From Pseudomonas sp. NC02 (GTDB lineage Bacteria; Pseudomonadota; Gammaproteobacteria; Pseudomonadales; Pseudomonadaceae): a DNA stretch of 64,000 nt. The position numbers were made by a program, and so were the translations under genes. Within the stretch, counting starts at the first letter, position 1. The number at the start of each line of letters is the position of its first letter. Positions 1 through 64,000 of this stretch are shown one piece after another. The stretch is from positions 2,604,001-2,668,000 of the forward strand of contig NZ_CP025624.1 of assembly GCF_002874965.1 (NCBI RefSeq), given 5' to 3'. The notes beneath the pieces are model-generated. The model was not told the DNA's origin and searched no databases. It saw only the letters and a list, made by a program, of their open reading frames with translations.

Positions 1-657
1 CATGCGATCAACCGCGAAACCCTGCTGGCCTCGGTGCTGCATGGCTATGGCCTGGTGGGCAACGACCATCCGATCCAGCCGGGCAGCCGCTTCATCAACG
101 CCGCCCTGGAGCAGCGCACCTACGACCCGGACAAGTCGCGATTCTACCTGCGCAAGGCCGGTGTGGAGTCGCTGAAGGTGCGCCTGCAAGCTTCCGATGC
201 CGCCTACACCGGCGCGGTGGATGCTTCGGTGCTGTTCAAGGAGCAGGCGCGCCAGGCCGGGATTGATATCGACGTGGTGCGCGAGCCGGCGGATGGCTAT
301 TTCTCCAATATCTGGATGAAGCAGCCGTTCACCACCTCGTTCTGGTACAGCAGCCTGACTGCCGACCGCATGTTCAGCATCGGCTACGCCAAGGGCGCGG
401 CGTGGAACGAAACCCATTGGGATAACGACCGCTTCAACCAGTTGCTCAACGCAGCGCGGGGCGAGATGAACGCGCCGCTGCGCCAGGAGATGTACAACGA
501 AATGCAGAGCCTGTGCCGGGACGACGGCGGGGCGATTGTGCCGTTGTTCGCCAGCTCCGTGGCGGCCCGCTCGAACCGCGTCAGCCATGGACCGCTGACG
601 GCGCCGTATGGGGAACTGGATGGGTTGCGGTTGATCGAGCGGTGGTGGCAGGCGTGA
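1..657 (+). CDS. Peptide/nickel-type ABC importer, periplasmic substrate-binding protein (5' truncated)
   Basis: The frame is open from base 1 (HAINRETLLASVLHGYG) with no start inside the window, so this is the C-terminal 218 residues of a protein that is usually about 500-540 residues long in the SBP_bac_5 family. The AINRE motif and the tail with aromatic and Trp residues (EMNAPLRQEMYNEMQ, then LIERWW) fit the second lobe of dipeptide/oligopeptide binding proteins. It would deliver substrate in the periplasm to the two permeases and double ATPase encoded just downstream on the same strand. A REPIN lies between it and the first permease, which may lower downstream expression. The exact substrate (peptide, nickel chelate, opine) cannot be read from this part. 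Confidence 0.88.
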   Translation, partial: HAINRETLLASVLHGYGLVGNDHPIQPGSRFINAALEQRTYDPDKSRFYLRKAGVESLKVRLQASDAAYTGAVDASVLFKEQARQAGIDIDVVREPADGYFSNIWMKQPFTTSFWYSSLTADRMFSIGYAKGAAWNETHWDNDRFNQLLNAARGEMNAPLRQEMYNEMQSLCRDDGGAIVPLFASSVAARSNRVSHGPLTAPYGELDGLRLIERWWQA

Positions 658-681
658 AGATTTCAGATACGCCACAAATCA

Positions 682-775
682 AATGTGGGAGCGGGCTTGC
701 TCGCGAATGCGGTGGGTCAGTCTCTATCTGTATTGGCTGACACACCGCTTTCGCGAGCAAGCCCGCTGCCACATT
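682..775. repeat. REPIN (paired inverted REP sequences), spacer family 1
   Basis: Left arm 682-707 and right arm 750-775 are near-perfect inverted copies around the core GGAGCGGGCTTGCTCGCGAA. One mismatch is visible in the right arm (CCCGCTGCCACA against the usual CCCGCTCCCACA). The spacer has its own short complementarity (GCGGTG near the left, CACCGC near the right). It lies inside a presumed operon, between the binding-protein gene and the first permease, so the transcript would fold into a long hairpin that could stabilise the upstream message. Confidence 0.9.
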
Positions 776-822
776 GAACATTTGTCGCCTTCGAGAACAT
801 GCCCCACTCATGAGAACCGAAC

Positions 823-1782
823 ATGAATAGCCTATTCAAACTGGTACTCCAACGCCTCGCCCTTGGCCTGCTGTCGTTGTTCGCCGTCTCGGTGATCATC
901 TTCCTGGCGGTCGGCATGCTCCCCGGTGATATCGCCCAGGCCATGCTCGGCCAGTCCGCCACGCCGGAAACCGTCGCCGCCTTTCGCGCCCAACTGGGCC
1001 TGGACCTGCCGCCCCTGAGCCGGTTCGTGCAATGGCTGCTGCGCCTCCTGCACGGCGACCTCGGCGCTTCCCTGGCCAACCAGCGGCCCATCGCCGAACT
1101 GATCGGCGCACGCCTGGGCAACACCTTGCGCCTGGCGGCACTGGCGGCGTTGGTCTCGGTGCCCCTGGCGCTGGTGCTGGGGATGCTCGCCGCGCTGTAC
1201 CGCAACAGCTGGTTCGACCGCCTGCTCAACACCTCGGCCCTGAGTGCGGTGTCGTTCCCGGAGTTCTTCGTCGCCTACCTGCTGATCCTGGTGTTTTCGG
1301 TCAAGCTGGGCTGGTTTCCCAGCCTGTCCAACCTGGCGCCGGATGCCTCATTCGCCACCATTCTCGAACGTTCGGTGTTGCCGGTGGCCACCCTGAGCCT
1401 GGTGGTGATCGCGCAGATGATGCGCATGACCCGCGCCTCGCTGATCAACCTGCTGGCCAGCCCGTATATTGAAATGGCCCGGCTCAAGGGCATCAGCCAG
1501 TCGCGGATTATCTGGCGCCACGCGTTGCCCAATGCCCTGGCGCCCATCGTCAACGTGATCGCGCTCAACCTCGCGTACCTGGTGGTGGGCGTAGTGGTGG
1601 TGGAAGTAGTGTTTGTCTACCCGGGCCTCGGCCAGTTGCTGGTGGACTCGGTGTCCAAGCGCGATATCCCGGTGGTGCAGGCGTGCAGCCTGATCTTTGC
1701 CGCCACCTACATCCTGCTCAATACCGGCGCCGATGTGCTGTCCATCGCCACCAACCCACGCCTGATGCATCCCAAGGGGTAG
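823..1782 (+). CDS. Peptide/nickel ABC transporter permease, DppB/OppB type
   Basis: The 319-residue product is an inner-membrane permease of the binding-protein-dependent transport family. An N-terminal membrane segment (about residues 10-30) is followed by the usual periplasmic stretch and about five further hydrophobic segments. The cytoplasmic coupling (EAA) loop is clear near residue 222: RLKGISQSRIIWRHALPNA. Length and the QLGLDLPPLSRF-type region after the first segment match DppB/GsiC proteins. It is followed after 3 bases by the second permease, so the two are almost certainly co-translated and form the heterodimeric channel. Confidence 0.93.
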   Translation: MNSLFKLVLQRLALGLLSLFAVSVIIFLAVGMLPGDIAQAMLGQSATPETVAAFRAQLGLDLPPLSRFVQWLLRLLHGDLGASLANQRPIAELIGARLGNTLRLAALAALVSVPLALVLGMLAALYRNSWFDRLLNTSALSAVSFPEFFVAYLLILVFSVKLGWFPSLSNLAPDASFATILERSVLPVATLSLVVIAQMMRMTRASLINLLASPYIEMARLKGISQSRIIWRHALPNALAPIVNVIALNLAYLVVGVVVVEVVFVYPGLGQLLVDSVSKRDIPVVQACSLIFAATYILLNTGADVLSIATNPRLMHPKG

Positions 1783-1785
1783 ACC

Positions 1786-2613
1786 ATGAGCCTTCTCACA
1801 CAAGTGGCCCGGGCGCCGTTGAGCGCGAAGTTCGGCCTGCTGGTCATCGTGCTGTACGTGCTGGTGGCGTTATTTGCGCCGGTGCTCGCACCTTACGGGG
1901 AAACCCAGGTGGTGGGTGACGGGTTTGCGCCCTGGAGCGGCCAATTCCTGCTGGGCACCGATAACCTCGGGCGGGACATGTTCAGCCGCCTGGTGTATGG
2001 CGCGCGCAACACCCTGGGCATCGCTTTTTTGACCACGGTGCTGGCGTTTTTGCTGGGCGGTTTGAGCGGCTTGATAGCCGCGATCAAGGGCGGCTGGGTC
2101 GACCAGGGATTGTCGCGGGTGGTGGATATCCTGATGGCGATCCCGCAACTGATCTTCGCCTTGCTGATCCTCAGCGTGGTGGGCACCAATGCCACCTCGC
2201 TGGTGCTGGTGATTGCACTGCTGGATTCGACCCGGGTGTTTCGCCTGTCCCGGGCCGTGGCGATGACCGTGGTGGTGCAGGACTTCGTCGAAGCCGCACG
2301 GCTGCGTGGGGAAGGGCTGTGGTGGCTGGTCACCCGCGAAGTGCTGCCCAATGCCGCGGCGCCATTGATTGCCGAGTTCGGCCTGCGGTTCTGTTTCGTG
2401 TTCCTGTTTATCAGCGCGCTGTCGTTCCTTGGCCTGGGCATTCAACCACCCACCGCCGATTGGGGCAGCATGGTCCGCGACAATGCGGTGCTGATTACCT
2501 TCGGCGACATCAGCCCGTTGCTGCCGGCCCTGGCGGTGGCGTTGATCACCGTCAGCGTGAATTTTGTCGTCGACTGGATGCTGCATAAATCCAGCGGCCT
2601 GAAGGAGTGTTGA
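1786..2613 (+). CDS. Peptide/nickel ABC transporter permease, DppC/OppC type
   Basis: The 275-residue partner permease has a short N-terminal membrane anchor (about residues 15-40), then the motif LGTDNLGRDMFSRLVYGAR that is typical of DppC-type subunits just before the core membrane domain. The EAA coupling loop reads RLRGEGLWWLVTREVLPNA. The start ATG follows the upstream permease stop by 3 bases, and its own stop region carries the GAAGGAG ribosome-binding site of the ATPase gene. It forms the transmembrane pathway with the preceding gene product. Confidence 0.93.
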   Translation: MSLLTQVARAPLSAKFGLLVIVLYVLVALFAPVLAPYGETQVVGDGFAPWSGQFLLGTDNLGRDMFSRLVYGARNTLGIAFLTTVLAFLLGGLSGLIAAIKGGWVDQGLSRVVDILMAIPQLIFALLILSVVGTNATSLVLVIALLDSTRVFRLSRAVAMTVVVQDFVEAARLRGEGLWWLVTREVLPNAAAPLIAEFGLRFCFVFLFISALSFLGLGIQPPTADWGSMVRDNAVLITFGDISPLLPALAVALITVSVNFVVDWMLHKSSGLKEC

Positions 2614-2615
2614 GG

Positions 2616-4235
2616 ATGGACAAGCCACTGCTGGAAATCCGCAACCTGCAGATCGAAGGGCATTACGAGGATGCCTGGCATCCGTTGATCAAGGGTATCG
2701 ACCTGACGTTGCAACGGGGTGAGGTACTGGGGCTGATTGGCGAGTCCGGCGCGGGTAAATCAACCCTGGGCCTGGCGGCCATGGGCTTTGCCCGCGACGG
2801 TTGCCGCATCACCGGTGGCTCGGTGTGCTTTGACGGCATTCAGCTGCTGCAGGCCAAACCCGAAGCCTTGCGCAAGCTTCGAGGACTGCGGATTGCCTAC
2901 GTTGCGCAGAGCGCCGCCGCGTCGTTCAACCCGGCCCACCGGCTGATTGACCAGCATGTGGAAACCGCCGTGATCAATGGCGGTATCAGTCGCGCCCAGG
3001 CTGAACGGGATGCGGTGGAGTTGTACCGCGTGCTGCGCCTGCCCAATCCGGAAACCATCGGTCAACGGTATCCGCATCAGGTGTCCGGCGGGCAACTGCA
3101 ACGGGTGATGACCGCCATGGCGATGGCCTGCCACCCCGACCTGATCATCTTCGACGAACCCACCACCGCCCTCGACGTCACCACCCAGATCGAAGTGCTG
3201 GCGGCGATTCGCGATGCGGTGAAAACCTTCGGCAGTGCCGCGCTGTATATCAGCCATGACCTGGCGGTGGTCGCGCAGATGGCCGACCGCATCATGGTGC
3301 TGCGCCACGGCAAGCTGGTGGAGGAGGCCGAGACCCGCACCATGCTCAGCGCCCCGCAGCAGGACTACACCAAGTCCCTGTGGGCGGTGCGCAGCTTTCG
3401 CACCGAGCCCAAGGCCTGTCCCCAGCAGCAGATGCCGTTGCTGGAAGTGCGTCAGGTGTGCGCCAGCTACGGGCATCAGCCGGTGCTGCATGACGTGTCG
3501 ATGAGCTTGCATCGCGGCCAGACGTTGGCGGTGATCGGTGAGTCCGGCAGCGGCAAAAGCTCCACCGCACGCTTGATTACCGGGTTGCTGCCGGCTACGG
3601 CGGGGCAGGTGCTGTATGACGGTGAAGCGTTGCCGGCGGACTTTCGTCGGCGCAGCAAGGAGCAGTTGCGACGGATCCAGATGATCTACCAGATCCCCGA
3701 TACCGCGCTGAACCCGCGCCAGCGCATCGTCGACATCATTGGCCGGCCACTGACCTTCTACCTCGGCCTCAAGGGCAAGGCCATGCGCGCCCGAGTCGCC
3801 GAGTTGCTGGAGATGATCGAGCTGGACCCGGCCACCTTCATGGAGCGTCAGCCCCGTGAGCTGTCCGGCGGCCAGAAGCAACGTATCTGCATCGCTCGCG
3901 CCCTGGCGGCCGACCCACAATTGATCATCTGCGACGAAGTGACCTCGGCCCTGGATCAGTTAGTGGCCGAGGGCGTGCTGAAACTGCTCAACCGCATTCA
4001 GCAGCAGTTGGGCGTGGGCTACCTGTTTATCACCCATGACGTGGCCACGGTGCGCGCCATTGCCGACGAAGTGGTGGTGATGCAGCGGGGCAGGGTGGTG
4101 GACCAGGGCAGCCGCAGCGCGATCTTCACCCCGCCGTATCAGGACTACACCGGCCTGCTGTTTTCATCGGAGCCGGAAATGGACCCCGACTGGCTCGACC
4201 ATTTGCTGGCCGAACGGGCCGCGCTTACTTCTTGA
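2616..4235 (+). CDS. Double-domain ABC ATPase of peptide/nickel importer (DppD-DppF fusion type)
   Basis: The protein has two complete nucleotide-binding domains in one chain of 539 residues. The first has Walker A GESGAGKST, signature VSGGQLQRV and Walker B LIIFDEPTTALD. The second has GESGSGKSS, LSGGQKQRI and LIICDEVTSALD. This layout matches YejF/GsiA-type fused ATPases that energise DppBC-like permeases. I chose the ATG at 2616 because GAAGGAG stands 9 bases upstream; the start lies 2 bases after the permease stop, which suggests translational coupling. An in-frame TTG at 2607 is less likely. Confidence 0.93.
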   Translation: MDKPLLEIRNLQIEGHYEDAWHPLIKGIDLTLQRGEVLGLIGESGAGKSTLGLAAMGFARDGCRITGGSVCFDGIQLLQAKPEALRKLRGLRIAYVAQSAAASFNPAHRLIDQHVETAVINGGISRAQAERDAVELYRVLRLPNPETIGQRYPHQVSGGQLQRVMTAMAMACHPDLIIFDEPTTALDVTTQIEVLAAIRDAVKTFGSAALYISHDLAVVAQMADRIMVLRHGKLVEEAETRTMLSAPQQDYTKSLWAVRSFRTEPKACPQQQMPLLEVRQVCASYGHQPVLHDVSMSLHRGQTLAVIGESGSGKSSTARLITGLLPATAGQVLYDGEALPADFRRRSKEQLRRIQMIYQIPDTALNPRQRIVDIIGRPLTFYLGLKGKAMRARVAELLEMIELDPATFMERQPRELSGGQKQRICIARALAADPQLIICDEVTSALDQLVAEGVLKLLNRIQQQLGVGYLFITHDVATVRAIADEVVVMQRGRVVDQGSRSAIFTPPYQDYTGLLFSSEPEMDPDWLDHLLAERAALTS

Positions 4236-4244
4236 GGAGTTTTT

Positions 4245-4943
4245 ATGAAGGTGTTGATTGTCCACGCCCATCCCGAGCCGCAGTCGTTTACCGCGGCCTT
4301 GCGTGACCAGGCCACGGCTACCCTGCAAGCGCAGGGGCATGAGGTACAGGTCAGTGATTTGTACGCGATGCACTGGAATCCCGTAGCCAGCGCCTCGGAC
4401 TTCACCTCTCGGGAGAACCCCGACTACCTGGTGTATGCCCTGGAGCAGCGCCTGGGGGTGAAAAGCCAATCCATCGCGGCGGATATCCGGCAGGAGTTGG
4501 ACAAGCTGCTGTGGGCCGATCTGCTGATCCTCAACTTCCCGATCTTCTGGTTCTCGGCGCCCGCGATGCTCAAGGGCTGGATTGACCGGGTGCTTGTGTC
4601 GGGCGTGTGCTACGGCGGCAAGCGGTTTTATGATCAGGGCGGGCTCGCCGGCAAGAAAGCGCTGGTCACGGTGACCCTCGGCGGGCGCGAGCATATGTTT
4701 GGCGAGGGTGCGATTCACGGGCCGTTGGAGGACATGCTGCGGCCGATCCTGCGTGGCACGCTGGCGTATGTCGGGTTTGAGGTGCTGGAGCCGTTTGTGG
4801 CGTGGCATGTGCCGTATATCAGCGCCGAGGCCCGGCAGACTTTCCTGCACAGTTACCAGCAGCGATTGGAAGGGCTGGCGGATGACCAGCCGTTGGTGTT
4901 TCCGAAGTTGGCGCAGTTTGATGAGGCTCTTTATCCACTTTAG
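4245..4943 (+). CDS. NAD(P)H oxidoreductase, flavodoxin-like fold (MdaB/KefF family)
   Basis: This 232-residue protein begins MKVLIVHAHPEPQSFTAAL, the phosphate-binding start of flavodoxin-like NAD(P)H:quinone oxidoreductases, and carries LNFPIFWFSAPAMLKGWIDRV, the conserved flavin-contact region of the same family. It should bind FMN or FAD and reduce quinones or similar acceptors in the cytoplasm. GAGGAG lies immediately upstream and the gene starts 9 bases after the ABC ATPase, so it looks like the last gene of that operon. That suggests a reductive step on the imported compound, but this is only inferred from position. Confidence 0.88.
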   Translation: MKVLIVHAHPEPQSFTAALRDQATATLQAQGHEVQVSDLYAMHWNPVASASDFTSRENPDYLVYALEQRLGVKSQSIAADIRQELDKLLWADLLILNFPIFWFSAPAMLKGWIDRVLVSGVCYGGKRFYDQGGLAGKKALVTVTLGGREHMFGEGAIHGPLEDMLRPILRGTLAYVGFEVLEPFVAWHVPYISAEARQTFLHSYQQRLEGLADDQPLVFPKLAQFDEALYPL

Positions 4944-4950
4944 TCAAGTG

Positions 4951-5066
4951 AATGAAGATCCAGTGTGGGAGCGGGCTTGCTCGCGAAAGCGGCGCGCCAG
5001 TTGATGCATGTGCTGGCTGAACCACCGCATTCGCGAGCAAGCCCGCTCCCACATTTGATCTTCATT
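4951..5066. repeat. REPIN between convergent genes, spacer family 1
   Basis: Inverted REP arms (core GGAGCGGGCTTGCTCGCGAA and its complement) flank a spacer ending ACCACCGC. The symmetry extends outwards to AATGAAGATC at 4951-4960 and GATCTTCATT at 5057-5066, giving a very long hairpin. It lies between two convergent stops (oxidoreductase at 4943, DAHP synthase at 5068) and probably serves as a two-way transcription end. Confidence 0.9.
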
Positions 5067-5067
5067 G

Positions 5068-6144
5068 TCAGGCGCGATTGTGTGCCCGCAACCGCTCGGC
5101 AGCGCTGCGCAGCAGCTGTTCCGTGCCGTCCCAGCCCAGGCAGCCATCGGTGATCGAAACGCCGTATTTCATCGACGGGCTCAATGGTTGGCAGCCTTCA
5201 AACAGGTGGCTTTCGATCATCATGCCGATCAGCGAGGTGTCGCCCTGCAGGCGCTGTTCCAGCACGTCGTTGAACACCGCCGGTTGGCGCAGCGGGTCTT
5301 TGCCGCTGTTGGCGTGGCTGCAGTCGACCATGATCCGCGGCGCGACTTTGCTCTTGGCAAGGTCGGCGTGAACCTGGGCCACGCTCTGGCGATCGTAGTT
5401 CGGCCCACGATGGCCGCCGCGCAACACGAGGTGAGTGTCGGGGTTGCCCGGGGTCTGGATGATCGCCGGATGGCCCTGGCTGTCGACACCGAAGTGACGG
5501 TGCGGGTGAGCGGCGGAGCGCATGGCGTCACACGCGATGGCCACGCCGCCGTCGGTGCCGTTCTTGAAGCCGACGGGCATGCCGAGGCCGCTGGCCATTT
5601 CGCGATGAATCTGCGATTCGGTGGTGCGCGCGCCAATGGCGACCCAGCTCAGCAGGTCATCGAAGTAGCCGGCAGCCATCGGTTGCAGCAGCTCGGTGGC
5701 CACCGGCAGGCCCAGGCGCAGCATTTCACGCATCAGTTCCCGGGACAGGGTCAGGCCTGCGGCCATGTCGTCGCTGCCATCCAGGCGCGGGTCGTAGGCC
5801 AGGCCTTTCCAGCCGATGGTGGTGCGGGGTTTTTCGACGTAGGCGCGGATCACCAGCAGCATCTGGTCACTGACTTCATGGGCCAGTTTTTTCAGGTTGC
5901 GCGCGTATTCCATGGCCGATTCCGGGTCGTGGATCGAGCACGGGCCGACAATCACCAGCAGGCGTGAGTCTTCACCCTTGAGGATGGCGCGCACGGCTTG
6001 GCGATGGGCGTGGATCTGTTCGTTGAGGAATGGGCTCAGGGGCAGTTGGTGCTTGAGCTCAAGGGCACTGGGCAAACGCTGGGTCAGCGCTTCATTGGCG
6101 CAGGACAGGGTGGAAACAGGCAGAGCGGCGATCGAGGCGTTCAT
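5068..6144 (-). CDS. aroF: 3-deoxy-7-phosphoheptulonate (DAHP) synthase, class I
   Basis: The enzyme condenses phosphoenolpyruvate with erythrose 4-phosphate, the first step of the shikimate pathway. Hallmarks visible in order are GPCSIHD, KPRTTIGWKGL, GARTTESQ, FKNGTDGG, GGHRGPNYD and DCSHANSGKDP, which carry the PEP, sugar-phosphate and metal sites of class I AroFGH enzymes. I chose the ATG at 6144 (MNASIAALP, 358 residues) because AGGAAG precedes it and the length matches the family; the frame stays open upstream. The gene lies behind an aromatic-rich leader peptide, a terminator and a Tyr-rich mini-ORF, so it is probably attenuated by aromatic amino acids. Which isoenzyme (Tyr-, Phe- or Trp-inhibited) it is cannot be told from sequence alone. 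Confidence 0.93.
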   Translation of the reverse strand: MNASIAALPVSTLSCANEALTQRLPSALELKHQLPLSPFLNEQIHAHRQAVRAILKGEDSRLLVIVGPCSIHDPESAMEYARNLKKLAHEVSDQMLLVIRAYVEKPRTTIGWKGLAYDPRLDGSDDMAAGLTLSRELMREMLRLGLPVATELLQPMAAGYFDDLLSWVAIGARTTESQIHREMASGLGMPVGFKNGTDGGVAIACDAMRSAAHPHRHFGVDSQGHPAIIQTPGNPDTHLVLRGGHRGPNYDRQSVAQVHADLAKSKVAPRIMVDCSHANSGKDPLRQPAVFNDVLEQRLQGDTSLIGMMIESHLFEGCQPLSPSMKYGVSITDGCLGWDGTEQLLRSAAERLRAHNRA

Positions 6145-6191
6145 ATTCGGGCTTCCTGGGCAAGCGGCGGGCTGTTCCCGCACGCTCTGCC

Positions 6192-6344
6192 CTACTGGGG
6201 TGTTCGACAATTGGCCGTATTGGCTACGTGTGTTGGCTTGCCACCAATAGGTGACCGATCGGAGGCGGCAGGCTGTCCCGAACGGAGCTTGCTAAATCGC
6301 CAGGCGGTGGAGGTGTCGTAGCGGTAATAGGTGGCGTAGTTCAT
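6192..6344 (-). CDS. Tyr-rich small ORF (50 aa) between attenuator and DAHP synthase
   Basis: ATG at 6344 is preceded by AAAGGAC. The peptide starts MNYATYYRYD, with Tyr at positions 3, 6, 7 and 9, and later holds TAWRF and GGKPTHVANTANC; the stop is TAG at 6192-6194. It ends 47 bases before the DAHP synthase start. Four tyrosines in nine residues directly upstream of a gene for aromatic amino acid synthesis suggests that ribosome movement through this ORF senses tyrosyl-tRNA. It may instead be a conserved small protein with its own role. I do not recognise a named family. Confidence 0.6.
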   Translation of the reverse strand: MNYATYYRYDTSTAWRFSKLRSGQPAASDRSPIGGKPTHVANTANCRTPQ

Positions 6345-6392
6345 GGCGTGAGTCCTTTAAGTGTTCGGTGTGTGGCAAAAATAATAAGGGCT

Positions 6393-6430
6393 GAAAAAAC
6401 AAAACCCCCGGTCGGGGAGCCGACCGGGGG
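6393..6430 (-). terminator. Attenuator-type intrinsic terminator upstream of DAHP synthase
   Basis: A perfect 11-bp GC-rich stem (CCCCCGGTCGG / CCGACCGGGGG, 6405-6430) with a 4-base loop is followed on the minus strand by TTTTGTTTTTTC. It begins about 52 bases after the stop of the 44-residue leader peptide and lies about 250 bases before the DAHP synthase start. That is the placing expected of a transcription attenuator rather than an operon-end terminator. Confidence 0.8.
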
Positions 6431-6482
6431 TTAGATTTCTCTGGTAGGCGACCCCTTGAGTAGTGGGCGCCGATTTCAGGTA

Positions 6483-6617
6483 TCAGGCGCGCCAGTGGCT
6501 AAACCAATACCCAAAATAAAAGCTGACCAGTGCGCTCAAACCGCTCACACGGGCAGCCACAACCGAGCGCTGGACGCTGGCAGCAGGGCAAACCTGAATG
6601 TGGGTGAGTTGCAACAT
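6483..6617 (-). CDS. Aromatic-rich leader peptide (44 aa) of the DAHP synthase attenuator
   Basis: ATG at 6617 follows TTTGGAGACACACC, a good ribosome-binding site. The peptide ends VSFYFGYWFSHWRA before a TGA: in its last 12 residues there are three Phe, two Tyr and two Trp. That cluster of aromatic codons close to the stop, followed by an intrinsic terminator, is the architecture of amino-acid-controlled leaders such as trpL and pheL. The mix of Phe, Tyr and Trp would let any of the three aromatic amino acids influence DAHP synthase expression. The peptide is too short to be an enzyme, and I infer a regulatory role only. Confidence 0.75.
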   Translation of the reverse strand: MLQLTHIQVCPAASVQRSVVAARVSGLSALVSFYFGYWFSHWRA

Positions 6618-6762
6618 GGTGTGTCTCCAAATGATGGGGGGAGCTTAACTGAGGCGAGCGGGTGGATTCAATCAGTAATTTCTATTGAGTGTGGGTACTT
6701 ACGGCTATGACCCAAGTGTCGATATGCTGCACGGACTTCACGATGATTGCCTGGATGCGACC

Positions 6763-7515
6763 ATGACGGCCTTGACGATTGCTGCTGCCCAATCCATTTC
6801 CGTTGCAGGCGATGTGCCCGGCAATATCGCTCGTCACTTGGCTTTCATGCGCGTGGCGGCGGAGCACGGCGTGCAGTTGCTGGTGTTTCCGGAACTGTCC
6901 CTGACCGGCTATGAACCGTCACTGGCCGCCGGGCTGGCGATCGCGCCCGGCGATGAAGCGCTGGCGCCGCTGCGGGAGATGGCCCGTGAATTGCGCATTA
7001 CCGCGGTGGTGGGCATGCCGATTCGCCTGGGGGGCGCCAGTGAGGTGTTGATCGGTGCGCTGGTGCTGGGGCCGGATGGCTCGGTGGCGGTCTATACCAA
7101 GCAGCATCTGCATTCCGGTGAAGACGTGGCGTTTGCTGCGGGGCAGGGCGGGGCGGCCCTTGAATGGGGGGACGACCGGATCGCCCTGGCGGTATGCGCG
7201 GATTTTTCCCACGCCAGCCACCCTCGACAGGCTGCCGAGGACGGGGCGAACATCTACGCTGCGGGTGTGCTGATCAGCGAAGGCGGCTACGCGCCGGACA
7301 CCGCCTTGCTACAGGGCTATGCCGCCGAGCACCGGATGCTGGTGCTGATGGCCAACCACGGCGGTCCATCCGGTGGCTGGGCCTGCGCCGGGCGCAGCGC
7401 AATCTGGGGCGCCGACGGTGGTTTGATCGCGGCTAGCCCGGGTGTAGGCGATACGCTGGTGATTGCACGACGCGACACCGGCGGCCAGTGGCAGGGAGAA
7501 CAGGTGGCAATCTAG
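6763..7515 (+). CDS. Carbon-nitrogen hydrolase (nitrilase superfamily)
   Basis: The 250-residue protein has the Glu-Lys-Cys catalytic triad of the nitrilase superfamily: E44 in FPELSLTGYE, K113 in YTKQHLH and C145 in AVCADFSH. Length fits the small omega-amidase/N-carbamoyl hydrolase-like branches. Substrate is unknown; the family cleaves amides, carbamoyls or nitriles. The frame is open further upstream (to 6685), but MTALTIAAAQ at 6763 aligns best with the usual family start; no strong ribosome-binding site is visible. The next gene, a GNAT, follows after 13 bases and is probably co-transcribed. Confidence 0.87.
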   Translation: MTALTIAAAQSISVAGDVPGNIARHLAFMRVAAEHGVQLLVFPELSLTGYEPSLAAGLAIAPGDEALAPLREMARELRITAVVGMPIRLGGASEVLIGALVLGPDGSVAVYTKQHLHSGEDVAFAAGQGGAALEWGDDRIALAVCADFSHASHPRQAAEDGANIYAAGVLISEGGYAPDTALLQGYAAEHRMLVLMANHGGPSGGWACAGRSAIWGADGGLIAASPGVGDTLVIARRDTGGQWQGEQVAI

Positions 7516-7528
7516 GGAGTTCAGGCAC

Positions 7529-7963
7529 ATGGCGTTTCAACTGCAGGCCGCGACCAGCCAACACCTGGCCTTCGCCCGGACCCTGACCCACCAGGCCATG
7601 GGTAATTATTATCGCCAATACGACTTGTCGTGGTCCGATGCCGGTTTCGATACCGCCTGGGCCGGACGAGAAAACTGGCTGATCTGTCGCGATAACGAGG
7701 TGCTGGGTTTCATCAGCATCAGTCGTGACCCCAAGGCACTGTATATCCGCGAACTGCACATCCTTGAGGCGTTTCGTCATCAAGGGGCTGGCGGCTGGGT
7801 TATCGAGCAGATGGTGTACAAGGCGCGCGCGGAAGGGCTGGGTCTTTTACGGTTGACCGTTTTCAAGACCAACCCGGCGCGACGGCTGTATCAACGCAAG
7901 GGCCTGGAAATCGTAGATGCGGAGGATTGCTTCTGGCGCATGGAGCGCAATTGCCGGCCGTGA
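7529..7963 (+). CDS. GNAT-family N-acetyltransferase
   Basis: This 144-residue protein carries the GNAT core: a beta strand with LYIRELHILEAFRHQGAGG (motif A, acetyl-CoA pyrophosphate loop HQGAGG) and then NPARRLYQRKGLEIV (motif B). Acceptor substrate is not evident. ATG at 7529 is preceded by AGGGAG and lies 13 bases after the nitrilase-family gene, so the two probably act on related small molecules or at least share a transcript. Confidence 0.88.
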   Translation: MAFQLQAATSQHLAFARTLTHQAMGNYYRQYDLSWSDAGFDTAWAGRENWLICRDNEVLGFISISRDPKALYIRELHILEAFRHQGAGGWVIEQMVYKARAEGLGLLRLTVFKTNPARRLYQRKGLEIVDAEDCFWRMERNCRP

Positions 7964-8027
7964 TCAGGTGTGAGTACTGCCAATTTTGGGAAAACAGGCA
8001 CTTGGTTTTAATAAGCGCATACTGACT

Positions 8028-8267
8028 TCAAGAAATGACTTCCTGATCTTGCCTTACGGTTTCGTCCTCAACCGGGATGATCCCGTCCTTCATGCCTAAC
8101 AGGACCGCGACCTTGTGGGCTTCTCCCCGCCGTCCCTTTTTGCGCCCAGCGAGCACTTGATAAGTGGTTGCCGGGTCCACGCCATGTTCCCGGGCGAACG
8201 CTTGAACAGACTTACCTTGATGTTCCAGCCAAGCCTTGGCTTGTGCAGCAGTGCGAATACCGGGCAT
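8028..8267 (-). CDS. Small HTH DNA-binding protein, phage-repressor-like
   Basis: The 79-residue protein has a helix-turn-helix segment (SVQAFAREHGVDPATTYQVL) followed by a basic stretch GRKKGRRGEAHKVAVLLGM. This resembles small DNA-binding proteins found next to temperate-phage or pyocin regulators in pseudomonads. It is divergent from a XRE-type regulator 81 bases away, an arrangement like a Cro/CI switch, yet no phage structural gene follows on either side. It may be a domesticated remnant or a two-gene regulatory pair. Confidence 0.65.
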   Translation of the reverse strand: MPGIRTAAQAKAWLEHQGKSVQAFAREHGVDPATTYQVLAGRKKGRRGEAHKVAVLLGMKDGIIPVEDETVRQDQEVIS

Positions 8268-8348
8268 AGTTCAAAACCGTTCAAGTTTGTGTAAAACGAG
8301 ATGAGTGTGTCACCTCTTGGGGTGTGCCAAATAGGATCATACATCCAA

Positions 8349-8714
8349 ATGAGTGGAATCGGTTTCCGGTTAAGGCAAGAAAGAGAGCGACTTGGCCTGT
8401 CGCAGAAAACTTTTGGTGAAATAGGAGGTGTAGAAGCTAACGCACAGGGGAAATACGAAAATGGCGGCCGTGCGCCCAAGGCCGATTACTTGTCCCGCGT
8501 GGCAGAAAAAGGTGTCGATATCCTGTACGTGTTGACCGGCACGCCGACGCCGACCCAACTGGAAAATCTGAGCCAAATCGAAGAAAAAGTGCTGGGCAAC
8601 TACCGTGCGATGTTCAAGGAAGACCAGGATGCAATCCATCGCCTGACCTCTACCCTGGCCGAGCATTCACTCTCCACCAATGGAAAAAACCGGTCATCGG
8701 CCCCGGATTCCTGA
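8349..8714 (+). CDS. XRE-family helix-turn-helix transcriptional regulator
   Basis: The 121-residue protein has an N-terminal HTH_3 domain: MSGIGFRLRQERERLGLSQKT, then GEIGGVEANAQGKYENGGRAP, typical of lambda-repressor-like regulators. The C-terminal half is predicted helical and has no peptidase signature, so it lacks the LexA-type autocleavage domain of true phage repressors. An ATG at 8301 would add 16 residues, but the HTH begins right after 8349, which I prefer. It is divergent from the 79-residue HTH gene and precedes gacA by about 150 bases. Confidence 0.8.
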   Translation: MSGIGFRLRQERERLGLSQKTFGEIGGVEANAQGKYENGGRAPKADYLSRVAEKGVDILYVLTGTPTPTQLENLSQIEEKVLGNYRAMFKEDQDAIHRLTSTLAEHSLSTNGKNRSSAPDS

Positions 8715-8865
8715 CCTTTTACCCAGGAAATTGAGCCGCCCGCCACTCGGCGGCGGCCCGTTGTGCATTGAAACTCTATATATATGACGCTTGCAGCTAG
8801 GTCTGCGCCGTGGTTTTTTGCTAAGGTGTTCAGCAACCTATAAGACCATATCGCGAGGTGTCTGC

Positions 8866-9507
8866 TTGATTAGGGTGCTAGTAGTCGATGACCATGATCT
8901 CGTTCGTACAGGCATTACACGAATGCTGGCTGACATCGATGGCCTGCAAGTAGTCGGCCAGGCCGAGTCAGGGGAGGAATCCCTGATCAAGGCCCGGGAG
9001 TTGAAGCCCGATGTGGTTTTGATGGACGTCAAGATGCCCGGGATCGGCGGTCTTGGCGCCACTACAAAGTTATTGCGCAGCCATCCGGATATCAAAGTCG
9101 TGGTAGTGACCGTGTGTGAGGAAGATCCTTTTCCTACACGGCTGCTACAAGCGGGCGCGGCTGGCTATCTGACAAAAGGCGCGGGATTGGCGGAAATGGT
9201 CCAGGCCATTCGCCTGGTATTTGCCGGCCAACGCTACATCAGCCCGCAGATTGCCCAGCAGCTGGCGATCAAGTCGTTCCAGCCCACCAGCGACTCGCCG
9301 TTCGATGCGCTGTCGGAGCGGGAAATCCAGATCGCCCTGATGATTGTCGGCTGTCAGAAAGTCCAGTCGATCTCCGACAAGCTGTGCCTGTCGCCGAAAA
9401 CCGTGAACACCTACCGTTATCGGATTTTCGAAAAGCTTTCCATCAGCAGTGATGTTGAATTGACCCTGCTGGCGGTACGCCACGGCATGGTAGATGCCAG
9501 CGCCTGA
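8866..9507 (+). CDS. gacA: Response regulator GacA
   Basis: GacA is the LuxR/FixJ-type regulator of the GacS/GacA two-component system that drives small RNAs (RsmX/Y/Z) controlling secondary metabolism and biocontrol traits. The receiver domain has acidic pocket D8-D9, phosphoacceptor D54 ([10 protein letters not shown]) and K in YLTKGAG; the C-terminal HTH has [12 protein letters not shown] and [17 protein letters not shown]. The start is TTG at 8866 ([11 protein letters not shown], 213 residues) with GAGGTG upstream; the TTG start is a known feature of Pseudomonas gacA. It overlaps or abuts uvrC. Two receiver residues (G64 and T67 in [10 protein letters not shown]) differ from the GGLEATRKLL I remember. 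Confidence 0.97.
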
Positions 9508-9508
9508 A

Positions 9509-11347
9509 ATGACAGCTCCTGAAATAAAGGTCCAATTCGATCCGAGTGCGTTCCTTGCAACCTGCAGTGGCCGTCCCGGCGTGTATCGCATGTTCGACAG
9601 CGAAGCGCGCCTGCTCTACGTCGGTAAAGCCAAGAACCTGAAGAGCCGCCTGGCGAGTTACTTCCGCAAGACGGGCCTGGCAACGAAGACGGCGGCACTG
9701 GTGGCGCGTATCGCCCAGGTGGAAACCACCATCACCGCCAATGAAACCGAGGCGCTGCTGCTTGAGCAGACGCTGATCAAGGAATGGCGGCCGCCCTACA
9801 ACATCCTGCTGCGTGACGATAAGTCCTACCCGTACGTGTTTCTCTCGGACGGCGACTTTCCGCGCCTGAGCATCCATCGTGGCGCCAAGAAGCAGAAGGG
9901 CAAGTACTTCGGGCCTTACCCCAGCGCTGGCGCCATCCGCGAAAGCCTGAGCCTGCTGCAAAAGGCGTTTTTCGTGCGCCAGTGCGAAGACAGTTTCTAC
10001 AAGAACCGCAACCGCCCGTGCCTGCAGTACCAGATCAAGCGCTGCAAGGCGCCGTGCGTGGGCCTGGTTGAGCCTGCGGAATATGCCGAGGACGTGCGTC
10101 ACTCGGTGATGTTCCTCGAAGGCCGCAGCAATGCCCTGGCCGATGAACTGTCCGGCGCCATGGAGCAAGCGGCCAGCACCCTGGATTTCGAGCGCGCCGC
10201 AGAGCTACGCGACCAGATCTCCCTGCTGCGTCGCGTGCAGGACCAGCAGAGCATGGAGGGCGGCACCGGTGACGTCGACGTCATCGCCGCCTTCGTCAAC
10301 CCGGGCGGCGCCTGTGTGCACCTGATCAGCGTGCGCGGCGGCCGGGTGCTGGGCAGCAAGAACTTCTTCCCCCAGACCGGTATAGAAGAGGAGGTCGCCG
10401 AAGTCATGGCGGCGTTCCTCGGCCAGTACTACGTCAGCAGCCCCGAGCGCGACCTGCCGAGCGAACTGATCGTCAACGTGGTGCACGAGGACTTCCCGGC
10501 GCTGATCGAAGCGATTCACGAACTGCGTGGCCGCGAGCTGGACATCAGCCACCGCGTGCGCGGCACCCGTGCGCGCTGGCAGCAGTTGGCCGTAACCAAC
10601 GCCGAACAGGCCCTGGGCGCACGTCTGGCCAACCGCCAGCACGTCGCCGCGCGGTTTGACGCCCTGGCCGAAGTGCTCAAGCTCGACGAGCCGCCCCAGC
10701 GCCTGGAGTGCTACGACATCAGCCACTCCAGCGGCGAGGCTACCGTGGCTTCCTGCGTGGTGTTCGGGCCGGAAGGGCCGATCAAGTCCGATTACCGGCG
10801 CTACAACATCGAAGGCGTCACCCCGGGCGATGACTACGCCGCCATGCACCAGGCCCTGACCCGCCGCTTCAGCAAACTGAAGGACGGCGAGGGCAAGCTG
10901 CCGGACATCCTGTTGGTGGACGGTGGCAAGGGTCAGCTATCCATGGCCCGCGACGTGCTCAATGAACTGGCGGTGCCCGACCTGATCCTGCTCGGCGTGG
11001 CCAAGGGGGCCACCCGCAAGGCCGGTTTTGAAACCTTGTACTTGAATGATGCCGCCCATGAGTTCACTTTGAAGGGCGACTCCCCGGCGCTGCATCTTAT
11101 CCAGCAGATCCGCGATGAAGCCCACCGTTTCGCCATCACCGGCCACCGCGCCCGACGTGGCAAGACCCGGCGTACCTCAACCCTGGAAGGGGTGGCGGGG
11201 GTCGGGCCAACGCGGCGGCGGGACTTGTTAAAACATTTTGGTGGCTTGCAGGAGCTGTCCCGTGCCAGCATCGAAGAAATAGCCAAAGCTCCCGGTATCA
11301 GTAAAAAGCTCGCAGAGTTGATTTATGCAAATCTGCACAGCGAGTAG
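9509..11347 (+). CDS. uvrC: Excinuclease ABC subunit UvrC
   Basis: UvrC makes the dual incisions of nucleotide excision repair. Order of domains in the 612-residue protein: GIY-YIG nuclease ([10 protein letters not shown], then [18 protein letters not shown], residues about 15-95), the Cys-rich region ([21 protein letters not shown] split over about 150-175), UVR/UvrB-binding helix, RNase H-like endonuclease ([12 protein letters not shown] and [14 protein letters not shown]) and C-terminal HhH pairs ([18 protein letters not shown]). ATG at 9509 begins 1 base after the gacA stop; an ATG at 9494 would overlap gacA by 14 bases. The gacA-uvrC linkage is conserved in gamma-proteobacteria. Confidence 0.97.
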
Positions 11348-11379
11348 AATGCCTTCTCACCTCGTAGCCAGTTGTGCCG

Positions 11380-11940
11380 ATGAATATCCCTAATCTGATC
11401 ACCGTACTACGCGTCCTGCTCATACCGATTTTCATATTGCTGTTTTACCTGCCGTACGAATGGAGCTACATGGCATCCAGTTCGGTGTTTGCCTTCGCAG
11501 CCGCCACCGACTGGCTGGACGGTTACCTGGCCCGTCGCCTGGAACAGAGCACGCCGTTTGGCGCGTTCCTGGACCCGGTGGCCGACAAACTGATGGTAGC
11601 GGTCGCCCTGGTGCTGCTGGTGCAGGAACACGGCAACCTCTGGCTGACGTTGCCGGCGGCCGTGATCATCGGTCGGGAGATCGTGGTCTCCGCCCTGCGG
11701 GAGTGGATGGCCGAAATCGGCGCCCGAGCCCACGTGGCCGTGTCCAACATGGGCAAATGGAAAACCGCGGCGCAGATGCTCGCCCTGGTGATCCTGCTGG
11801 CCAACCCGTCGGATTTCTCCTTCTGGGTATTGCTGGGCTACGCCTTGCTGCTGATCGCTGCGGGCCTGACCTTGTGGTCCATGCTGCAATATTTGCGCGC
11901 CGCCTGGCCGCATCTGCGCACCGAGGTTGAAAAGAAATAA
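11380..11940 (+). CDS. pgsA: CDP-diacylglycerol-glycerol-3-phosphate 3-phosphatidyltransferase
   Basis: The enzyme makes phosphatidylglycerophosphate, the committed step to phosphatidylglycerol, in the inner membrane. The CDP-alcohol phosphatidyltransferase signature DG-x2-AR-x8-G-x3-D-x3-D is present as [20 protein letters not shown] followed by VADK. The 186-residue length and about four to five hydrophobic segments fit PgsA. ATG at 11380 ([10 protein letters not shown]) matches the family start better than the in-frame GTG at 11374. It completes the usual gacA-uvrC-pgsA-tRNA-Gly order. Confidence 0.96.
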
Positions 11941-11960
11941 AACTTTTTTGAATCAAGGGG

Positions 11961-11988
11961 TTGACGGGTGATGAGGATTCTATAGAAT
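11961..11988 (+). promoter_or_regulatory. Likely sigma-70 promoter of tRNA-Gly
   Basis: TTGACG at 11961-11966 and TAGAAT at 11983-11988 are separated by 16 bases and lie 15 bases before the tRNA, giving a strong -35/-10 pair for a stable-RNA gene. Confidence 0.6.
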
Positions 11989-12003
11989 GCGCATCACCAA
12001 GAC

Positions 12004-12079
<76 letters not shown>

Positions 12080-12090
12080 AACACAAAGAA

Positions 12091-12119
12091 AAAGCCACTC
12101 AATAGAGTGGCTTTTTTTT
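12091..12119 (+). terminator. Intrinsic terminator after tRNA-Gly
   Basis: A stem AAAGCCACTC / GAGTGGCTTT with a 4-base loop is followed by a run of Ts. It stands 11 bases after the tRNA and ends the gacA-uvrC-pgsA-tRNA region. Confidence 0.88.
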
Positions 12120-12138
12120 GCCTGTAATTTAAGGAATA

Positions 12139-12158
12139 GACGCTTCGGCGTCTTTTTT
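12139..12158 (+). terminator. Second small hairpin terminator
   Basis: GACGC-TTCG-GCGTC, a stable tetraloop hairpin, is followed by TTTTTT. It may back up the preceding terminator. Between here and the LLM gene stop (12377) I see no gene; the longest open frame on the minus strand lacks coding character. Confidence 0.7.
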
Positions 12159-12376
12159 CGTTTCTACGCAAAACTACTGAAATCCGTCTCCAGCCACTTT
12201 TTTAAGTACATTTTTGAGTACATGGAATACGGGCAGTGGGCACAGCGGTTTTTGGGCGGAGCACCCCGGTCCGGCATCGTATACATCTCCTCGACCCGAA
12301 GCACATGCCGCATTCCCGCCACCCGAAACAACAACGCCGGCAAGTGCCGGCGCTGTGTGCGGTTCAGGCATTACCC

Positions 12377-13420
12377 TCAGCGAAATGCCGGCACCACGTG
12401 CTTGATAAACAGCTCAAGGGATTTTTTCTTCTCCGCGTGGGGCAAGCTGTTATCACACCAGAAGCTGAACTCGTCCACACCCAGCTCCTGGTAGTACTGG
12501 ATGCGCGGGATGATTTCTTCAGGCGTGCCAATCATTGCGGTCTTGTGCAGGCTTTCCAGTTCAAACTCCGGACGCCCGGCGAATTTTTCTTCCGGGCTCG
12601 GGTCAAGGAAGCCGTTGACCGGCACGGTCTTGTTGCCGAACCAGGCATCAAAGGTGCGATAGAATCGGGCGATTGCCTTGGCCCCGACTTTCCAGCCGTC
12701 AGGGTCGTCTACCGCGTGCACGTGGGTGTGACGCAACACCATCAGTTGTGGGCGTGGCACATCCGGGTTGTTGTCCAGGGCAGCCTGGAATTTATTTTTC
12801 AGGTCGAGGACTTCTTCGTCGCCCTTCATCAACGGCGTGACCATCACGTTGCAGCCATTAGCTACCGCAAAGTTATGCGAGTCCGGGTCGCGTGCGGCAA
12901 TCCACATCGGCGGGTTGGGCTGCTGGATCGGCTTGGGCACGCTGGTGGAGGTGGGGAACTTCCAGATGTCGCCGTCATGGGCATAGTCGCCTTTCCACAA
13001 CGCACGTACCACCGGCACCATCTCGCGCAGCGCCTGGCCGCCGGATGAGGCGGGCATGCCGCCGGCCATGCGGTCGAACTCCACCTGGTAGGCACCACGG
13101 GCCAGGCCGACTTCCATGCGTCCGTTACTGATCACGTCGAGCAGCGCGCATTCGCCTGCCACCCGCAGTGGGTGCCAGAACGGCGCGATGATGGTACCGG
13201 CGCCCAGGTGAATGGTGGTGGTTTTGGCCGCGAGGTAAGCCAGCAGCGGCATCGGGCTGGGCGAGATGGTGTATTCCATGGCGTGGTGTTCGCCAATCCA
13301 GACGGTGCTGAAACCACCGGCTTCCGCCATCAGGGTCAGTTCGGTCAAGTCTTCGAACAACTGGCGATGGCTGACACTTTCATCCCAGCGTTCCATGTGC
13401 ACGAACAGGGAAAATTTCAT
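12377..13420 (-). CDS. LLM-class flavin-dependent monooxygenase (candidate N-heterocycle ring-cleaving oxygenase)
   Basis: This 347-residue protein belongs to the bacterial luciferase-like family: MKFSLFVHMERWDES at the start, VWIGEHHAMEYTISPSP after strand 2, LGAGTIIAPFWHPLRVAGE and the conserved ISNGRMEVGLARGAY. Such enzymes use reduced FMN from a partner reductase to insert oxygen. A flavin reductase lies 2.2 kb away under the same predicted operator, and dehydrogenase and hydrolase genes of the same regulon lie at 25911-28222. This is the oxygenase expected for trigonelline-type ring opening (TgnB role), but other N-heterocycles are possible. A copy of the 15-bp operator lies about 110 bases upstream, shared with the divergent chemoreceptor gene. 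Confidence 0.87.
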   Translation of the reverse strand: MKFSLFVHMERWDESVSHRQLFEDLTELTLMAEAGGFSTVWIGEHHAMEYTISPSPMPLLAYLAAKTTTIHLGAGTIIAPFWHPLRVAGECALLDVISNGRMEVGLARGAYQVEFDRMAGGMPASSGGQALREMVPVVRALWKGDYAHDGDIWKFPTSTSVPKPIQQPNPPMWIAARDPDSHNFAVANGCNVMVTPLMKGDEEVLDLKNKFQAALDNNPDVPRPQLMVLRHTHVHAVDDPDGWKVGAKAIARFYRTFDAWFGNKTVPVNGFLDPSPEEKFAGRPEFELESLHKTAMIGTPEEIIPRIQYYQELGVDEFSFWCDNSLPHAEKKKSLELFIKHVVPAFR

Positions 13421-13528
13421 GACGCTTACCTCGGATCTATTGTGATCGGCCTGTCGACTGCGGGCCCTTAGGTGCTCTCGCCAATGTGAAGCTTGCCAGT
13501 GATGAAGGCTATTCGGCGGATTGATTGT

Positions 13529-13543
13529 TGGTATACCATAATA
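13529..13543 (+). promoter_or_regulatory. Predicted GntR operator, copy A
   Basis: TGGTATACCATAATA lies between the divergent LLM monooxygenase (start 13420, minus) and chemoreceptor (start 13609, plus). It is one of six copies of TGGWATACCRTAATA in the window, all in intergenic regions of the same gene set. Confidence 0.8.
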
Positions 13544-13608
13544 CGGAATATCTGCAAAACTTTTCTCTCCAGCGGTCGCACATTCACTTCACAAGGAAGG
13601 CGAGCTAG

Positions 13609-15555
13609 ATGAACATAAAACAAAAATTGATCCTGGCCTTTGCGGTGATCGCCAGCCTGCCAGTCATTCTGGTGGCAGTGATGATCATCCTCAACGTGCG
13701 CCATGAGGCACGGGACGGCTTTATCGACGGCAGCGAACGCGAGATTCGCCAGGTCGACAATGCCATGCAATTGTTTTTTGAAGGTATCAGTCAGAACGTC
13801 GCCTACCTGGCGGCGCATCCGCAGTTGCAAAGTATCAACGGCGATGTGAAACGCTATCTGGCCAGCGACGCCGCCCAAGTCGCACTCGGCGAGCGCGATC
13901 AGCAGTTGTTCAAGCTGTTCGAGGGCCTGGCCAAGAGTCATTCGGCCTACACCTACCTGTCACTGGGTACTGAAGATGGCGGCTATGTATTCTGGCCGGG
14001 TGACCCGAAGCTGGCGAGCTACGACCCGCGCACCCGGCCCTGGTACAAGACGGCCATGGCGCAACCGGGCAAGACCCTGCGCACCGAGGCGTATTACTGG
14101 GCCGCCGATGACGTGGTGCTGGTCAGTACGGTGCGAAGCTTCAATGACCGCCAGGGCAACGCGAGCGGGGTGGTGAACATCGATGTTTCCCTCAAGCAAC
14201 TGACCGACCTGGTCAAACAGATCAAGCTGGGTGACAGCGGCTACCTGATGTTGATGGAAGCCAATAACACCGTGTTGGTGGACCCGAATGACCCGTCTCA
14301 CAACTTCAAGAAACTTAGTGAGTTGGGCGAGGGTTACCGGCAGTTGAGCGAGGCTGGGCAGGGCCTGGTGCAGGTCGAGTTGGCAGGCGAGCGCTACATG
14401 GCGTTTGTCTGGCCGTCCAGGGCATTGGGCTGGCGGTTTGTCGGGGTGGTGCGGGAAAGTGAAGTGATGGCCGGCGCGGCGCGCCTGACCTGGCTGATCG
14501 CGGCGATCGCCCTGGTGTGTGCCGTGTTGTTTGCAGTGGTGGGCGCCTGGTTTGCCGGGCTGATCGTCAAGCCGATTCGTGGTGTGGCCAGCGGCCTGGA
14601 AGGCATCGCCCAGGGCGAAGGAGACCTGACGGCGCGTCTGCCGGTAAAAGGGCGAGACGAGACGGCACAACTGGCCGGCTGGTTCAACCAGTTCCTCGAA
14701 GCGATCCGCACGCTGATCCAGCGCATCGGCCAGGCGGCCGGGCAGATCCACAGCAGTTCGGGGAGTGCCATGGAGGTCTCGGTGGAAATGGCTGAGGTCG
14801 CCTCACGCCAACGGGAGGCCGTGGACATGGTGTCCACCGCGTTTCATGAGATGGTCGCCACCTCCAATGAAGTCGCGCGCTCCTGCAGCCAGGCCGCCGA
14901 CTCTGCCGACAACGGACAGCGCCAGGCGCACACCGGCCAGCAGCAGATCGACGCAGCAGTGAGCAGCGTAGGGCGCCTGAGTGAGGAAATCGGCCACTCC
15001 GCCCAGTCCATGGAGCAACTGGAAAAAGACAGCAACGACATCCAGTCGATACTCGGCACCATCCGCTCCATCGCCGAACAGACCAACCTGCTGGCGCTGA
15101 ACGCTGCCATCGAAGCCGCCCGAGCCGGTGAACAGGGGCGTGGTTTTGCCGTGGTGGCAGACGAAGTGCGGGCCCTGGCCAAGCGTACGTCGGACTCCAC
15201 CGGCGAGATCGACGGGCTGCTGGGCAACCTCGCCCGGCGTACCCATCAGATGGGTAAACAAATGCATGCCAGCCTGGAGGTGTCCCAGGAAACGGTGGTG
15301 TCGATCAACGACGCACGGGCCAGTTTTGGGTTGATTCGCGAGTCGGTGGACGTGATCCGCGACATGAATACGCAAATCGCAACGGCTGCCGAAGAGCAGC
15401 ACCAGGTGGCTGAAGACATCAATCGGCACATCAGCCAGATTCACGGGGATGCACAGTTGGTGGCGAGCCTGGCTGATTCCACGCGCCAGGATGCGCAGCA
15501 ATTGACGACGTTGTCTCAGACGTTGAATCAGTTGGTCAGCCGCTTCCGCACCTGA
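13609..15555 (+). CDS. Methyl-accepting chemotaxis protein, dCache sensor
   Basis: The 648-residue transducer has a membrane segment at about 8-28, a periplasmic double-Cache domain (about 30-280), a second membrane segment (about 287-310), HAMP, and the signalling hairpin [20 protein letters not shown]. In the membrane-distal Cache module, [12 protein letters not shown] followed by VNIDVSL reproduces the R-x-WY and Asp pattern reported for amino-acid-binding dCache domains, so a charged amino- or ammonium-type ligand is plausible. GGAAGGCGAG precedes the ATG. Divergent from the monooxygenase with a shared operator between them, it probably steers the cell to the compound that the regulon degrades. 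Confidence 0.93.
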
Positions 15556-15597
15556 CCGGTGGGCGCCCGGGCTGCCGGGCGCCTGCAACGCTAACGA

Positions 15598-16083
15598 TCA
15601 GGCAATGGCGGGCAGGGCGCCCATCTTGCCGTGGCAATACACCAGTGGCCCGGCGTTCTGCCGGGGCACGATCAGGTTCTTCACCGCACCGACCATGATT
15701 GCATGGTCACCGCCTTCATACTCACGCCACAACTCGCACTCGATCACCGCCGTGGCATTGGCGAGGATCGGGTTGCCCAGTTCACTCAACGTCCATTCGA
15801 TGCCCTGCGCCTTGTCTTTGCCCTTGCGCGCAAAAGCATAGGCTTCGCTTTGCTGCCCACCGGACAGCACATGAATGGCAAAGCGCTGGTTCTTGATCAG
15901 CACCGGATAGGAGTCGGAACTGTAGTTGGGGCAGAACAGCACCAGGGCCGGCTCCATGGACAACGAGCTGAACGCACTGGCGGTAAGTCCGACTATCTGC
16001 CCGTCATCATCGAGCGTGGTGATCACGGTGACTCCGGACGGAAACGAACCCATCACTTGTTTGTAGATGGCGGCATCGATCAT
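15598..16083 (-). CDS. Flavin reductase (two-component monooxygenase partner), copy 1
   Basis: The 161-residue protein is a short-chain flavin reductase of the HpaC/TgnA kind: FPSGVTVITTLDDDGQIVGL, then LTASAFSSLSMEPALVLFC (flavin-binding core), and GDHAIMVGAVKNLIV near the end. It should supply reduced FMN to the LLM monooxygenase. It is closely related to the second flavin reductase at 25413-25898 (same length, alignable throughout, most positions identical). The operator copy B lies about 50 bases upstream. It faces the chemoreceptor gene end-on, separated by about 40 bases. Confidence 0.9.
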   Translation of the reverse strand: MIDAAIYKQVMGSFPSGVTVITTLDDDGQIVGLTASAFSSLSMEPALVLFCPNYSSDSYPVLIKNQRFAIHVLSGGQQSEAYAFARKGKDKAQGIEWTLSELGNPILANATAVIECELWREYEGGDHAIMVGAVKNLIVPRQNAGPLVYCHGKMGALPAIA

Positions 16084-16132
16084 GGGACGGTCCTCGTAGG
16101 GTGAAGCGGATTTTATAGATTTGTAGGTCTGA

Positions 16133-16147
16133 TGGTATACCGTAATA
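16133..16147 (+). promoter_or_regulatory. Predicted GntR operator, copy B
   Basis: TGGTATACCGTAATA lies about 50 bases upstream of the minus-strand flavin reductase. It differs from the other copies by one G at the degenerate tenth position. Confidence 0.75.
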
Positions 16148-16305
16148 CAATCTAATCAAGGGCTTTTTCAGGCGGCCGATGAACGTTGACCTTTGGTCTT
16201 ATAGCCAATGAATACGGGGGTTAGCCCGCTGAATGAAGAGGGGCCGTGTGGCACAATAGCGGATCAGATGCGTGCCAGGACTACGGATCAGTCTTGTGAA
16301 AATGT

Positions 16306-16320
16306 TGGAATACCATAATA
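16306..16320 (+). promoter_or_regulatory. Predicted GntR operator, copy C
   Basis: TGGAATACCATAATA lies 85 bases upstream of the NCS1 permease start. The intervening region 16084-16404 holds no gene; besides copies B and C I see only AT-rich promoter-like sequence. Confidence 0.75.
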
Positions 16321-16404
16321 TGGTGTTCGTATGGGGGTGGCCAGAGAGCTCCCCCGGTTTGGCGTCAAACAACTATAAGATCAGACAAACGCGAGTTCAT
16401 TTCC

Positions 16405-17811
16405 ATGCCCCAGATGTCCCGGCAAGATCCCCTGATCGAGAATCACACGGTCGATTACGTCCCCCTCGCGGAGCGCCATGGAAAGGCCCGCGACCTGTTC
16501 ACCCTATGGTTCAGCACCAACATTGCACCGCTGCCCATCGTCACCGGCGCTATGGTGACTCAGGTGTTCCATCTCAACCTGGTGTGGGGGCTGCTGGCGA
16601 TTGCCCTCGGGCACATGCTCGGCGGTATTGTCATTGCCCTCGCGTCGGCCCAGGGCCCGCGCATGGGCATCCCGCAGATGGTGCAGAGCCGGGGTCAGTT
16701 CGGGCGCTACGGAGCGCTGCTGATCGTTTTCTTCGCGGCCCTGATCTACATTGGCTTTTTCATCTCCAACATTGTGCTGGCGGGCAAGTCCATCGTCGGC
16801 ATCGTGCCGTCGGTACCGGTGCCGGCCAGCATCCTGATCGGCGCGCTCAGCGCCACGGCCATTGGCGTGATCGGCTATCGCTTTATCCATACCCTGAACC
16901 GCATCGGCACCTGGGTGATGGGCAGCGCATTGCTGGCGGGTTTCCTCTACATTTTTTCCCACGACCTGCCGGCAGACTTCCTCACCCGTGGCGGCTTCAA
17001 TCCGGCCGGCTGGCTGGCGACGGTGTCGTTGGGAGTGATCTGGCAGATCAGCTTCTCCCCCTATACCAGCGATTATTCGCGCTACCTGCCGGCTGATATC
17101 GGCATCACCCGACCCTTTGTCGCCACCTACCTGGGGGCCACTCTCGGCACCATTTTGTCGTTCTCCTTTGGCTTGGTCGCCGCCCTGGCGACACCCGAAG
17201 GCACTGAGGCGATGGTCGCGGTCAAGCAAGCCACCGGCTGGCTGGGGTCGATCCTGATGGTGCTGTTTCTGCTCAATATCATCAGCCACAACGCCCTGAA
17301 TCTGTATGGTGCGGTGCTGTCGATCATCACCTCGATCCAGACCTTCGCCAGCCAGTGGACACCCGGCATCAAAGTGCGTGTGGTGCTGTCCAGCGTGGTG
17401 CTGGCCGGATGCTGCGTGGTGGCATTGGGCGCGTCGGCGGACTTCATCTCGCAATTTATCGGCCTGATCCTTGCGCTGCTATTGGTGCTGGTGCCGTGGG
17501 CGTCGATCAACCTGATCGATTTCTACATCATCAAGCGTGGCGCCTATGACATTGCGTCGATCTTTCAGGCGGACGGCGGGGTTTACGGACGCTTTAACCT
17601 GCATGCGATCGTGGCGTATTTCATCGGCATCATCGTGCAACTGCCGTTTGCCAATACGTCGCTGTACGTGGGGCCATGGGCCAATCTGGTAGAGGGCGCA
17701 GACCTGTCGTGGCTGGTGGGGTTGGTGGTGACGTGTCCGCTGTATTACTGCCTGGCGACGCGCGAGCATAGCCGGAAGATGAGGACGGTAAAGTTGGGCT
17801 ATACCGACTGA
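16405..17811 (+). CDS. NCS1-family purine/cytosine-type permease
   Basis: The 468-residue protein has about 12 hydrophobic segments and the NCS1 (nucleobase:cation symporter-1) layout, with WFSTNIAPLPIVTGAM in the first membrane segment and SDYSRYLPADIG in the loop after segment 6. CodB-like members carry cytosine, others carry allantoin, uracil, nicotinic-acid-like or pyridoxine-like molecules. Located between operator copy C and a terminator, and next to the monooxygenase genes, it probably imports the N-heterocycle or a relative. ATG 16405 is used; an ATG at 16414 is also possible because no clear ribosome-binding site distinguishes them. Confidence 0.87.
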   Translation: MPQMSRQDPLIENHTVDYVPLAERHGKARDLFTLWFSTNIAPLPIVTGAMVTQVFHLNLVWGLLAIALGHMLGGIVIALASAQGPRMGIPQMVQSRGQFGRYGALLIVFFAALIYIGFFISNIVLAGKSIVGIVPSVPVPASILIGALSATAIGVIGYRFIHTLNRIGTWVMGSALLAGFLYIFSHDLPADFLTRGGFNPAGWLATVSLGVIWQISFSPYTSDYSRYLPADIGITRPFVATYLGATLGTILSFSFGLVAALATPEGTEAMVAVKQATGWLGSILMVLFLLNIISHNALNLYGAVLSIITSIQTFASQWTPGIKVRVVLSSVVLAGCCVVALGASADFISQFIGLILALLLVLVPWASINLIDFYIIKRGAYDIASIFQADGGVYGRFNLHAIVAYFIGIIVQLPFANTSLYVGPWANLVEGADLSWLVGLVVTCPLYYCLATREHSRKMRTVKLGYTD

Positions 17812-17828
17812 TCATCGAATGAACTGAA

Positions 17829-17857
17829 ATGCCCGGCCAATGCCGGGCATTTTTTTA
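17829..17857 (+). terminator. Intrinsic terminator of the NCS1 permease gene
   Basis: ATGCCCGGC-CAAT-GCCGGGCAT followed by TTTTTTAT, 17 bases after the permease stop. Confidence 0.88.
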
Positions 17858-17948
17858 TCTGCAGTTAAGGCCTGCCGATGCAGCCGTATCCTTGTAGCAA
17901 GCTGGCTTGATGATCAATGACATCCGGCCAGGTCCAATGTTAGCAGGC

Positions 17949-17984
17949 AAAAAAAGGCCGCCACAACCCGACGTTGTGGCGGCC
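17949..17984 (-). terminator. Intrinsic terminator of the ABC importer operon
   Basis: A perfect 12-bp stem, GGCCGCCACAAC / GTTGTGGCGGCC at 17956-17984, is followed on the minus strand by a run of seven Ts. It lies just beyond the stop of the ABC ATPase gene and ends the minus-strand operon. Confidence 0.88.
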
Positions 17985-17994
17985 CAAGGGTGAC

Positions 17995-19149
17995 TCAATG
18001 GGCGCCGGCGGCCTTGTTCAGATCGCTTTCAGCCCATGCGGTATAGACGCAAGCATCCGCCGTGGCCCAGCGCACGCGCACCGGGTCGCCGGCCTTGAGT
18101 TGCATGCCCGCAGCAGACAACGCCTTGACTGTCATCGAGGTGCCGCCAAGGGTTTTCACGGTGCAGGTCTGGCTTTCGCCGAGGAACAGCACCTCGCCTA
18201 CAATCGCTGACACCTCATTCCAACCCGCCGCCAATGCCTGCTCGGTAGCTTGCTCGACACTCAGCGCCAAGGCTTTTTCCGGGCGTACCATCAACAGCAC
18301 CTCCTGCTCGGTTTGCAAGCCGCTGGTCAGGCGGATCGACAGCGATTGGCCTTCAAACGATGCCACCGCATTCCCCTGCGCCTTGAGCTTGAGGAAGTTG
18401 GAGTTACCGAGGAACGAGGCTACAAACGCATTTGGCGGGTTCTGGTACAGGTCGTAGCCACTGCCCAGGCCGACAATCTTGCCGTGGCTGAAAATCGCGA
18501 TGCGCTGGGACAGGCGCATGGCTTCTTCCTGGTCGTGGGTTACGTAGACGATGGTGATGCCCAGGCGCCGATGTAATTGGCGCAGTTCGTCCTGCAGGTC
18601 TTCACGCAGTTTTTTGTCGAGGGCGCCGAGGGGTTCGTCCATCAGCAGGATGCGCGGCTCGTACACCAGCGCCCGCGCGATGGCGACGCGTTGCTGCTGG
18701 CCGCCGGAGAGTTGCGAAGGGCGGCGATGGGCAAATTGCTCAAGCTGCACCAGCTTAAGCATGGCGTCGACGCGCTTCTCGCGCTCGGCGCTGGCCAGTT
18801 TGCGAATCGCCAGGGGGAAGGCGATGTTGTCGCGCACCGACAAATGCGGGAACAGCGAGTAACGTTGGAACACCATGCCGATGTCGCGTTTGTGCGGCGG
18901 CACATTGACCAGGGATTGGCCGCTCACCAGGATCTCGCCGCTGCTTGGCGTTTCAAAGCCTGCGAGCATCGACAGGGTGGTGCTTTTGCCAGAGCCGCTG
19001 GAGCCGAGGAAGGTCAGGAATTCGCCGTCCTTGATGTCCAGCGAGATGTTATCCACGGCGGCAAATTCACCGTAGTACTTGTTCAGGTTGCGCAAGCTGA
19101 CCAGGGGTTGGCCATGGTTTTGCGCGGTATCTTGGATCACTGCACTCAT
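17995..19149 (-). CDS. ABC transporter ATPase, polyamine/PotA-like
   Basis: The 384-residue protein has Walker A GSSGSGKSTT, signature LSGGQQQRVAIARAL, Walker B ILLMDEPLGALD and the switch His in VYVTHDQEEAM, then a C-terminal TOBE domain (about 290-370), as in PotA/SpuF importers. It powers uptake with the two permeases upstream. ATG at 19149 is preceded by CAGGAGC; the open frame extends further but with no start signal. It is the last gene of the binding protein, permease, permease, ATPase operon. I infer that the substrate is a cationic or zwitterionic amine-like compound relevant to the regulon. Confidence 0.92.
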   Translation of the reverse strand: MSAVIQDTAQNHGQPLVSLRNLNKYYGEFAAVDNISLDIKDGEFLTFLGSSGSGKSTTLSMLAGFETPSSGEILVSGQSLVNVPPHKRDIGMVFQRYSLFPHLSVRDNIAFPLAIRKLASAEREKRVDAMLKLVQLEQFAHRRPSQLSGGQQQRVAIARALVYEPRILLMDEPLGALDKKLREDLQDELRQLHRRLGITIVYVTHDQEEAMRLSQRIAIFSHGKIVGLGSGYDLYQNPPNAFVASFLGNSNFLKLKAQGNAVASFEGQSLSIRLTSGLQTEQEVLLMVRPEKALALSVEQATEQALAAGWNEVSAIVGEVLFLGESQTCTVKTLGGTSMTVKALSAAGMQLKAGDPVRVRWATADACVYTAWAESDLNKAAGAH

Positions 19150-19166
19150 GTCTTGCTCCTGGGCGC

Positions 19167-19976
19167 TCAAGCGCGGGTTTCTGTGCGCCGGCGAAGGGCG
19201 GCGGCGATGACCATGACGAGCACCGAGAGGCCGATCAGCAACGTCGAGGCGACGGCAATCACAGGCGTCAGGTCCTGGCGCAGGGTGGTCCACATTTTTA
19301 CGGGAAGGGTTTGCAGGGTCGGGCTGGCCATCATCACGCTGAGCACCACTTCGTCCCATGAGACGAGAAAGGCGAACAACGCGCCGGCCACCATTCCCGG
19401 GCGAATCGCCGGGAATGTCACCTTGAATACGGCCTGCAGGCGCGATGCGCCGCAGATCACCGCCGCATCTTCAATCGATTGGTCGAACAGCTTCAGCGAG
19501 TTGATGATCGAGATAATGGTGAACGGCAGCGCGACAATCACATGGCTCACTACAAAGGCGAACATCGTGCCGGTATAGCCGAGCTTGAGGAACAGTGCGT
19601 ACACCGCCACCGCGATGATCACCAACGGCACGATCATCGGCAGGGTGAACAGGCCGTAGAGCAACTCGCGGCCAGGAAATCGCCCACGCACCAGGGCAAA
19701 TGCGGTGGGCAGGCCCAGCGCCACGGCGAACACGGTGGTCAGTACCGCAACCTTGAGGCTCGCTACCGCCGCGTTCATCCAGTCGGCATTGGAGAAGAAC
19801 TGGCCGTACCATTTCAGCGTCCAGCCCGGTGGCGGGAACACCAGCCATTGGGACGAGCCGAACGACAGCAACACGATGAACACGATCGGCAACAGCAAGA
19901 ACAGGCCAATCATGCCGGTGGTGGTGTAGAGGCCCAGGCGCATCCTGCGGCTCATGGCATTGGAAGTCAGGAGCAT
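19167..19976 (-). CDS. ABC transporter permease, PotC-like
   Basis: The 269-residue inner-membrane subunit has about six hydrophobic segments and the EAA loop EDAAVICGASRLQAVFKVTF followed by FPAIRPG, which docks on the ATPase. The FSNADWMNAAVASLKVA region before the second segment is typical of PotC/SpuH permeases. It lies 17 bases upstream of the ATPase start and 6 bases downstream of the PotB-like gene. Confidence 0.92.
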   Translation of the reverse strand: MLLTSNAMSRRMRLGLYTTTGMIGLFLLLPIVFIVLLSFGSSQWLVFPPPGWTLKWYGQFFSNADWMNAAVASLKVAVLTTVFAVALGLPTAFALVRGRFPGRELLYGLFTLPMIVPLVIIAVAVYALFLKLGYTGTMFAFVVSHVIVALPFTIISIINSLKLFDQSIEDAAVICGASRLQAVFKVTFPAIRPGMVAGALFAFLVSWDEVVLSVMMASPTLQTLPVKMWTTLRQDLTPVIAVASTLLIGLSVLVMVIAAALRRRTETRA

Positions 19977-19982
19977 GACGGC

Positions 19983-20900
19983 TTACCTCGCGTTGCTGGC
20001 GCCAACCGGGGATTCCGGCTGAAGCTTCAGGTAGAAGTAGAACAGCACCAGCGTGATAAAGATCAGCAATGCGGCGCCGGCACTCGCCAGGCCCCAGTTG
20101 AGGAACGACTGCACCTGCTGGATGATGAACTCAGGCAGCATCATGTTCTGCGCGCCGCCGAGCAGCGCCGGGGTGACGTAGTAACCGAGGGACATCACAA
20201 ACACCATCAAGCCGCCGGAAAACAACCCCGGTCGGCACAGCGGCAGGAACACCCGGAAGAAGTTGGTCCAAGGGCTGGCACCGCAGATGGAGCCGGCCTG
20301 CAGGATCATCGGGTCGATGGCCTGCATGGTTGCCTGCAATGGCAGCACAATGAACGGGATCATGATGTAGCTCATACCGATCACCACGCCGGTCAGGTTG
20401 TGCACCATCTCCAGCGGCTGGTCGATGATGCCCATCGCCATCAGTGCCTTGTTGATCACCCCGGAGGCTTGCAGCAATACCAGCCATGAATAGGTGCGGG
20501 CGAGCAGGCTGGTCCACATCGACAGCAGCACGATGTTCAGGATCCAGCGCCCCCAGCCGCGTGGTACCAGGGTAATCACCCAGGCCAGCGGGAAGCCCAG
20601 CAACAGGCTGAACAGGGTCACCAGGCCGGCCACCGAAAAGGTATTGAGCAGTACCCGGGCGTATGCCGAGTTAGCGAACAGTTGCTCATAGTTGCCAAGG
20701 CCCGGTACGGGCTCCAGCACGCCGCGCAGCAACAGGCCGATCAGCGGCGCGAGGAAGAACAGGCCGAGGAACAGCAGCGCCGGGATCAGGTTGCTCGACC
20801 CCCGCCAGCGCTGCGCCAGGGATGGCGCACCTGGTTTGCAGGAAACTGCGCCAGCAACGCCGAGGGCGCTCCCGGTCGGCGTGGTTGCCGTCATTTTCAT
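19983..20900 (-). CDS. ABC transporter permease, PotB-like
   Basis: The 305-residue partner permease has a hydrophilic N-terminus, six hydrophobic segments and the coupling loop QAGSICGASPWTNFFRVFLP. I chose the ATG at 20900 because it overlaps the binding-protein stop as ATGA, a classic coupling arrangement. An ATG at 20912 and one at 20894 are also in frame. It forms the channel with the PotC-like gene product. Confidence 0.9.
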   Translation of the reverse strand: MKMTATTPTGSALGVAGAVSCKPGAPSLAQRWRGSSNLIPALLFLGLFFLAPLIGLLLRGVLEPVPGLGNYEQLFANSAYARVLLNTFSVAGLVTLFSLLLGFPLAWVITLVPRGWGRWILNIVLLSMWTSLLARTYSWLVLLQASGVINKALMAMGIIDQPLEMVHNLTGVVIGMSYIMIPFIVLPLQATMQAIDPMILQAGSICGASPWTNFFRVFLPLCRPGLFSGGLMVFVMSLGYYVTPALLGGAQNMMLPEFIIQQVQSFLNWGLASAGAALLIFITLVLFYFYLKLQPESPVGASNAR

Positions 20901-21922
20901 TTGACTAGCCATTCATTCCACCGTGTCGCAATGGCCGGACCGTTCTTGGCCCAGTAGGCGAAATCGAGGGTGATCTGGTCCTTGGCATACGCCGTCGGCA
21001 GGTTGGGCGCCAGCACTGAGTCCAGGCGCTGCACACTGTCGATGTTCACCGGTGCATAAGCGGTCAGGTTAGAGAAGTCGGCCTGGCCCTTGGCGCTGCT
21101 GGCACTGGCCAGGAACTTCATCGCCGCGCCTTTGTTTTTGCTGCCTTTAGGCACGACCAGGATGTCCGCCATCACCAGATTCTGTTTCCAGCTTACGCCT
21201 ACGGGTGCGCCATCTTCCTGCAGGGCATGAATGCGGCCGTTCCAGAACTGACCCATGCTGACTTCGCCCGAGGCCAGCAGTTGCTGGGACTGTGCGCCGC
21301 CGCCCCACCAGACGATGTCTTTCTTGATGGTGTCGAGTTTCTTGAAGGCGCGGTCCAGGTCCAGGGGGTAGAGCTTGTCGGCGGGAACGCCGTCAGCCAG
21401 CAGCGCCAGTTCGAGCACGCCAGGGCTTGGCCATTTGTAGAGGGCACGTTTGCCGGGGTAGGTTTTGGTGTCGAACAGCGCGGCCCAGTCCTGTGGCTTG
21501 CCAGCGCCGAGCTTGCCCTCGTTGTAGCCGAGTACGAAGGAGAAGAAAAACGAGCCGACGCCATGGTCGGAGACAAACCGCGGGTCGATCTTGTCGCGCT
21601 GGATCACCGAAAAATCCAGGGGTTCGAGCAGCCCTTCAGCGGCGGCGCGCAAGGCGAAGTCAGCCTCCACGTCTACCACGTCCCACTGCACGTTGCCGCT
21701 CTCGACCATGGCCTTGAGCTTGCCATAGTCGGTGGGACCGTCCTGCACCACAGTGATCCCGCTGGCCTTGCTGAAAGGATCGGCCCACGCCTGCTTTTGC
21801 GCATCCTGGGTGCTACCGCCCCAGCTCACGAAATTGACGCTTTCGGCCGCCAGGGCCGCGTGAGTGGCCGTGGCCAGCAAACCCGCGAACAGCATCGCGG
21901 TTGCACGTTTGTTCAACACCAT
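20897..21922 (-). CDS. ABC transporter periplasmic binding protein, PotD/SpuD-like (SBP_bac_8)
   Basis: The 341-residue protein has a clear signal peptide (MVLNKRATAMLFAGLLATA, cleaved after THAALA), then ESVNFVSWGG, the usual start of polyamine-type binding proteins, and the VWWGGGAQSQQLLASGEVSMG hinge region. ATG at 21922 is preceded by GAGGGCG; an upstream open frame to 22075 has no start signal. It is first in its operon, and operator copy D lies about 180 bases upstream. Substrate specificity of this family cannot be read reliably. Confidence 0.9.
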   Translation of the reverse strand: MVLNKRATAMLFAGLLATATHAALAAESVNFVSWGGSTQDAQKQAWADPFSKASGITVVQDGPTDYGKLKAMVESGNVQWDVVDVEADFALRAAAEGLLEPLDFSVIQRDKIDPRFVSDHGVGSFFFSFVLGYNEGKLGAGKPQDWAALFDTKTYPGKRALYKWPSPGVLELALLADGVPADKLYPLDLDRAFKKLDTIKKDIVWWGGGAQSQQLLASGEVSMGQFWNGRIHALQEDGAPVGVSWKQNLVMADILVVPKGSKNKGAAMKFLASASSAKGQADFSNLTAYAPVNIDSVQRLDSVLAPNLPTAYAKDQITLDFAYWAKNGPAIATRWNEWLVK

Positions 21923-22099
21923 TTTCACGCCCTCATTTGTTTTGTTATTGAGCGGGCCTGGTAATGCCCGCCTATCGGGAGCAGTAGGTCTCTCGAAGCC
22001 TCTATTGCGAAGCCTCAAAAGTCGACCGTACCAAGGCTTGTTACTGGCGCTATCCCTGGCATGCGCACTTGGCAAAAGTACTCGGTCGATGGAATATCA

Positions 22100-22114
22100 T
22101 ATTATGGTATTCCA
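22100..22114 (-). promoter_or_regulatory. Predicted GntR operator, copy D
   Basis: Minus-strand TGGAATACCATAATA, between the ribB-like gene stop (22151) and the ABC operon start (21922). A second near half-site, GATATTCC, follows directly on the minus strand. Confidence 0.75.
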
Positions 22115-22150
22115 AGCTTTGTGCAAGCACTTTGCCTTACCGGTTATCCG

Positions 22151-23260
22151 TCATTCGGTGAACGGAATGCTTTCCACCACCTCCAGGTCGTAGCCTGTCA
22201 GCCCGGCGTATTTCAGCGGAGGGCCAAGGTGGCGCAGCTTGCAGACGCCAAGGTCCTGCAATATCTGCGCGCCGGTGCCGACTTCCGAATAGATCCGCGA
22301 CTGCGAACGGCTGAACTGGCGCGGCGTCTGGGTCAACTGCGGGACGCGTTCGAGCAGGGCCTGGGAGGATTCATGATTGGCCAGCACCACCACCACGCCG
22401 CTGCCTTCTGCGGCGACGCGTTGCAGGGCGGCCCATAAGGTCCAGTTGGAGGGGCCGCTATACTCGGCGCCCACCAGGTCGCGCAGCGGGTCGATCACGT
22501 GCACGCGCACCAGGGCGGGCGTGTCGCGGTGTAACTGCCCCATGACCATCGCCATGTGCACGCCGCCATCAATGCGGTCCTCAAAGGTGATCAGGCGGAA
22601 CGTGCCGTGCACTGTGGGCAGGTCGCGCTCGCCGATGCGCACTACGGTGCGCTCGGTACTGAGGCGGTAGTGGATCAGATCGGCGATGGTGCCGATCTTG
22701 ATCCCATGCTTGTGCGCGAACACCTCAAGGTCAGGGCGACGTGCCATGGTGCCGTCATCGTTCATCACTTCGACGATCACCGAGGCTGGTGTGTGCCCGG
22801 CCAGGCGCGCCAGGTCGCAACCGGCTTCGGTGTGCCCGGCGCGCGTCAACACGCCGCCATCCTTGGCGCGCAACGGGAAAATATGCCCCGGTTGCACGAT
22901 GTCGGCCGGCCCCGCATCGGCATTCACGGCCGCGGCCACCGTGCGCGCCCGGTCGGCGGCGGAGATGCCGGTAGTCACGCCGGTGGCGGCTTCGATGGAC
23001 ACGGTAAACGCGGTGCTGAACACGCTGCCATTGCTCGGCACCATCTGCTGCAGGCCGAGGCGCTGGCAGTGTTCGTCGGTGAGGGTCAGGCAAATCAGGC
23101 CACGCGCTTCCCGGGCCATGAAGCTGATAGTCTCGGCGGTGCAGCACACCGCGGGCAGCAACAGGTCGCCTTCGTTCTCCCGATCCTCGTCGTCCACCAG
23201 GAGCACCATTTTGCCTTGGCGGTAGTCTTCGATGATGTCTGCGATGTTGTTGAAAGACAT
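22151..23260 (-). CDS. ribB: 3,4-dihydroxy-2-butanone-4-phosphate synthase with degenerate RibA domain
   Basis: The N-terminal half (about 1-200) is a complete DHBP synthase: VDDEDRENEGDLLLPA (acidic metal-binding loop), TGVTTGISAADRA and RAGHTEAGCDLARLAG. This enzyme makes the four-carbon precursor of riboflavin from ribulose 5-phosphate. The C-terminal half resembles GTP cyclohydrolase II but lacks the zinc-binding Cys cluster (HVIDPLRDLVGAEYS stands where the cysteines should be), so GTP cyclohydrolase activity is unlikely. This 369-residue gene sits inside a flavin-dependent catabolic regulon, with operator copy E just upstream, which suggests that it boosts FMN supply for the monooxygenase rather than serving as the housekeeping copy. 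Confidence 0.9.
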   Translation of the reverse strand: MSFNNIADIIEDYRQGKMVLLVDDEDRENEGDLLLPAVCCTAETISFMAREARGLICLTLTDEHCQRLGLQQMVPSNGSVFSTAFTVSIEAATGVTTGISAADRARTVAAAVNADAGPADIVQPGHIFPLRAKDGGVLTRAGHTEAGCDLARLAGHTPASVIVEVMNDDGTMARRPDLEVFAHKHGIKIGTIADLIHYRLSTERTVVRIGERDLPTVHGTFRLITFEDRIDGGVHMAMVMGQLHRDTPALVRVHVIDPLRDLVGAEYSGPSNWTLWAALQRVAAEGSGVVVVLANHESSQALLERVPQLTQTPRQFSRSQSRIYSEVGTGAQILQDLGVCKLRHLGPPLKYAGLTGYDLEVVESIPFTE

Positions 23261-23288
23261 GGTGGCTGCTCGATTTATTGGTTGTATG

Positions 23289-23303
23289 TATTATGGTATA
23301 CCA
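23289..23303 (-). promoter_or_regulatory. Predicted GntR operator, copy E
   Basis: Minus-strand TGGTATACCATAATA lies between the divergent ribB-like gene (start 23260) and DUF1330 gene (start 23329), so one site could govern both. Confidence 0.8.
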
Positions 23304-23328
23304 CAAAACCAAGCAAGAGGATGTCACG

Positions 23329-23622
23329 ATGAAGGCTTACTGGATTGCCCATGTAAATGTGTCCGATGCAGAGCAGTACACGCAGTACACCCAGCGCGCG
23401 CCTGCGGCCTTCGCGAAGTTTGGCGGGCGCTTCCTGGCCAGGGGCGGGCGCAGCGCCGCGATGGAAGGCGGGCCTGCCAGGCAACGTAATGTGGTGATCG
23501 AGTTCGACAGCTACGAGCAGGCGCTGGCCTGTTATGAGTCTGCGGAGTATCAGGAGGCAAAGGCGCGTCGTGAAGGGGCGGGCGAGGCGCAGATCATCAT
23601 CGTGGAAGGGCTGGTGCCTTAG
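23329..23622 (+). CDS. DUF1330 family protein
   Basis: This 97-residue protein starts MKAYWIAHVNVSDAEQYTQY and contains RNVVIEFDSYEQALACYES, the pattern of DUF1330 proteins, which adopt a ferredoxin-like dimeric alpha/beta barrel fold. Their reaction is not established. GAGGATG provides the ribosome-binding site. It is divergent from the ribB-like gene around operator copy E, so it belongs to the regulon and may act on an intermediate of the pathway. Confidence 0.88.
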   Translation: MKAYWIAHVNVSDAEQYTQYTQRAPAAFAKFGGRFLARGGRSAAMEGGPARQRNVVIEFDSYEQALACYESAEYQEAKARREGAGEAQIIIVEGLVP

Positions 23623-23669
23623 GGGTATCAGGCATACATCACATTTTTGATCCGTGTCGGGTCTGACGA

Positions 23670-24988
<1,319 letters not shown>

Positions 24989-25011
24989 GGGGGCTGCTCT
25001 GAATGTTGCGG

Positions 25012-25401
25012 TTAACTGGAGGCCTCGGCGTCGGTTTCGGCGAAGGCTTCACGGGCCAGTCGGAAACTGTCCACGGCGGCGGGAACTCCGCAATAAATGC
25101 CGACCTGAAGCAGAATTTCGCGTATTTGTTCACGACTCAGCCCGTTACGCAAGGCGCCGCGCACGTGCAGCTTGAGTTCATGGGGCCGATTGAGGGCCGA
25201 AATCATCGCCAAGTTTATCATGCTGCGTTCTTTAAGCGACAAACCCTCACGGCCCCACACATGGCCCCAGCAGTATTCGGTGACCATCTCCTGCAGGGGG
25301 CGAGTGAAGTCGTCGGCGTTCTCGATCGAACGTTGCACATAGGCTTCGCCCAGCACTTGCGTACGGATTTTCAGGCCCCGTTGGTACTTGTCGTCGCTCA
25401 T
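25012..25401 (-). CDS. Carboxymuconolactone decarboxylase-like protein
   Basis: This 129-residue protein belongs to the CMD family: LSLKERSMINLAMISALNR, HELKLHVRGALRNGLS and REILLQVGIYCGVPAAVDSF are the standard blocks. It lacks the CxxC thiol pair of AhpD-type peroxidases, so it is more likely a decarboxylase or isomerase-like enzyme. In this operon it could act on a ring-opened dicarboxylate or lactone intermediate. ATG at 25401 is used; a TTG just before it is also open. Confidence 0.85.
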   Translation of the reverse strand: MSDDKYQRGLKIRTQVLGEAYVQRSIENADDFTRPLQEMVTEYCWGHVWGREGLSLKERSMINLAMISALNRPHELKLHVRGALRNGLSREQIREILLQVGIYCGVPAAVDSFRLAREAFAETDAEASS

Positions 25402-25412
25402 CAATCAGCTCC

Positions 25413-25898
25413 TCAGGCCAGGGTGGGCAGCGGGCCCAGCTTGCCCTTGTGGTAGATCATCGGTGTGACCGGTTGCTCGGGCAGGATCAGGTTTTTCACC
25501 GCTCCGACGATGATCGCGTGATCGCCACCGTCGTATTCGCGCCACAACTCGCACTCGATGATCGCCGTGGCCTTGGCCAGCAGCGGATTGCCCAGTTCGC
25601 TCAAGTGCCACTCGATGCCCTTGGCCTTTTCCTTCCCCTTGCTGGCAAAGGCATAGGCTTCGGCGGTCTGGTCGGCGGACAGCAAATGAATCGCAAAGCG
25701 CTTGCTGTCGCGCAGGATCGGATAGGTGTCCGATGCATAGTTGGGGCAGAACAGGACCAGTGCCGGGTCGATCGACAGCGCACTGAATGCGCTGGCGGTG
25801 ATGCCGACGATGCCGCCATCCGGGTCGAGGGTAGTGACGACCGTCACCCCGGACGGGAATGAACTCATGACGTCTTTGTAAATGCCGGGTTCGATCAT
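25413..25898 (-). CDS. Flavin reductase, copy 2
   Basis: The 161-residue protein is a near twin of the reductase at 15598-16083: FPSGVTVVTTLDPDGGIVG, TASAFSALSIDPALVLFC and GDHAIIVGAVKNLILP are in the same places. It should reduce FMN with NAD(P)H for a two-component monooxygenase. It lies between the CMD-like gene and the aldehyde dehydrogenase gene with gaps of 11 and 12 bases, in the operon headed by DUF1185. The two copies probably arose by duplication within the regulon. Confidence 0.9.
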   Translation of the reverse strand: MIEPGIYKDVMSSFPSGVTVVTTLDPDGGIVGITASAFSALSIDPALVLFCPNYASDTYPILRDSKRFAIHLLSADQTAEAYAFASKGKEKAKGIEWHLSELGNPLLAKATAIIECELWREYDGGDHAIIVGAVKNLILPEQPVTPMIYHKGKLGPLPTLA

Positions 25899-25910
25899 GG
25901 TCGGGGTCTC

Positions 25911-27392
25911 TTAACGCATCACAAAAGGATCAGGCATGGGCGCCTGGGAAAGGTTGATCCACACCGTCTTCAGCTCGGTGTAAGCCAGTACTGAATCGAT
26001 GCCACTTTCACGTCCATAGCCGCTGTTCTTGAAGCCGCCAATGGGCGCCATGGCCGAGACGGCGCGGTAGGTGTTGACCCAGATAATCCCCGAACGCACG
26101 TCGCGGGCCAGGCGGTGGGCACGACCGAGGTCGCGGGTCCAGATGCCGGCGGCGAGGCCGAACTGAGAGTCGTTGGCGATGGCCAGGGCTTCGGCTTCGT
26201 CCTTGAAACGGATGACCGAGGCCACTGGGCCGAACACTTCTTCCTGCATGATCTTCATCGAGTTGCGGTCGCACTCGAACAGGGTCGGCTCATAGAACCA
26301 GCCTTCGCCCAGGTTCTGCGGACGCTTGCCACCGGTACGCAGGCGCGCACCTTCAGCGATGGCATCCGCCACCAGGCCTTCGACCACGGCCAGTTGCTGT
26401 GCGGTGGCCATGGGGCCCATTTCACTGGCGTCGTCCTGCGGGTTGCCGATGCGAATGCGTTTGGCGCGCTCTACCAGGCGCTCGACGAATTCGTCGTAGA
26501 TTTCATCCTGCACCAGCAGGCGCGAGCCAGACACACAGCTTTGCCCCGACGCCGCGTATATCCCGGCAATCGCACCATTGATGGCGCTGTCGAGGTCGGC
26601 ATCGGCAAAGATGATGTTCGGTGACTTGCCGCCCAGTTCCAGCGACAGCTTGGCGAAGTTCTCGGCGCTGCTGCGTACTACGTGCCGCGCCGTGGCTGCG
26701 CCGCCGGTAAAGGCGATCTTGCGCACCAAAGGGTGGCGGGTGAGGGCGGCGCCGGTGCTTGGGCCGTAGCCAGTCACCACATTGACCACGCCCGGCGGAA
26801 TGCCAGCCTCCAGGGCCAGGCGCGCCAGTTCGAGGATGGTCGCCGAGGCGTGCTCCGACGGTTTGATCACGATGGTATTACCCGCTGCCAGGGCCGGCGC
26901 GAGTTTGATCGCGGTCAAGTACAGCGGGCTGTTCCATGGAATGATCGCGGCCACCACGCCCATGGCTTCGTGCACGGTGTAGGCGAAGAGGTCCGGCTTG
27001 TCCAGCGGCAGGGTGCCGCCCTCAAGCTTGTCGGCCAGGCCTGCCGTGTAATGGAAGAACTCCGGCAGGTAACTGACCTGACCGCGTGTCTCGCGGATCA
27101 GCTTGCCATTGTCGCGGCTTTCGAGCTGTGCCAGTTGTTCCTTGTTTTCGGCAATCAAATCTCCCAGGCGGCGCAGCAGTTTGCCCCGCGCGGTGGCGGT
27201 GAGGCCACGCCAGGCCGGGCTGTCGAAGGCGCTTTGCGCGGCCTGCACGGCGCGCTCCACATCCGTCTCGTCGGCGTCGGGCAGTTGCGCCCAGGGTTCG
27301 GCCAGGGCCGGGTTGAGGCTGTCGAAAGTCTTGCCGGACAGGGCATCGACCCATTCACCGCCGATGCACATCTGGAAGCGTGCGAGTGTCAT
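25911..27392 (-). CDS. NAD(P)-dependent aldehyde dehydrogenase
   Basis: The 493-residue protein is a complete ALDH: FTGGAATARHVV in the coenzyme fold, LELGGKSPNIIFADAD with the catalytic Glu, GQSCVSGSRLLVQ with the catalytic Cys, and EEVFGPVASVIRF. It would oxidise an aldehyde or hemiacetal (lactol) to the acid. In the trigonelline scheme this position is taken by the dehydrogenase that opens the hydroxybutyrolactone (TgnC). The start codon overlaps the hydrolase stop by 4 bases (ATGA), showing tight translational coupling. Confidence 0.92.
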   Translation of the reverse strand: MTLARFQMCIGGEWVDALSGKTFDSLNPALAEPWAQLPDADETDVERAVQAAQSAFDSPAWRGLTATARGKLLRRLGDLIAENKEQLAQLESRDNGKLIRETRGQVSYLPEFFHYTAGLADKLEGGTLPLDKPDLFAYTVHEAMGVVAAIIPWNSPLYLTAIKLAPALAAGNTIVIKPSEHASATILELARLALEAGIPPGVVNVVTGYGPSTGAALTRHPLVRKIAFTGGAATARHVVRSSAENFAKLSLELGGKSPNIIFADADLDSAINGAIAGIYAASGQSCVSGSRLLVQDEIYDEFVERLVERAKRIRIGNPQDDASEMGPMATAQQLAVVEGLVADAIAEGARLRTGGKRPQNLGEGWFYEPTLFECDRNSMKIMQEEVFGPVASVIRFKDEAEALAIANDSQFGLAAGIWTRDLGRAHRLARDVRSGIIWVNTYRAVSAMAPIGGFKNSGYGRESGIDSVLAYTELKTVWINLSQAPMPDPFVMR

Positions 27393-28222
27393 GCAACGAT
27401 CCCCTTTATTGGATTTTTTTGGGTGTACACCGTGTCAAGAAAGCCCAGCAGCAGTTGGTTGACCAGCCGCGGCGATTCCACTGGCATCATATGCCGTTGC
27501 TCGGCCAGCACTGCAACCGTCGCACCGGGAATGCGATCGGCCAGTTGCCGGGCCATCTCCGGGGTCGAGCCCGGGTCGAGTTCACCGGTGGCGACCAGGG
27601 TCGGCGCGCGCAAACCCTTGAGGTCGTCGGCGCGGTACATGTCCTGGGTCGCGAACAGCTCGTACGTGGTGAGGTAGCCCTGGGGGTCGTTGCCCGCCAG
27701 GGTTTCACGCAGCGCAGCGATCTGCGCCGGGTTGGCTGCCTGGTACTCGCGGCTGAACCAGCGTGACAGCGCGGCTTCGGCATTCGCATCCGGGCCGTGC
27801 TCGGCGGCCTGGGCAGTGCGTGCGATCACCCCGGCACGCTGTTCGGCGCTACGGTTGAACACACTGTTGAGCACCACCAGGCCTTGCAGGCGTTCGGGGT
27901 AATGCAAGGCAAACGCCCGCGCAACCAGGCCGCCCATGGAAAACCCGATCACCGTTGCCTGAGGCAATTGCAGGTGGTCGAGCAGTTCCAGCAACTGGTC
28001 GGCATACCCCAGCAGCGGAGTGCCGGCAGCCGGGCGCGGGCTGGCGCCATGGCCCAGCATGTCATAGGTGATCACGCGATAATTCGTGGCCAGGCCAACG
28101 ACTTGCCCGCCCCACATTTCTTTATTCAGGCCCACGCCGTGGATCAAAACCACAGGCTGGCCTTGGCCGGTCGCCAGATAACTGGTGCCAGCCGGGGTGC
28201 GATCAGCGGTGAGCTGAATCAT
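27389..28222 (-). CDS. Alpha/beta hydrolase (candidate for enamine/amide-cleaving step)
   Basis: This 277-residue alpha/beta-fold hydrolase has oxyanion region VLIHGVGLNKEMW, nucleophile elbow GFSMGG, acid in TGELDPGSTP and His in AEQRHMMP. Related enzymes split (acylamino-methylene)succinates in vitamin B6 and trigonelline breakdown, releasing CO2, an amine, an acid and succinic semialdehyde. ATG at 28222 (MIQLTADRTP) is preceded by GGAGCG. Coupled to the aldehyde dehydrogenase by a 4-base overlap. Confidence 0.88.
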   Translation of the reverse strand: MIQLTADRTPAGTSYLATGQGQPVVLIHGVGLNKEMWGGQVVGLATNYRVITYDMLGHGASPRPAAGTPLLGYADQLLELLDHLQLPQATVIGFSMGGLVARAFALHYPERLQGLVVLNSVFNRSAEQRAGVIARTAQAAEHGPDANAEAALSRWFSREYQAANPAQIAALRETLAGNDPQGYLTTYELFATQDMYRADDLKGLRAPTLVATGELDPGSTPEMARQLADRIPGATVAVLAEQRHMMPVESPRLVNQLLLGFLDTVYTQKNPIKGIVA

Positions 28223-28264
28223 GGAGCGCTCCTGCATGTTTTTTGTTTGGGTGACCGGTCTTGC

Positions 28265-28855
28265 TTACCGGGCTTTCTCGGCTGCCAGCTCTTCCAGGTC
28301 GATGTAACGGTTGCCGATGCGTGGGTGCAGGCGGCCGCCGTCGGCGCACCCAAGGACCACCACGATCTCGTCGGCACGCGGGGAATCTTCTATCTGCATT
28401 TCCAAGGTGATGTAGTGCGAGCGCAGCCCTTCGTCATCCTTGTGCATCATCGGGATTTGAATCGATGTGCCCGGGCCACCGCGCTTGTTGGTAAAACTCA
28501 GGTAGCTCTTGGCCTTGACCGCTTCGCGGTAGTGGTTGCCAAAGCGCAGGGTATGGATGATTGCCGAGGCGTGTTCGATTTCACCGTCGGCACCGACCAC
28601 GGCGGCCTTGCCATAGGCTTCGATGTTGTCTGCACCACCGATAATGCCAATCAGGCGCTCCACCATCAGTGCGCCGAGATCCGAGCAGTTGGCACGGATT
28701 TCCGGTTTCAGGTCTTCGACAAAACCGCGACCCAGCCACGGGTTTTTCAGGACGACAGCCAGGCCCACCATAGTCACTGGCGTGTCGGAGGCCTTGCCGC
28801 CTTCAATAAAGGTTTCTTCTACATAGCTGACGATCTTGCGGATTTCAAAACTCAT
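28265..28855 (-). CDS. DUF1185 (amino acid synthesis family) protein
   Basis: The 196-residue protein starts MSFEIRKIVSYVEETFIEGG and holds SDLGALMVERLIGIIGGADNIEAYGKAA, the pattern of the DUF1185 or amino acid synthesis family, whose reaction is not established. It is the first gene of the seven-gene operon, with AGGTGGAG before its ATG and operator copy F about 40 bases upstream. In related catabolic clusters such hypothetical proteins assist the late steps; I cannot assign a reaction from sequence. Confidence 0.85.
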   Translation of the reverse strand: MSFEIRKIVSYVEETFIEGGKASDTPVTMVGLAVVLKNPWLGRGFVEDLKPEIRANCSDLGALMVERLIGIIGGADNIEAYGKAAVVGADGEIEHASAIIHTLRFGNHYREAVKAKSYLSFTNKRGGPGTSIQIPMMHKDDEGLRSHYITLEMQIEDSPRADEIVVVLGCADGGRLHPRIGNRYIDLEELAAEKAR

Positions 28856-28892
28856 GGCTGCTCCACCTGGGTGCTGATTGGTTTGTGTATGA

Positions 28893-28907
28893 TGGTATAC
28901 CATAATA
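28893..28907 (+). promoter_or_regulatory. Predicted GntR operator, copy F
   Basis: TGGTATACCATAATA, 38 bases upstream of the DUF1185 start, which heads the operon that includes the GntR gene. With its left flank it reads TATGATGGTATACCATAATA, one base away from a perfect 20-bp palindrome. Confidence 0.82.
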
Positions 28908-29100
28908 CCGCAAGCGCAAGAGCTGCAAGCAAACTGAAGATGGGTTCGCGCGATAAAAGGTCGAGCGGATGGCTTTTTCTGGTCTTGAGATCCCAGTGGC
29001 TCTTATGCAGGGCGGGGCCCCAGGACGGCTTTCAATCCCAAGAACAGGTCTATCAGGGGATAACGTTGCAGCTATTAGAGTTTTCTGCGAACGAGGCTAA

Positions 29101-31404
<2,304 letters not shown>

Positions 31405-31422
31405 CACTGGCGCCTGACGTTT

Positions 31423-31445
31423 ACAGGCCCACGCTGTGGGCCTGT
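31423..31445. terminator. Hairpin between convergent katG and GAF/EAL genes
   Basis: Perfect 10-bp stem ACAGGCCCAC / GTGGGCCTGT with a 3-base loop, 19 bases after katG and 4 bases before the stop of the convergent gene. There is no long T run, so termination efficiency is uncertain. Confidence 0.6.
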
Positions 31446-31448
31446 TCG

Positions 31449-33209
31449 CTAGCGGCCTGGGCTTATCCAGGTTTCCAGGTCCGTTGCGGTCATGGGCTTT
31501 GCTATCAGGTAGCCCTGCGCTTCGGAACATCCCCACTGTATCAAGAGGTCGAGGATTTCCTGGTTTTCTACGCCTTCGGCAACGACTCGGTAGCCGAGCC
31601 CTTTCGCCAGGCCTATCAGGGTTTTAACCAACTGCTTGTCATTTTGATTGCTGCCCAGCCCGCTGATCAATGATTGATCCAGCTTGACGGTAGTGGCCGG
31701 CAGTTCCTTCAGGTACGCCCAGTTACTGTAGCCCGTGCCGAAATCATCAACCGCGACCTCTATGCCAATCTGCCGAACGCGCTGCAGTTGCCGGATGACT
31801 TCCTCAGGGTTGGTCATCAACATGCTTTCGGTAAACTCAAGTTCAAAGTCGGCAGGGTCAAGGTCGTGCCGGTGAAGCTCATGAATCATCGCGTCCACGA
31901 ACTCGGAGCTTTCCAGATCGCTGACGGTAATGTTCATCGCTATTCGCAGGCGCACGCCTTGTGCTTTCCAGGCTGCGGCTTGCCGGATGATTGCGTTGAG
32001 CACCCATAATCCAACGGACGGTATCAACGCGGTTTTTTCGGCCAGGGGGATGAACTCGGCAGGGCTGATGGGGCCAAGCAACGGATGGGTCCAGCGTAGC
32101 AATGCCTCTACCGAATCACAGCTTCCCGAGGGCAGTTTGACTTTGGGCTGATACACCAGGCTGAACTGTTTGTCGCAGCTGACCGCTTCCGGCAACGAAC
32201 TCAACAACATGAACGCGCGTTGTTGAGCTGCATCAAACTGGGGTTCATAAAGAGACCAGCCCAGCTTGCGGTCACGCGCCTCATCTGCCGCACTCACCAG
32301 CAGGCGCAGCCAGTCTTGCTGGCCGGAGTGGTGAATGGGCAGCACGCCAATCCCGACTTGCATGAGGATGGGGATGCCGTGGCATTCAACAGGCTTTTTG
32401 AAGTCCTTGAGAATACTTTCGCAGATGTGCTCGGTGGTTTGATTCTCCTCAAGGATGAAGCCAAACCGCGTCGGGCTGATTTTGTAAAGCAGGCACTGCG
32501 CGGGTAACAGGTTTTGCAGGCGAGATTTGATCGCCAGAACCAGGTCTCCGGCAAAGCTGTAGCCCAGGGCCTTTACAATATCGTTGAGAAACTTTGGCGA
32601 GATAATGTCAACTGCGTACACATGGCACGCGTTTTCAAGCTTAAGCGCTTGACGTATATCTTCCTCAAGCCTGAGTCGATTGAATAGCCCCGTCGGTTGG
32701 TCTACGAAGTTGCGGGACCGCATGCCCTGTATGCGCATCATGACCAGCTCGGCAAAGTCGTTGAGCATTGCACTGTCACGCTCGCTCATGGGAGGGCGGG
32801 GGACAGTGTCAATGATGCAGAGACTTCCCAGGGTAAAGCCATCCTCCGTGATCAATGGCGCGCCCGCGTAATAACGAATATGCGGCGGCCCCGTGACCAG
32901 GGGATTGTCTTTGAAGCGGGCATCCAGCGTTGCGTCCGACACCTCCAGCAGGGCGTTGTCCAGGGTAGAGTAGGCGCAAAAAGACACTTCTCGCGGTGTC
33001 TGCGTTTCTGTAATTCCCACCCGTGCCCTGAACCATTGCCGGTGTTTATCGACAATTGAAATCAGTGCGATGGGGGCGTTGTAATAGGCAGACGCCATCT
33101 CGACGATCTTTTCAAATACATCATCACTATCGCTGTCGGTTGGACAAAATTTCGCGACCTCTTTTAGCCGTTCAATTTCATTCGGCGGAATAGGAGCGCC
33201 TTCGCCCAT
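31449..33209 (-). CDS. GAF / degenerate GGDEF / EAL signalling protein (c-di-GMP phosphodiesterase)
   Basis: The 586-residue cytoplasmic protein has three parts. A GAF domain is at about 30-165 (APIALISIVDKHRQWFRAR, SFCAYSTLDNALLEV). A GGDEF-like domain at about 180-330 has no GGDEF motif and should be catalytically dead. An EAL domain at about 340-586 keeps VEALLRWTHP, NITVSD, FTESML, DDFGTGYSN, KLDQSLI and VAEGVE, all residues needed for c-di-GMP hydrolysis. No membrane segments are seen. ATG 33209 follows GAGG; a TTG at 33221 is also open. It probably lowers c-di-GMP in response to a signal sensed by GAF. Confidence 0.9.
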   Translation of the reverse strand: MGEGAPIPPNEIERLKEVAKFCPTDSDSDDVFEKIVEMASAYYNAPIALISIVDKHRQWFRARVGITETQTPREVSFCAYSTLDNALLEVSDATLDARFKDNPLVTGPPHIRYYAGAPLITEDGFTLGSLCIIDTVPRPPMSERDSAMLNDFAELVMMRIQGMRSRNFVDQPTGLFNRLRLEEDIRQALKLENACHVYAVDIISPKFLNDIVKALGYSFAGDLVLAIKSRLQNLLPAQCLLYKISPTRFGFILEENQTTEHICESILKDFKKPVECHGIPILMQVGIGVLPIHHSGQQDWLRLLVSAADEARDRKLGWSLYEPQFDAAQQRAFMLLSSLPEAVSCDKQFSLVYQPKVKLPSGSCDSVEALLRWTHPLLGPISPAEFIPLAEKTALIPSVGLWVLNAIIRQAAAWKAQGVRLRIAMNITVSDLESSEFVDAMIHELHRHDLDPADFELEFTESMLMTNPEEVIRQLQRVRQIGIEVAVDDFGTGYSNWAYLKELPATTVKLDQSLISGLGSNQNDKQLVKTLIGLAKGLGYRVVAEGVENQEILDLLIQWGCSEAQGYLIAKPMTATDLETWISPGR

Positions 33210-33424
33210 GACAATCCTCAAAGTGGTTATGTTCGTACAACAAGGTATCAGACAGTGCCATCATTATGATGTTGTTTTTCTATTCATCAGATAGCTCAAG
33301 GGTATGGCGTCCGGTGATCTCTTCCTGCGTATCTCCCTAATTCTTGCGCCCTGCGGATGAATGTACGCGCGGGGCAGCGAAGTGGATGCACGGCATTAAA
33401 AATTTTTCCGGCATTTCCGCGCTT

Positions 33425-34264
33425 CTAGTTCACCCGGGGCGCCGCCTTGATGGCCATGTACGCATCCTTGATGGGCTCAAAACCATATTTCTCTTCCAGC
33501 CGTTTCACGATGAAGTGCCCCCGCGCCATGTCCTGGTAGAAGTGGGTGAACAGCGTATTGATCGTCGCCCCGGTAAAGGCGCCCATCACCGGAACGGCCT
33601 GGGCTGCGAACTTGCTGGAAATGGTAAAGCCAAAACGTGTCGCGACTTTATCGATCAGGATCGCCAGCCATTTCCCGGCTTGGCCCGGGGACAAGCTGCT
33701 GATGGCCTTGGAGCCCTGCTTGGCGGCGATCCCCGCCAGTTCCTTGGACAGTTGTTGCATGGCCTGGGTGGTGAAGCTGCGGGTCATGTAGTAACCGGTC
33801 TCCGTTGCATCGTCGGCCTGGCTGGTGCCACCCATGGCAAACACCTCGATGCAGGCTTGTTTGGTCGAAAAGTCGCCCAGGTCGAAACCCTCGCTGCGCG
33901 CCACATCGGCGACCGCGCGCATCATGATGGTGGTAGAGATCGGCAGCTCGATAAACAGCGCCGCGAAACCGAAGGCCCCGCCGATGGCGCCCGAGGTGGC
34001 CGCAAAAGCCTTGTGCAGCCGGGTCGAGGCCGGTTTTCTCGGACTGTTGTCCAGGCTTTTCAGCGCCGCGCCGGCGGATGAATGCAGCGCTGCCGCCACC
34101 GCGCCATTGATCCGTTTGGAAACCACCCCCGGCAATGCCTTTACCGCGCTTTCAATCGGGGAGCCGATCATGCCGGACAGCCTGGCCGTCAGGGAGGGTG
34201 ACTCCAGCAAACCGACGGCCCGCTTGAGATCCTGATAGTCCTCGGGATTGTCTCTGATGCTCAC
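33425..34264 (-). CDS. EcsC-family protein
   Basis: This 279-residue protein matches the EcsC family: FAATSGAIGGAFGFAALFIELP, ISTTIMMRAVADVAR and IKRINGAVAAALHSSAG-like helices. Two or three hydrophobic stretches suggest membrane association. EcsC was named from a Bacillus ABC exporter operon, but the role in pseudomonads is unknown. The start is GTG at 34264 preceded by AAGGAGAC. The gene stands alone, divergent from the lipoprotein gene. Confidence 0.85.
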   Translation of the reverse strand: MSIRDNPEDYQDLKRAVGLLESPSLTARLSGMIGSPIESAVKALPGVVSKRINGAVAAALHSSAGAALKSLDNSPRKPASTRLHKAFAATSGAIGGAFGFAALFIELPISTTIMMRAVADVARSEGFDLGDFSTKQACIEVFAMGGTSQADDATETGYYMTRSFTTQAMQQLSKELAGIAAKQGSKAISSLSPGQAGKWLAILIDKVATRFGFTISSKFAAQAVPVMGAFTGATINTLFTHFYQDMARGHFIVKRLEEKYGFEPIKDAYMAIKAAPRVN

Positions 34265-34427
34265 AGGCGTCTCCTTGAAATTTTTCCGGCTTTGATAAAA
34301 CAAAGACCCGCGAAGAGGGCCATCGTGCCGTCACGCTTTACCCATTCTTTACCTGCGCGGGTGCTGCGTTCGCCGGCGGGTCGGTTAGGCTGCCAGTTAC
34401 CTTGAACTGAACGGCGGTGTGAATCGA

Positions 34428-35555
34428 ATGAACCTTCAACCTCGGTACTGGCTGGCGGTGAGCGCCCTGGTGGGCAGCCTGGGATTGATTGCGGGGTGTG
34501 CGGGCGATCCGCCAAACCCGCGGGCCGAATTCAGCGAGCGGGTCAACAAGGAACTGAGCACCGCGTATCAACCGTCCCATTATGAAACGTCCGGCTGGGG
34601 CGCGACCTGGCAGCTCGACAAGCAATCGGTGAACGTTGCGTGGCTGGCACCGGTGATCCATGAGCGCCTGCCGCTGATTATCTACTTGCCGGGTTTGGGT
34701 GAGCCGGCCTCGGGCGGGGTGGCGTGGCGCAAGGCTTGGGCGCAGGCCGGTTATGCGGTGCTGTCGGTTCAGGAGCCCGCCCATGATCAGTCGATCTTTG
34801 CCTCGCAGCAGGCGGTATATGGCGACTTTCGCGGGATGGCGAGCAGTCATTACTCCGCCGCCGCCCTGCGTGACAGGCTGTCCACCTTGCAGAAAGTCCT
34901 GGGCGAAGTTCGGGCACGGGCCTCCAAAGGCGACGCGCAACTGGCGGCCATCGACTGGAACCAGGTGGTGGTGGCCGGCTTTGATTTTGGCGCGCAGACC
35001 GCTGAGGCACTCGCCGGGGCGCTGGAGCCCGGGGCCACCCCGGGCGTCGGGATTCAACCCAAGGCGGTGTTGCTGCTCAGCCCTTATGTGGACGCCGATG
35101 CCCGGCCGGACGTGTTTGCCCGGATAACGGCGCCCGTGCTGTCGATGACCGGCCAGCAGGATGAAGACCCGTTCAACTGGGTCAGCTCTTACCGTCAGCG
35201 AGAGGTGTTGGGCGAGTCGGTGACAGCGGCGGGCAGTGTTCAGCTGGAGTTGAACAGTGCGACGCACAAGACCTTGTCCGGGAGCGAGCTGTTCAGCCGG
35301 CCGGCGAAAAGGACCGACAAGGGCAGTGCTTCGTCTGGCGACGCGCCCAAGGGGCGAGGGCACAAGCACGGCGCCAAACCTGGCGGCGGCGGCCCGATGG
35401 CGGGCGAACCGGCGCCGGACCCCAAGCAGGTGGCCGCGATTCAGGCCATGGGTGTGGCGTTCCTGGATAGCCGGGTCAAACACAATCCCGCCGCCACCGA
35501 ATGGTTGCGACAGGGCGCGTCAACCTGGCTGGGTGAGGCGGGACGGTTGAAGTAA
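34428..35555 (+). CDS. Lipoprotein with alpha/beta hydrolase fold (dienelactone hydrolase-like)
   Basis: The 375-residue protein begins with a lipoprotein signal (MNLQPRYWLAVSALVG, lipobox LIAGC, Cys at about 24). The mature part has LPLIIYLPGLGEP and VVVAGFDFGAQTAEALAG, the nucleophile-elbow position of an alpha/beta hydrolase, but with Asp instead of Ser at the elbow (GFDFG). That could mean a dienelactone-hydrolase-like variant or a non-catalytic fold. A Gly/Lys/His-rich low-complexity segment (PKGRGHKHGAKPGGGG) lies near residues 307-322. It should be anchored in the outer membrane. Confidence 0.75.
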   Translation: MNLQPRYWLAVSALVGSLGLIAGCAGDPPNPRAEFSERVNKELSTAYQPSHYETSGWGATWQLDKQSVNVAWLAPVIHERLPLIIYLPGLGEPASGGVAWRKAWAQAGYAVLSVQEPAHDQSIFASQQAVYGDFRGMASSHYSAAALRDRLSTLQKVLGEVRARASKGDAQLAAIDWNQVVVAGFDFGAQTAEALAGALEPGATPGVGIQPKAVLLLSPYVDADARPDVFARITAPVLSMTGQQDEDPFNWVSSYRQREVLGESVTAAGSVQLELNSATHKTLSGSELFSRPAKRTDKGSASSGDAPKGRGHKHGAKPGGGGPMAGEPAPDPKQVAAIQAMGVAFLDSRVKHNPAATEWLRQGASTWLGEAGRLK

Positions 35556-35697
35556 TGGCGGCGGGCTTCCCCCCGCCAAGCGTGATGTATAAGTTTCTCA
35601 AACGTCATCAACCATCTTTTTCCGGCGTGATACGCTAGCCTTACTTTTGAATTGGCACTGGTCGTTCCCGCGTATACGGCGACAGTGAGGAGTGAAC

Positions 35698-36567
35698 ATG
35701 TCGAAAATTTCCCACCAGGATCTACGGCGCTCGTTTCGCGAGCTGCTGGCCTCCCAACACTGCTTTCACACCGCCTCGGTGTTCGACCCGATGTCCGCCA
35801 GGATCGCTGCAGACCTGGGCTTCGAAGTCGGCATCCTGGGAGGCTCGGTGGCGTCATTACAGGTCCTGGCTGCACCGGACTTCGCGCTGATTACCCTGAG
35901 TGAGTTCGTCGAGCAGGCCACCCGCATCGGCCGGGTGGCGCAGCTTCCGGTGATCGCCGACGCCGACCACGGCTACGGAAATGCACTGAACGTGATGCGC
36001 ACCGTCCAGGAACTGGAGCGTGCTGGCGTCTCGGCGCTGACCATTGAAGATACCCTGCTGCCCGCGCAGTTCGGGCGTAAATCCACCGATCTCATCAGCA
36101 CGGAAGAGGGCGTGGGCAAGGTCAAGGCAGCCCTGGAGGCGCGGGTCGATCCGCAGCTTTCGATCATCGCGCGGACCAACGCCGCCGTATTGCCGGTGGA
36201 AGACGTTATCCATCGCACCAAGGCGTATCAAGAAGCTGGCGCAGACGGCATCTGCATGGTGGGTGTCCGTGACTTCGACCACCTTGAACAGATCGCCGAA
36301 GGCCTGACGGTGCCGTTGATGCTGGTGACCTACGCCAACCCGCATCTCAATGACAACGAACGCCTGGCCAAATTGGGTGTGCGGATTGTGGTTGCCGGGC
36401 ACGGCGCGTACTTCGCCTCGATCAAGGCCACCTACGACAGCCTTCGCGAACAGCGCAACCTGACGCGCAGCACGTCAAACCTGACCGCCAGCGAACTGAC
36501 CCACACCTACACGTTCCCCGACACCTACGTGAGCTGGGCCAAAGAGTTCATGGATGTCCAAGAGTGA
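35698..36567 (+). CDS. Oxaloacetate decarboxylase (PEP mutase/isocitrate lyase superfamily)
   Basis: The 289-residue protein closely follows the Pseudomonas oxaloacetate decarboxylase family (PA4872 type): [55 protein letters not shown] (metal-binding Asp pair) and [16 protein letters not shown]. It would decarboxylate oxaloacetate to pyruvate in the cytoplasm. GAGGAG stands before the ATG at 35698; a GTG at 35692 is also in frame. A 12-bp-stem hairpin follows the stop. Confidence 0.92.
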
Positions 36568-36574
36568 CATGACC

Positions 36575-36604
36575 CTGCAGGAGCGAGCTTGATCGCTCCT
36601 GCAG
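36575..36604. repeat. REP-like palindrome, GGAGCGAGCTTGATCGCTCC
   Basis: Perfect 12-bp stem CTGCAGGAGCGA / TCGCTCCTGCAG with a 6-base loop, directly after the oxaloacetate decarboxylase stop. It is a single REP-type hairpin with no partner; no T run follows, though it could still block 3' decay or help termination. Confidence 0.7.
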
Positions 36605-36732
36605 AAGCTCTAAGCTAATTCCATAAAATTATTTATTTTATTTTTTATAGATCAATATCATCTAACTGAGTTGACCCTTGGAGAGCCGGAGTCCGCGCTG
36701 CTCAAGTCTTATCCGCTCAGGAATCTATAAAA

Positions 36733-37719
36733 ATGAACACGCTGAAACCGGCCCGCAACCTCCTCTCGGCCATGGGCCTCGCTGTCCTCTCCCTAAGCGC
36801 TCAATCCGCTGACCTCACCATCGGCTACATCAACGGCATCGACCCGATCAAACGCGCCATCGCCGATGGTGAATATGAAAAAGGTATCGGCCAGAAGATC
36901 GATTGGCGCAGATTCGACGCGGGCCCGGCCGTCCTGGCCGCCATGGCTTCCGGTGATGTGCAGATCGGCAACCTGGGTTCCAGCCCGTTGGCCGCGGCGG
37001 CTTCGCGAAACATGCCGCTGGTGGCGTTCATTGTCAGCGCGCAGATTCGCAGTTCCGAGGCCCTGGTGGTTCGCGACGGCAGCGGGATCAAGACCCCTGA
37101 TGACCTGATCGGCAAAACCATCGCCGTGCCCTTTGTGTCGACCTCTCATTACAGCCTGCTGGGCGCGCTGAAGCACTGGAACCTGGACCCGCGCAAAGTC
37201 AACATCGTCAACCTGACACCGGCACAAATCACCGCCGCCTGGGCCCGCGGCGATATCGACGGGGCGTTTACCTGGTCGCCTGCCCTGGGTGAAATCCGTA
37301 AGACCGGCAAGATCCTCACGGATGCTGCCGAAGTTTCCAACTGGGGCGCCCCGACCTTTGAGGTGTGGGTAGCGCGCAAGGATTTCGCTGAAAAGAATCC
37401 GAAGGTCGTTGCCGATTTTGCCAGGGTCAGCCTGGCGGCGATTGCCGATTACGCCGCGCATAAAAAAGACTGGACCGCTGATTCTGCCCCCGTGAAAAGC
37501 ATCGCCCGACTCACAGGCGCCAACGCTGCGGACATTCCCGAGCTGCTCGAAGGCTCGTCGTTCCCGACGGCCGCCGAACAAAAAAGCGCGCAATACCTCG
37601 CCGGTGGCACCGCCAGGGAAATCGGCAAGACCGCCGAATTTCTGAAAGAGCAGGGAAAAATCGAAAAGGTCCTGCCTGACTATTCCGCCTTCGTCAGCGA
37701 CAAGTTCATCGGAGAATAA
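36733..37719 (+). CDS. tauA: Taurine ABC transporter substrate-binding protein TauA
   Basis: The 328-residue protein has a signal peptide (to about SAQSA) and the TauA/SsuA-type core: [53 protein letters not shown] and [17 protein letters not shown]. It binds taurine or a related sulfonate in the periplasm. The stop is followed after 2 bases by tauD, with the ribosome-binding site (GGAGA) inside its last codons. The tauB ATPase and tauC permease genes that normally separate tauA and tauD are missing. An AT-rich promoter-like region precedes it. Confidence 0.93.
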
Positions 37720-37721
37720 TC

Positions 37722-38555
37722 ATGGGCCTGACGCTTCATCCCCTTGGCCCTACCATCGGCGCCGAGGTTGAGGGGCTGGATATGGCCCTGCCTCTGACGG
37801 ATCAACAACACGACTGGGTGGAGCAAGCACTGCTGCAGCACCAGGTGTTGTTCTTCCGTAACCAGGCCATTACCCCCGGGCAGCACGTGGCATTTGCCGC
37901 GCGGTTTGGTGATTTGCACCGGCATCCGATTTACCCGCACGTTGACCGGCACCCGGAACTGCTGCTGATCGACACCGCCGTGACCGATGTCCGCGACAAC
38001 GCCATCTGGCACACCGATGTAACCTTCCTCGCCGCACCGGCGATGGGCTCCGTGTTGGCGGCCAGGCAAGTGCCTGCGTTCGGCGGGGATACGTTGTGGG
38101 CCAATGGCGTGGCTGCGTTTGAAGGGTTATCGGCCCCCGTCAGGCAACTGCTCGACGGCCTGACCGCCACCCACGAATTGACCAAATCATTTCCCACCGA
38201 GCGCTTCGGCAGCACGCCCGAAGCATTGGCGCGCTACGAAAAAGCCCGGAAGGATCACCCGCCGCTGTCACACCCGGTGGTCAGGACGCATCCTGCCACC
38301 GGGCGCAAGGCGTTGTTTGTGAATGAAGGCTTTACCACGCGGATCAATGAGCTTGAGGCGGCGGAAAGTGATGCGTTGTTGCGGTTATTGTTCAGCCACG
38401 TGAGCCGTCCGGAATTCACCGTGCGTTGGCGATGGAAGGCGAATGATGTAGCGTTCTGGGATAACCGCATTACCCAGCATTACGCGATTGATGATTACCG
38501 ACCGCAAAGGCGGGTGATGCACCGCGCGACGATTTTGGGCGACGTGCCTTTTTGA
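37722..38555 (+). CDS. tauD: Taurine dioxygenase TauD
   Basis: The 277-residue Fe(II)/2-oxoglutarate dioxygenase splits taurine to sulfite and aminoacetaldehyde. The iron facial triad is visible as WHTDVTF (His-x-Asp) and TQHYAIDDY (distal His), with the 2-oxoglutarate Arg in RRVMHRATI. Length matches E. coli TauD (about 283). It is translationally coupled to tauA. Its TGA overlaps the ATG at 38555 of the open frame for the next protein, although the likelier start of that protein is 38570. Confidence 0.93.
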
Positions 38556-38569
38556 TGGAGGATCGGTCG

Positions 38570-39583
38570 ATGGACTTGCCCTTGGTGATCAACCCTGACG
38601 ACTATCTGGAAACCGAGTTCGGCAGGGAATTCACGCCTGAACGAAATCGACAGGCATGGCAGCTCGCGTATGCGCGGTTGAGGCACGAGCTGTCACAGGC
38701 GGCAAAGGGCACTCATGTGTACGTGGTCATGGGCGTGCAGGGGGCGGGCAAGTCTCGCTGGGTGGCGGAAAACCTTGAGCGATTGGGGCACGGCGCAATC
38801 GTCTTCGATGCTGCTTTGCCGGCGCGGCGTCATCGGCAGGAGCTGCTGTCCATCGCGAGGGACTATGCAGTCCCGGTGATCGGCATCCTGGTGAGCGCAC
38901 CGCTGGAGCTGGCGCTGGCGCGAAATGCCCAACGCAATGCTGACAAAAAGGTGCCGGAGGACGCGCTGAAAAGCGTGTTCAGCATGCTCGAGCCACCCAG
39001 TGAAGACGAAGGATTCGTGTGGGTGCAAACCATTGAACAGCAGGCGCCGCTGCCCACAACCCTGCAAACTGACCGGATGACCCTGGTTGCGCCTGATGTG
39101 GCGCTCGCTGAAAAACTCGCCGATGCCTTGAACGCCAGTTACGCACTGCACCGCCGGTTTCTCGTATGGAGCAAGCCGCACTGGACGCGGGAGGACACGC
39201 AGGAAAGCCTGCAGCGCGCGGCAAAAGACTTCGATGCGCCTGTCGGGGAGAAACGGTATTTCCTGTTATCTCGCGACGATCCCCAGGCATTGGTGGGCTG
39301 TATCGGCCTGCTGCCGCTGGCCGATGAGATTCACAGCTACGAAGTTGGCTATTGGGGCAATCAGGCACACGCCGGTCAGGGTCTGATGAGGGAGGCATTG
39401 AACGCTCTGGTTTCGCAGTTGAGCGGGCACACACTGCGCCTGACCACTTCTTCGGCGAACATATCCAGTCAACGACTGGCTGAGGCAACGGGGTTTGAAT
39501 GGGTGGAAACCCTTCAAGGCGCGCGGCGCTGCGAGTACTTCGGCGTACGCGATACGCTGGTTTACCGCCGGACCGCGCGCTGA
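38570..39583 (+). CDS. P-loop kinase-like domain fused to GNAT acetyltransferase
   Basis: The 337-residue protein has an N-terminal P-loop module (Walker A GVQGAGKSRW at about residue 53) of the AAA_33/zeta-kinase type, with VFDAALPARRHRQELL after it. The C-terminal half (about 205-330) has the GNAT fold: SYEVGYWGNQAHAGQGLMREALNALV and SSANISSQRLAEATGFEWVETL. I do not recognise a named family with this order. ATG at 38570 has GGAGG 8 bases upstream. It sits directly downstream of tauD and may be co-transcribed, but the link to sulfur metabolism is unclear. Confidence 0.82.
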   Translation: MDLPLVINPDDYLETEFGREFTPERNRQAWQLAYARLRHELSQAAKGTHVYVVMGVQGAGKSRWVAENLERLGHGAIVFDAALPARRHRQELLSIARDYAVPVIGILVSAPLELALARNAQRNADKKVPEDALKSVFSMLEPPSEDEGFVWVQTIEQQAPLPTTLQTDRMTLVAPDVALAEKLADALNASYALHRRFLVWSKPHWTREDTQESLQRAAKDFDAPVGEKRYFLLSRDDPQALVGCIGLLPLADEIHSYEVGYWGNQAHAGQGLMREALNALVSQLSGHTLRLTTSSANISSQRLAEATGFEWVETLQGARRCEYFGVRDTLVYRRTAR

Positions 39584-39585
39584 CC

Positions 39586-40137
39586 CTAAAGGTACTCACA
39601 CTCCCCACGCAGCAGCGAAAACTGAACCAGGTCTTGATGAGCTGCGTTCCAGTAACCCGCCTGCCTCAACGTTCCTTCACGCACGAACCCGGCTTTCTCA
39701 AGCAGGTTCAGTGACCGAGCGTTGTCAGGATGAACCAGCGCCTCGATCCTGTTGAGTTCCATGTGCTGGAACGCCCATCGAAGGGCGGCGTAAACCGCCT
39801 CCTTCATGAGCCCCTGTCCCTGTGCCGATTGCGCCATCTCAAACCCGATGGCACAACTGCGCCACATACGATTCCATTTGAAGAAACCACAGGTGCCGAT
39901 CAGCGCTGCCGTGGCTGTCTCCTCAATCCCCCAGCGAATCCCCGGATTGGGTGAGGTGCGCCAACTGGCAAACAGCTCGATCAGTTGCTCCGCTTGATGA
40001 GGCTCGGTGATTGGGTCGGCACCGAACCACTTCATTGCTTCAGCGTCGCTATGAATCGCAAACAACCCCACCGCATCCTCCTGTGTAAGTTCTCTGAGGG
40101 TCAGGCGTTCGGTTTTGAGAGTCGGAAAGTCGGACAC
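39586..40137 (-). CDS. GNAT N-acetyltransferase, RimJ/RimL type
   Basis: This protein of about 183 residues carries TERLTLRELTQEDA at the start, FEMAQSAQGQGLMKEAVYAALR (acetyl-CoA loop) and NARSLNLLEKAGFVREGTLRQ, the standard blocks of RimJ/RimL-like acetyltransferases. A GTG at 40137 has AAAGGTGA well placed upstream; an in-frame GTG at 40149 is an alternative, adding 4 residues. It is convergent with the P-loop/GNAT fusion, ending 2 bases from it. Confidence 0.85.
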   Translation of the reverse strand: MSDFPTLKTERLTLRELTQEDAVGLFAIHSDAEAMKWFGADPITEPHQAEQLIELFASWRTSPNPGIRWGIEETATAALIGTCGFFKWNRMWRSCAIGFEMAQSAQGQGLMKEAVYAALRWAFQHMELNRIEALVHPDNARSLNLLEKAGFVREGTLRQAGYWNAAHQDLVQFSLLRGECEYL

Positions 40138-40265
40138 TGCGGGCGTCACCTTTTAGAAAAACGATTCGCTAAGGTGTGTCGTGCGGAATAAAAAATCAAT
40201 CTGTTCAGTGGTGACGCAGGGCGTCACGGGATACGAACACACGCTCCTGATCAACTGGGATCAAC

Positions 40266-40372
40266 TGTGGGAGCTGTCGAGCCCCAGCGAGGCTGCGATG
40301 CAGGCGCCGCGGTCTGGCAGGTACGGCGCGGTGATCCCATCGCAGCCTCGCCGGGGCTCGACAGCTCCCACA
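40266..40372. repeat. Long inverted repeat (35-bp arms) downstream of paaZ
   Basis: Left arm 40266-40300 (TGTGGGAGCTGTCGAGCCCC, AGCGAGGCTGCGATG) and right arm 40338-40372 are inverted copies with one or two mismatches. The 37-base spacer holds CAGGCGCCGCGG and GGCGCGG, which could pair further. It is a REPIN-like element of a different class from the GGGCTTGCTCGCGAA type, placed at the 3' end of the paa operon. Confidence 0.85.
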
Positions 40373-40385
40373 TTGGTTTCAGCAC

Positions 40386-42440
40386 TCACTCCTCGCGTTT
40401 GACCACCAACGTCAAGATGTCATAACTGGCCACCAGCTCACCCAACTGGTTGGTCACCTCCACATCCCACGCCACCACGCCTTGCGGAATGCCCTGGGGG
40501 CTCTTCTTGCCCTGGTCGATCTTGCGCTTGCAGGTCAGCCGCGCCTGGATGGTGTCGCCAATGCCCACCGGGTTGATAAACCGCAGGGTGTCCAGCCCGT
40601 AGTTCGCCAGCACCGGCCCCGGTGCCGGGGACACAAACAGCCCGGCCGCCGCCGACAGCACAAAGTAACCATGGGCAATGCGTTTGCCGAATTGCGATTC
40701 CTTGGCTGCGATGTCATCGAAGTGCATGTAGAAGTGATCGCCCGACAGGCAGCCGAAGTTCACCAGGTCGGCCTCGGTGACGGTGCGGCGGTGGGTCAGC
40801 AGCGATTCGCCAATCTGCAGGTCCTGGAAGAAGCGGCGGAACGGGTGCACTTCGGTCTCGATGACCTTGGCGCCGCGTACGTACTCGCCGGTGACCGCCG
40901 CCAGCATGGTCGGTGAGCCCTGTACCGCTGCGCGTTGCAGGTAGTGTTTCACGGCGCGCAAGCCGCCGAGTTCTTCGCCGCCACCGGCGCGGCCCGGGCC
41001 GCCGTGCTTGAGTTGCGGCAGGGGCGAGCCGTGGCCGGTGGATTCGGCGGCGGATTCGCGGTCGAGCACCAGCAGGCGGCCGTGCCACGCGGCAGCCACC
41101 GGGATGGCTTTGGCAGCGATCTGCGGGTCTTTGGTGATCAGGCTCGCGACGAGGCTGCCTTTGCCGCGTGCGGCCAGGGCCAGGGCTTCGTCGAGGTCGT
41201 CGTAGGCCATCAGCGTGCTCACCGGGCCGAAGGCCTCGATGTCGTGGGCGCCGCCTTCTGCATGCGGGTCGCGGGCTTGCAGCAGGGTCGGGGCGAAGAA
41301 CGCGCCCTGGCTGACGTTTTCACCGCGGGGTTCAAAGCCGTCGCGGGCGCCGAACAGCATGTCGCTGCTCTGCAACAGGCTTTCCAGGCGGTCGGCCACG
41401 TCTTTCTGCTGGTCGTGGGAGGCCAGTGCGCCCATGCGCACGCCTTCCACCGACGGGTCGCCCACCACGACTTTTTTCAGGAGGTCCCGCAGGCGGGTGG
41501 CGACGGTGTCGATATGTTTGGCCGGCACGATGGCGCGGCGAATGGCGGTGCATTTCTGCCCGGCCTTGGTGGTCATTTCCCGGGCGACTTCCTTGATGAA
41601 CAGCTCGAACTCTTCGTCGTCCGGGCTTACGTCCGGGGCGAGGATCGCGCAGTTCAGCGAGTCGGCCTCGGCGTTGAACGGCACCGAGTTGCGGATCAGG
41701 TTCGGGTTGACCCGCAGCTTGGCGGCGGTGTCGGCGGAGCCGGTGAAGGTCACCACGTCCTGGCCTTGCAGGCGGTCGAGCAGGTCGCCGGTGCTGCCGA
41801 TCACCAGTTGCAGGCTGCCGGGTGGCAGCAGGCCGGATTCGTCCATCAGGCGCACCACGGCTTCGGTCAGGTAGCTGGTGGCGCTGGCCGGCTTGACGAT
41901 GCATGGCATGCCCGCCAGGAAACTCGGGGCGAATTTTTCCAGCATGCCCCAGATCGGGAAGTTGAACGCGTTGATGTGCACCACCAGGCCGCCACGAGGC
42001 ACCAGGATATGGGTGCCGGCAAAGCTGCCGAGCTTGCTCAGCTGCATCGCCGGGCCTTCGTGGACGATATTGCCCGACGGCAACTCCCGCGAGCCCAGGC
42101 TGGCGTAGGTGAACAGCGTGCTGTTGCCGCCTTCGATATCGATCCAGCTGTCGGCACGGGTCGCGCCGCTGTGGTGGGAGAGGGCGTAGAGCTGTTCCTT
42201 GCGCTCGCTCAGGTACAGCGCGATGGCCTTGAGGCGCTGGGCCCGCTGCTGGAAATCCAGGGCCATCAGCCCGCTGACACCCTGGCGGCGCCCGTGTTCG
42301 ATGGCTTCGGCGAAGTCCGGGCGCTCCTCGTGAGTGCGTGCCAGCTCGTGGCCGTCAATGGCGCTGCGCAGCACCTGGGCGCCGTGTTGGCCGATCCAGC
42401 GGCCAGCGATAAAACTTTGCAGGGTAGGGGCGTGAGACAT
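40386..42440 (-). CDS. paaZ: Oxepin-CoA hydrolase/3-oxo-5,6-dehydrosuberyl-CoA semialdehyde dehydrogenase PaaZ
   Basis: The 684-residue bifunctional enzyme opens the oxepin-CoA ring and oxidises the resulting aldehyde. The N-terminal ALDH (about 1-520) has FTGSADTAAKLR, and catalytic Cys in KAGQKCTAIRRA is split here as TTKAGQKCTAIRR. The C-terminal MaoC-type hydratase (about 540-684) has CLSGDHFYMHFDDIAA with its Asp and His. ATG 42440 has GGAGGAAT upstream. It lies downstream of the permease gene paaL on the same strand, 29 bases away. Confidence 0.95.
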   Translation of the reverse strand: MSHAPTLQSFIAGRWIGQHGAQVLRSAIDGHELARTHEERPDFAEAIEHGRRQGVSGLMALDFQQRAQRLKAIALYLSERKEQLYALSHHSGATRADSWIDIEGGNSTLFTYASLGSRELPSGNIVHEGPAMQLSKLGSFAGTHILVPRGGLVVHINAFNFPIWGMLEKFAPSFLAGMPCIVKPASATSYLTEAVVRLMDESGLLPPGSLQLVIGSTGDLLDRLQGQDVVTFTGSADTAAKLRVNPNLIRNSVPFNAEADSLNCAILAPDVSPDDEEFELFIKEVAREMTTKAGQKCTAIRRAIVPAKHIDTVATRLRDLLKKVVVGDPSVEGVRMGALASHDQQKDVADRLESLLQSSDMLFGARDGFEPRGENVSQGAFFAPTLLQARDPHAEGGAHDIEAFGPVSTLMAYDDLDEALALAARGKGSLVASLITKDPQIAAKAIPVAAAWHGRLLVLDRESAAESTGHGSPLPQLKHGGPGRAGGGEELGGLRAVKHYLQRAAVQGSPTMLAAVTGEYVRGAKVIETEVHPFRRFFQDLQIGESLLTHRRTVTEADLVNFGCLSGDHFYMHFDDIAAKESQFGKRIAHGYFVLSAAAGLFVSPAPGPVLANYGLDTLRFINPVGIGDTIQARLTCKRKIDQGKKSPQGIPQGVVAWDVEVTNQLGELVASYDILTLVVKREE

Positions 42441-42469
42441 CACGATTCCTCCGGGTTGGAAAATGAGAG

Positions 42470-44116
42470 TTAGTGTTTGCTGGCGCCTGCGGCACCAATG
42501 CCGGTCATGGAGCGAATGAACTGCGCCAGGTAACGCCCGCGTTCAACGGCAGCGCGGGGCGAGCGGTCGGTGACGGAAAAGACCCAGGCGCTGAAAAACG
42601 CCAGGCTCATGGAAAACAGGGCAGGGTTGGAATAGGGGAACAGCGCCTTGTCGTAATGCAGTACGTTGACCCACACCGCCGGGCTCAGCACCAGCAGCAC
42701 GATGGCCGAGACCAGTCCCGCCAGGCTGCCGGTCACCGCGCCACGGGTGGTCAGGCCCTTCCAGTACATCGAGAGGAACAGCACCGGGAAATTCACCGAG
42801 GCGGCGATTGCCAGTACCAGGCCGGACAGGAACGCGATGTTCTGCGACTCAAACAGCAGGCCGAGGATGATCGCCAGCACGCCGATGCACAGCGTGGCGA
42901 TGCGCGACACGCGGATTTCCTGCTGCTCGCTGGCCTGGCCCTTGCGGATCACGCAGGCATACAGGTCGTGGGACACCGCCGACGCGCCGGACAACGCCAG
43001 CCCGGCGACCACGGCCAGGATGGTCGCGAAGGCCACCGCCGAAATGAACCCGAGGAACAGGTTGCCGCCCACGGCCTGTGCCAGGTGCACGGCGATCATG
43101 TTGCCGCCGCCGATGATCGCGCCGTTGGCATCCCGGAAGCTTGGGTCAGTACCCACCATGACGATGGCGCCGAAGCCGACGATGATCAGCAGCAGGTAGA
43201 AGTAGCCAATGAAACCGGTGGCGTAGAACACGCTCTTGCGCGCTTCCTTGGCGTCGCTGACGGTAAAGAAGCGCATCAGGATATGCGGCAACCCGGCGGT
43301 GCCGAACATCATGCCCAGCCCCAGGGAAATCGCATCGATCGGGTTCGACAGCAAGCCGCCCGGCGCCATGATCGCGCTGCCCTTGGCGTGCACGGCGGTG
43401 GCCCCGGCGAACATCGCCTCGGTGCTGAAACCAAAGTGCTTGAGCACCATGAACGCCATGAAGGTGGTGCCGAACAGCAACATCACCGCCTTGATGATCT
43501 GCACCCAGGTGGTGGCGAGCATGCCGCCGAAGGTCACGTAGAACACCATCAGCACGCCCACCAGCATCACCGCGTACAGGTAGTCGATGCCGAACAGCAG
43601 CTCGATCAGCTTGCCGGCGCCCACCATCTGCGCCACCAGGTACATCAGCGCCACGGTCAGGGTGCCGAAGGCCGAGGTCAGGCGCACCGGGGTCTGCTCC
43701 AGGCGGTAGGACACCACATCGGCAAACGTGTACTTGCCCAGGTTGCGCAGGCGCTCGGCGATCAGGAACAGGATGATCGGCCAGCCGGCCAACACGCCCA
43801 GGGCGTAGAGCAGGCCGTCATAACCGTTGAGGAACATCATCGCCGAGATGCCGAGGAATGACGCCGCCGAGATCATGTCGCCGGCAATCGCCAGGCCATT
43901 CTGGAAGCCGCTCATGCCGCCGCCGGCGGTGTAGAAGTCGCTGGCGGAACGGGTGCGCAGGGCGGCCCAGCGAGTCACGCCGAGGGTGAACAGCACGAAC
44001 ACCAGGAACATGCCGATGGCGTTCCAGTTCAGTGGCCGGGATGCGCCGTCGGCGGCGACTGCAAGGTCGGTGGCCAATGCCAGCGGCAGGAGAAACCACG
44101 CTACCAGCCGGCTCAT
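42470..44116 (-). CDS. paaL: Phenylacetate/acetate-type sodium:solute symporter
   Basis: The 548-residue SSS-family symporter has a cleavable-looking signal (to about AVAADG) and roughly 13 membrane segments. [23 protein letters not shown] and [19 protein letters not shown] are standard for ActP/PaaL proteins. Position between paaE and paaZ argues for phenylacetate rather than acetate as substrate. The ATG overlaps the stop of the DUF485 gene as ATGA, so the two are coupled. Confidence 0.9.
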
Positions 44117-44421
44117 GCTGTGCACTCCTGCTTGAGTTTGTCGTTCAGCGGGTCGATCACATGGTTGGCGCGGTACACATAAAAGCCGGTCAGCGCGAAC
44201 GCCAGCAGCACAATCACCACACCCACCAGCATGCCCACGGTGGTCACGCCGCCGCTCAACGACTGCCCGAGGGTAGCCGGGGAGAACGCCACCAACAGCA
44301 CAAACCCGAAATAGATCACCAGCATGATCAGCGACAGCGACCAGTACAGGTTCTGTTTGCGGCGTACCAACTGGATGAAATCGGGATGTCGACGGATGCG
44401 CTCGATATCGTCGGGGGTCAT
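44113..44421 (-). CDS. DUF485 inner-membrane protein, symporter partner
   Basis: The 102-residue protein has a hydrophilic N-terminus ([20 protein letters not shown]) and two membrane helices (about 28-50 and 62-85). DUF485 proteins (YjcH type) usually pair with ActP-like symporters; here it overlaps paaL by 4 bases. AAGGAG precedes the ATG at 44421. In some paa clusters this small gene is called paaM. Confidence 0.9.
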
Positions 44422-44464
44422 GGTGGTGTGCTCCTTTTTATTGTTGTTGTGGTTAAACCTGCGT

Positions 44465-44568
44465 CCTGTAGGAGCGAGCTTGCTCGCGAAAAACCTGAGG
44501 GCGCCGCGTTGATTCAGGCTACCCGCGTCATCGTTAACGATCTTCGCGAGCAAGCTCGCTCCTACAGG
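44465..44568. repeat. REPIN, spacer family 2
   Basis: Arms 44465-44490 and 44543-44568 invert CCTGTAGGAGCGAGCTTGCT and what follows. The spacer has CGCCGCGTTGATTCAGG and GCGTCATCGTTAACGA, shared with the REPINs at 48492 and 59365. It separates paaE from the DUF485-paaL-paaZ genes. Confidence 0.9.
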
Positions 44569-44582
44569 GGAGCGGTGTGTCC

Positions 44583-45659
44583 TTAAAGCTGATCGAAATC
44601 CAGTACCACCTTGTCGCTGACCGGGAATGCCTGGCACGACAGCACATAGCCGGCGGCCACTTCGTAGTCTTCGAGGGCGTGGTTGCTGTCCATCTCCACT
44701 TCGCCTTCGATGACTTTGCATTTGCAGGTGGAGCACACGCCGGCCTTGCACGAATACGGCAGCTCGGCGCCCTGGGCATTGCCCGCGTCGAGGATGCTCT
44801 GAGTGTTGCGGGGCAGGTCGAAGGCGAGGGCGCGGCCATCGCTGATCACCGTGATCTGGCTGACCGCCGCATCCACTTGCCGCGCCGCTTCGCGGGCCTC
44901 GCGCTTGTGCTGGCTGCCGGCGGCGGCGAACAGTTCGAAATGGATGCGCTCCGGCGCCATGCCCTTGGCCTTGAGGCTGTCGCGCACGGTCTCGGTCATC
45001 TCCTGCGGGCCGCAGATAAAGGCCGCGTCGAGGGCTTTCACGTCGAGCCAGCGGGAGAACAGTTGCTCGCACTTCTCGGCATTGATGCGGCCGTTGTAAA
45101 GGTCGACATCCTGCTGCTCGCGGCTGAACACGAAGATCAGGTTCAGGCGCTGCAGGTAGCGGTTCTTCAGGTCTTCCAGCTGTTCGCGAAACAGTGCACC
45201 GGAGCTGGAACGGTTGCCGTACAGCAGCGTCACGCGGCTGTGGGGCTCGGTTTGCAGGGTGGTCTTGATGATCGACAGGATCGGCGTGATACCGCTGCCG
45301 GCCGCCACTGCCAGGTAATGGCCGTGGCGAGCGGGATCAAGGTCCACATGAAAATGCCCGGCGGGCGGCATCACTTCCAGGCTGTGCCCGGCCTTGAGCT
45401 GCTCATTGGCAAATGCGGAGAACCGTCCACCGGCCACGCGCTTGATGGCGATGCGCAGTTCGCCGTCATTGACACCGGTGCAGATCGAATAGGAACGGCG
45501 CACTTCCTCGCCATCCAGCTGGGTGCGCATCACCAGGTGCTGGCCCTGGGTGAAGTGGAAGCTGTCTTGCAGATGCTGCGGAATCTCGAAGGCGATGGAC
45601 ACCGCGTCACGGGTCTCGTTGCGCACATCCTTGATGGTCAGGCTGTGAAATTTGCTCAT
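44583..45659 (-). CDS. paaE: Phenylacetyl-CoA epoxidase reductase subunit PaaE
   Basis: The 358-residue reductase passes electrons from NADPH to the PaaABC oxygenase. N-terminal FAD domain has RRSYSICTGVNDGEL, the NAD(P) domain has AVAAGSGITPILSI and FICGPQEMTETV, and the C-terminal 2Fe-2S domain has CKAGVCSTCKCKV with the fourth Cys in YVLSCQA. GGAG precedes the ATG. It is the last gene of paaABCDE. Confidence 0.96.
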   Translation of the reverse strand: MSKFHSLTIKDVRNETRDAVSIAFEIPQHLQDSFHFTQGQHLVMRTQLDGEEVRRSYSICTGVNDGELRIAIKRVAGGRFSAFANEQLKAGHSLEVMPPAGHFHVDLDPARHGHYLAVAAGSGITPILSIIKTTLQTEPHSRVTLLYGNRSSSGALFREQLEDLKNRYLQRLNLIFVFSREQQDVDLYNGRINAEKCEQLFSRWLDVKALDAAFICGPQEMTETVRDSLKAKGMAPERIHFELFAAAGSQHKREAREAARQVDAAVSQITVISDGRALAFDLPRNTQSILDAGNAQGAELPYSCKAGVCSTCKCKVIEGEVEMDSNHALEDYEVAAGYVLSCQAFPVSDKVVLDFDQL

Positions 45660-45692
45660 TGTTGTTCTCCAACCAAGCGGGCCGCTGGCCCC

Positions 45693-46226
45693 TCAGATGC
45701 ACTTGAAATAGTCGAACGGTTCCAGGCAATCGCGGCAGCGGTACAGCGCCTTGCAGGCGGTGGAGCCGAATTCGCTGAGCACTTCGGTGTGGGTGCTGCC
45801 GCATTGCGGGCAGGCAATCACCGGGCTTTCTCCCAGCAGGCTGCGTTTGCTGCTACTGCCTTGGGGCGGTGCGATGCCGTAGGCCCGCAGGCGTTCGCGG
45901 CCGCTGCTGGTGATCCAGTCGGTGGTCCAGGCCGGGGTCAGCTTGCGTTCCAGTTGCGGGGCGCGGAAACCTGCCAGCTCCAATGCATCGCGGATGTCGC
46001 CCTCGATCACTTCGGTGGCGGGGCAGCCGGAGTAGGTCGGCGTGACCACCACATGCAAGTGGCCGGCCTGCCAGTCCAGGTCGCGCACTATGCCCAGGTC
46101 GACCACGCTCACCACCGGCACTTCCGGGTCCATGACCTGCGCCAGGGTGGCCCACGCGGCAGCCAGGTCGGTGGGTTGCGCCGGGCGTGCGCCCTGGTCG
46201 CTGGCGATCAGTTCACCAGGTTGCAT
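45693..46226 (-). CDS. paaD: Phenylacetyl-CoA epoxidase assembly protein PaaD
   Basis: The 177-residue protein has an N-terminal MIP18/SufT-like domain (QVMDPEVPVVSVVDLGIVRD, TPTYSGCPATEVI) and a C-terminal zinc ribbon (CPQCGSTHTEV, CKALYRCRDCLEPF). PaaD helps mature the iron centres of the epoxidase. Start is ATG 46226, overlapping paaC by 14 bases. The overlap shows tight coupling within paaABCDE. Confidence 0.95.
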   Translation of the reverse strand: MQPGELIASDQGARPAQPTDLAAAWATLAQVMDPEVPVVSVVDLGIVRDLDWQAGHLHVVVTPTYSGCPATEVIEGDIRDALELAGFRAPQLERKLTPAWTTDWITSSGRERLRAYGIAPPQGSSSKRSLLGESPVIACPQCGSTHTEVLSEFGSTACKALYRCRDCLEPFDYFKCI

Positions 46227-46974
46227 CGGGGTACGCTCGGGGCAAAAACTGCATTTCCGCCAACAAAATTCCCAGGTGCTCGCTGTGCAAACCGCGGCGT
46301 GCATCCAGGTAGAAATAGCTCGCAGCAGGCGGCAGGGGCAGGGTGGCGCTGGTAAAGATTTCGCTGACCTGGGTCTGCCACGCTGCGGCAACCTGAGCGG
46401 CGTCCGGCGTAATGCCGGCGGCGTGCAGGCGCTGTTCACTGTCGTCGGCGCCGGTCAGTTCCACGGTGAACCGCCACAGCTCGGGGATCGCCGCGAGCAT
46501 GCGTTTATGGCTTTCCTCGGTGCCGTCTCCCAGGCGCTCCACCCACTCGCTGGAGCGGCGCAGGTGATAGGTGACTTCCTTCACCGCCTTGGCCGCGATG
46601 CCGGCGATGCGTTCGTCGCTGGATTGGGCCAGGCCGCTCAACACCGGCAAGTGCCAGGCGTCATACAGGAATTGCTTGAGGATGGTCACCGCGTAGTCGC
46701 CGTTGGGTTGTTCCACCAGCAGCAGGTTGCGATAGGCCCGCTCATCCCGGCGGAAGGCCAGGTGATCGGCGTCGCGCCCGTCGTCCAGCAGCTCGGCGGC
46801 GTATTCCAGCCAGTTGCGCGCCTGGCCCACCAGGTCGAGGCCGACGTTCATCAGCGCCAGTTCTTCTTCCAGCGCCGGCGCATGGCCGCACCACTGGCAC
46901 AGGCGCTGGCCCTGGATCAGGGCGCTGTCGCCGAGGCGCAGCAGGTATTCGATCAGATCGGTTTCAGGGTTCAT
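46213..46974 (-). CDS. paaC: Phenylacetyl-CoA epoxidase structural subunit PaaC
   Basis: The 253-residue ferritin-like helical protein pairs with PaaA. GDSALIQGQRLCQWCGHAP, ALMNVGLDLVGQARNWLEYA and KAVKEVTYHLRRSSEWVERL match PaaC; it lacks the full set of diiron ligands and serves a structural role. The ATG at 46974 is preceded by weak ribosome-binding sequence and lies 8 bases after the paaB stop, so coupling is probable. Confidence 0.95.
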   Translation of the reverse strand: MNPETDLIEYLLRLGDSALIQGQRLCQWCGHAPALEEELALMNVGLDLVGQARNWLEYAAELLDDGRDADHLAFRRDERAYRNLLLVEQPNGDYAVTILKQFLYDAWHLPVLSGLAQSSDERIAGIAAKAVKEVTYHLRRSSEWVERLGDGTEESHKRMLAAIPELWRFTVELTGADDSEQRLHAAGITPDAAQVAAAWQTQVSEIFTSATLPLPPAASYFYLDARRGLHSEHLGILLAEMQFLPRAYPDATW

Positions 46975-46982
46975 GGTCGACC

Positions 46983-47264
46983 TCACATATGCCCGACTTC
47001 GGCCGGCAACTCGTAGAAGCTGGCGTGGCGGTAGACCTTGTCATCGGCCGGGTCGAACAGCGGGTCTTTCTCGTCCGGCGACGAGGCGGTGATCAGCGCG
47101 GAAGGCACTACCCACAGGCTCACGCCTTCACTGCGGCGGGTGTACAGCTCCCGGGCATTCTCGATGGCCATGGTGGTGTCGGCGGCATGCACGCTGCCCA
47201 CATGCTTGTGATTCAGGCCGTGCTTGCTGCGCACGAAGACTTCAAACAGGGTCCATTCAGACAT
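46983..47264 (-). CDS. paaB: Phenylacetyl-CoA epoxidase subunit PaaB
   Basis: The 93-residue protein MSEWTLFEVFVRSKHGLNHK, with KHVGSVHAADTTMAIENARE and the FYELPAEVGHM tail, is a standard PaaB, the bridging subunit of the epoxidase complex. It lies between paaA and paaC with short gaps (27 and 8 bases). Confidence 0.96.
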   Translation of the reverse strand: MSEWTLFEVFVRSKHGLNHKHVGSVHAADTTMAIENARELYTRRSEGVSLWVVPSALITASSPDEKDPLFDPADDKVYRHASFYELPAEVGHM

Positions 47265-47291
47265 AACGGTGACTCCACATCAGGTGGCCGA

Positions 47292-48281
<990 letters not shown>

Positions 48282-48328
48282 GGGGGGTCTCCCGCCTTGT
48301 GTTTTGTCGTAGGCATGGAGGACTTTAT

Positions 48329-48392
48329 AAGCGATACGGAAATTAATATCAAACACAAAATATGGTGTCGTTATTTGATTTTGTATCGCTTT
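48329..48392. promoter_or_regulatory. Candidate PaaX operator pair upstream of paaA
   Basis: AAGCGATACGGAAATTAAT at 48329-48347 and its inverted relative at 48373-48392 (minus strand AAAGCGATACAAAATCAAAT) share the core GCGATACRNAAW, also found as GTGATACAAAAT and GTGATACATAAA near paaG/paaY. They face each other across an AT-rich stretch 48-111 bases upstream of paaA. I infer binding by PaaX, which is encoded in the cluster. Confidence 0.5.
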
Positions 48393-48491
48393 GCGGGAAG
48401 GGAGCAGATATCTGTCGCTACGGTAACGGCGGCATAGGGTTCCCGGTCATCGTGGTAAGCAGGGCCAGTAGGCAAAAAACAGGGCCGCTTT

Positions 48492-48593
48492 ATGTGGGAG
48501 CGGGCTTGCTCGCGAAGAACCTGAGTGCGCCGCGTTGAATCAGGATGCCCGCGTCATCGTTAACGACCTTCGCGAGCAAGCCCGCTCCCACAT
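48492..48593. repeat. REPIN, spacer family 2
   Basis: Arms ATGTGGGAGCGGGCTTGCTC... and its complement flank a spacer with GCGCCGCGTTGAATCAGGA and CGTCATCGTTAACGA, nearly the same spacer as at 44465. It separates the paaABCDE promoter from the terminator of the paaGIJK operon. Confidence 0.9.
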
Positions 48594-48647
48594 TTGAACC
48601 GTGTGCGCCTTTGATTTTGCTGGTGCTCTACCCCCACCCCAAAAAAC

Positions 48648-48677
48648 GAGCAAAAAAAAGCCCCGCAAATGCGGGGC
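48648..48677 (-). terminator. Intrinsic terminator after paaK
   Basis: GCCCCGCA-AA-TGCGGGGC (48660-48677) is followed on the minus strand by eight Ts, 16 bases beyond the paaK stop. Confidence 0.9.
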
Positions 48678-48693
48678 CAAAAAGGTGCAGCAG

Positions 48694-50019
48694 TCATGCT
48701 TTAGGGCGACGATCCATCACATGGCAAGCCTTGCCCTCAGACCGCTTGATCGAATGCAGCGGCTGCAAAACGATGCGCGAGCTGATCCCGATATACGTCT
48801 TGATGTGCCTGCTCAGTTCGCTGGAGACGGCTTTCTGTTGTTCATCATTGAGGTGCTGATGCTCAGCCTTGAGCTCCACATGCACATCCACACTGTCCAG
48901 GTTGCCATTACGATACAGATGTATCTCATAACACTCTGAAAGCTGTTTTATTTTAAGCACCTGCTCCTCGATCTGCGTGGGAAACACATTAACCCCGCGA
49001 ATGATCAGCATGTCATCACTGCGCCCGGTGATCTTGTCGATCCGCCGCATCGGCCGCGCAGTCCCCGGCAGCAACCGCGTCAAATCCCGGGTGCGGTAGC
49101 GAATCATCGGCAGCGCCTCCTTGCTCAAGGAGGTAAACACCAGTTCACCCATCTGCCCGTCCGGCAGCACCTCACCCGTCACCGGGTCGATGATCTCCGG
49201 GTAGAAGTGATCCTCCCAAATGGTCGGGCCATCCTTGGTTTCCGCACACTCCATGGCCACCCCAGGTCCCATGATTTCCGACAGCCCGTAAATATCCAGC
49301 GCCGTAATCCCCAGTCGCGCCTCGATTGCACTGCGCAGCTCGGCAGTCCACGGCTCGGCCCCAAAGATCCCCAGTCGCAACGCCAGCTTCTGTGGATCAA
49401 TGCCCTGGCGCTCGATTTCATCGGCAATGTTCAGCATGTACGAGGGCGTGACCATGATGATGTCCGGCTGGAAATCCTTGATCAGTTGCACCTGTTTTTC
49501 CGTCTGCCCGCCGGACATCGGAATCACCGTACAACCCAGGCGTTCCGCGCCGTAGTGGGCTCCAAGGCCGCCGGTGAACAGCCCGTAGCCATAGGAAATA
49601 TGCACCTTGTCGCCACGCCGCCCACCGGCCGCGCGGATCGAGCGGGCCACCACATTGGCCCAGGTGTCGATGTCGTTCTGGGTGTAACCCACCACCGTCG
49701 GCTTGCCGGTGGTGCCGCTGGACGCATGCAGGCGCACCACCTCGTTCATCGGCACGGCAAACATGCCGTAGGGGTAACTGTCCCGCAGGTCGCCCTTGGT
49801 GGTGAAAGGGAACCTGGCCAGGTCGTCCAGGGACTTGATGTCATCCGGGTGCACCCCCAGCGCGTCGAAGCGCTGACGGTACAGCGGCACATTCTGGTAG
49901 GCGTGGCGCAGGCTCCAGCGCAGGCGCTCCAGTTGATGGGCGCGCAGTTCGTCGACGCTGGCGGTTTCCAGCGGGTCCAGCACAGGGTTAAGCACGGCGT
50001 TTGGAATAGGCATGTTCAT
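48694..50019 (-). CDS. paaK: Phenylacetate-CoA ligase PaaK
   Basis: The 441-residue enzyme activates phenylacetate to its CoA thioester. ATP-binding signature LHASSGTTGKPTVVGYT, DIYGLSEIMGPGVAMEC and YRTRDLTRLLPGTARPM are standard for PaaK. ATG 50019 (MNMPIPNAV) is used; MPIPNAV at 50013 is an alternative. It is the last gene of paaGIJK, about 100 bases after paaJ. Confidence 0.96.
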   Translation of the reverse strand: MNMPIPNAVLNPVLDPLETASVDELRAHQLERLRWSLRHAYQNVPLYRQRFDALGVHPDDIKSLDDLARFPFTTKGDLRDSYPYGMFAVPMNEVVRLHASSGTTGKPTVVGYTQNDIDTWANVVARSIRAAGGRRGDKVHISYGYGLFTGGLGAHYGAERLGCTVIPMSGGQTEKQVQLIKDFQPDIIMVTPSYMLNIADEIERQGIDPQKLALRLGIFGAEPWTAELRSAIEARLGITALDIYGLSEIMGPGVAMECAETKDGPTIWEDHFYPEIIDPVTGEVLPDGQMGELVFTSLSKEALPMIRYRTRDLTRLLPGTARPMRRIDKITGRSDDMLIIRGVNVFPTQIEEQVLKIKQLSECYEIHLYRNGNLDSVDVHVELKAEHQHLNDEQQKAVSSELSRHIKTYIGISSRIVLQPLHSIKRSEGKACHVMDRRPKA

Positions 50020-50120
50020 GAGTTCACTCGAATTATTTTTGTGTATCAGCCCACCGCACACCGTGGGCTTTGAGTGCATGCCCCAAGGATACCGCTAGGC
50101 TCCCCGGGAATCGCGAATCT

Positions 50121-51332
50121 TTAGTCGGACAGGCGCTCGATGATCAGCGCGATGCCTTGGCCCACGCCGATGCACATGGTGCACAGGGCGTAGCGGCCGC
50201 CACGTTCCTCCAATTCATGCAGGGCGGTAGTTACCAGCCGTGCGCCGCTCATCCCCAGTGGATGGCCGAGGGCGATGGCGCCGCCGTTGGGGTTCACCCG
50301 TGGGTCGTTGTCCCCCAGGCCCAGCTCGCGCAGCACCGCCAGGCCCTGGGCGGCGAAGGCTTCGTTGAGCTCGATCACGTCCATGTCCGCCAGGCTCAGG
50401 TTGGCCAGTTCCAGCACCTTGCGGGTCGCCGGCACCGGGCCGATGCCCATGATGCGCGGTTCCACGCCGGCGGTGGCCATCGCCACCACCCGGCCGCGGG
50501 CGACCAGGCCGTGACGCTTGGCAACTTCCGCGCTGGCCAGCAGCAGGGCGCAGGCGCCGTCGTTGACCCCGGATGCATTGCCGGCTGTGATGCTGCCACC
50601 CTCGCGGAATGGCGTGCCAAGTTTCTGCAGTTGCTCAAGGGTGGTGTCGCCGCGGGGGTGTTCGTCGTGTTCCACCACCTTGGCCGGGCCTTTGCGCTGG
50701 GGGATTTCCATCGCGACGATTTCCCTCGCCAGGCGCCCGCTGGCCTGGGCGGCGGCTGCACGTTGCTGGCTGCGCAGGGCAAACGCGTCCTGGTCGGCAC
50801 GGGAGATATTGAACTGCTCGGCGACGTTTTCAGCGGTCTCCGGCATCGAGTCGATCCCGTAGGCCTTTTTCATCAGCGGGTTGACGAAGCGCCAGCCAAT
50901 GGTGGTGTCGTATAGCTGCGCATCGCGGGAAAACGCCTGTTCGGCCTTGCCCATTACCAGCGGCGCACGGGACATCGACTCCACGCCGCCTACCAACATC
51001 AAGCCGGCCTCTCCACAGCGAATCGCCCGGGCCGCGCTGCCGATGGCGTCCAGCCCCGAGCCGCACAAACGGTTGAGGGTGGTGCCCGGCACGCTCACCG
51101 GCAGCCCGGCCAGCAGCGCCGACATGCGCGCCACGTTGCGGTTGTCTTCGCCGGCCTGGTTGGCGCAGCCGTAGATCACATCGTCGACGCTGCTCCAGTC
51201 CACTTGCGGGTGGCGGCGCAGCAGTTCGCGCAGCGGCACCGCTCCGAGGTCGTCGGCGCGCACGCTGCTCAAGGCGCCGGCGTAGCGGCCGATCGGGGTG
51301 CGGACTGCGTCGATGATCAAGGCGTCATTCAT
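50121..51332 (-). CDS. paaJ: 3-oxoadipyl-CoA/3-oxo-5,6-dehydrosuberyl-CoA thiolase PaaJ
   Basis: The 403-residue thiolase has the nucleophilic Cys in [27 protein letters not shown] with the His, and [13 protein letters not shown] with the second Cys. It cleaves 3-oxo acyl-CoA intermediates of the pathway and finally gives acetyl-CoA and succinyl-CoA. Context rather than sequence distinguishes it from PcaF. The ATG overlaps the paaI stop by 8 bases. Confidence 0.95.
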
Positions 51333-51774
51333 TCGGATTCTCCTGCGCCAGCACCGTGCCACGCACTTTGTAGGATTTGCCATGGAACAGCGCAATCAGC
51401 TGGCCCAGTTGGTTTTCGATACGGACGTCGTAGTTGCCGGTGCGACCCGAGCGGCTTTGCTCGCGGCAATCGGCACTCAAGGTGTCGCCCAGGTGGGCCG
51501 GGGCGATGTAGTCGATGCTGCAGCCCAGTGCCACGGTGGCGTCGTTGTAGCTGTTGCAGGCCAGGGCGAATGCCGAGTCCGCCAGCGCAAACAGGTAGCC
51601 GCCGTGGCAGGTGCCGTGGCCCTGGATCATGTCGGCGCGCACGCTCATGCCCAGTCGTGCGCAACCCGGCGCCACCGAGAGCAGGCGCATGCCCATGCCC
51701 TGGCTGGCGGCATCGCGGCTGAACATGGCCTGGGCGCACTGGTTGGCCAGGTTCATGGCTTCATGGTTGGTCAT
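51325..51774 (-). CDS. paaI: Hydroxyphenylacetyl-CoA thioesterase PaaI
   Basis: The 149-residue hot-dog thioesterase has [22 protein letters not shown], the PaaI signature with its catalytic Asp. It is thought to free CoA from dead-end phenylacetyl-CoA derivatives. It lies 14 bases after paaG and overlaps paaJ by 8 bases. Confidence 0.95.
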
Positions 51775-51788
51775 GTGGTGCGCTCCTT

Positions 51789-52580
51789 TCAGCGGCCCTT
51801 GAAGCTTGGGCTGCGTTTTTCCATGAAGGCGGCGACGCCTTCGCGGTAATCCTCGCTGCGCCCGGCCAGGCGTTGCAGGTCGCGCTCCAGCTCCAGTTGT
51901 TGGTCAAAGCTGTTGCTCAGGCTGGCGTTCAGGCTGCGCTTGATCAGCGCCAGGCCGTAGGTCGGTTGCGTGGCCAGGTGGCGGGCCAGGGTCAGGGCTT
52001 CGTTGCGCAATTCGGCGTCGTCCACGCAGCGGTAGATCAGGCCCCATTGCTCGGCCTGCTCGGCGCTCAGGCGGTTGCCCAGCAGGGCCAGCGCCTTGGC
52101 GCGGGCCATGCCCACCAGGCGCGGCAGGGTCCAGGTGCCGCCGGAATCGGGGATCAGGCCGATCTTGCAGAAGGCTTGGATGAAGTTCGCCGAGCGTGCT
52201 GCCAGCACCAGGTCGCAGGCCAGCGGGATGTTCGCGCCGGCACCGGCCGCCACGCCGTTGACCGCGCAGATCACCGGCAAAGGCAGGTCGCGCAGTTGGC
52301 GGATCAGCGGGTTGTAGAACTTCTCGATGGATTCGCCCAGGTCCGGCACCGCGCTGCCGGGTGCCACGTTGCGGTCGCTGAGGTCTTGCCCGGCGCAAAA
52401 GCCGCGGCCTTCACCGGTCAGCAGCAGCACGCGCACGTCGGGGTTTTCCTGGACTTGCTTCAACGCTTGCTGGACTTCGCCGTGCATCTGCGTGTTGAAG
52501 CTGTTGAGCTGGTCGGGGCGATTGAGGCTGAGCAGGGCGACGCCGGCCTCGATGGAAAACAGGATGTGTTCGAAGTTCAT
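51789..52580 (-). CDS. paaG: 1,2-epoxyphenylacetyl-CoA isomerase PaaG
   Basis: The 263-residue crotonase-fold enzyme isomerises the ring epoxide to oxepin-CoA. GRGFCAGQDLSDRNV, VICAVNGVAAGAGANIPLAC and KIGLIPDSGGTWTLPRL match E. coli PaaG closely, including the Asp of LSDRNV-type loops. ATG 52580. In many pseudomonads paaF precedes and paaH follows; here paaI follows directly and the promoter region precedes, so both are missing. Confidence 0.95.
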   Translation of the reverse strand: MNFEHILFSIEAGVALLSLNRPDQLNSFNTQMHGEVQQALKQVQENPDVRVLLLTGEGRGFCAGQDLSDRNVAPGSAVPDLGESIEKFYNPLIRQLRDLPLPVICAVNGVAAGAGANIPLACDLVLAARSANFIQAFCKIGLIPDSGGTWTLPRLVGMARAKALALLGNRLSAEQAEQWGLIYRCVDDAELRNEALTLARHLATQPTYGLALIKRSLNASLSNSFDQQLELERDLQRLAGRSEDYREGVAAFMEKRSPSFKGR

Positions 52581-52671
52581 GGTCGTGAGGCCCTCACGGT
52601 GCACGCTCGGCGGTCAGCCGGCTCATTATTGGATCGGCGTGGTCAGCCGGTTTTGCCGGAGTATAGCTTCA

Positions 52672-52896
52672 ACGTGATACATAAATGCAACGATAAAATT
52701 GATTTGGTGTGTCTTGTTTTGAGTTTGATGAAAATGAACTGCTCGCTGTGCTGGTCGGTAAATACCTGATAAATCCCCTGTTTTATTGGCTTTACGTCGA
52801 TTATCAGCGGCACCGTATCAAGCCACGGCGACACCTGATTCAAGCGATACGCTTTTTCAGCTTTGTGCTTGTAAAAATGATGTGATACAAAATAAG
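52672..52896. promoter_or_regulatory. paaG-paaY divergent promoter region with candidate PaaX sites
   Basis: The 361-base gap between paaG (52580, minus) and paaY (52942, plus) is AT-rich. It holds ACGTGATACATAAATGC (52672-52688), CAAGCGATACGC (52841-52852) and ATGTGATACAAAATAAG (52880-52896), which share YGATAC with the sites upstream of paaA. I infer that PaaX binds here and governs both directions. An 88-codon minus-strand open frame (52643-52909) covers the region but I do not call it a gene. Confidence 0.5.
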
Positions 52897-52941
52897 CCAA
52901 GATCGGCATCGCTTTGCGAATACGCCATAAAAGGAATCCCC

Positions 52942-53532
52942 ATGACTTGCTACAGTCTCGACGGCCTGACCCCGGTGGTCGACCCCACGGCCTACGTCCA
53001 TCCCTCGGCGGTACTGATCGGCGACGTGATCATCGGCCCCCATTGCTATGTAGGGCCGCTGGCGAGTTTGCGCGGCGACTTCGGGCGCATCGTCCTCGAA
53101 GAAGGCGCCAACCTGCAGGACACCTGTGTGATGCACGGCTTCCCGGACAGCGACACGGTGGTCGAGCGCAACGGCCATATCGGCCACGGCGCCGTGCTGC
53201 ACGGTTGCCGGATCGGCACCGATGCGCTGGTGGGCATGAATGCGGTGGTGATGGACAACGCCCGTATCGGCGCTCGCTCATTCGTCTCGGCGGCGGCGTT
53301 CGTCAAAGCCGGTTTCGAGTGCCCTGAGCAGTCGTTGGTGATGGGCGCGCCGGCCAGCGTCAAGCGCAGCCTCAGTGATGAAGAGGTGCACTGGAAACAA
53401 ACCGGCACCCGTGAATACCAGCGCCTGGCTCAGCGTTGCCTGGAGCAGATGCAGGAATGCGCACCCCTGAGCGCACCGGAAGCTGATCGCCCACGCATCA
53501 GCGACAGCGGCCTGCGGCCCAAGGGCAGATGA
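52942..53532 (+). CDS. paaY: Phenylacetic acid degradation protein PaaY (hexapeptide-repeat thioesterase)
   Basis: The 196-residue protein is a left-handed beta-helix of the gamma-carbonic-anhydrase-like family: DPTAYVHPSAVLIGDVIIG, GPLASLRGDFGRI, CVMHGFPDSDTVVERNGHIG, HGAVLHGCRIG with His ligands for metal. PaaY acts as a thioesterase that relieves toxic ring-opened CoA intermediates. AAGGAATCCCC precedes the ATG. It shares the divergent promoter with paaG and is followed by paaX after 61 bases. Confidence 0.94.
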   Translation: MTCYSLDGLTPVVDPTAYVHPSAVLIGDVIIGPHCYVGPLASLRGDFGRIVLEEGANLQDTCVMHGFPDSDTVVERNGHIGHGAVLHGCRIGTDALVGMNAVVMDNARIGARSFVSAAAFVKAGFECPEQSLVMGAPASVKRSLSDEEVHWKQTGTREYQRLAQRCLEQMQECAPLSAPEADRPRISDSGLRPKGR

Positions 53533-53593
53533 ATCGCCTGCATCCCGACGCCGCTAAAAACGGTATATTTTCTCTTTTTGCCTCGGTACGCCC

Positions 53594-54517
53594 ATGTCGT
53601 CACTGACACCCCTGAACCAACTGATTACCCGCTTCCAGGAGCAGACGCCGATTCGCGCCAGTTCCTTGATCATCACCTTGTACGGGGACGCCATCGAACC
53701 CCACGGCGGGACGGTGTGGCTGGGCAGCCTGATCCAGTTGCTCGAACCCATCGGCATCAATGAACGGCTGATCCGCACCTCGATCTTCCGCCTGACCAAG
53801 GAAGGCTGGCTGACCGCCGAAAAAGTCGGGCGCCGCAGCTACTACAGCCTGACCGGTGCCGGGCGTCGGCGTTTCGACAAGGCCTTCAAGCGGGTCTACA
53901 GCTCCAGCGTGCCGGCATGGGATGGTTCATGGTGCCTGGTGATGCTCACGCAGTTGACCCAGGACAAGCGCAAACAAGTGCGTGAAGAGCTGGAGTGGCA
54001 AGGTTTTGGTGCGATTGCCCCGACCGTGCTGGCCTGCCCACGCAGCGACCGCGCCGACGTCAACGCCACCTTGCTCGACCTCGGCGCCCAGGAAGACACC
54101 ATCGTCTTCGAAACCACCGCCCAGGATGTACTGGCCTCCAAGGCCCTGCGGGTGCAGGTGCGCGAGAGCTGGAACATCGAGGAGCTGGCGGCCCATTACA
54201 GCGAGTTCATCCAACTGTTCCGACCGCTCTGGCAAGCGCTTCGCGAGCAGGAACAGCTACAGCCTGCGGATTGTTTCCTGGCACGGGTCCTGCTTATCCA
54301 TGAGTACCGCAAACTGCTGCTGCGCGACCCGCAATTACCCGATGAATTGCTCCCCGGCGATTGGGAAGGCCGCGCCGCCCGCCAGTTGTGCCGCAATATT
54401 TACCGGTTGATCTACGCCAAGGCCGAGGAATGGCTGAACAGCGCGCTGGAAACTGCCGACGGCCCGTTGCCGGACGTTGGCGAAAGCTTTTACCGGCGGT
54501 TCGGAGGCCTGAAATAA
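53594..54517 (+). CDS. paaX: Phenylacetyl-CoA-responsive repressor PaaX
   Basis: The 307-residue protein has the PaaX N-terminal winged HTH: SSLIITLYGDAIEPHGGTVWLG, NERLIRTSIFRLTKEGWL, VGRRSYYSLTGAGRRRF. The rest is the PaaX ligand and Cas2-like region (AWDGSWCLVMLTQLTQDKR). PaaX represses paa promoters until phenylacetyl-CoA binds. Candidate sites are upstream of paaG/paaY and paaA. Confidence 0.95.
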   Translation: MSSLTPLNQLITRFQEQTPIRASSLIITLYGDAIEPHGGTVWLGSLIQLLEPIGINERLIRTSIFRLTKEGWLTAEKVGRRSYYSLTGAGRRRFDKAFKRVYSSSVPAWDGSWCLVMLTQLTQDKRKQVREELEWQGFGAIAPTVLACPRSDRADVNATLLDLGAQEDTIVFETTAQDVLASKALRVQVRESWNIEELAAHYSEFIQLFRPLWQALREQEQLQPADCFLARVLLIHEYRKLLLRDPQLPDELLPGDWEGRAARQLCRNIYRLIYAKAEEWLNSALETADGPLPDVGESFYRRFGGLK

Positions 54518-54593
54518 GGAGCGACGCTGTTCAGGAGAACGGGTGGAGTGATGTGGCGTAGAGAATAAAAATAAGCCTGCGTGAGGCCTGAAC

Positions 54594-55508
54594 ATGATGT
54601 CTTCAATTGCACAGCGCTGTGATGGGTTCGACCAATGGATCCATCAGATCAATCAGATCTGTGGCGCATTCGATGGGCAGATCCTGGGGGATGGTTTTTC
54701 CGGGCAGATCCGCGAGTACCAGAGCGGCGCGCTGAAACTCAGCTTTGTCGACGCCTGCCAGGCTCGCTTGTTTCGTACCCCCAGCCAAATCGCGGCGGGC
54801 GAGGGCGGCAAGTACTTTGCCGTGTTCCAGCTCGACGGCACGGCCGGCATGGCCCAGGGTGACAGCAAGGCGCTGTTGCGCGCCGGCGACATTACCCTGA
54901 TCGATGCGGCGCACCCCAGCGACTTCACCTACAGCGAGAATTCGCGGCAGTTGTCGTTGATCCTGCCGTCGTACCTGGTGGAGCAGACCTTGCGTTTCAA
55001 CCCGGTCAAATGCGGGCACCGGATCGAGGCGACGTCGCCGATGGCGATGCTGTCCCGGCAGCTGATTCTGGAGGCCACCCGGCAAGACAACCTGACCTTG
55101 CAGGAAAGCGAGGCGACGCTGGAGGCGATCATCAACCTGCTGCGCCCGGCGATCAGCCAGGCGGGCGAGGGCAGCGACGCCCATGAGCGAGTGTTCCGCA
55201 AGACGCTGGAGTGTATTGACCAGCACATTCGCTCCGAAGAGCTGTGCCCCGAGTGGCTGGCGCGGGAGGTGGGGATGTCGGTGCGCGGGCTGTACCGGAT
55301 CTTTGCCCGCAAGGGCCTGGTGGTGGCGCGGTACATCAAGAACCGACGGCTGGATTTGTGTGCTGAATCCCTGCGCCAATCCAGGGTGGAGGAAAAGCTT
55401 TCGGTGCTGGGGTACTCGTGGGGGTTTTCGGATTCGAGTTATTTTTCGACGGCGTTCAAGTCACGGTTTGGCATTGCGCCGGGTGAGTACCGCAAACAAC
55501 ACGCCTGA
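54594..55508 (+). CDS. feaR: AraC-family regulator FeaR (aromatic amine catabolism)
   Basis: The 304-residue protein has an N-terminal sensory domain and a C-terminal AraC double HTH: CPEWLAREVGMSVRGLYRIF, then VLGYSWGFSDSSYFSTAFK and RFGIAPGEYRK. The layout and the neighbouring aromatic amine dehydrogenase genes fit FeaR, which activates genes for tyramine and phenylethylamine use. Two adjacent ATGs (54594, 54597) are possible starts, with GAGG upstream. Confidence 0.85.
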   Translation: MMSSIAQRCDGFDQWIHQINQICGAFDGQILGDGFSGQIREYQSGALKLSFVDACQARLFRTPSQIAAGEGGKYFAVFQLDGTAGMAQGDSKALLRAGDITLIDAAHPSDFTYSENSRQLSLILPSYLVEQTLRFNPVKCGHRIEATSPMAMLSRQLILEATRQDNLTLQESEATLEAIINLLRPAISQAGEGSDAHERVFRKTLECIDQHIRSEELCPEWLAREVGMSVRGLYRIFARKGLVVARYIKNRRLDLCAESLRQSRVEEKLSVLGYSWGFSDSSYFSTAFKSRFGIAPGEYRKQHA

Positions 55509-55529
55509 TCAGGGGATACGCCGATCAAA

Positions 55530-55623
55530 AATGTGGGAGCGGGCTTGCTCGCGAATGCGGTGGTTCAGTTGATGCATTGGGTGACTGACACACCGCATTC
55601 GCGAGCAAGCCCGCTCCCACATT
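55530..55623. repeat. REPIN, spacer family 1
   Basis: Inverted arms around GGAGCGGGCTTGCTCGCGAA. The spacer (GCGGTGGTTCAGTTGATGCA ... ACACACCGC) matches that at 4951 and 682. It lies between convergent feaR and the cytochrome c gene. Confidence 0.9.
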
Positions 55624-55638
55624 TGGATCGCGTTTCGT

Positions 55639-56160
55639 TCAGTTGGGCATTCCATCTTCAATCGCAATCCCTTGCGCCCGCATTTCCTTGATCAACCCCG
55701 CCCTTGTGCCCGGCAGATTGAGCATTGCTTTGTGCCGTAACTCAGTCACTTCCGCAGCGCTATAGGGCTTGTAATCCACCGGCGTACTCTTGCCCGCCAT
55801 CCCGTCCGGGCGCATCAGCCAGTTCAGCAAATCCGCCAGTTGCCCATCGTTCAGCGCCGACTGCGACATCCCCGGCACCCGTACCAAAAACTCCCGCCCG
55901 CCTGGCACCTTCAGAAAGTTGCCGACAAACCCGGTCATCCTCGGTGTGTCGTTCGCCGCCGAGCCCATGCCGCTGCCCAGATGGCAGCCGGCACACTGCA
56001 GCTGATAGTTGGTCGCCACGCTGTACCCGGCCTGGGCGATCGGCGTTTGCGGCGACTCATTGCCCGGTGCGTGCTTCTGGTTTGGATTGGGAATGGCCCG
56101 AGCCTGGGCGAGCGGGGTGGCGAAGACACACATCAAGCTCAGCAAAAACAACGTACGCAT
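55639..56160 (-). CDS. Periplasmic c-type cytochrome of the aromatic amine dehydrogenase operon
   Basis: The 173-residue protein has a signal peptide (MRTLFLLSLMCVFATPLAQA) and one haem site, CAGCH in NYQLQCAGCHLGSGMG, with Met candidates in the GMGSAANDTPRMTGFVG and VPGMSQSAL regions. It probably takes electrons from the TTQ dehydrogenase or passes them to the terminal oxidase, a role filled by azurin in some species. Start ATG 56160. A REP element lies between it and aauA. Confidence 0.87.
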   Translation of the reverse strand: MRTLFLLSLMCVFATPLAQARAIPNPNQKHAPGNESPQTPIAQAGYSVATNYQLQCAGCHLGSGMGSAANDTPRMTGFVGNFLKVPGGREFLVRVPGMSQSALNDGQLADLLNWLMRPDGMAGKSTPVDYKPYSAAEVTELRHKAMLNLPGTRAGLIKEMRAQGIAIEDGMPN

Positions 56161-56181
56161 GACAAGCCTCTTGCACTGACC

Positions 56182-56276
56182 TGTGGCGAGGGCGCTTGCT
56201 CCCGTTGGGCTGTGCTGCGGCCCCAAGATCTCTGGGAGCGCTTCGCACTCCAACGGGAGCAAGCTCCCTCGCCACA
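56182..56276. repeat. REPIN-like element of a second REP class
   Basis: Arms 56182-56208 (TGTGGCGAGGGCGCTTGCTC then CCGTTGG) and 56250-56276 (its complement with two or three mismatches) flank a spacer with GCTGCGGCCCC. The core GCTTGCTCCCGTTGG differs from the GGGCTTGCTCGCGAA class. It lies inside the aau operon, between aauA and the cytochrome c gene. Confidence 0.85.
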
Positions 56277-56284
56277 AGGGTGAG

Positions 56285-56806
56285 TTAAACCGCGACGCCG
56301 CGAATGATCGAGACCGTGCAGTGGTAGATGTGGGATTTGGCCGCCAGGCACCAGTTCACATCGTTGTTGTTGAACGGCCGGTATGCCGGTTCCTCACTGT
56401 CGTTACGCGTGCACGCGCACTGGGCGCAGCTTTGCTTACCGCAGCAGTCGTTATAGGAAATGATGTAGTCCTTGCCATCCGCCGGGTTGCGGCAGGTGCC
56501 GATCCAGGTCACCTGGGACGCCTCGGTGCCCGGTGGGCAGGAGGTCACCGAGCCGCCACAGCAACTGCACAGGAAACCGTCGATGGAGCAGTAGCGCCAG
56601 TAGTCGCAACTGTTCGGGTCGCCCGGGTCACCGGCTTTCGGGTTATCGGCAGCCAGCGCCTTGCTGGTGCGGTCCAGGGGCAGCAGCAGGGGCAACGCGG
56701 CGCCCGCGACCATCAGCGAACCCATACGGGCCAACAGTTTGCGTCGCGACGTGGTGTCGGCCAGGCGACGGGTCGAGCGCTCGAATAACAGATCCAGCAA
56801 TTTCAT
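56285..56806 (-). CDS. aauA: Aromatic amine dehydrogenase light (TTQ) subunit
   Basis: The 173-residue protein has a long twin-arginine leader (TTSRRKLLARMGSLMVAGAA) for folded export. The mature part is rich in Cys (FLCSCCGG, CCGKQSCAQCACT) as expected for a six-disulfide subunit. The two Trp that form tryptophan tryptophylquinone are W101 (VTWIGTC) and W152 (NDVNWC), and the catalytic Asp (D120) and Thr (T164) fall at the places expected from Alcaligenes AADH. It oxidises primary arylalkylamines to aldehydes and ammonia in the periplasm. Confidence 0.95.
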   Translation of the reverse strand: MKLLDLLFERSTRRLADTTSRRKLLARMGSLMVAGAALPLLLPLDRTSKALAADNPKAGDPGDPNSCDYWRYCSIDGFLCSCCGGSVTSCPPGTEASQVTWIGTCRNPADGKDYIISYNDCCGKQSCAQCACTRNDSEEPAYRPFNNNDVNWCLAAKSHIYHCTVSIIRGVAV

Positions 56807-56825
56807 GAGAGTCTCCCTGCCTTAA

Positions 56826-57446
56826 TCAGTGGCTATGGCCGTGGCTGTGGTCGTGGGGCTGCGGCTGGCTGTTGAGGTATTCCTGCAGCGTCGCGCTTTT
56901 CAGGTGTTCGACTTCGAACAGGCTGTCCAGGTGCTCGCGGGAATTGACCAGGCCCTTGGCGCGCAAGGTGCCGCTCTTGTCGATCAGCGCGGCATACGGC
57001 AGCTTGCCGATCTGGTAGGTCATGCCGACTTCCGGGCCGACCACGTAGGTGACGTCGTCCAGCTTGTGTTCGGTGATCAGCGCGTGCTGGGCTTCCATGT
57101 CGCCGTCGCTGATAAACACCACATCGAGTCGGTCAGCCTGTTCCCTGGCGATGGACTTGATCGCCGGCAACAGGGATTTGCAGATCGGGCAGGTGGGCGA
57201 GAGGAAGAACAGCAACTGGTTCTTCTCACCGGCATAGCCGAAGTTCACCGGGCGGCCTTTACGGTCGGAAGCGGTGACTTGCGGGGCCGGCTCATTCACC
57301 GCCACGCCCTTGTCGACCATCAGTGCGCCGGCCGGGGCGATGCGCCCGTGCAGCACACCAATCTGGCGCACCAGGCCCATCACGGCAAACGCCAGCGCCA
57401 GCAGCAGTACCCACAGCAGTACGTTGGAAACAATAAGGCCTTCCAT
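56826..57446 (-). CDS. mauD: MauD-like thioredoxin for TTQ subunit maturation
   Basis: The 206-residue protein has an N-terminal membrane anchor (about 5-25) and a periplasmic thioredoxin domain with LFFLSPTCPICKSLLPAI (active-site CPIC). MauD is needed for disulfide formation in the TTQ light chain. The C-terminus ends HDHSHGHSH, a His-rich tail that may bind metal. It lies 19 bases upstream of aauA. Confidence 0.92.
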   Translation of the reverse strand: MEGLIVSNVLLWVLLLALAFAVMGLVRQIGVLHGRIAPAGALMVDKGVAVNEPAPQVTASDRKGRPVNFGYAGEKNQLLFFLSPTCPICKSLLPAIKSIAREQADRLDVVFISDGDMEAQHALITEHKLDDVTYVVGPEVGMTYQIGKLPYAALIDKSGTLRAKGLVNSREHLDSLFEVEHLKSATLQEYLNSQPQPHDHSHGHSH

Positions 57447-57449
57447 TGA

Positions 57450-57989
57450 TCACCTACCAATCAGTTTGAGCAGAAGAGGGGAGTTCGCCAGCAGGCCATC
57501 GGCTGCGGCGTAAATCAGCAGCGCGACGGCGCTGGCGGCGACGGTGACGAAGCCGTCGAAAAAACCCAGGTCACGGGCAATCGGCAGCACGCTGGCCAGC
57601 AGGGCCACGGCCACCAGTGCGCCGTTGCGCAACAGCAGGATCGGCCGCAACGGCTGCGCCTGGTCGGGGCCTGCGCAGCCGCAGTCGATGTCCCGGCGGC
57701 CGCGCCACAGGTTGATGCCAATGGCGGCGGCGTACAGTGCAATCAGGCCGGCGGCGCCGAGGGCGGCCCAGGAACGGCTGGCCGGCATCAGCAGGGCAAA
57801 GGCAATCACCAGTTCCAGCACCGGGATTACCCGGGCGGCGGGGCGAGTCACTGCCTCTGGCAGCAACTGGTAATCGGCCAGTTGCCGGGCGAAGCGTGCC
57901 GGTGCGCGCAACTTGTGGGTCGCGGCACTGGCCAGCAACACCGCGATGGCGAGGGCGCTGGCAATGATGAAGATCGGGTCGATATGCAT
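57450..57989 (-). CDS. mauE: MauE-like membrane protein for TTQ subunit maturation
   Basis: The 179-residue protein has about four to five membrane helices and the DCGCAG motif after the third, typical of MauE/DoxX-like proteins that work with MauD on disulfides. It stands between aauB and mauD with gaps of 12 and 3 bases. Confidence 0.92.
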   Translation of the reverse strand: MHIDPIFIIASALAIAVLLASAATHKLRAPARFARQLADYQLLPEAVTRPAARVIPVLELVIAFALLMPASRSWAALGAAGLIALYAAAIGINLWRGRRDIDCGCAGPDQAQPLRPILLLRNGALVAVALLASVLPIARDLGFFDGFVTVAASAVALLIYAAADGLLANSPLLLKLIGR

Positions 57990-58001
57990 GGCCGAACCTC
58001 T

Positions 58002-59150
58002 TTAGTAGCTCATGATCTGGGTCGCGGTCTTCGCTACCTTGGCCATGCTACCGGTGAGTTTATTGGTCTTGAGGTCGAAGATCTGCAAGCCGCCTTCGAC
58101 GTCGGCGCCCAGCAACAGGGGCTTGTCGTCGCCGGTGGCCTGCATGCTCCAGACCGGGGTCGGGGCTTCCAGGGTGGCTATCTTCTTCATGGTCTTGAGG
58201 TCGTAGGCCCAGATGATGGTGCTCGGGTCTTCCCACTTCATCGGCTCGTGGTTGTCGTGCATCAGCACGTACATGCGGTTGAGTTTCGGTGCCACGGCCA
58301 TCAACTGCCAGCCACCCGGGGCCCAGCCGGTTTTCTTTTCCGCGTCGGTGGTGAGTGACCAGGACGGCAGGATTTTCGGCTCATCGCCGGAGAAATCTAC
58401 TGGGCGGATGGTGCCGGTGGTGGTGGTGAAGTAGTAGGTGTCGCCCACGTTCACCGCGCGTTCGTTGAGCTTCTCGGCGTTGGGGTCGAAGAAGTGCGTG
58501 CGGTTGCGCGAGGTTTCCTGGCCCTGCTCGTTCAGCGTCACCACTTGCAGGCTGCCGTCGCCGCACAGGGAGGCGAAGCGGCGAGTGCCGACCGGGTAAT
58601 TGAGTACGCAGCCCGGGATCGCGATTTCGGCGGTGACGGAGCGGGACTGGGTGTCGACCACGGTCACCGAGGTGGAGGGTGTGAAGTTGTAGACGTAGAC
58701 GAAGCGGTCATCGCCGCTGGTCTTCAGCCCATAGCGCTGGGTCAGGGATTCGGCGCGTTTGTTCGGGATCAGCACTTCCCAGGCGGGCGACAGGCTGGAG
58801 CTGTCCCAGGCGGTGAGCACATCGGTGCGATCGCCCCGGGTGCCGCGGGAATAGTAGATGTCGGCGCTGTACAGGGTCTTCTGGTCGTGGCTCAGGGCCG
58901 AGGGCGCGGCGAAGCCGGTGGGGACCATGCCGAGGACGCGCTTCTTGTCGGGATCTACCACGGTGACGCGGCCGACCACGAAGCTTTCGAATTCGACGTC
59001 TACCACGAATGCGCGGTGGGCTTCCGGTGGAAAGGCCAGGGTAGTCTGGCCGATGGTGTCTGGCGGTAAATCCGCCCGGGCGCTGTTCAAGCCGAGTACA
59101 AGCAGGCCCAGACCCAGCGCTGACTGTACGTTGATCCTGTTGCTTCGCAT
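58002..59150 (-). CDS. aauB: Aromatic amine dehydrogenase heavy (beta-propeller) subunit
   Basis: The 382-residue protein has a signal peptide (to about NSARA) and repeated propeller blades such as FVVGRVTVVDPDKKRVLGMV, SVTVVDTQSRSVTAEIAIPG and IIWAYDLKTMKKIATLEAP. It is the larger subunit of the TTQ-dependent dehydrogenase. ATG 59150 is preceded by GGGAGTG; a GTG at 59159 is also in frame. First gene of aauB-mauE-mauD-aauA-cytochrome c. Confidence 0.94.
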   Translation of the reverse strand: MRSNRINVQSALGLGLLVLGLNSARADLPPDTIGQTTLAFPPEAHRAFVVDVEFESFVVGRVTVVDPDKKRVLGMVPTGFAAPSALSHDQKTLYSADIYYSRGTRGDRTDVLTAWDSSSLSPAWEVLIPNKRAESLTQRYGLKTSGDDRFVYVYNFTPSTSVTVVDTQSRSVTAEIAIPGCVLNYPVGTRRFASLCGDGSLQVVTLNEQGQETSRNRTHFFDPNAEKLNERAVNVGDTYYFTTTTGTIRPVDFSGDEPKILPSWSLTTDAEKKTGWAPGGWQLMAVAPKLNRMYVLMHDNHEPMKWEDPSTIIWAYDLKTMKKIATLEAPTPVWSMQATGDDKPLLLGADVEGGLQIFDLKTNKLTGSMAKVAKTATQIMSY

Positions 59151-59364
59151 TAGGGGCACTCCCTGAATTATTGTGTTTTGCTAATCGCGGGTGCTTTGGC
59201 AGATTCTTGCAAGTGGATTCTGCCTTGTGGGGCGATTGCAAGAATTGTTGTGTCTGCCAAGTGGTTGTGTGTCTGTGCCAATGGTTTGGGGTAGGGTATA
59301 TATCCGTTATTTTTGTTATGGCAGAAACGGGTTCCGCTCTTGCAGCGGCTCACTTTTGAACAGC

Positions 59365-59467
59365 CCTGTAGGCGCTGGCTTGCCGGCGATGGTCGTTAAC
59401 GATGACGTTGGCATCCTGAATAAACGCGGCGACCTCACGTTTTTCGCCGGCAAGCCGGCTCCTACAG
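59365..59467. repeat. REPIN with GGCTTGCCGGCGA ends and family-2 spacer (inverted)
   Basis: Arms CTGTAGGCGCTGGCTTGCCG... and TCGCCGGCAAGCCGGCTCCTACAG flank a spacer that, read on the minus strand, contains GCGCCGCGTT-like CGCCGCGTTTATTCAGGA and ACGTCATCGTTAACGAC, as in the two family-2 REPINs. It lies in the 344-base gap between aauB and the histidine kinase; the rest of the gap (59160-59360) holds no gene that I can support. Confidence 0.85.
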
Positions 59468-59494
59468 AAAAGCCGCTTCGCAAATGCCCCAATC

Positions 59495-60619
59495 TCACGA
59501 CCCCACCAAAGGCAACGAAAAACTGAACACCGCCCCACACGGCTCCAGATTCTGCGCCCAGATATCCCCCTGATGCCGACCAATGATGTTCTTGCACAAC
59601 GCCAGCCCAATCCCGTTACCACCCACCTTCGACGAAAAGAACCCGTCAAAGATTTTCTCCCGCGCCACGGCCTGAATCCCGCGCCCACAATCCTCGACAC
59701 TCAACCGCGCCACGTTTCCATCCCGGCAGGCATGCAACCGCAGCACCCGACGCTCCACGGGCAGCTCACTCATCTCTTCAATGGCATTGAACGCCAGGTT
59801 CAGAATCACCTGCCCAATCAGCACCCTCTCGCACTGCACCATCAGCGGTTCCGCGCTCGGGACGATCTCCAGCCGCACCTGACTCGGCTCGGCCCGCAGG
59901 CTGATGAAATATCGGGTTTCCTGCAGCAACTCATTGAGGTCCACCCACTCCGCGCTCTGCTCCAGCTTGACCACATAATCACGCACACTCTTGATGATCG
60001 TTGACGCATGCTCGACCTGCCGCACGGCACTTTGCAGCCCCCAGTTCACCCCCTGGTCGGCACTGCGGGTATCGCCCAGACGAATCAAAACCCCCTCGAT
60101 AAAGTTGCGCGTGGCCGCCAGTGGCTGGCTCAACTCATGAGCAATCGCCACCGCCATCTCGCCCATGGCGTTGTATCGGGCCAGGTATTCAAGCTGCTGT
60201 TCACTGACACGCCGGGCTTCCTCGGCGCGGATCAGGTCCCGCTTCACCTTGTCTTCCCGGGAAATATCCCGGAACTGCACCATCAGCACGTCGCGCCCGT
60301 CCAGGTGCACCAGCGTCGCGACCGCTTCCGAAAGAATCTCCACCCCGGCCTTGGAGCGATAACACCACTCGATGGTGCGCTGGCCACTGCGGGCCGCGCG
60401 CTCGAGCCAACGCAGGCCGATGGAGCGCTTGTACTTCGGTGCGTCCCGGGTCATGTCCGGGGCCTTGAGCGGGATCAGTTCTTCCAGGGTAAACCCCAGC
60501 GCCGACAGCGCCGCGGTGTTGGCCCAGAGGATGTCCTTGCTCTGCGCATCGTGAAGGATGGTGCAGATCGGCATGGCTTCGATCAGGGTGTGGAAATCAT
60601 TGTTATTGGGTAGGTACAT
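59495..60619 (-). CDS. PAS-domain sensor histidine kinase
   Basis: The 374-residue protein lacks membrane segments. PAS domain is at about 8-125 (LHDAQSKDILWANTAALSAL), a HisKA region at about 150-215 with AIAHELSQPLAATRNFIEGV, and HATPase with NLAFNAIEE, VEDCGRGIQ and GGNGIGLALCKNIIG. It resembles FixL/StyS-type cytoplasmic kinases. No partner response regulator is in the window. It is divergent from iacA by about 210 bases and may sense indole acetate or a related aromatic. Confidence 0.88.
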   Translation of the reverse strand: MYLPNNNDFHTLIEAMPICTILHDAQSKDILWANTAALSALGFTLEELIPLKAPDMTRDAPKYKRSIGLRWLERAARSGQRTIEWCYRSKAGVEILSEAVATLVHLDGRDVLMVQFRDISREDKVKRDLIRAEEARRVSEQQLEYLARYNAMGEMAVAIAHELSQPLAATRNFIEGVLIRLGDTRSADQGVNWGLQSAVRQVEHASTIIKSVRDYVVKLEQSAEWVDLNELLQETRYFISLRAEPSQVRLEIVPSAEPLMVQCERVLIGQVILNLAFNAIEEMSELPVERRVLRLHACRDGNVARLSVEDCGRGIQAVAREKIFDGFFSSKVGGNGIGLALCKNIIGRHQGDIWAQNLEPCGAVFSFSLPLVGS

Positions 60620-60830
60620 CGCGTAGCCCTTGGCGGTGGAGGGGACGACTACGGTGGCAAGTTATACCGGTTTGTATCCGGGGGCACGCTCAGAAGTAAT
60701 CGGGGGCGCACTAGGGGATTTCTTTAGCCGGTGGGCTGCACGCCCCAATAGTTGACGGTGGTCGGGCTTTTTACACTGGACCCATCAACGCCCGACACGG
60801 CGTCCATAACAACTACAACGGAGAAAGCCC

Positions 60831-61979
60831 ATGCTGCGTTCGGCCCTCGTGCAACCAGACGCTTTACCCGACGTGCAGCCCGCGCTGTTCCAGCAGGTGC
60901 TCGATGAAGTGCGCCAGCGCCGCGACGAGTTCGACGCCGGCTCCCACGTGCCACGGGACATGATCGAACGCTTCAAGCAGGTGGGCATCTACCGGGCGGC
61001 CACGCCCCGTTGTTTCGGCGGCGATGCCCTGGCCCCCGCAACGTTCTTGCAGATGATCGAGCGCATATCCGAAGCCGATGGCTCTGCCGGCTGGGTCGCC
61101 AGCTTCGGCAGCGCCGGGGTGTATCTTGCGGCCTTGCCCCAGGAAACCCTCGCCGAACTGTATGCCGACAGCCCCGATCTGGTGTTTGCCGGTGGCCTGT
61201 TCCCGTTGCAGCCGGCGGAAACCGTCGAGGGCGGCTGGCAGGTCAACGGCACCTGGAAGTTTGCCAGCGGCTGCAAAGGCGCCGACCTGCTGGGCGTGGG
61301 CATCGGTGCGGCGGGCGGCAAGCCACGCACTGCCGTGTTCAAGCCCGGCCAGGTTGAAATCATCGAAAACTGGGACGTGGTCGGCCTCAAGGGCACCGGC
61401 AGCCATGACCTGCGAGTTACCGACCAATACATCGACGAGCGCTGGACCTTCATCCGTGGCGGCGCCGCCACCATCGACGAGCCGCTGTTTCGTTATCCCT
61501 CGATTGCCTACGCCGCCCAGGTGCTGGCGGTGGTCAACCTCGGCCTGGCCCGCGCGGCCCTCGATGAAATCAGCGCCATGGCCAGCGGCAGCGGCATCAC
61601 CGGCGCACCGAAACTGGCGGACCGCGCCTACGTGCGCATCGAAATCGCCAAGGCCGAAGCCCGGCTGAGCGCCGCTCGGGGTTTTTTCTACGGCGCCACC
61701 GAACAAGTGTGGAACTCGATCCTCGCCGGCAACCCGGTCACGGCCGAGCAAACCAGCCTGCTGCGCCTGACCGCCATTCACGTGTCCCAGGCCGGCGCCG
61801 CCGTGGTGCAGAGCGCCTACAGCCTGGCGGGCACCACCGCGATCTACCTGCGCCACCCGCTGCAGCGCTACCTGCGCGACGCCATGGTGGTGACCCAGCA
61901 CGCCTTCCTCAGCGAAGGCCTGTACGACGGCGCGGGCTCGGTGTTCCTAGGCGTTCCTCCATTTCCTGGCTACATCTGA
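60831..61979 (+). CDS. iacA: Indole-3-acetate monooxygenase IacA
   Basis: The 382-residue protein is an acyl-CoA dehydrogenase-fold flavin monooxygenase: RISEADGSAGWVASFGSAGV, VNGTWKFASGCKGADL and IIENWDVVGLKGTGSHDL. These blocks are shared by IacA and other group D flavoprotein hydroxylases. In the iac pathway IacA adds oxygen to the indole ring of IAA. GGAGA precedes the ATG. Four genes in a row (iacA-iacB-iacI-iacH) match the iac order. Confidence 0.9.
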   Translation: MLRSALVQPDALPDVQPALFQQVLDEVRQRRDEFDAGSHVPRDMIERFKQVGIYRAATPRCFGGDALAPATFLQMIERISEADGSAGWVASFGSAGVYLAALPQETLAELYADSPDLVFAGGLFPLQPAETVEGGWQVNGTWKFASGCKGADLLGVGIGAAGGKPRTAVFKPGQVEIIENWDVVGLKGTGSHDLRVTDQYIDERWTFIRGGAATIDEPLFRYPSIAYAAQVLAVVNLGLARAALDEISAMASGSGITGAPKLADRAYVRIEIAKAEARLSAARGFFYGATEQVWNSILAGNPVTAEQTSLLRLTAIHVSQAGAAVVQSAYSLAGTTAIYLRHPLQRYLRDAMVVTQHAFLSEGLYDGAGSVFLGVPPFPGYI

Positions 61980-61996
61980 CTTTCAAGGATCAACCC

Positions 61997-62368
61997 ATGT
62001 CCCAAGCCACTCAAGAACCGCTGCGCGTCGTCTTCTGCATCGGCATCACCCAGAACTTTTTCGACCTGCCTACCGGCGAAGGCCTGAGCGTGTGGAAAGG
62101 CTTCAGCCAGATGATGGGCGACCTCGGCGCCATGCCGGGCATCAACGTGCTGGGGGCGATGGATGACGACCGCTTGATGGTCGGCCCGTCGACCACCTCG
62201 CCGTGGACCGTCTACATCATGGCCGACGTCGACTGCCACCAGTCGGTGATCGATGCCTGCAACCTGTTCCGTACCACGCCGGTGGGTGAATACAGCCTGT
62301 GGCGCTACGCCAAGGTTGAAGCGCGGATCGGCCGCCCGCTGACCATTCCCGAAGCGGCCAGGGTGTGA
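61997..62368 (+). CDS. iacB: IacB-like small protein
   Basis: The 123-residue protein (MSQATQEPLRVVFCIGITQN, then MMGDLGAMPGINVLGAMDDD, and SPWTVYIMADVDCHQSVIDA) is the small protein always found after iacA. Its function is unknown; it looks like a ferredoxin-like fold. AAGGATCAACCC precedes the ATG. It lies 17 bases after iacA. Confidence 0.85.
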   Translation: MSQATQEPLRVVFCIGITQNFFDLPTGEGLSVWKGFSQMMGDLGAMPGINVLGAMDDDRLMVGPSTTSPWTVYIMADVDCHQSVIDACNLFRTTPVGEYSLWRYAKVEARIGRPLTIPEAARV

Positions 62369-62371
62369 GCC

Positions 62372-62842
62372 ATGGACCTGTTGCAGCGTGTTGAAACCCT
62401 TGAAGGGGAGAGCCAGGTAAGGCGCTTGATGGCGCGCTACATGGACCTGTGCGACGTGCCCCGGGCGGCGACCAACGTTCGCGAGTTGGCCGAGCTGTTC
62501 ACCGTGGATGCGGTGTGGGAAGGCATTGGCACAAGTACCGCGCAGACCTTCGGCCAGCATCGGGGGCGCGACGCGGTGGCGGCGTTTGTCGGCAGCTACC
62601 TGCCACCGTCGGAACACTTTGCGCTGAACCTGCATTACCTCACCAGTGAGTCGATCCAGGTAGACGGCAGCGCGGCTGCAGGGCAGTGGATCATGCAACA
62701 GATTTCCACCTACGCCGACCAGCGCAGCGAGTTGTTCGGCACGCGGCTGACCATCGATTTTCGCCGTGTCGACGGCACCTGGCTGATCGCGCATTTCCGT
62801 ACGCAGCGCCTGTTCAATAGCATGTTGGGGGTGAACCCATGA
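62372..62842 (+). CDS. iacI: IacI-like SnoaL/NTF2-fold protein
   Basis: The 156-residue protein has the SnoaL-like pattern: LMARYMDLCDVP, AELFTVDAVWEG and TIDFRRVDGTWLIAHFRT. In iac clusters this protein helps turn over an oxidised IAA intermediate. It begins 3 bases after iacB and overlaps iacH by 4 bases (ATGA). Confidence 0.85.
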   Translation: MDLLQRVETLEGESQVRRLMARYMDLCDVPRAATNVRELAELFTVDAVWEGIGTSTAQTFGQHRGRDAVAAFVGSYLPPSEHFALNLHYLTSESIQVDGSAAAGQWIMQQISTYADQRSELFGTRLTIDFRRVDGTWLIAHFRTQRLFNSMLGVNP

Positions 62843-63966
62843 GTACCTTCGTCAGCGAATTTTTACTCGGTGGCAGCGGCCGACGCGTGGCCATCAAGGA
62901 TTCCATCGACATCGCCGGGTATCCGACCCGCTCGGGCAGTCGTGCCTTTGCCGATGCTCCGCCGGCGACGCGGCATGCGCACGTGGTGCAGGCGGTCCTG
63001 GATGCCGGCTGGCAGATCGTCGGCAAGACCAGCCTGCATGAACTGGCATTTGGCGTCACCGGCATCAACGACTGGAGCGGTACGCCCGTCAATCCCCAGG
63101 CGCCAGACCGCGTGCCGGGCGGCTCCTCCAGCGGTTCGGCCGCGGCGGTTGCGGCGGGCCTGGCGGATATCGCCATTGGTACCGACACCGGCGGCTCGGT
63201 GCGGGTGCCGGCGGCGTGCTGCGGGATTGCCGGGTTGAAACCGACCTATGGCCGAGTCAGCCGCATTGGCGCGCAACCGGCGGTATCCAGCCTCGATTGC
63301 GTCGGGCCGTTCGCCGCGAACATGCAGGACCTGATTGCCGCGATGCAGGTGATTTGCCCGGGTTTCCAGACACAGGCGGCGCCGTCCGGCAGCGTGCCTG
63401 TGGGCTTTCTGGATGTGGCCTGTGAGCCATGGCTGAAGGCGAGCCTGATGGCTGCCGTCGACGCGGCCGGCTGGCGTCAGCAGCGTCTGCATCTGGACGA
63501 CTTTGACACGGCGTTCGGCGCCGGCCTTACGGTGATTAACGTCGAAAACTGGGCAGCCTTCGGTCACCTCACCGGCAAGGGCCTGATCGGTGCGGATGTC
63601 GAACAACGCTTGTTGGCTGCCAGCCGCACCAGCGCTGCTGATTTGGCCGCAGCCGAAGTCGTGCGCACCCGCTTCAGTCATCAGGTGGACGCCGCGCTCG
63701 AAGAATTCTCCGTGTTGCTGCTGCCGACGATGCCGGACCTGCCGCCGACCCTGGCCGAAGCCCGCAACGGCAGCCAGGCCGTGGCCCGCATGACGCCATT
63801 GGTGCGGCCATTCAACCTCAGCGGCCACCCGGCGCTGACGGTGCCGGTGACCCTGGCCGACAGCGGGCTGAAGGTCGGGCTACAGATTGTCGGCCGCAAG
63901 GGCCAGGACGAATGGGTGTGTGCCCTCGGCGCACAACTGCAGCAGAGCATCACGGCTCGCCAATAA
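62839..63966 (+). CDS. iacH: IacH-like amidase (amidase signature family)
   Basis: The 375-residue protein has the Ser-cisSer-Lys triad of the amidase signature family: Lys in VAIKDSIDIAGYPTR, the cis-Ser region in PGGSSSGSAAAVAAGL, and nucleophile Ser in GTDTGGSVRVPAACCG. Its role in IAA breakdown is not settled. It overlaps iacI by 4 bases and is followed after 24 bases by the next gene, cut by the window end. Confidence 0.88.
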   Translation: MSTFVSEFLLGGSGRRVAIKDSIDIAGYPTRSGSRAFADAPPATRHAHVVQAVLDAGWQIVGKTSLHELAFGVTGINDWSGTPVNPQAPDRVPGGSSSGSAAAVAAGLADIAIGTDTGGSVRVPAACCGIAGLKPTYGRVSRIGAQPAVSSLDCVGPFAANMQDLIAAMQVICPGFQTQAAPSGSVPVGFLDVACEPWLKASLMAAVDAAGWRQQRLHLDDFDTAFGAGLTVINVENWAAFGHLTGKGLIGADVEQRLLAASRTSAADLAAAEVVRTRFSHQVDAALEEFSVLLLPTMPDLPPTLAEARNGSQAVARMTPLVRPFNLSGHPALTVPVTLADSGLKVGLQIVGRKGQDEWVCALGAQLQQSITARQ

Positions 63967-63990
63967 GAACAACGCCTTGAGGAGGGCTCC

Positions 63991-64000
63991 ATGAGTACCC
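63991..64000 (+). CDS. Start of next iac-operon gene (3' truncated)
   Basis: ATGAGTACCC with GGAGG 8 bases upstream, 24 bases after the iacH stop. Only the first three codons are inside the window. From iac operons elsewhere I would expect a dehydrogenase or dioxygenase subunit, but the sequence does not show it. Confidence 0.5.

Follow-up and report, generated by a model that had tools for sequence, protein, structure and literature searches.

Genes and Candidate Operators of the Cluster

The window, a 64-kb stretch of the Pseudomonas sp. NC02 genome, contains a catabolic gene cluster and six candidate operator sites (Table 1). The seven-gene operon behind O6 runs in the order DUF1185, alpha/beta hydrolase, aldehyde dehydrogenase, flavin reductase, CMD, GntR, and NUDIX. 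The name trigonelline monooxygenase was borne by three among 120 listed homologues of the LLM protein (79-83% identical), and the name (E)-2-((N-methylformamido)methylene)succinate hydrolase by one among the 120 homologues listed for the alpha/beta hydrolase, with 97% identity over 88%. Pfam showed no DNA-binding domain in the NUDIX protein, and an NrtR-like role was therefore rejected.

Table 1. Genes and candidate operator sites of the cluster (window positions).
Feature	Position	Strand	Basis or remark
Luciferase-like monooxygenase (LLM, PF00296), probable trigonelline monooxygenase oxygenase component, TgnB-like	12377..13420	-	Pfam; homologue names
O1	13524..13543	.	ATTGTTGGTATACCATAATA; gap between LLM monooxygenase and chemoreceptor genes
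Methyl-accepting chemoreceptor (MCP), dCache_1 sensor domain	13609..15555	+	Domain search
Flavin reductase 1 (FlvR1, PF01613)	15598..16083	-	Domain search
O2	16128..16147	.	TCTGATGGTATACCGTAATA; upstream of flavin reductase 1
O3	16301..16320	.	Asymmetric core TGGAATACC; upstream of NCS1 permease
NCS1 permease (PF02133)	16405..17811	+	Domain search
ABC importer ATPase	17995..19149	-	Start read from sequence; listed frame longer
ABC importer permease	19167..19976	-	
ABC importer permease	19983..20912	-	
ABC solute-binding protein (SBP, SBP_bac_8)	20897..21922	-	Start at 21922
O4	22085..22119	.	Upstream of ABC importer; main site 22100-22119 and overlapping weaker site 22085-22104
RibBA (DHBP synthase/GTP cyclohydrolase II-like), flavin supply	22151..23260	-	NF009132, 791.7 bits (cut-off 693)
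O5	23289..23308	.	TATTATGGTATACCACAAAA; gap between ribBA and DUF1330
DUF1330 protein	23329..23622	+	
NUDIX hydrolase, N-terminal Zn ribbon	23670..24233	-	
GntR regulator with FCD domain, proposed regulon repressor	24236..24988	-	PF00392 and PF07729
Carboxymuconolactone decarboxylase-family protein (CMD)	25012..25404	-	
Flavin reductase 2	25413..25898	-	
Aldehyde dehydrogenase (ALDH), probably TgnC-like (role inferred)	25911..27392	-	
Alpha/beta hydrolase (ABH), probable (E)-2-((N-methylformamido)methylene)succinate hydrolase	27389..28237	-	Homologue name
DUF1185/AA_synth protein (AAsyn), TgnF-like	28265..28855	-	
O6	28888..28907	.	TATGATGGTATACCATAATA; upstream of seven-gene operon

A scan of the window found six exact copies of TGGWATACCRTAATA, at 13529 (+), 16133 (+), 16306 (+), 22100 (-), 23289 (-), and 28893 (+), just where an earlier note had placed them. 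With up to three mismatches, 10 matches were obtained against 0.63 expected, and none of 100 shuffles reached 10. The four extra matches all overlapped the exact copies, as the palindrome's other half or as a second half-site at 22090. That note had also assigned the copies to six named units, one of them the seven-gene operon encoding GntR, and the units are as it described. Its statement that every copy is intergenic holds with the start codons as read from the sequence (DUF1185 at 28855, DUF1330 at 23329, and the solute-binding protein at 21922); longer alternative frames of these three genes would run into or towards the sites. The asymmetric core TGGAATACC is found at both transporter sites, those of the NCS1 permease and the ABC importer.

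The genome-wide scan that the note had proposed was run on the whole 6,890,566-base (6.89-Mb) genome. Exact TGGWATACCRTAATA occurred as the same six copies only, so the motif is indeed rare outside the cluster, and the 10-bp core TGGTATACCA was found at three genomic places, all within it. At up to two mismatches, 13 matches were detected, nine in the cluster and four elsewhere. Of these four, one fell in no frame of 120 codons or more, and the others were inside stop-to-stop frames of 132, 181, and 419 codons.

GntR Protein and Type of Site

The GntR protein matched PF00392 with 60.3 bits (cut-off 27) and PF07729 with 86.8 bits (cut-off 24.3), a winged helix joined to an FCD domain. Its alignment has V, Y, and M at three of four positions that we take to be the FCD metal ligands. 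The nearest GntR paralogue within the genome is 28% identical.

PMC4494728 gives the FCD subfamily consensus as TKGT/ACMA boxes with 2-3 nt between GT and AC. The core TGGTATACCA is an A/T-rich palindrome that contains these boxes at a GT-AC distance of 2 nt, which bears out the view that it is of the kind typical for FCD-type GntR regulators. UxuR/GntR/HypR-type members of the FadR (FCD) group recognize a TKGT...ACMA palindrome with a 2-nt GT-AC gap like the putative site here, although they govern another regulon. NanR, also of the FCD type, has the half-site TGGTATA in common with the cluster sites, but it binds direct repeats (TGGTATAW), whereas the halves are inverted in the cluster.

The helix-turn-helix (HTH) pattern LGVSR..(V/I)RE..R.LE.EGLV...GP.V was kept in the operator-bearing GntR relatives examined, among them those of the Sinorhizobium and Leisingera plasmids, with EGLI in locus L166. 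The Arthrobacter GntR has a different HTH, and its cluster has no site. We infer that the palindrome belongs to the cluster-encoded GntR.

Conservation of Candidate Operators Within the Family

GntR was present in 37 of 148 family genomes, including NC02. The exact motif occurred in all 37 and in one of the 111 GntR-less genomes (G091), where the single match lies inside a gene; a reversed control pattern gave 0 in the genomes listed. The co-occurrence had a Fisher p of 4e-34, a value that counts genomes as independent despite their kinship.

Operators were then counted by gene across 115 loci. An operator preceded 101 of 103 AAsyn orthologues (counterpart of O6), all 90 RibBA and all 90 DUF1330 orthologues (O5), all 16 FlvR1 orthologues (O2), 87 of 88 SBP orthologues with the start at 21922 (O4), and all seven MCP orthologues of at least 70% identity. 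For LLM the count was 21/23, the two misses lying 60 and 116 bp behind a co-directional FlvR1. NCS1 orthologues had their own site (counterpart of O3) within 200 bp in 18 of 22 cases and at about 300 bp in two, with none seen in the remaining two; an FlvR1 site in the shared gap was not credited. No operator was found upstream of operon-internal genes (0/705). NUDIX had a site in 5 of 100 loci, which are the five where it lies outside the GntR operon. Units unlinked from the main cluster retain their sites, and in rearranged relatives nearly every unit does.

Clusters Outside the Family and the Paralogous Cluster

Twenty further clusters were compared, 19 from outside the family and one paralogous cluster of the NC02 genome, and a site was counted if a core matching in at least 9/10 positions lay no more than 300 bp from AAsyn. 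The palindrome stood before the first gene in 12 of 12 clusters with a GntR relative (36-61% identical), nine of them perfect, and in none of the eight without one. These eight represent few events, as four form the outgroup and four a single clade on the monooxygenase tree. The plasmid clusters of Sinorhizobium, Leisingera, and Caballeronia, all three of which have a GntR relative, agree with this.

On pSymA of Sinorhizobium meliloti (strain ABS7), an AAsyn-ABH-FlvR-LLM-ALDH-NIPSNAP-ABC importer operon lies between nodL/noeB and nifT, with a GntR relative and with operator-like sites before both GntR and the operon. It differs from the window in being a single operon, with GntR about 0.6 kb upstream in the same direction. 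A delta-pSymA Sinorhizobium strain did not grow on trigonelline (PMC4207669). The pSymA operon is a candidate for the mapped S. meliloti trigonelline locus.

The paralogous cluster of NC02, at 4.39 Mb, has an LLM protein of 43% identity, a PucR-type regulator, and no site. The Sinorhizobium monooxygenase joins that of the window, to the exclusion of the paralogue (split 100/97 under a midpoint root; 49.7% vs. 42.4% identity). The Leisingera DUF1185 protein is nearer to the paralogue (59.7%) than to that of the window (55.3%).

Since the operator moves with its gene, the motif co-occurs with GntR, and the pair recurs outside the family, a single GntR regulon is supported. Genome comparison thus favors the earlier proposal that one regulon would unite chemotaxis, two uptake systems, flavin supply, and catabolism.

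Promoter Geometry

At five of eight promoters, the site either covered the -10 or occupied the spacer that follows a TTG box, which is the geometry of a repressor. The TTG is visible only through species comparison. Among 98 distinct AAsyn promoters, 94% had it 12 bp upstream of the 20-bp site, as did 88% of 16 FlvR1 promoters; in 57% of 21 LLM promoters the distance was 14 bp. The background is 2-4%. In all 98 distinct TTGGAATACCATAATA units the TTG stood 7 bp upstream; these comprise SBP and NCS1 counted together, their separation not being clean, with the window's own copy (L143) among them.

The cross-species comparison gave no fixed TTG for the DUF1330 or MCP sites (best 29%), and the best TTG at the RibBA sites (60% at 3 bp) fits no -35. 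A simple sigma-70 scan gave 2 promoter-like sites against 4.5 in shuffles. Conservation of the core is partly built in, as a matching core was the criterion for including alignment rows; for MCP, with seven rows, a flanking 10-base window also reaches 1.64 bits.

Substrate of the Pathway

Trigonelline (N-methylnicotinate), which occurs in plants, is the most likely substrate, on the basis of homology, of names transferred from few listed homologues, and of one plasmid-level phenotype. The tgn trigonelline pathway of Acinetobacter baylyi ADP1, reportedly described by Perchat in 2018, includes a flavin reductase, an aldehyde dehydrogenase, and an alpha/beta hydrolase. The one regulator known for tgn in Acinetobacter is of the LysR type. 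Genes of the tgn set are present in the window, namely the luciferase-type monooxygenase, flavin reductase, aldehyde dehydrogenase, alpha/beta hydrolase, and DUF1185. Compared to ADP1, the window has GntR instead of LysR, adds the chemoreceptor, the NCS1 and ABC importers, RibBA, DUF1330, CMD, NUDIX, and a second flavin reductase, and has six operator-bearing units. The luciferase-like monooxygenase and the DUF1185 protein are common to both, a likeness drawn by family and name; TgnB is described as a luciferase-like trigonelline monooxygenase, and TgnF is placed in DUF1185.

No succinate-semialdehyde dehydrogenase (TgnE) was found in the cluster. The genome has two copies at other places (66% and 69% to the L053 gene), away from any operator. 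Related loci have this enzyme near or in the cluster, as 3/3 extra ALDHs tested passed the succinate-semialdehyde dehydrogenase cut-off.

Two other pathways were rejected. For the pyrimidine (Rut) pathway, RutA was not among the best 25 of 30 NCBIfam models matching the monooxygenase. The scores for RutF (69 of 255 bits) and for RutD (87 of 239) fell far short of the cut-off. For the 4-hydroxypyridine (kpi) pathway, the pathway's own monooxygenase is described as belonging to a different family.

Alternative Explanations

With no further exact copies in the genome and with sites kept gene by gene in relatives, the idea of a dispersed repeat or a chance AT-rich palindrome with no regulatory role was rejected as practically negligible; no point in its support was found. 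A scan of operators cannot reveal the binding protein, which leaves room for a regulator encoded elsewhere that binds the motif. This is very improbable, given that motif and GntR occur together in 37/37 genomes and are both absent from the GntR-less clusters examined, that GntR sits in a motif-headed operon here and mostly adjoins the motif in the clusters from outside the family, and that the closest genomic paralogue has 28% identity. The cluster GntR could also act as an activator or a dual regulator. The predicted promoters are weak (7-8/12 consensus matches at the sites), as activator-dependent ones often are, but wherever a promoter is recognizable (five units) the operator lies across the -10 or takes up the spacer and does not lie upstream of the -35, making such a role improbable.

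The regulon and its GntR may also be real while the substrate is another N-heterocycle, such as homarine, another N-methylpyridinium, a pyridine, or a pyrimidine, and the paralogous cluster or none serves trigonelline. The genome does have a second tgn-like cluster, and either cluster might use trigonelline; moreover, the GntR version occurs on a marine roseobacter plasmid, and homarine is a common marine compound. Diatom data on homarine are given in PMC9723723. Another substrate is nevertheless unlikely, as the Sinorhizobium cluster, whose plasmid is required for growth on trigonelline, falls together with the window on the monooxygenase tree.

Proposed Regulatory Model and Its Meaning

We assign a probability of about 0.75 to the explanation as a whole, in which the six sites would be GntR operators, the six units would be repressed, and a trigonelline-type compound would induce its own pathway. 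It builds on the sites, which are rare and inherited together with GntR, on the promoter layout of most units, and on the gene families; binding, repression, inducer, and substrate are its predicted parts. Without inducer, a GntR/FCD dimer on TGGTATACCA would block RNA polymerase at the six units, its own operon included. Entry of the substrate or an early product would release GntR from DNA, leading to joint production of the chemoreceptor, both importers, the two-component luciferase-type monooxygenase, RibBA flavin, and the remaining pathway. The trigonelline ring would be opened by the reduced-flavin-dependent monooxygenase, and the ring-opened product would proceed towards succinate semialdehyde via the aldehyde dehydrogenase and the hydrolase.

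A broader reading, which taken jointly could equally be right or wrong, is that one GntR-operator pair governs trigonelline-type catabolism in alpha-, beta-, and gammaproteobacteria, whether through ancient inheritance or through transfer of the pair as a whole. The genes would form one operon in rhizobial and marine relatives, whereas in the Pseudomonas family the operon would have been broken into up to seven units, each keeping or gaining an operator, with chemotaxis and flavin biosynthesis added. Enzyme promoters have the site over the -10, whereas transporter promoters have it in the spacer and with a core that is asymmetric and weaker; the importers might then be the first to leak and set induction going. 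The same operator may have captured different chemoreceptors independently, a dCache type here and an HBM type in another genus.

Among the matches listed from the open-access literature, a scope outside which most subscription papers fall, no paper on this GntR-operator regulon was found. The regulon is a predicted new member of an already known FCD/GntR kind, and an unusually well supported one. A likely regulator and operator can now be named for trigonelline use in plant-associated bacteria, including that of the Sinorhizobium symbiosis plasmid. As a chemoreceptor and two importers are tied to the pathway, its substrate and sensor become directly testable. The family also offers a clear case of a single operator multiplying during operon break-up, traceable in many genomes.

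Gene content of the cluster

Protein families were assigned by Pfam and NCBIfam, and the assignments bore out the gene layout in the earlier note. The seven-gene operon encodes a DUF1185 protein (AAsyn), an alpha/beta hydrolase (ABH), an aldehyde dehydrogenase (ALDH), the flavin reductase FlvR2, CMD, a regulator with GntR and FCD domains, and a NUDIX protein. The units outside the operon are a luciferase-like monooxygenase (LLM), a dCache_1 chemoreceptor (MCP), the flavin reductase FlvR1, an NCS1 permease, an ABC importer, RibBA, which scored over its model's cut-off, and DUF1330. For the solute-binding protein (SBP) of the importer, the nearest Pfam and NCBIfam models were spermidine/putrescine ones, with scores far under the cut-offs. 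A tRNA-Gly gene stands directly ahead of the cluster, preceded by genes read from their translations as uvrC and pgsA. The catabolic block may have inserted at this tRNA gene.

Coordinates of the features discussed and promoters predicted in the window
Feature	Location	Coordinates	Predicted promoter
tRNA-Gly	window	12004-12079	
GntR regulator gene	window, minus strand	24236-24988	
Two overlapping sites upstream of the ABC importer	window	22085-22119	
Seven-gene operon	window		TTGCGC-16-TACCAT
FlvR1	window		TTGATT-16-TACCAT
LLM	window		TTGCAG-16-TATACC
NCS1	window		TTGTGA-16-TAATAT
SBP	window		TTGCAC-16-TAATAT
Paralogous cluster (L169)	same genome	4,385,000-4,404,900	
HBM-domain chemoreceptor	locus L124	16557-18539	
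Second chemoreceptor	locus L137	15881-17818	
S. meliloti ABS7 pSymA GntR	locus L180	8426-9295	

Operator copies and co-occurrence with GntR

A motif scan of the window recovered the six exact operator copies at the positions and on the strands reported earlier, all of them intergenic with the start codons taken in the analysis. Allowing up to three mismatches raised the count to 10, where 0.63 would be expected; each of the four additional matches overlaps a copy among the six. The motif had been predicted to be rare elsewhere; across the single-contig genome of 6.89 Mb, in which the window occupies 2,604,001-2,668,000, no exact copy occurred outside the six. At up to two mismatches, 9 of the 13 genome-wide matches fell within the cluster, as did all three genome occurrences of the 10-bp core TGGTATACCA. 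The two overlapping sites upstream of the ABC importer are 15 bp apart, and many relatives likewise have a second half-site, TAATATGATATTCCA, next to the main one.

The GntR regulator was present in 37 of 148 Pseudomonadaceae genomes, counting its own (E <= 1e-50), where its closest paralogue is 28% identical. The exact motif was found in 38 of the 148: the 37 GntR carriers and one further genome (G091), in which the match falls within a gene related to ABC ATPases. A reversed control pattern gave no matches among the genomes listed from this set.

Conservation of the operators in related loci

The comparison of sites covered 80 named Pseudomonas contigs and 35 further stretches (115 loci in all, without the window's own copy). 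The counts are not independent, because the 80 named loci include many close relatives (L057 and L062 look alike throughout); the two sources may also have species in common. A site was defined by a core of at least 8/10 and at least 13/20 overall, no more than 400 bp from the gene start. AAsyn had a site in 101 of 103 loci, and a weaker core, TGGCATACCA, was present in the other two (L130, L140). One common site was near both RibBA (90/90) and DUF1330 (90/90). Sites were also found for FlvR1 (16/16), for MCP at 70% identity or more (7/7), for SBP with its start corrected (87/88; the miss is L119), and for LLM (21/23), which has one site in common with MCP. In both LLM misses (L137, L138), the gene follows FlvR1 in the same direction, 60 and 116 bp behind. 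Of 22 NCS1 loci, 18 had a separate site no more than 200 bp from the gene and two had one at about 300 bp (L139, L154); none was seen in L125, where the locus is cut at its end, or in L127.

None of 705 operon-internal genes had a site (perm1 86, perm2 72, ATPase 55, ABH 103, ALDH 103, FlvR2 102, CMD 83, GntR 101; perm1 and perm2 are importer permeases), a control that informs on placement only, since the DNA ahead of most such genes is coding. For NUDIX, five of 100 loci had a site, and in precisely these five the gene stands outside the GntR operon. Even where the LLM, FlvR1 and NCS1 units are on separate contigs or at a distance of 33-49 kb, as in several genomes, they retained their sites. 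In another genus of the family (g6), three loci (L124, L129, L140) had a site near another chemoreceptor; that of L124 is an HBM-domain protein, not of the dCache type, and its listed start is just below the site. Some relatives carry a second chemoreceptor near the DUF1185 operon (L137, and MCP genes of about 62% identity in several of L048-L062), for which the thresholds applied gave no separate site.

Clusters outside the family

Among 398 genomes of the phylum, a monooxygenase search picked out 23 (E <= 1e-60), of which 18 are not in the family, and a GntR search of 369 genomes of the class (E <= 1e-35) added one, G302. With the paralogous cluster of the own genome, 20 clusters were compared. 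Where a GntR relative occurred, it was mostly divergent from an AAsyn-ABH-FlvR-LLM-ALDH operon, often with an ABC importer. All 12 clusters with a GntR relative (36-61% identical) had a core of at least 9/10 within 300 bp upstream of AAsyn, and nine had the full 10/10. Locus L170 carries the 20-bp palindrome idealised in the earlier note, identical in every letter. The eight clusters without a GntR relative (the paralogue plus seven from outside the family) reached at most 8/10 upstream of AAsyn, as did the reversed control regions. The association of GntR with the core across the 20 clusters gave a Fisher p of 8e-6; the GntR-less clusters represent few independent events, because in the monooxygenase tree four, including the paralogue, form the outgroup and the other four one clade within the GntR group.

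The paralogous cluster, which resembles the trigonelline (tgn) pathway cluster of Acinetobacter baylyi, contains DUF1185, flavin reductase, NUDIX-like, ALDH, LLM (43%), hydrolase and CMD genes. It lacks the GntR operator and adjoins a PucR-type regulator.

Among three plasmid clusters picked for being annotated, the core was 10/10 in Leisingera and 9/10 in Sinorhizobium meliloti pSymA, both alphaproteobacterial, and 9/10 in the betaproteobacterium Caballeronia sp. Lep1P3, whose GntR relative (40% identical) lies several kb downstream of the operon. Plasmid pDCT5 of the actinobacterium Arthrobacter dokdonellae carries a tgn-like cluster whose monooxygenase shares 78% identity with that of the window; its GntR has a different helix, and no TGGTATACCA site is present. 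The cluster may have passed from one phylum to another and exchanged its regulator. It additionally contains riboflavin kinase, NUDIX, cytosine permease and succinate-semialdehyde dehydrogenase (SSADH) genes.

Promoter geometry and mode of control

In site-aligned promoters, the core held 1.8-2.0 bits per base, partly through the selection of rows, and the flanks a mean of 0.3-0.9. Upstream of the 20-bp site, a TTG stood at a distance of 12 bp for AAsyn (94% of 98 distinct promoters) and FlvR1 (88% of 16 promoters), 14 bp for LLM (57% of 21 promoters) and 7 bp for the TTGGAATACCATAATA units (all 98 distinct ones), against a background of 2-4%. Given a 16-bp spacer, the -10 element would fall inside the core in enzyme promoters (TACCAT) and just behind it in transporter promoters (TAATAT). 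RibBA showed no such promoter, and for MCP and DUF1330 the candidates were off the pattern.

From the position of the sites over these predicted promoters, we infer that the regulator is a repressor: protein bound there would block RNA polymerase. In the GntR alignment, V, Y and M occupy three of the four positions that we take to be FCD metal ligands; therefore, the effector is probably bound without this metal site.

Probable substrate

The substrate is probably trigonelline, judging from gene content and homology. TgnB is listed among the luciferase-like proteins as the flavin-dependent trigonelline monooxygenase (PMC11354265); A. baylyi TgnF, a homologue of a DUF1185 protein, is reported to stimulate TgnE-dependent oxidation of succinic semialdehyde (PMC7913881). 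The extra ALDH of related loci was SSADH in all three tested, and the own genome has two SSADH copies, both outside the cluster. Among the JGI matches listed, 3 of 120 monooxygenase and 1 of 120 hydrolase homologues bore trigonelline-pathway names; the remainder mostly had general names or none.

Plasmid-borne monooxygenase relatives numbered 325 records, chiefly from Rhizobium (153) and Sinorhizobium (72). On pSymA of S. meliloti ABS7, nodL/noeB and nifT flank the operon, which has sites TATGATGGCATACCATAAGA ahead of AAsyn and TATACTGGTACGCCATAATA ahead of GntR. This GntR gene, upstream of the DUF1185 operon, is absent from the record's gene table, and the final part of its frame diverges from its relatives, through a sequencing error or a real break. 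The pSymA monooxygenase clusters with the window's LLM, apart from the paralogue. As counter-evidence on the substrate, however, the Leisingera DUF1185 protein is nearer the paralogue (59.7%) than the window's (55.3%).

A single GntR regulon over the six units, as originally proposed, is supported at the sequence level by the co-occurrence of motif and GntR, by operators that move with their genes, and by the recurrence of the pair outside the family. A local FCD-GntR regulon is of an already known kind; what is new is this member, the wide recurrence of the GntR-operator pair, and the apparent break-up of a single operon into six units that each have an operator.
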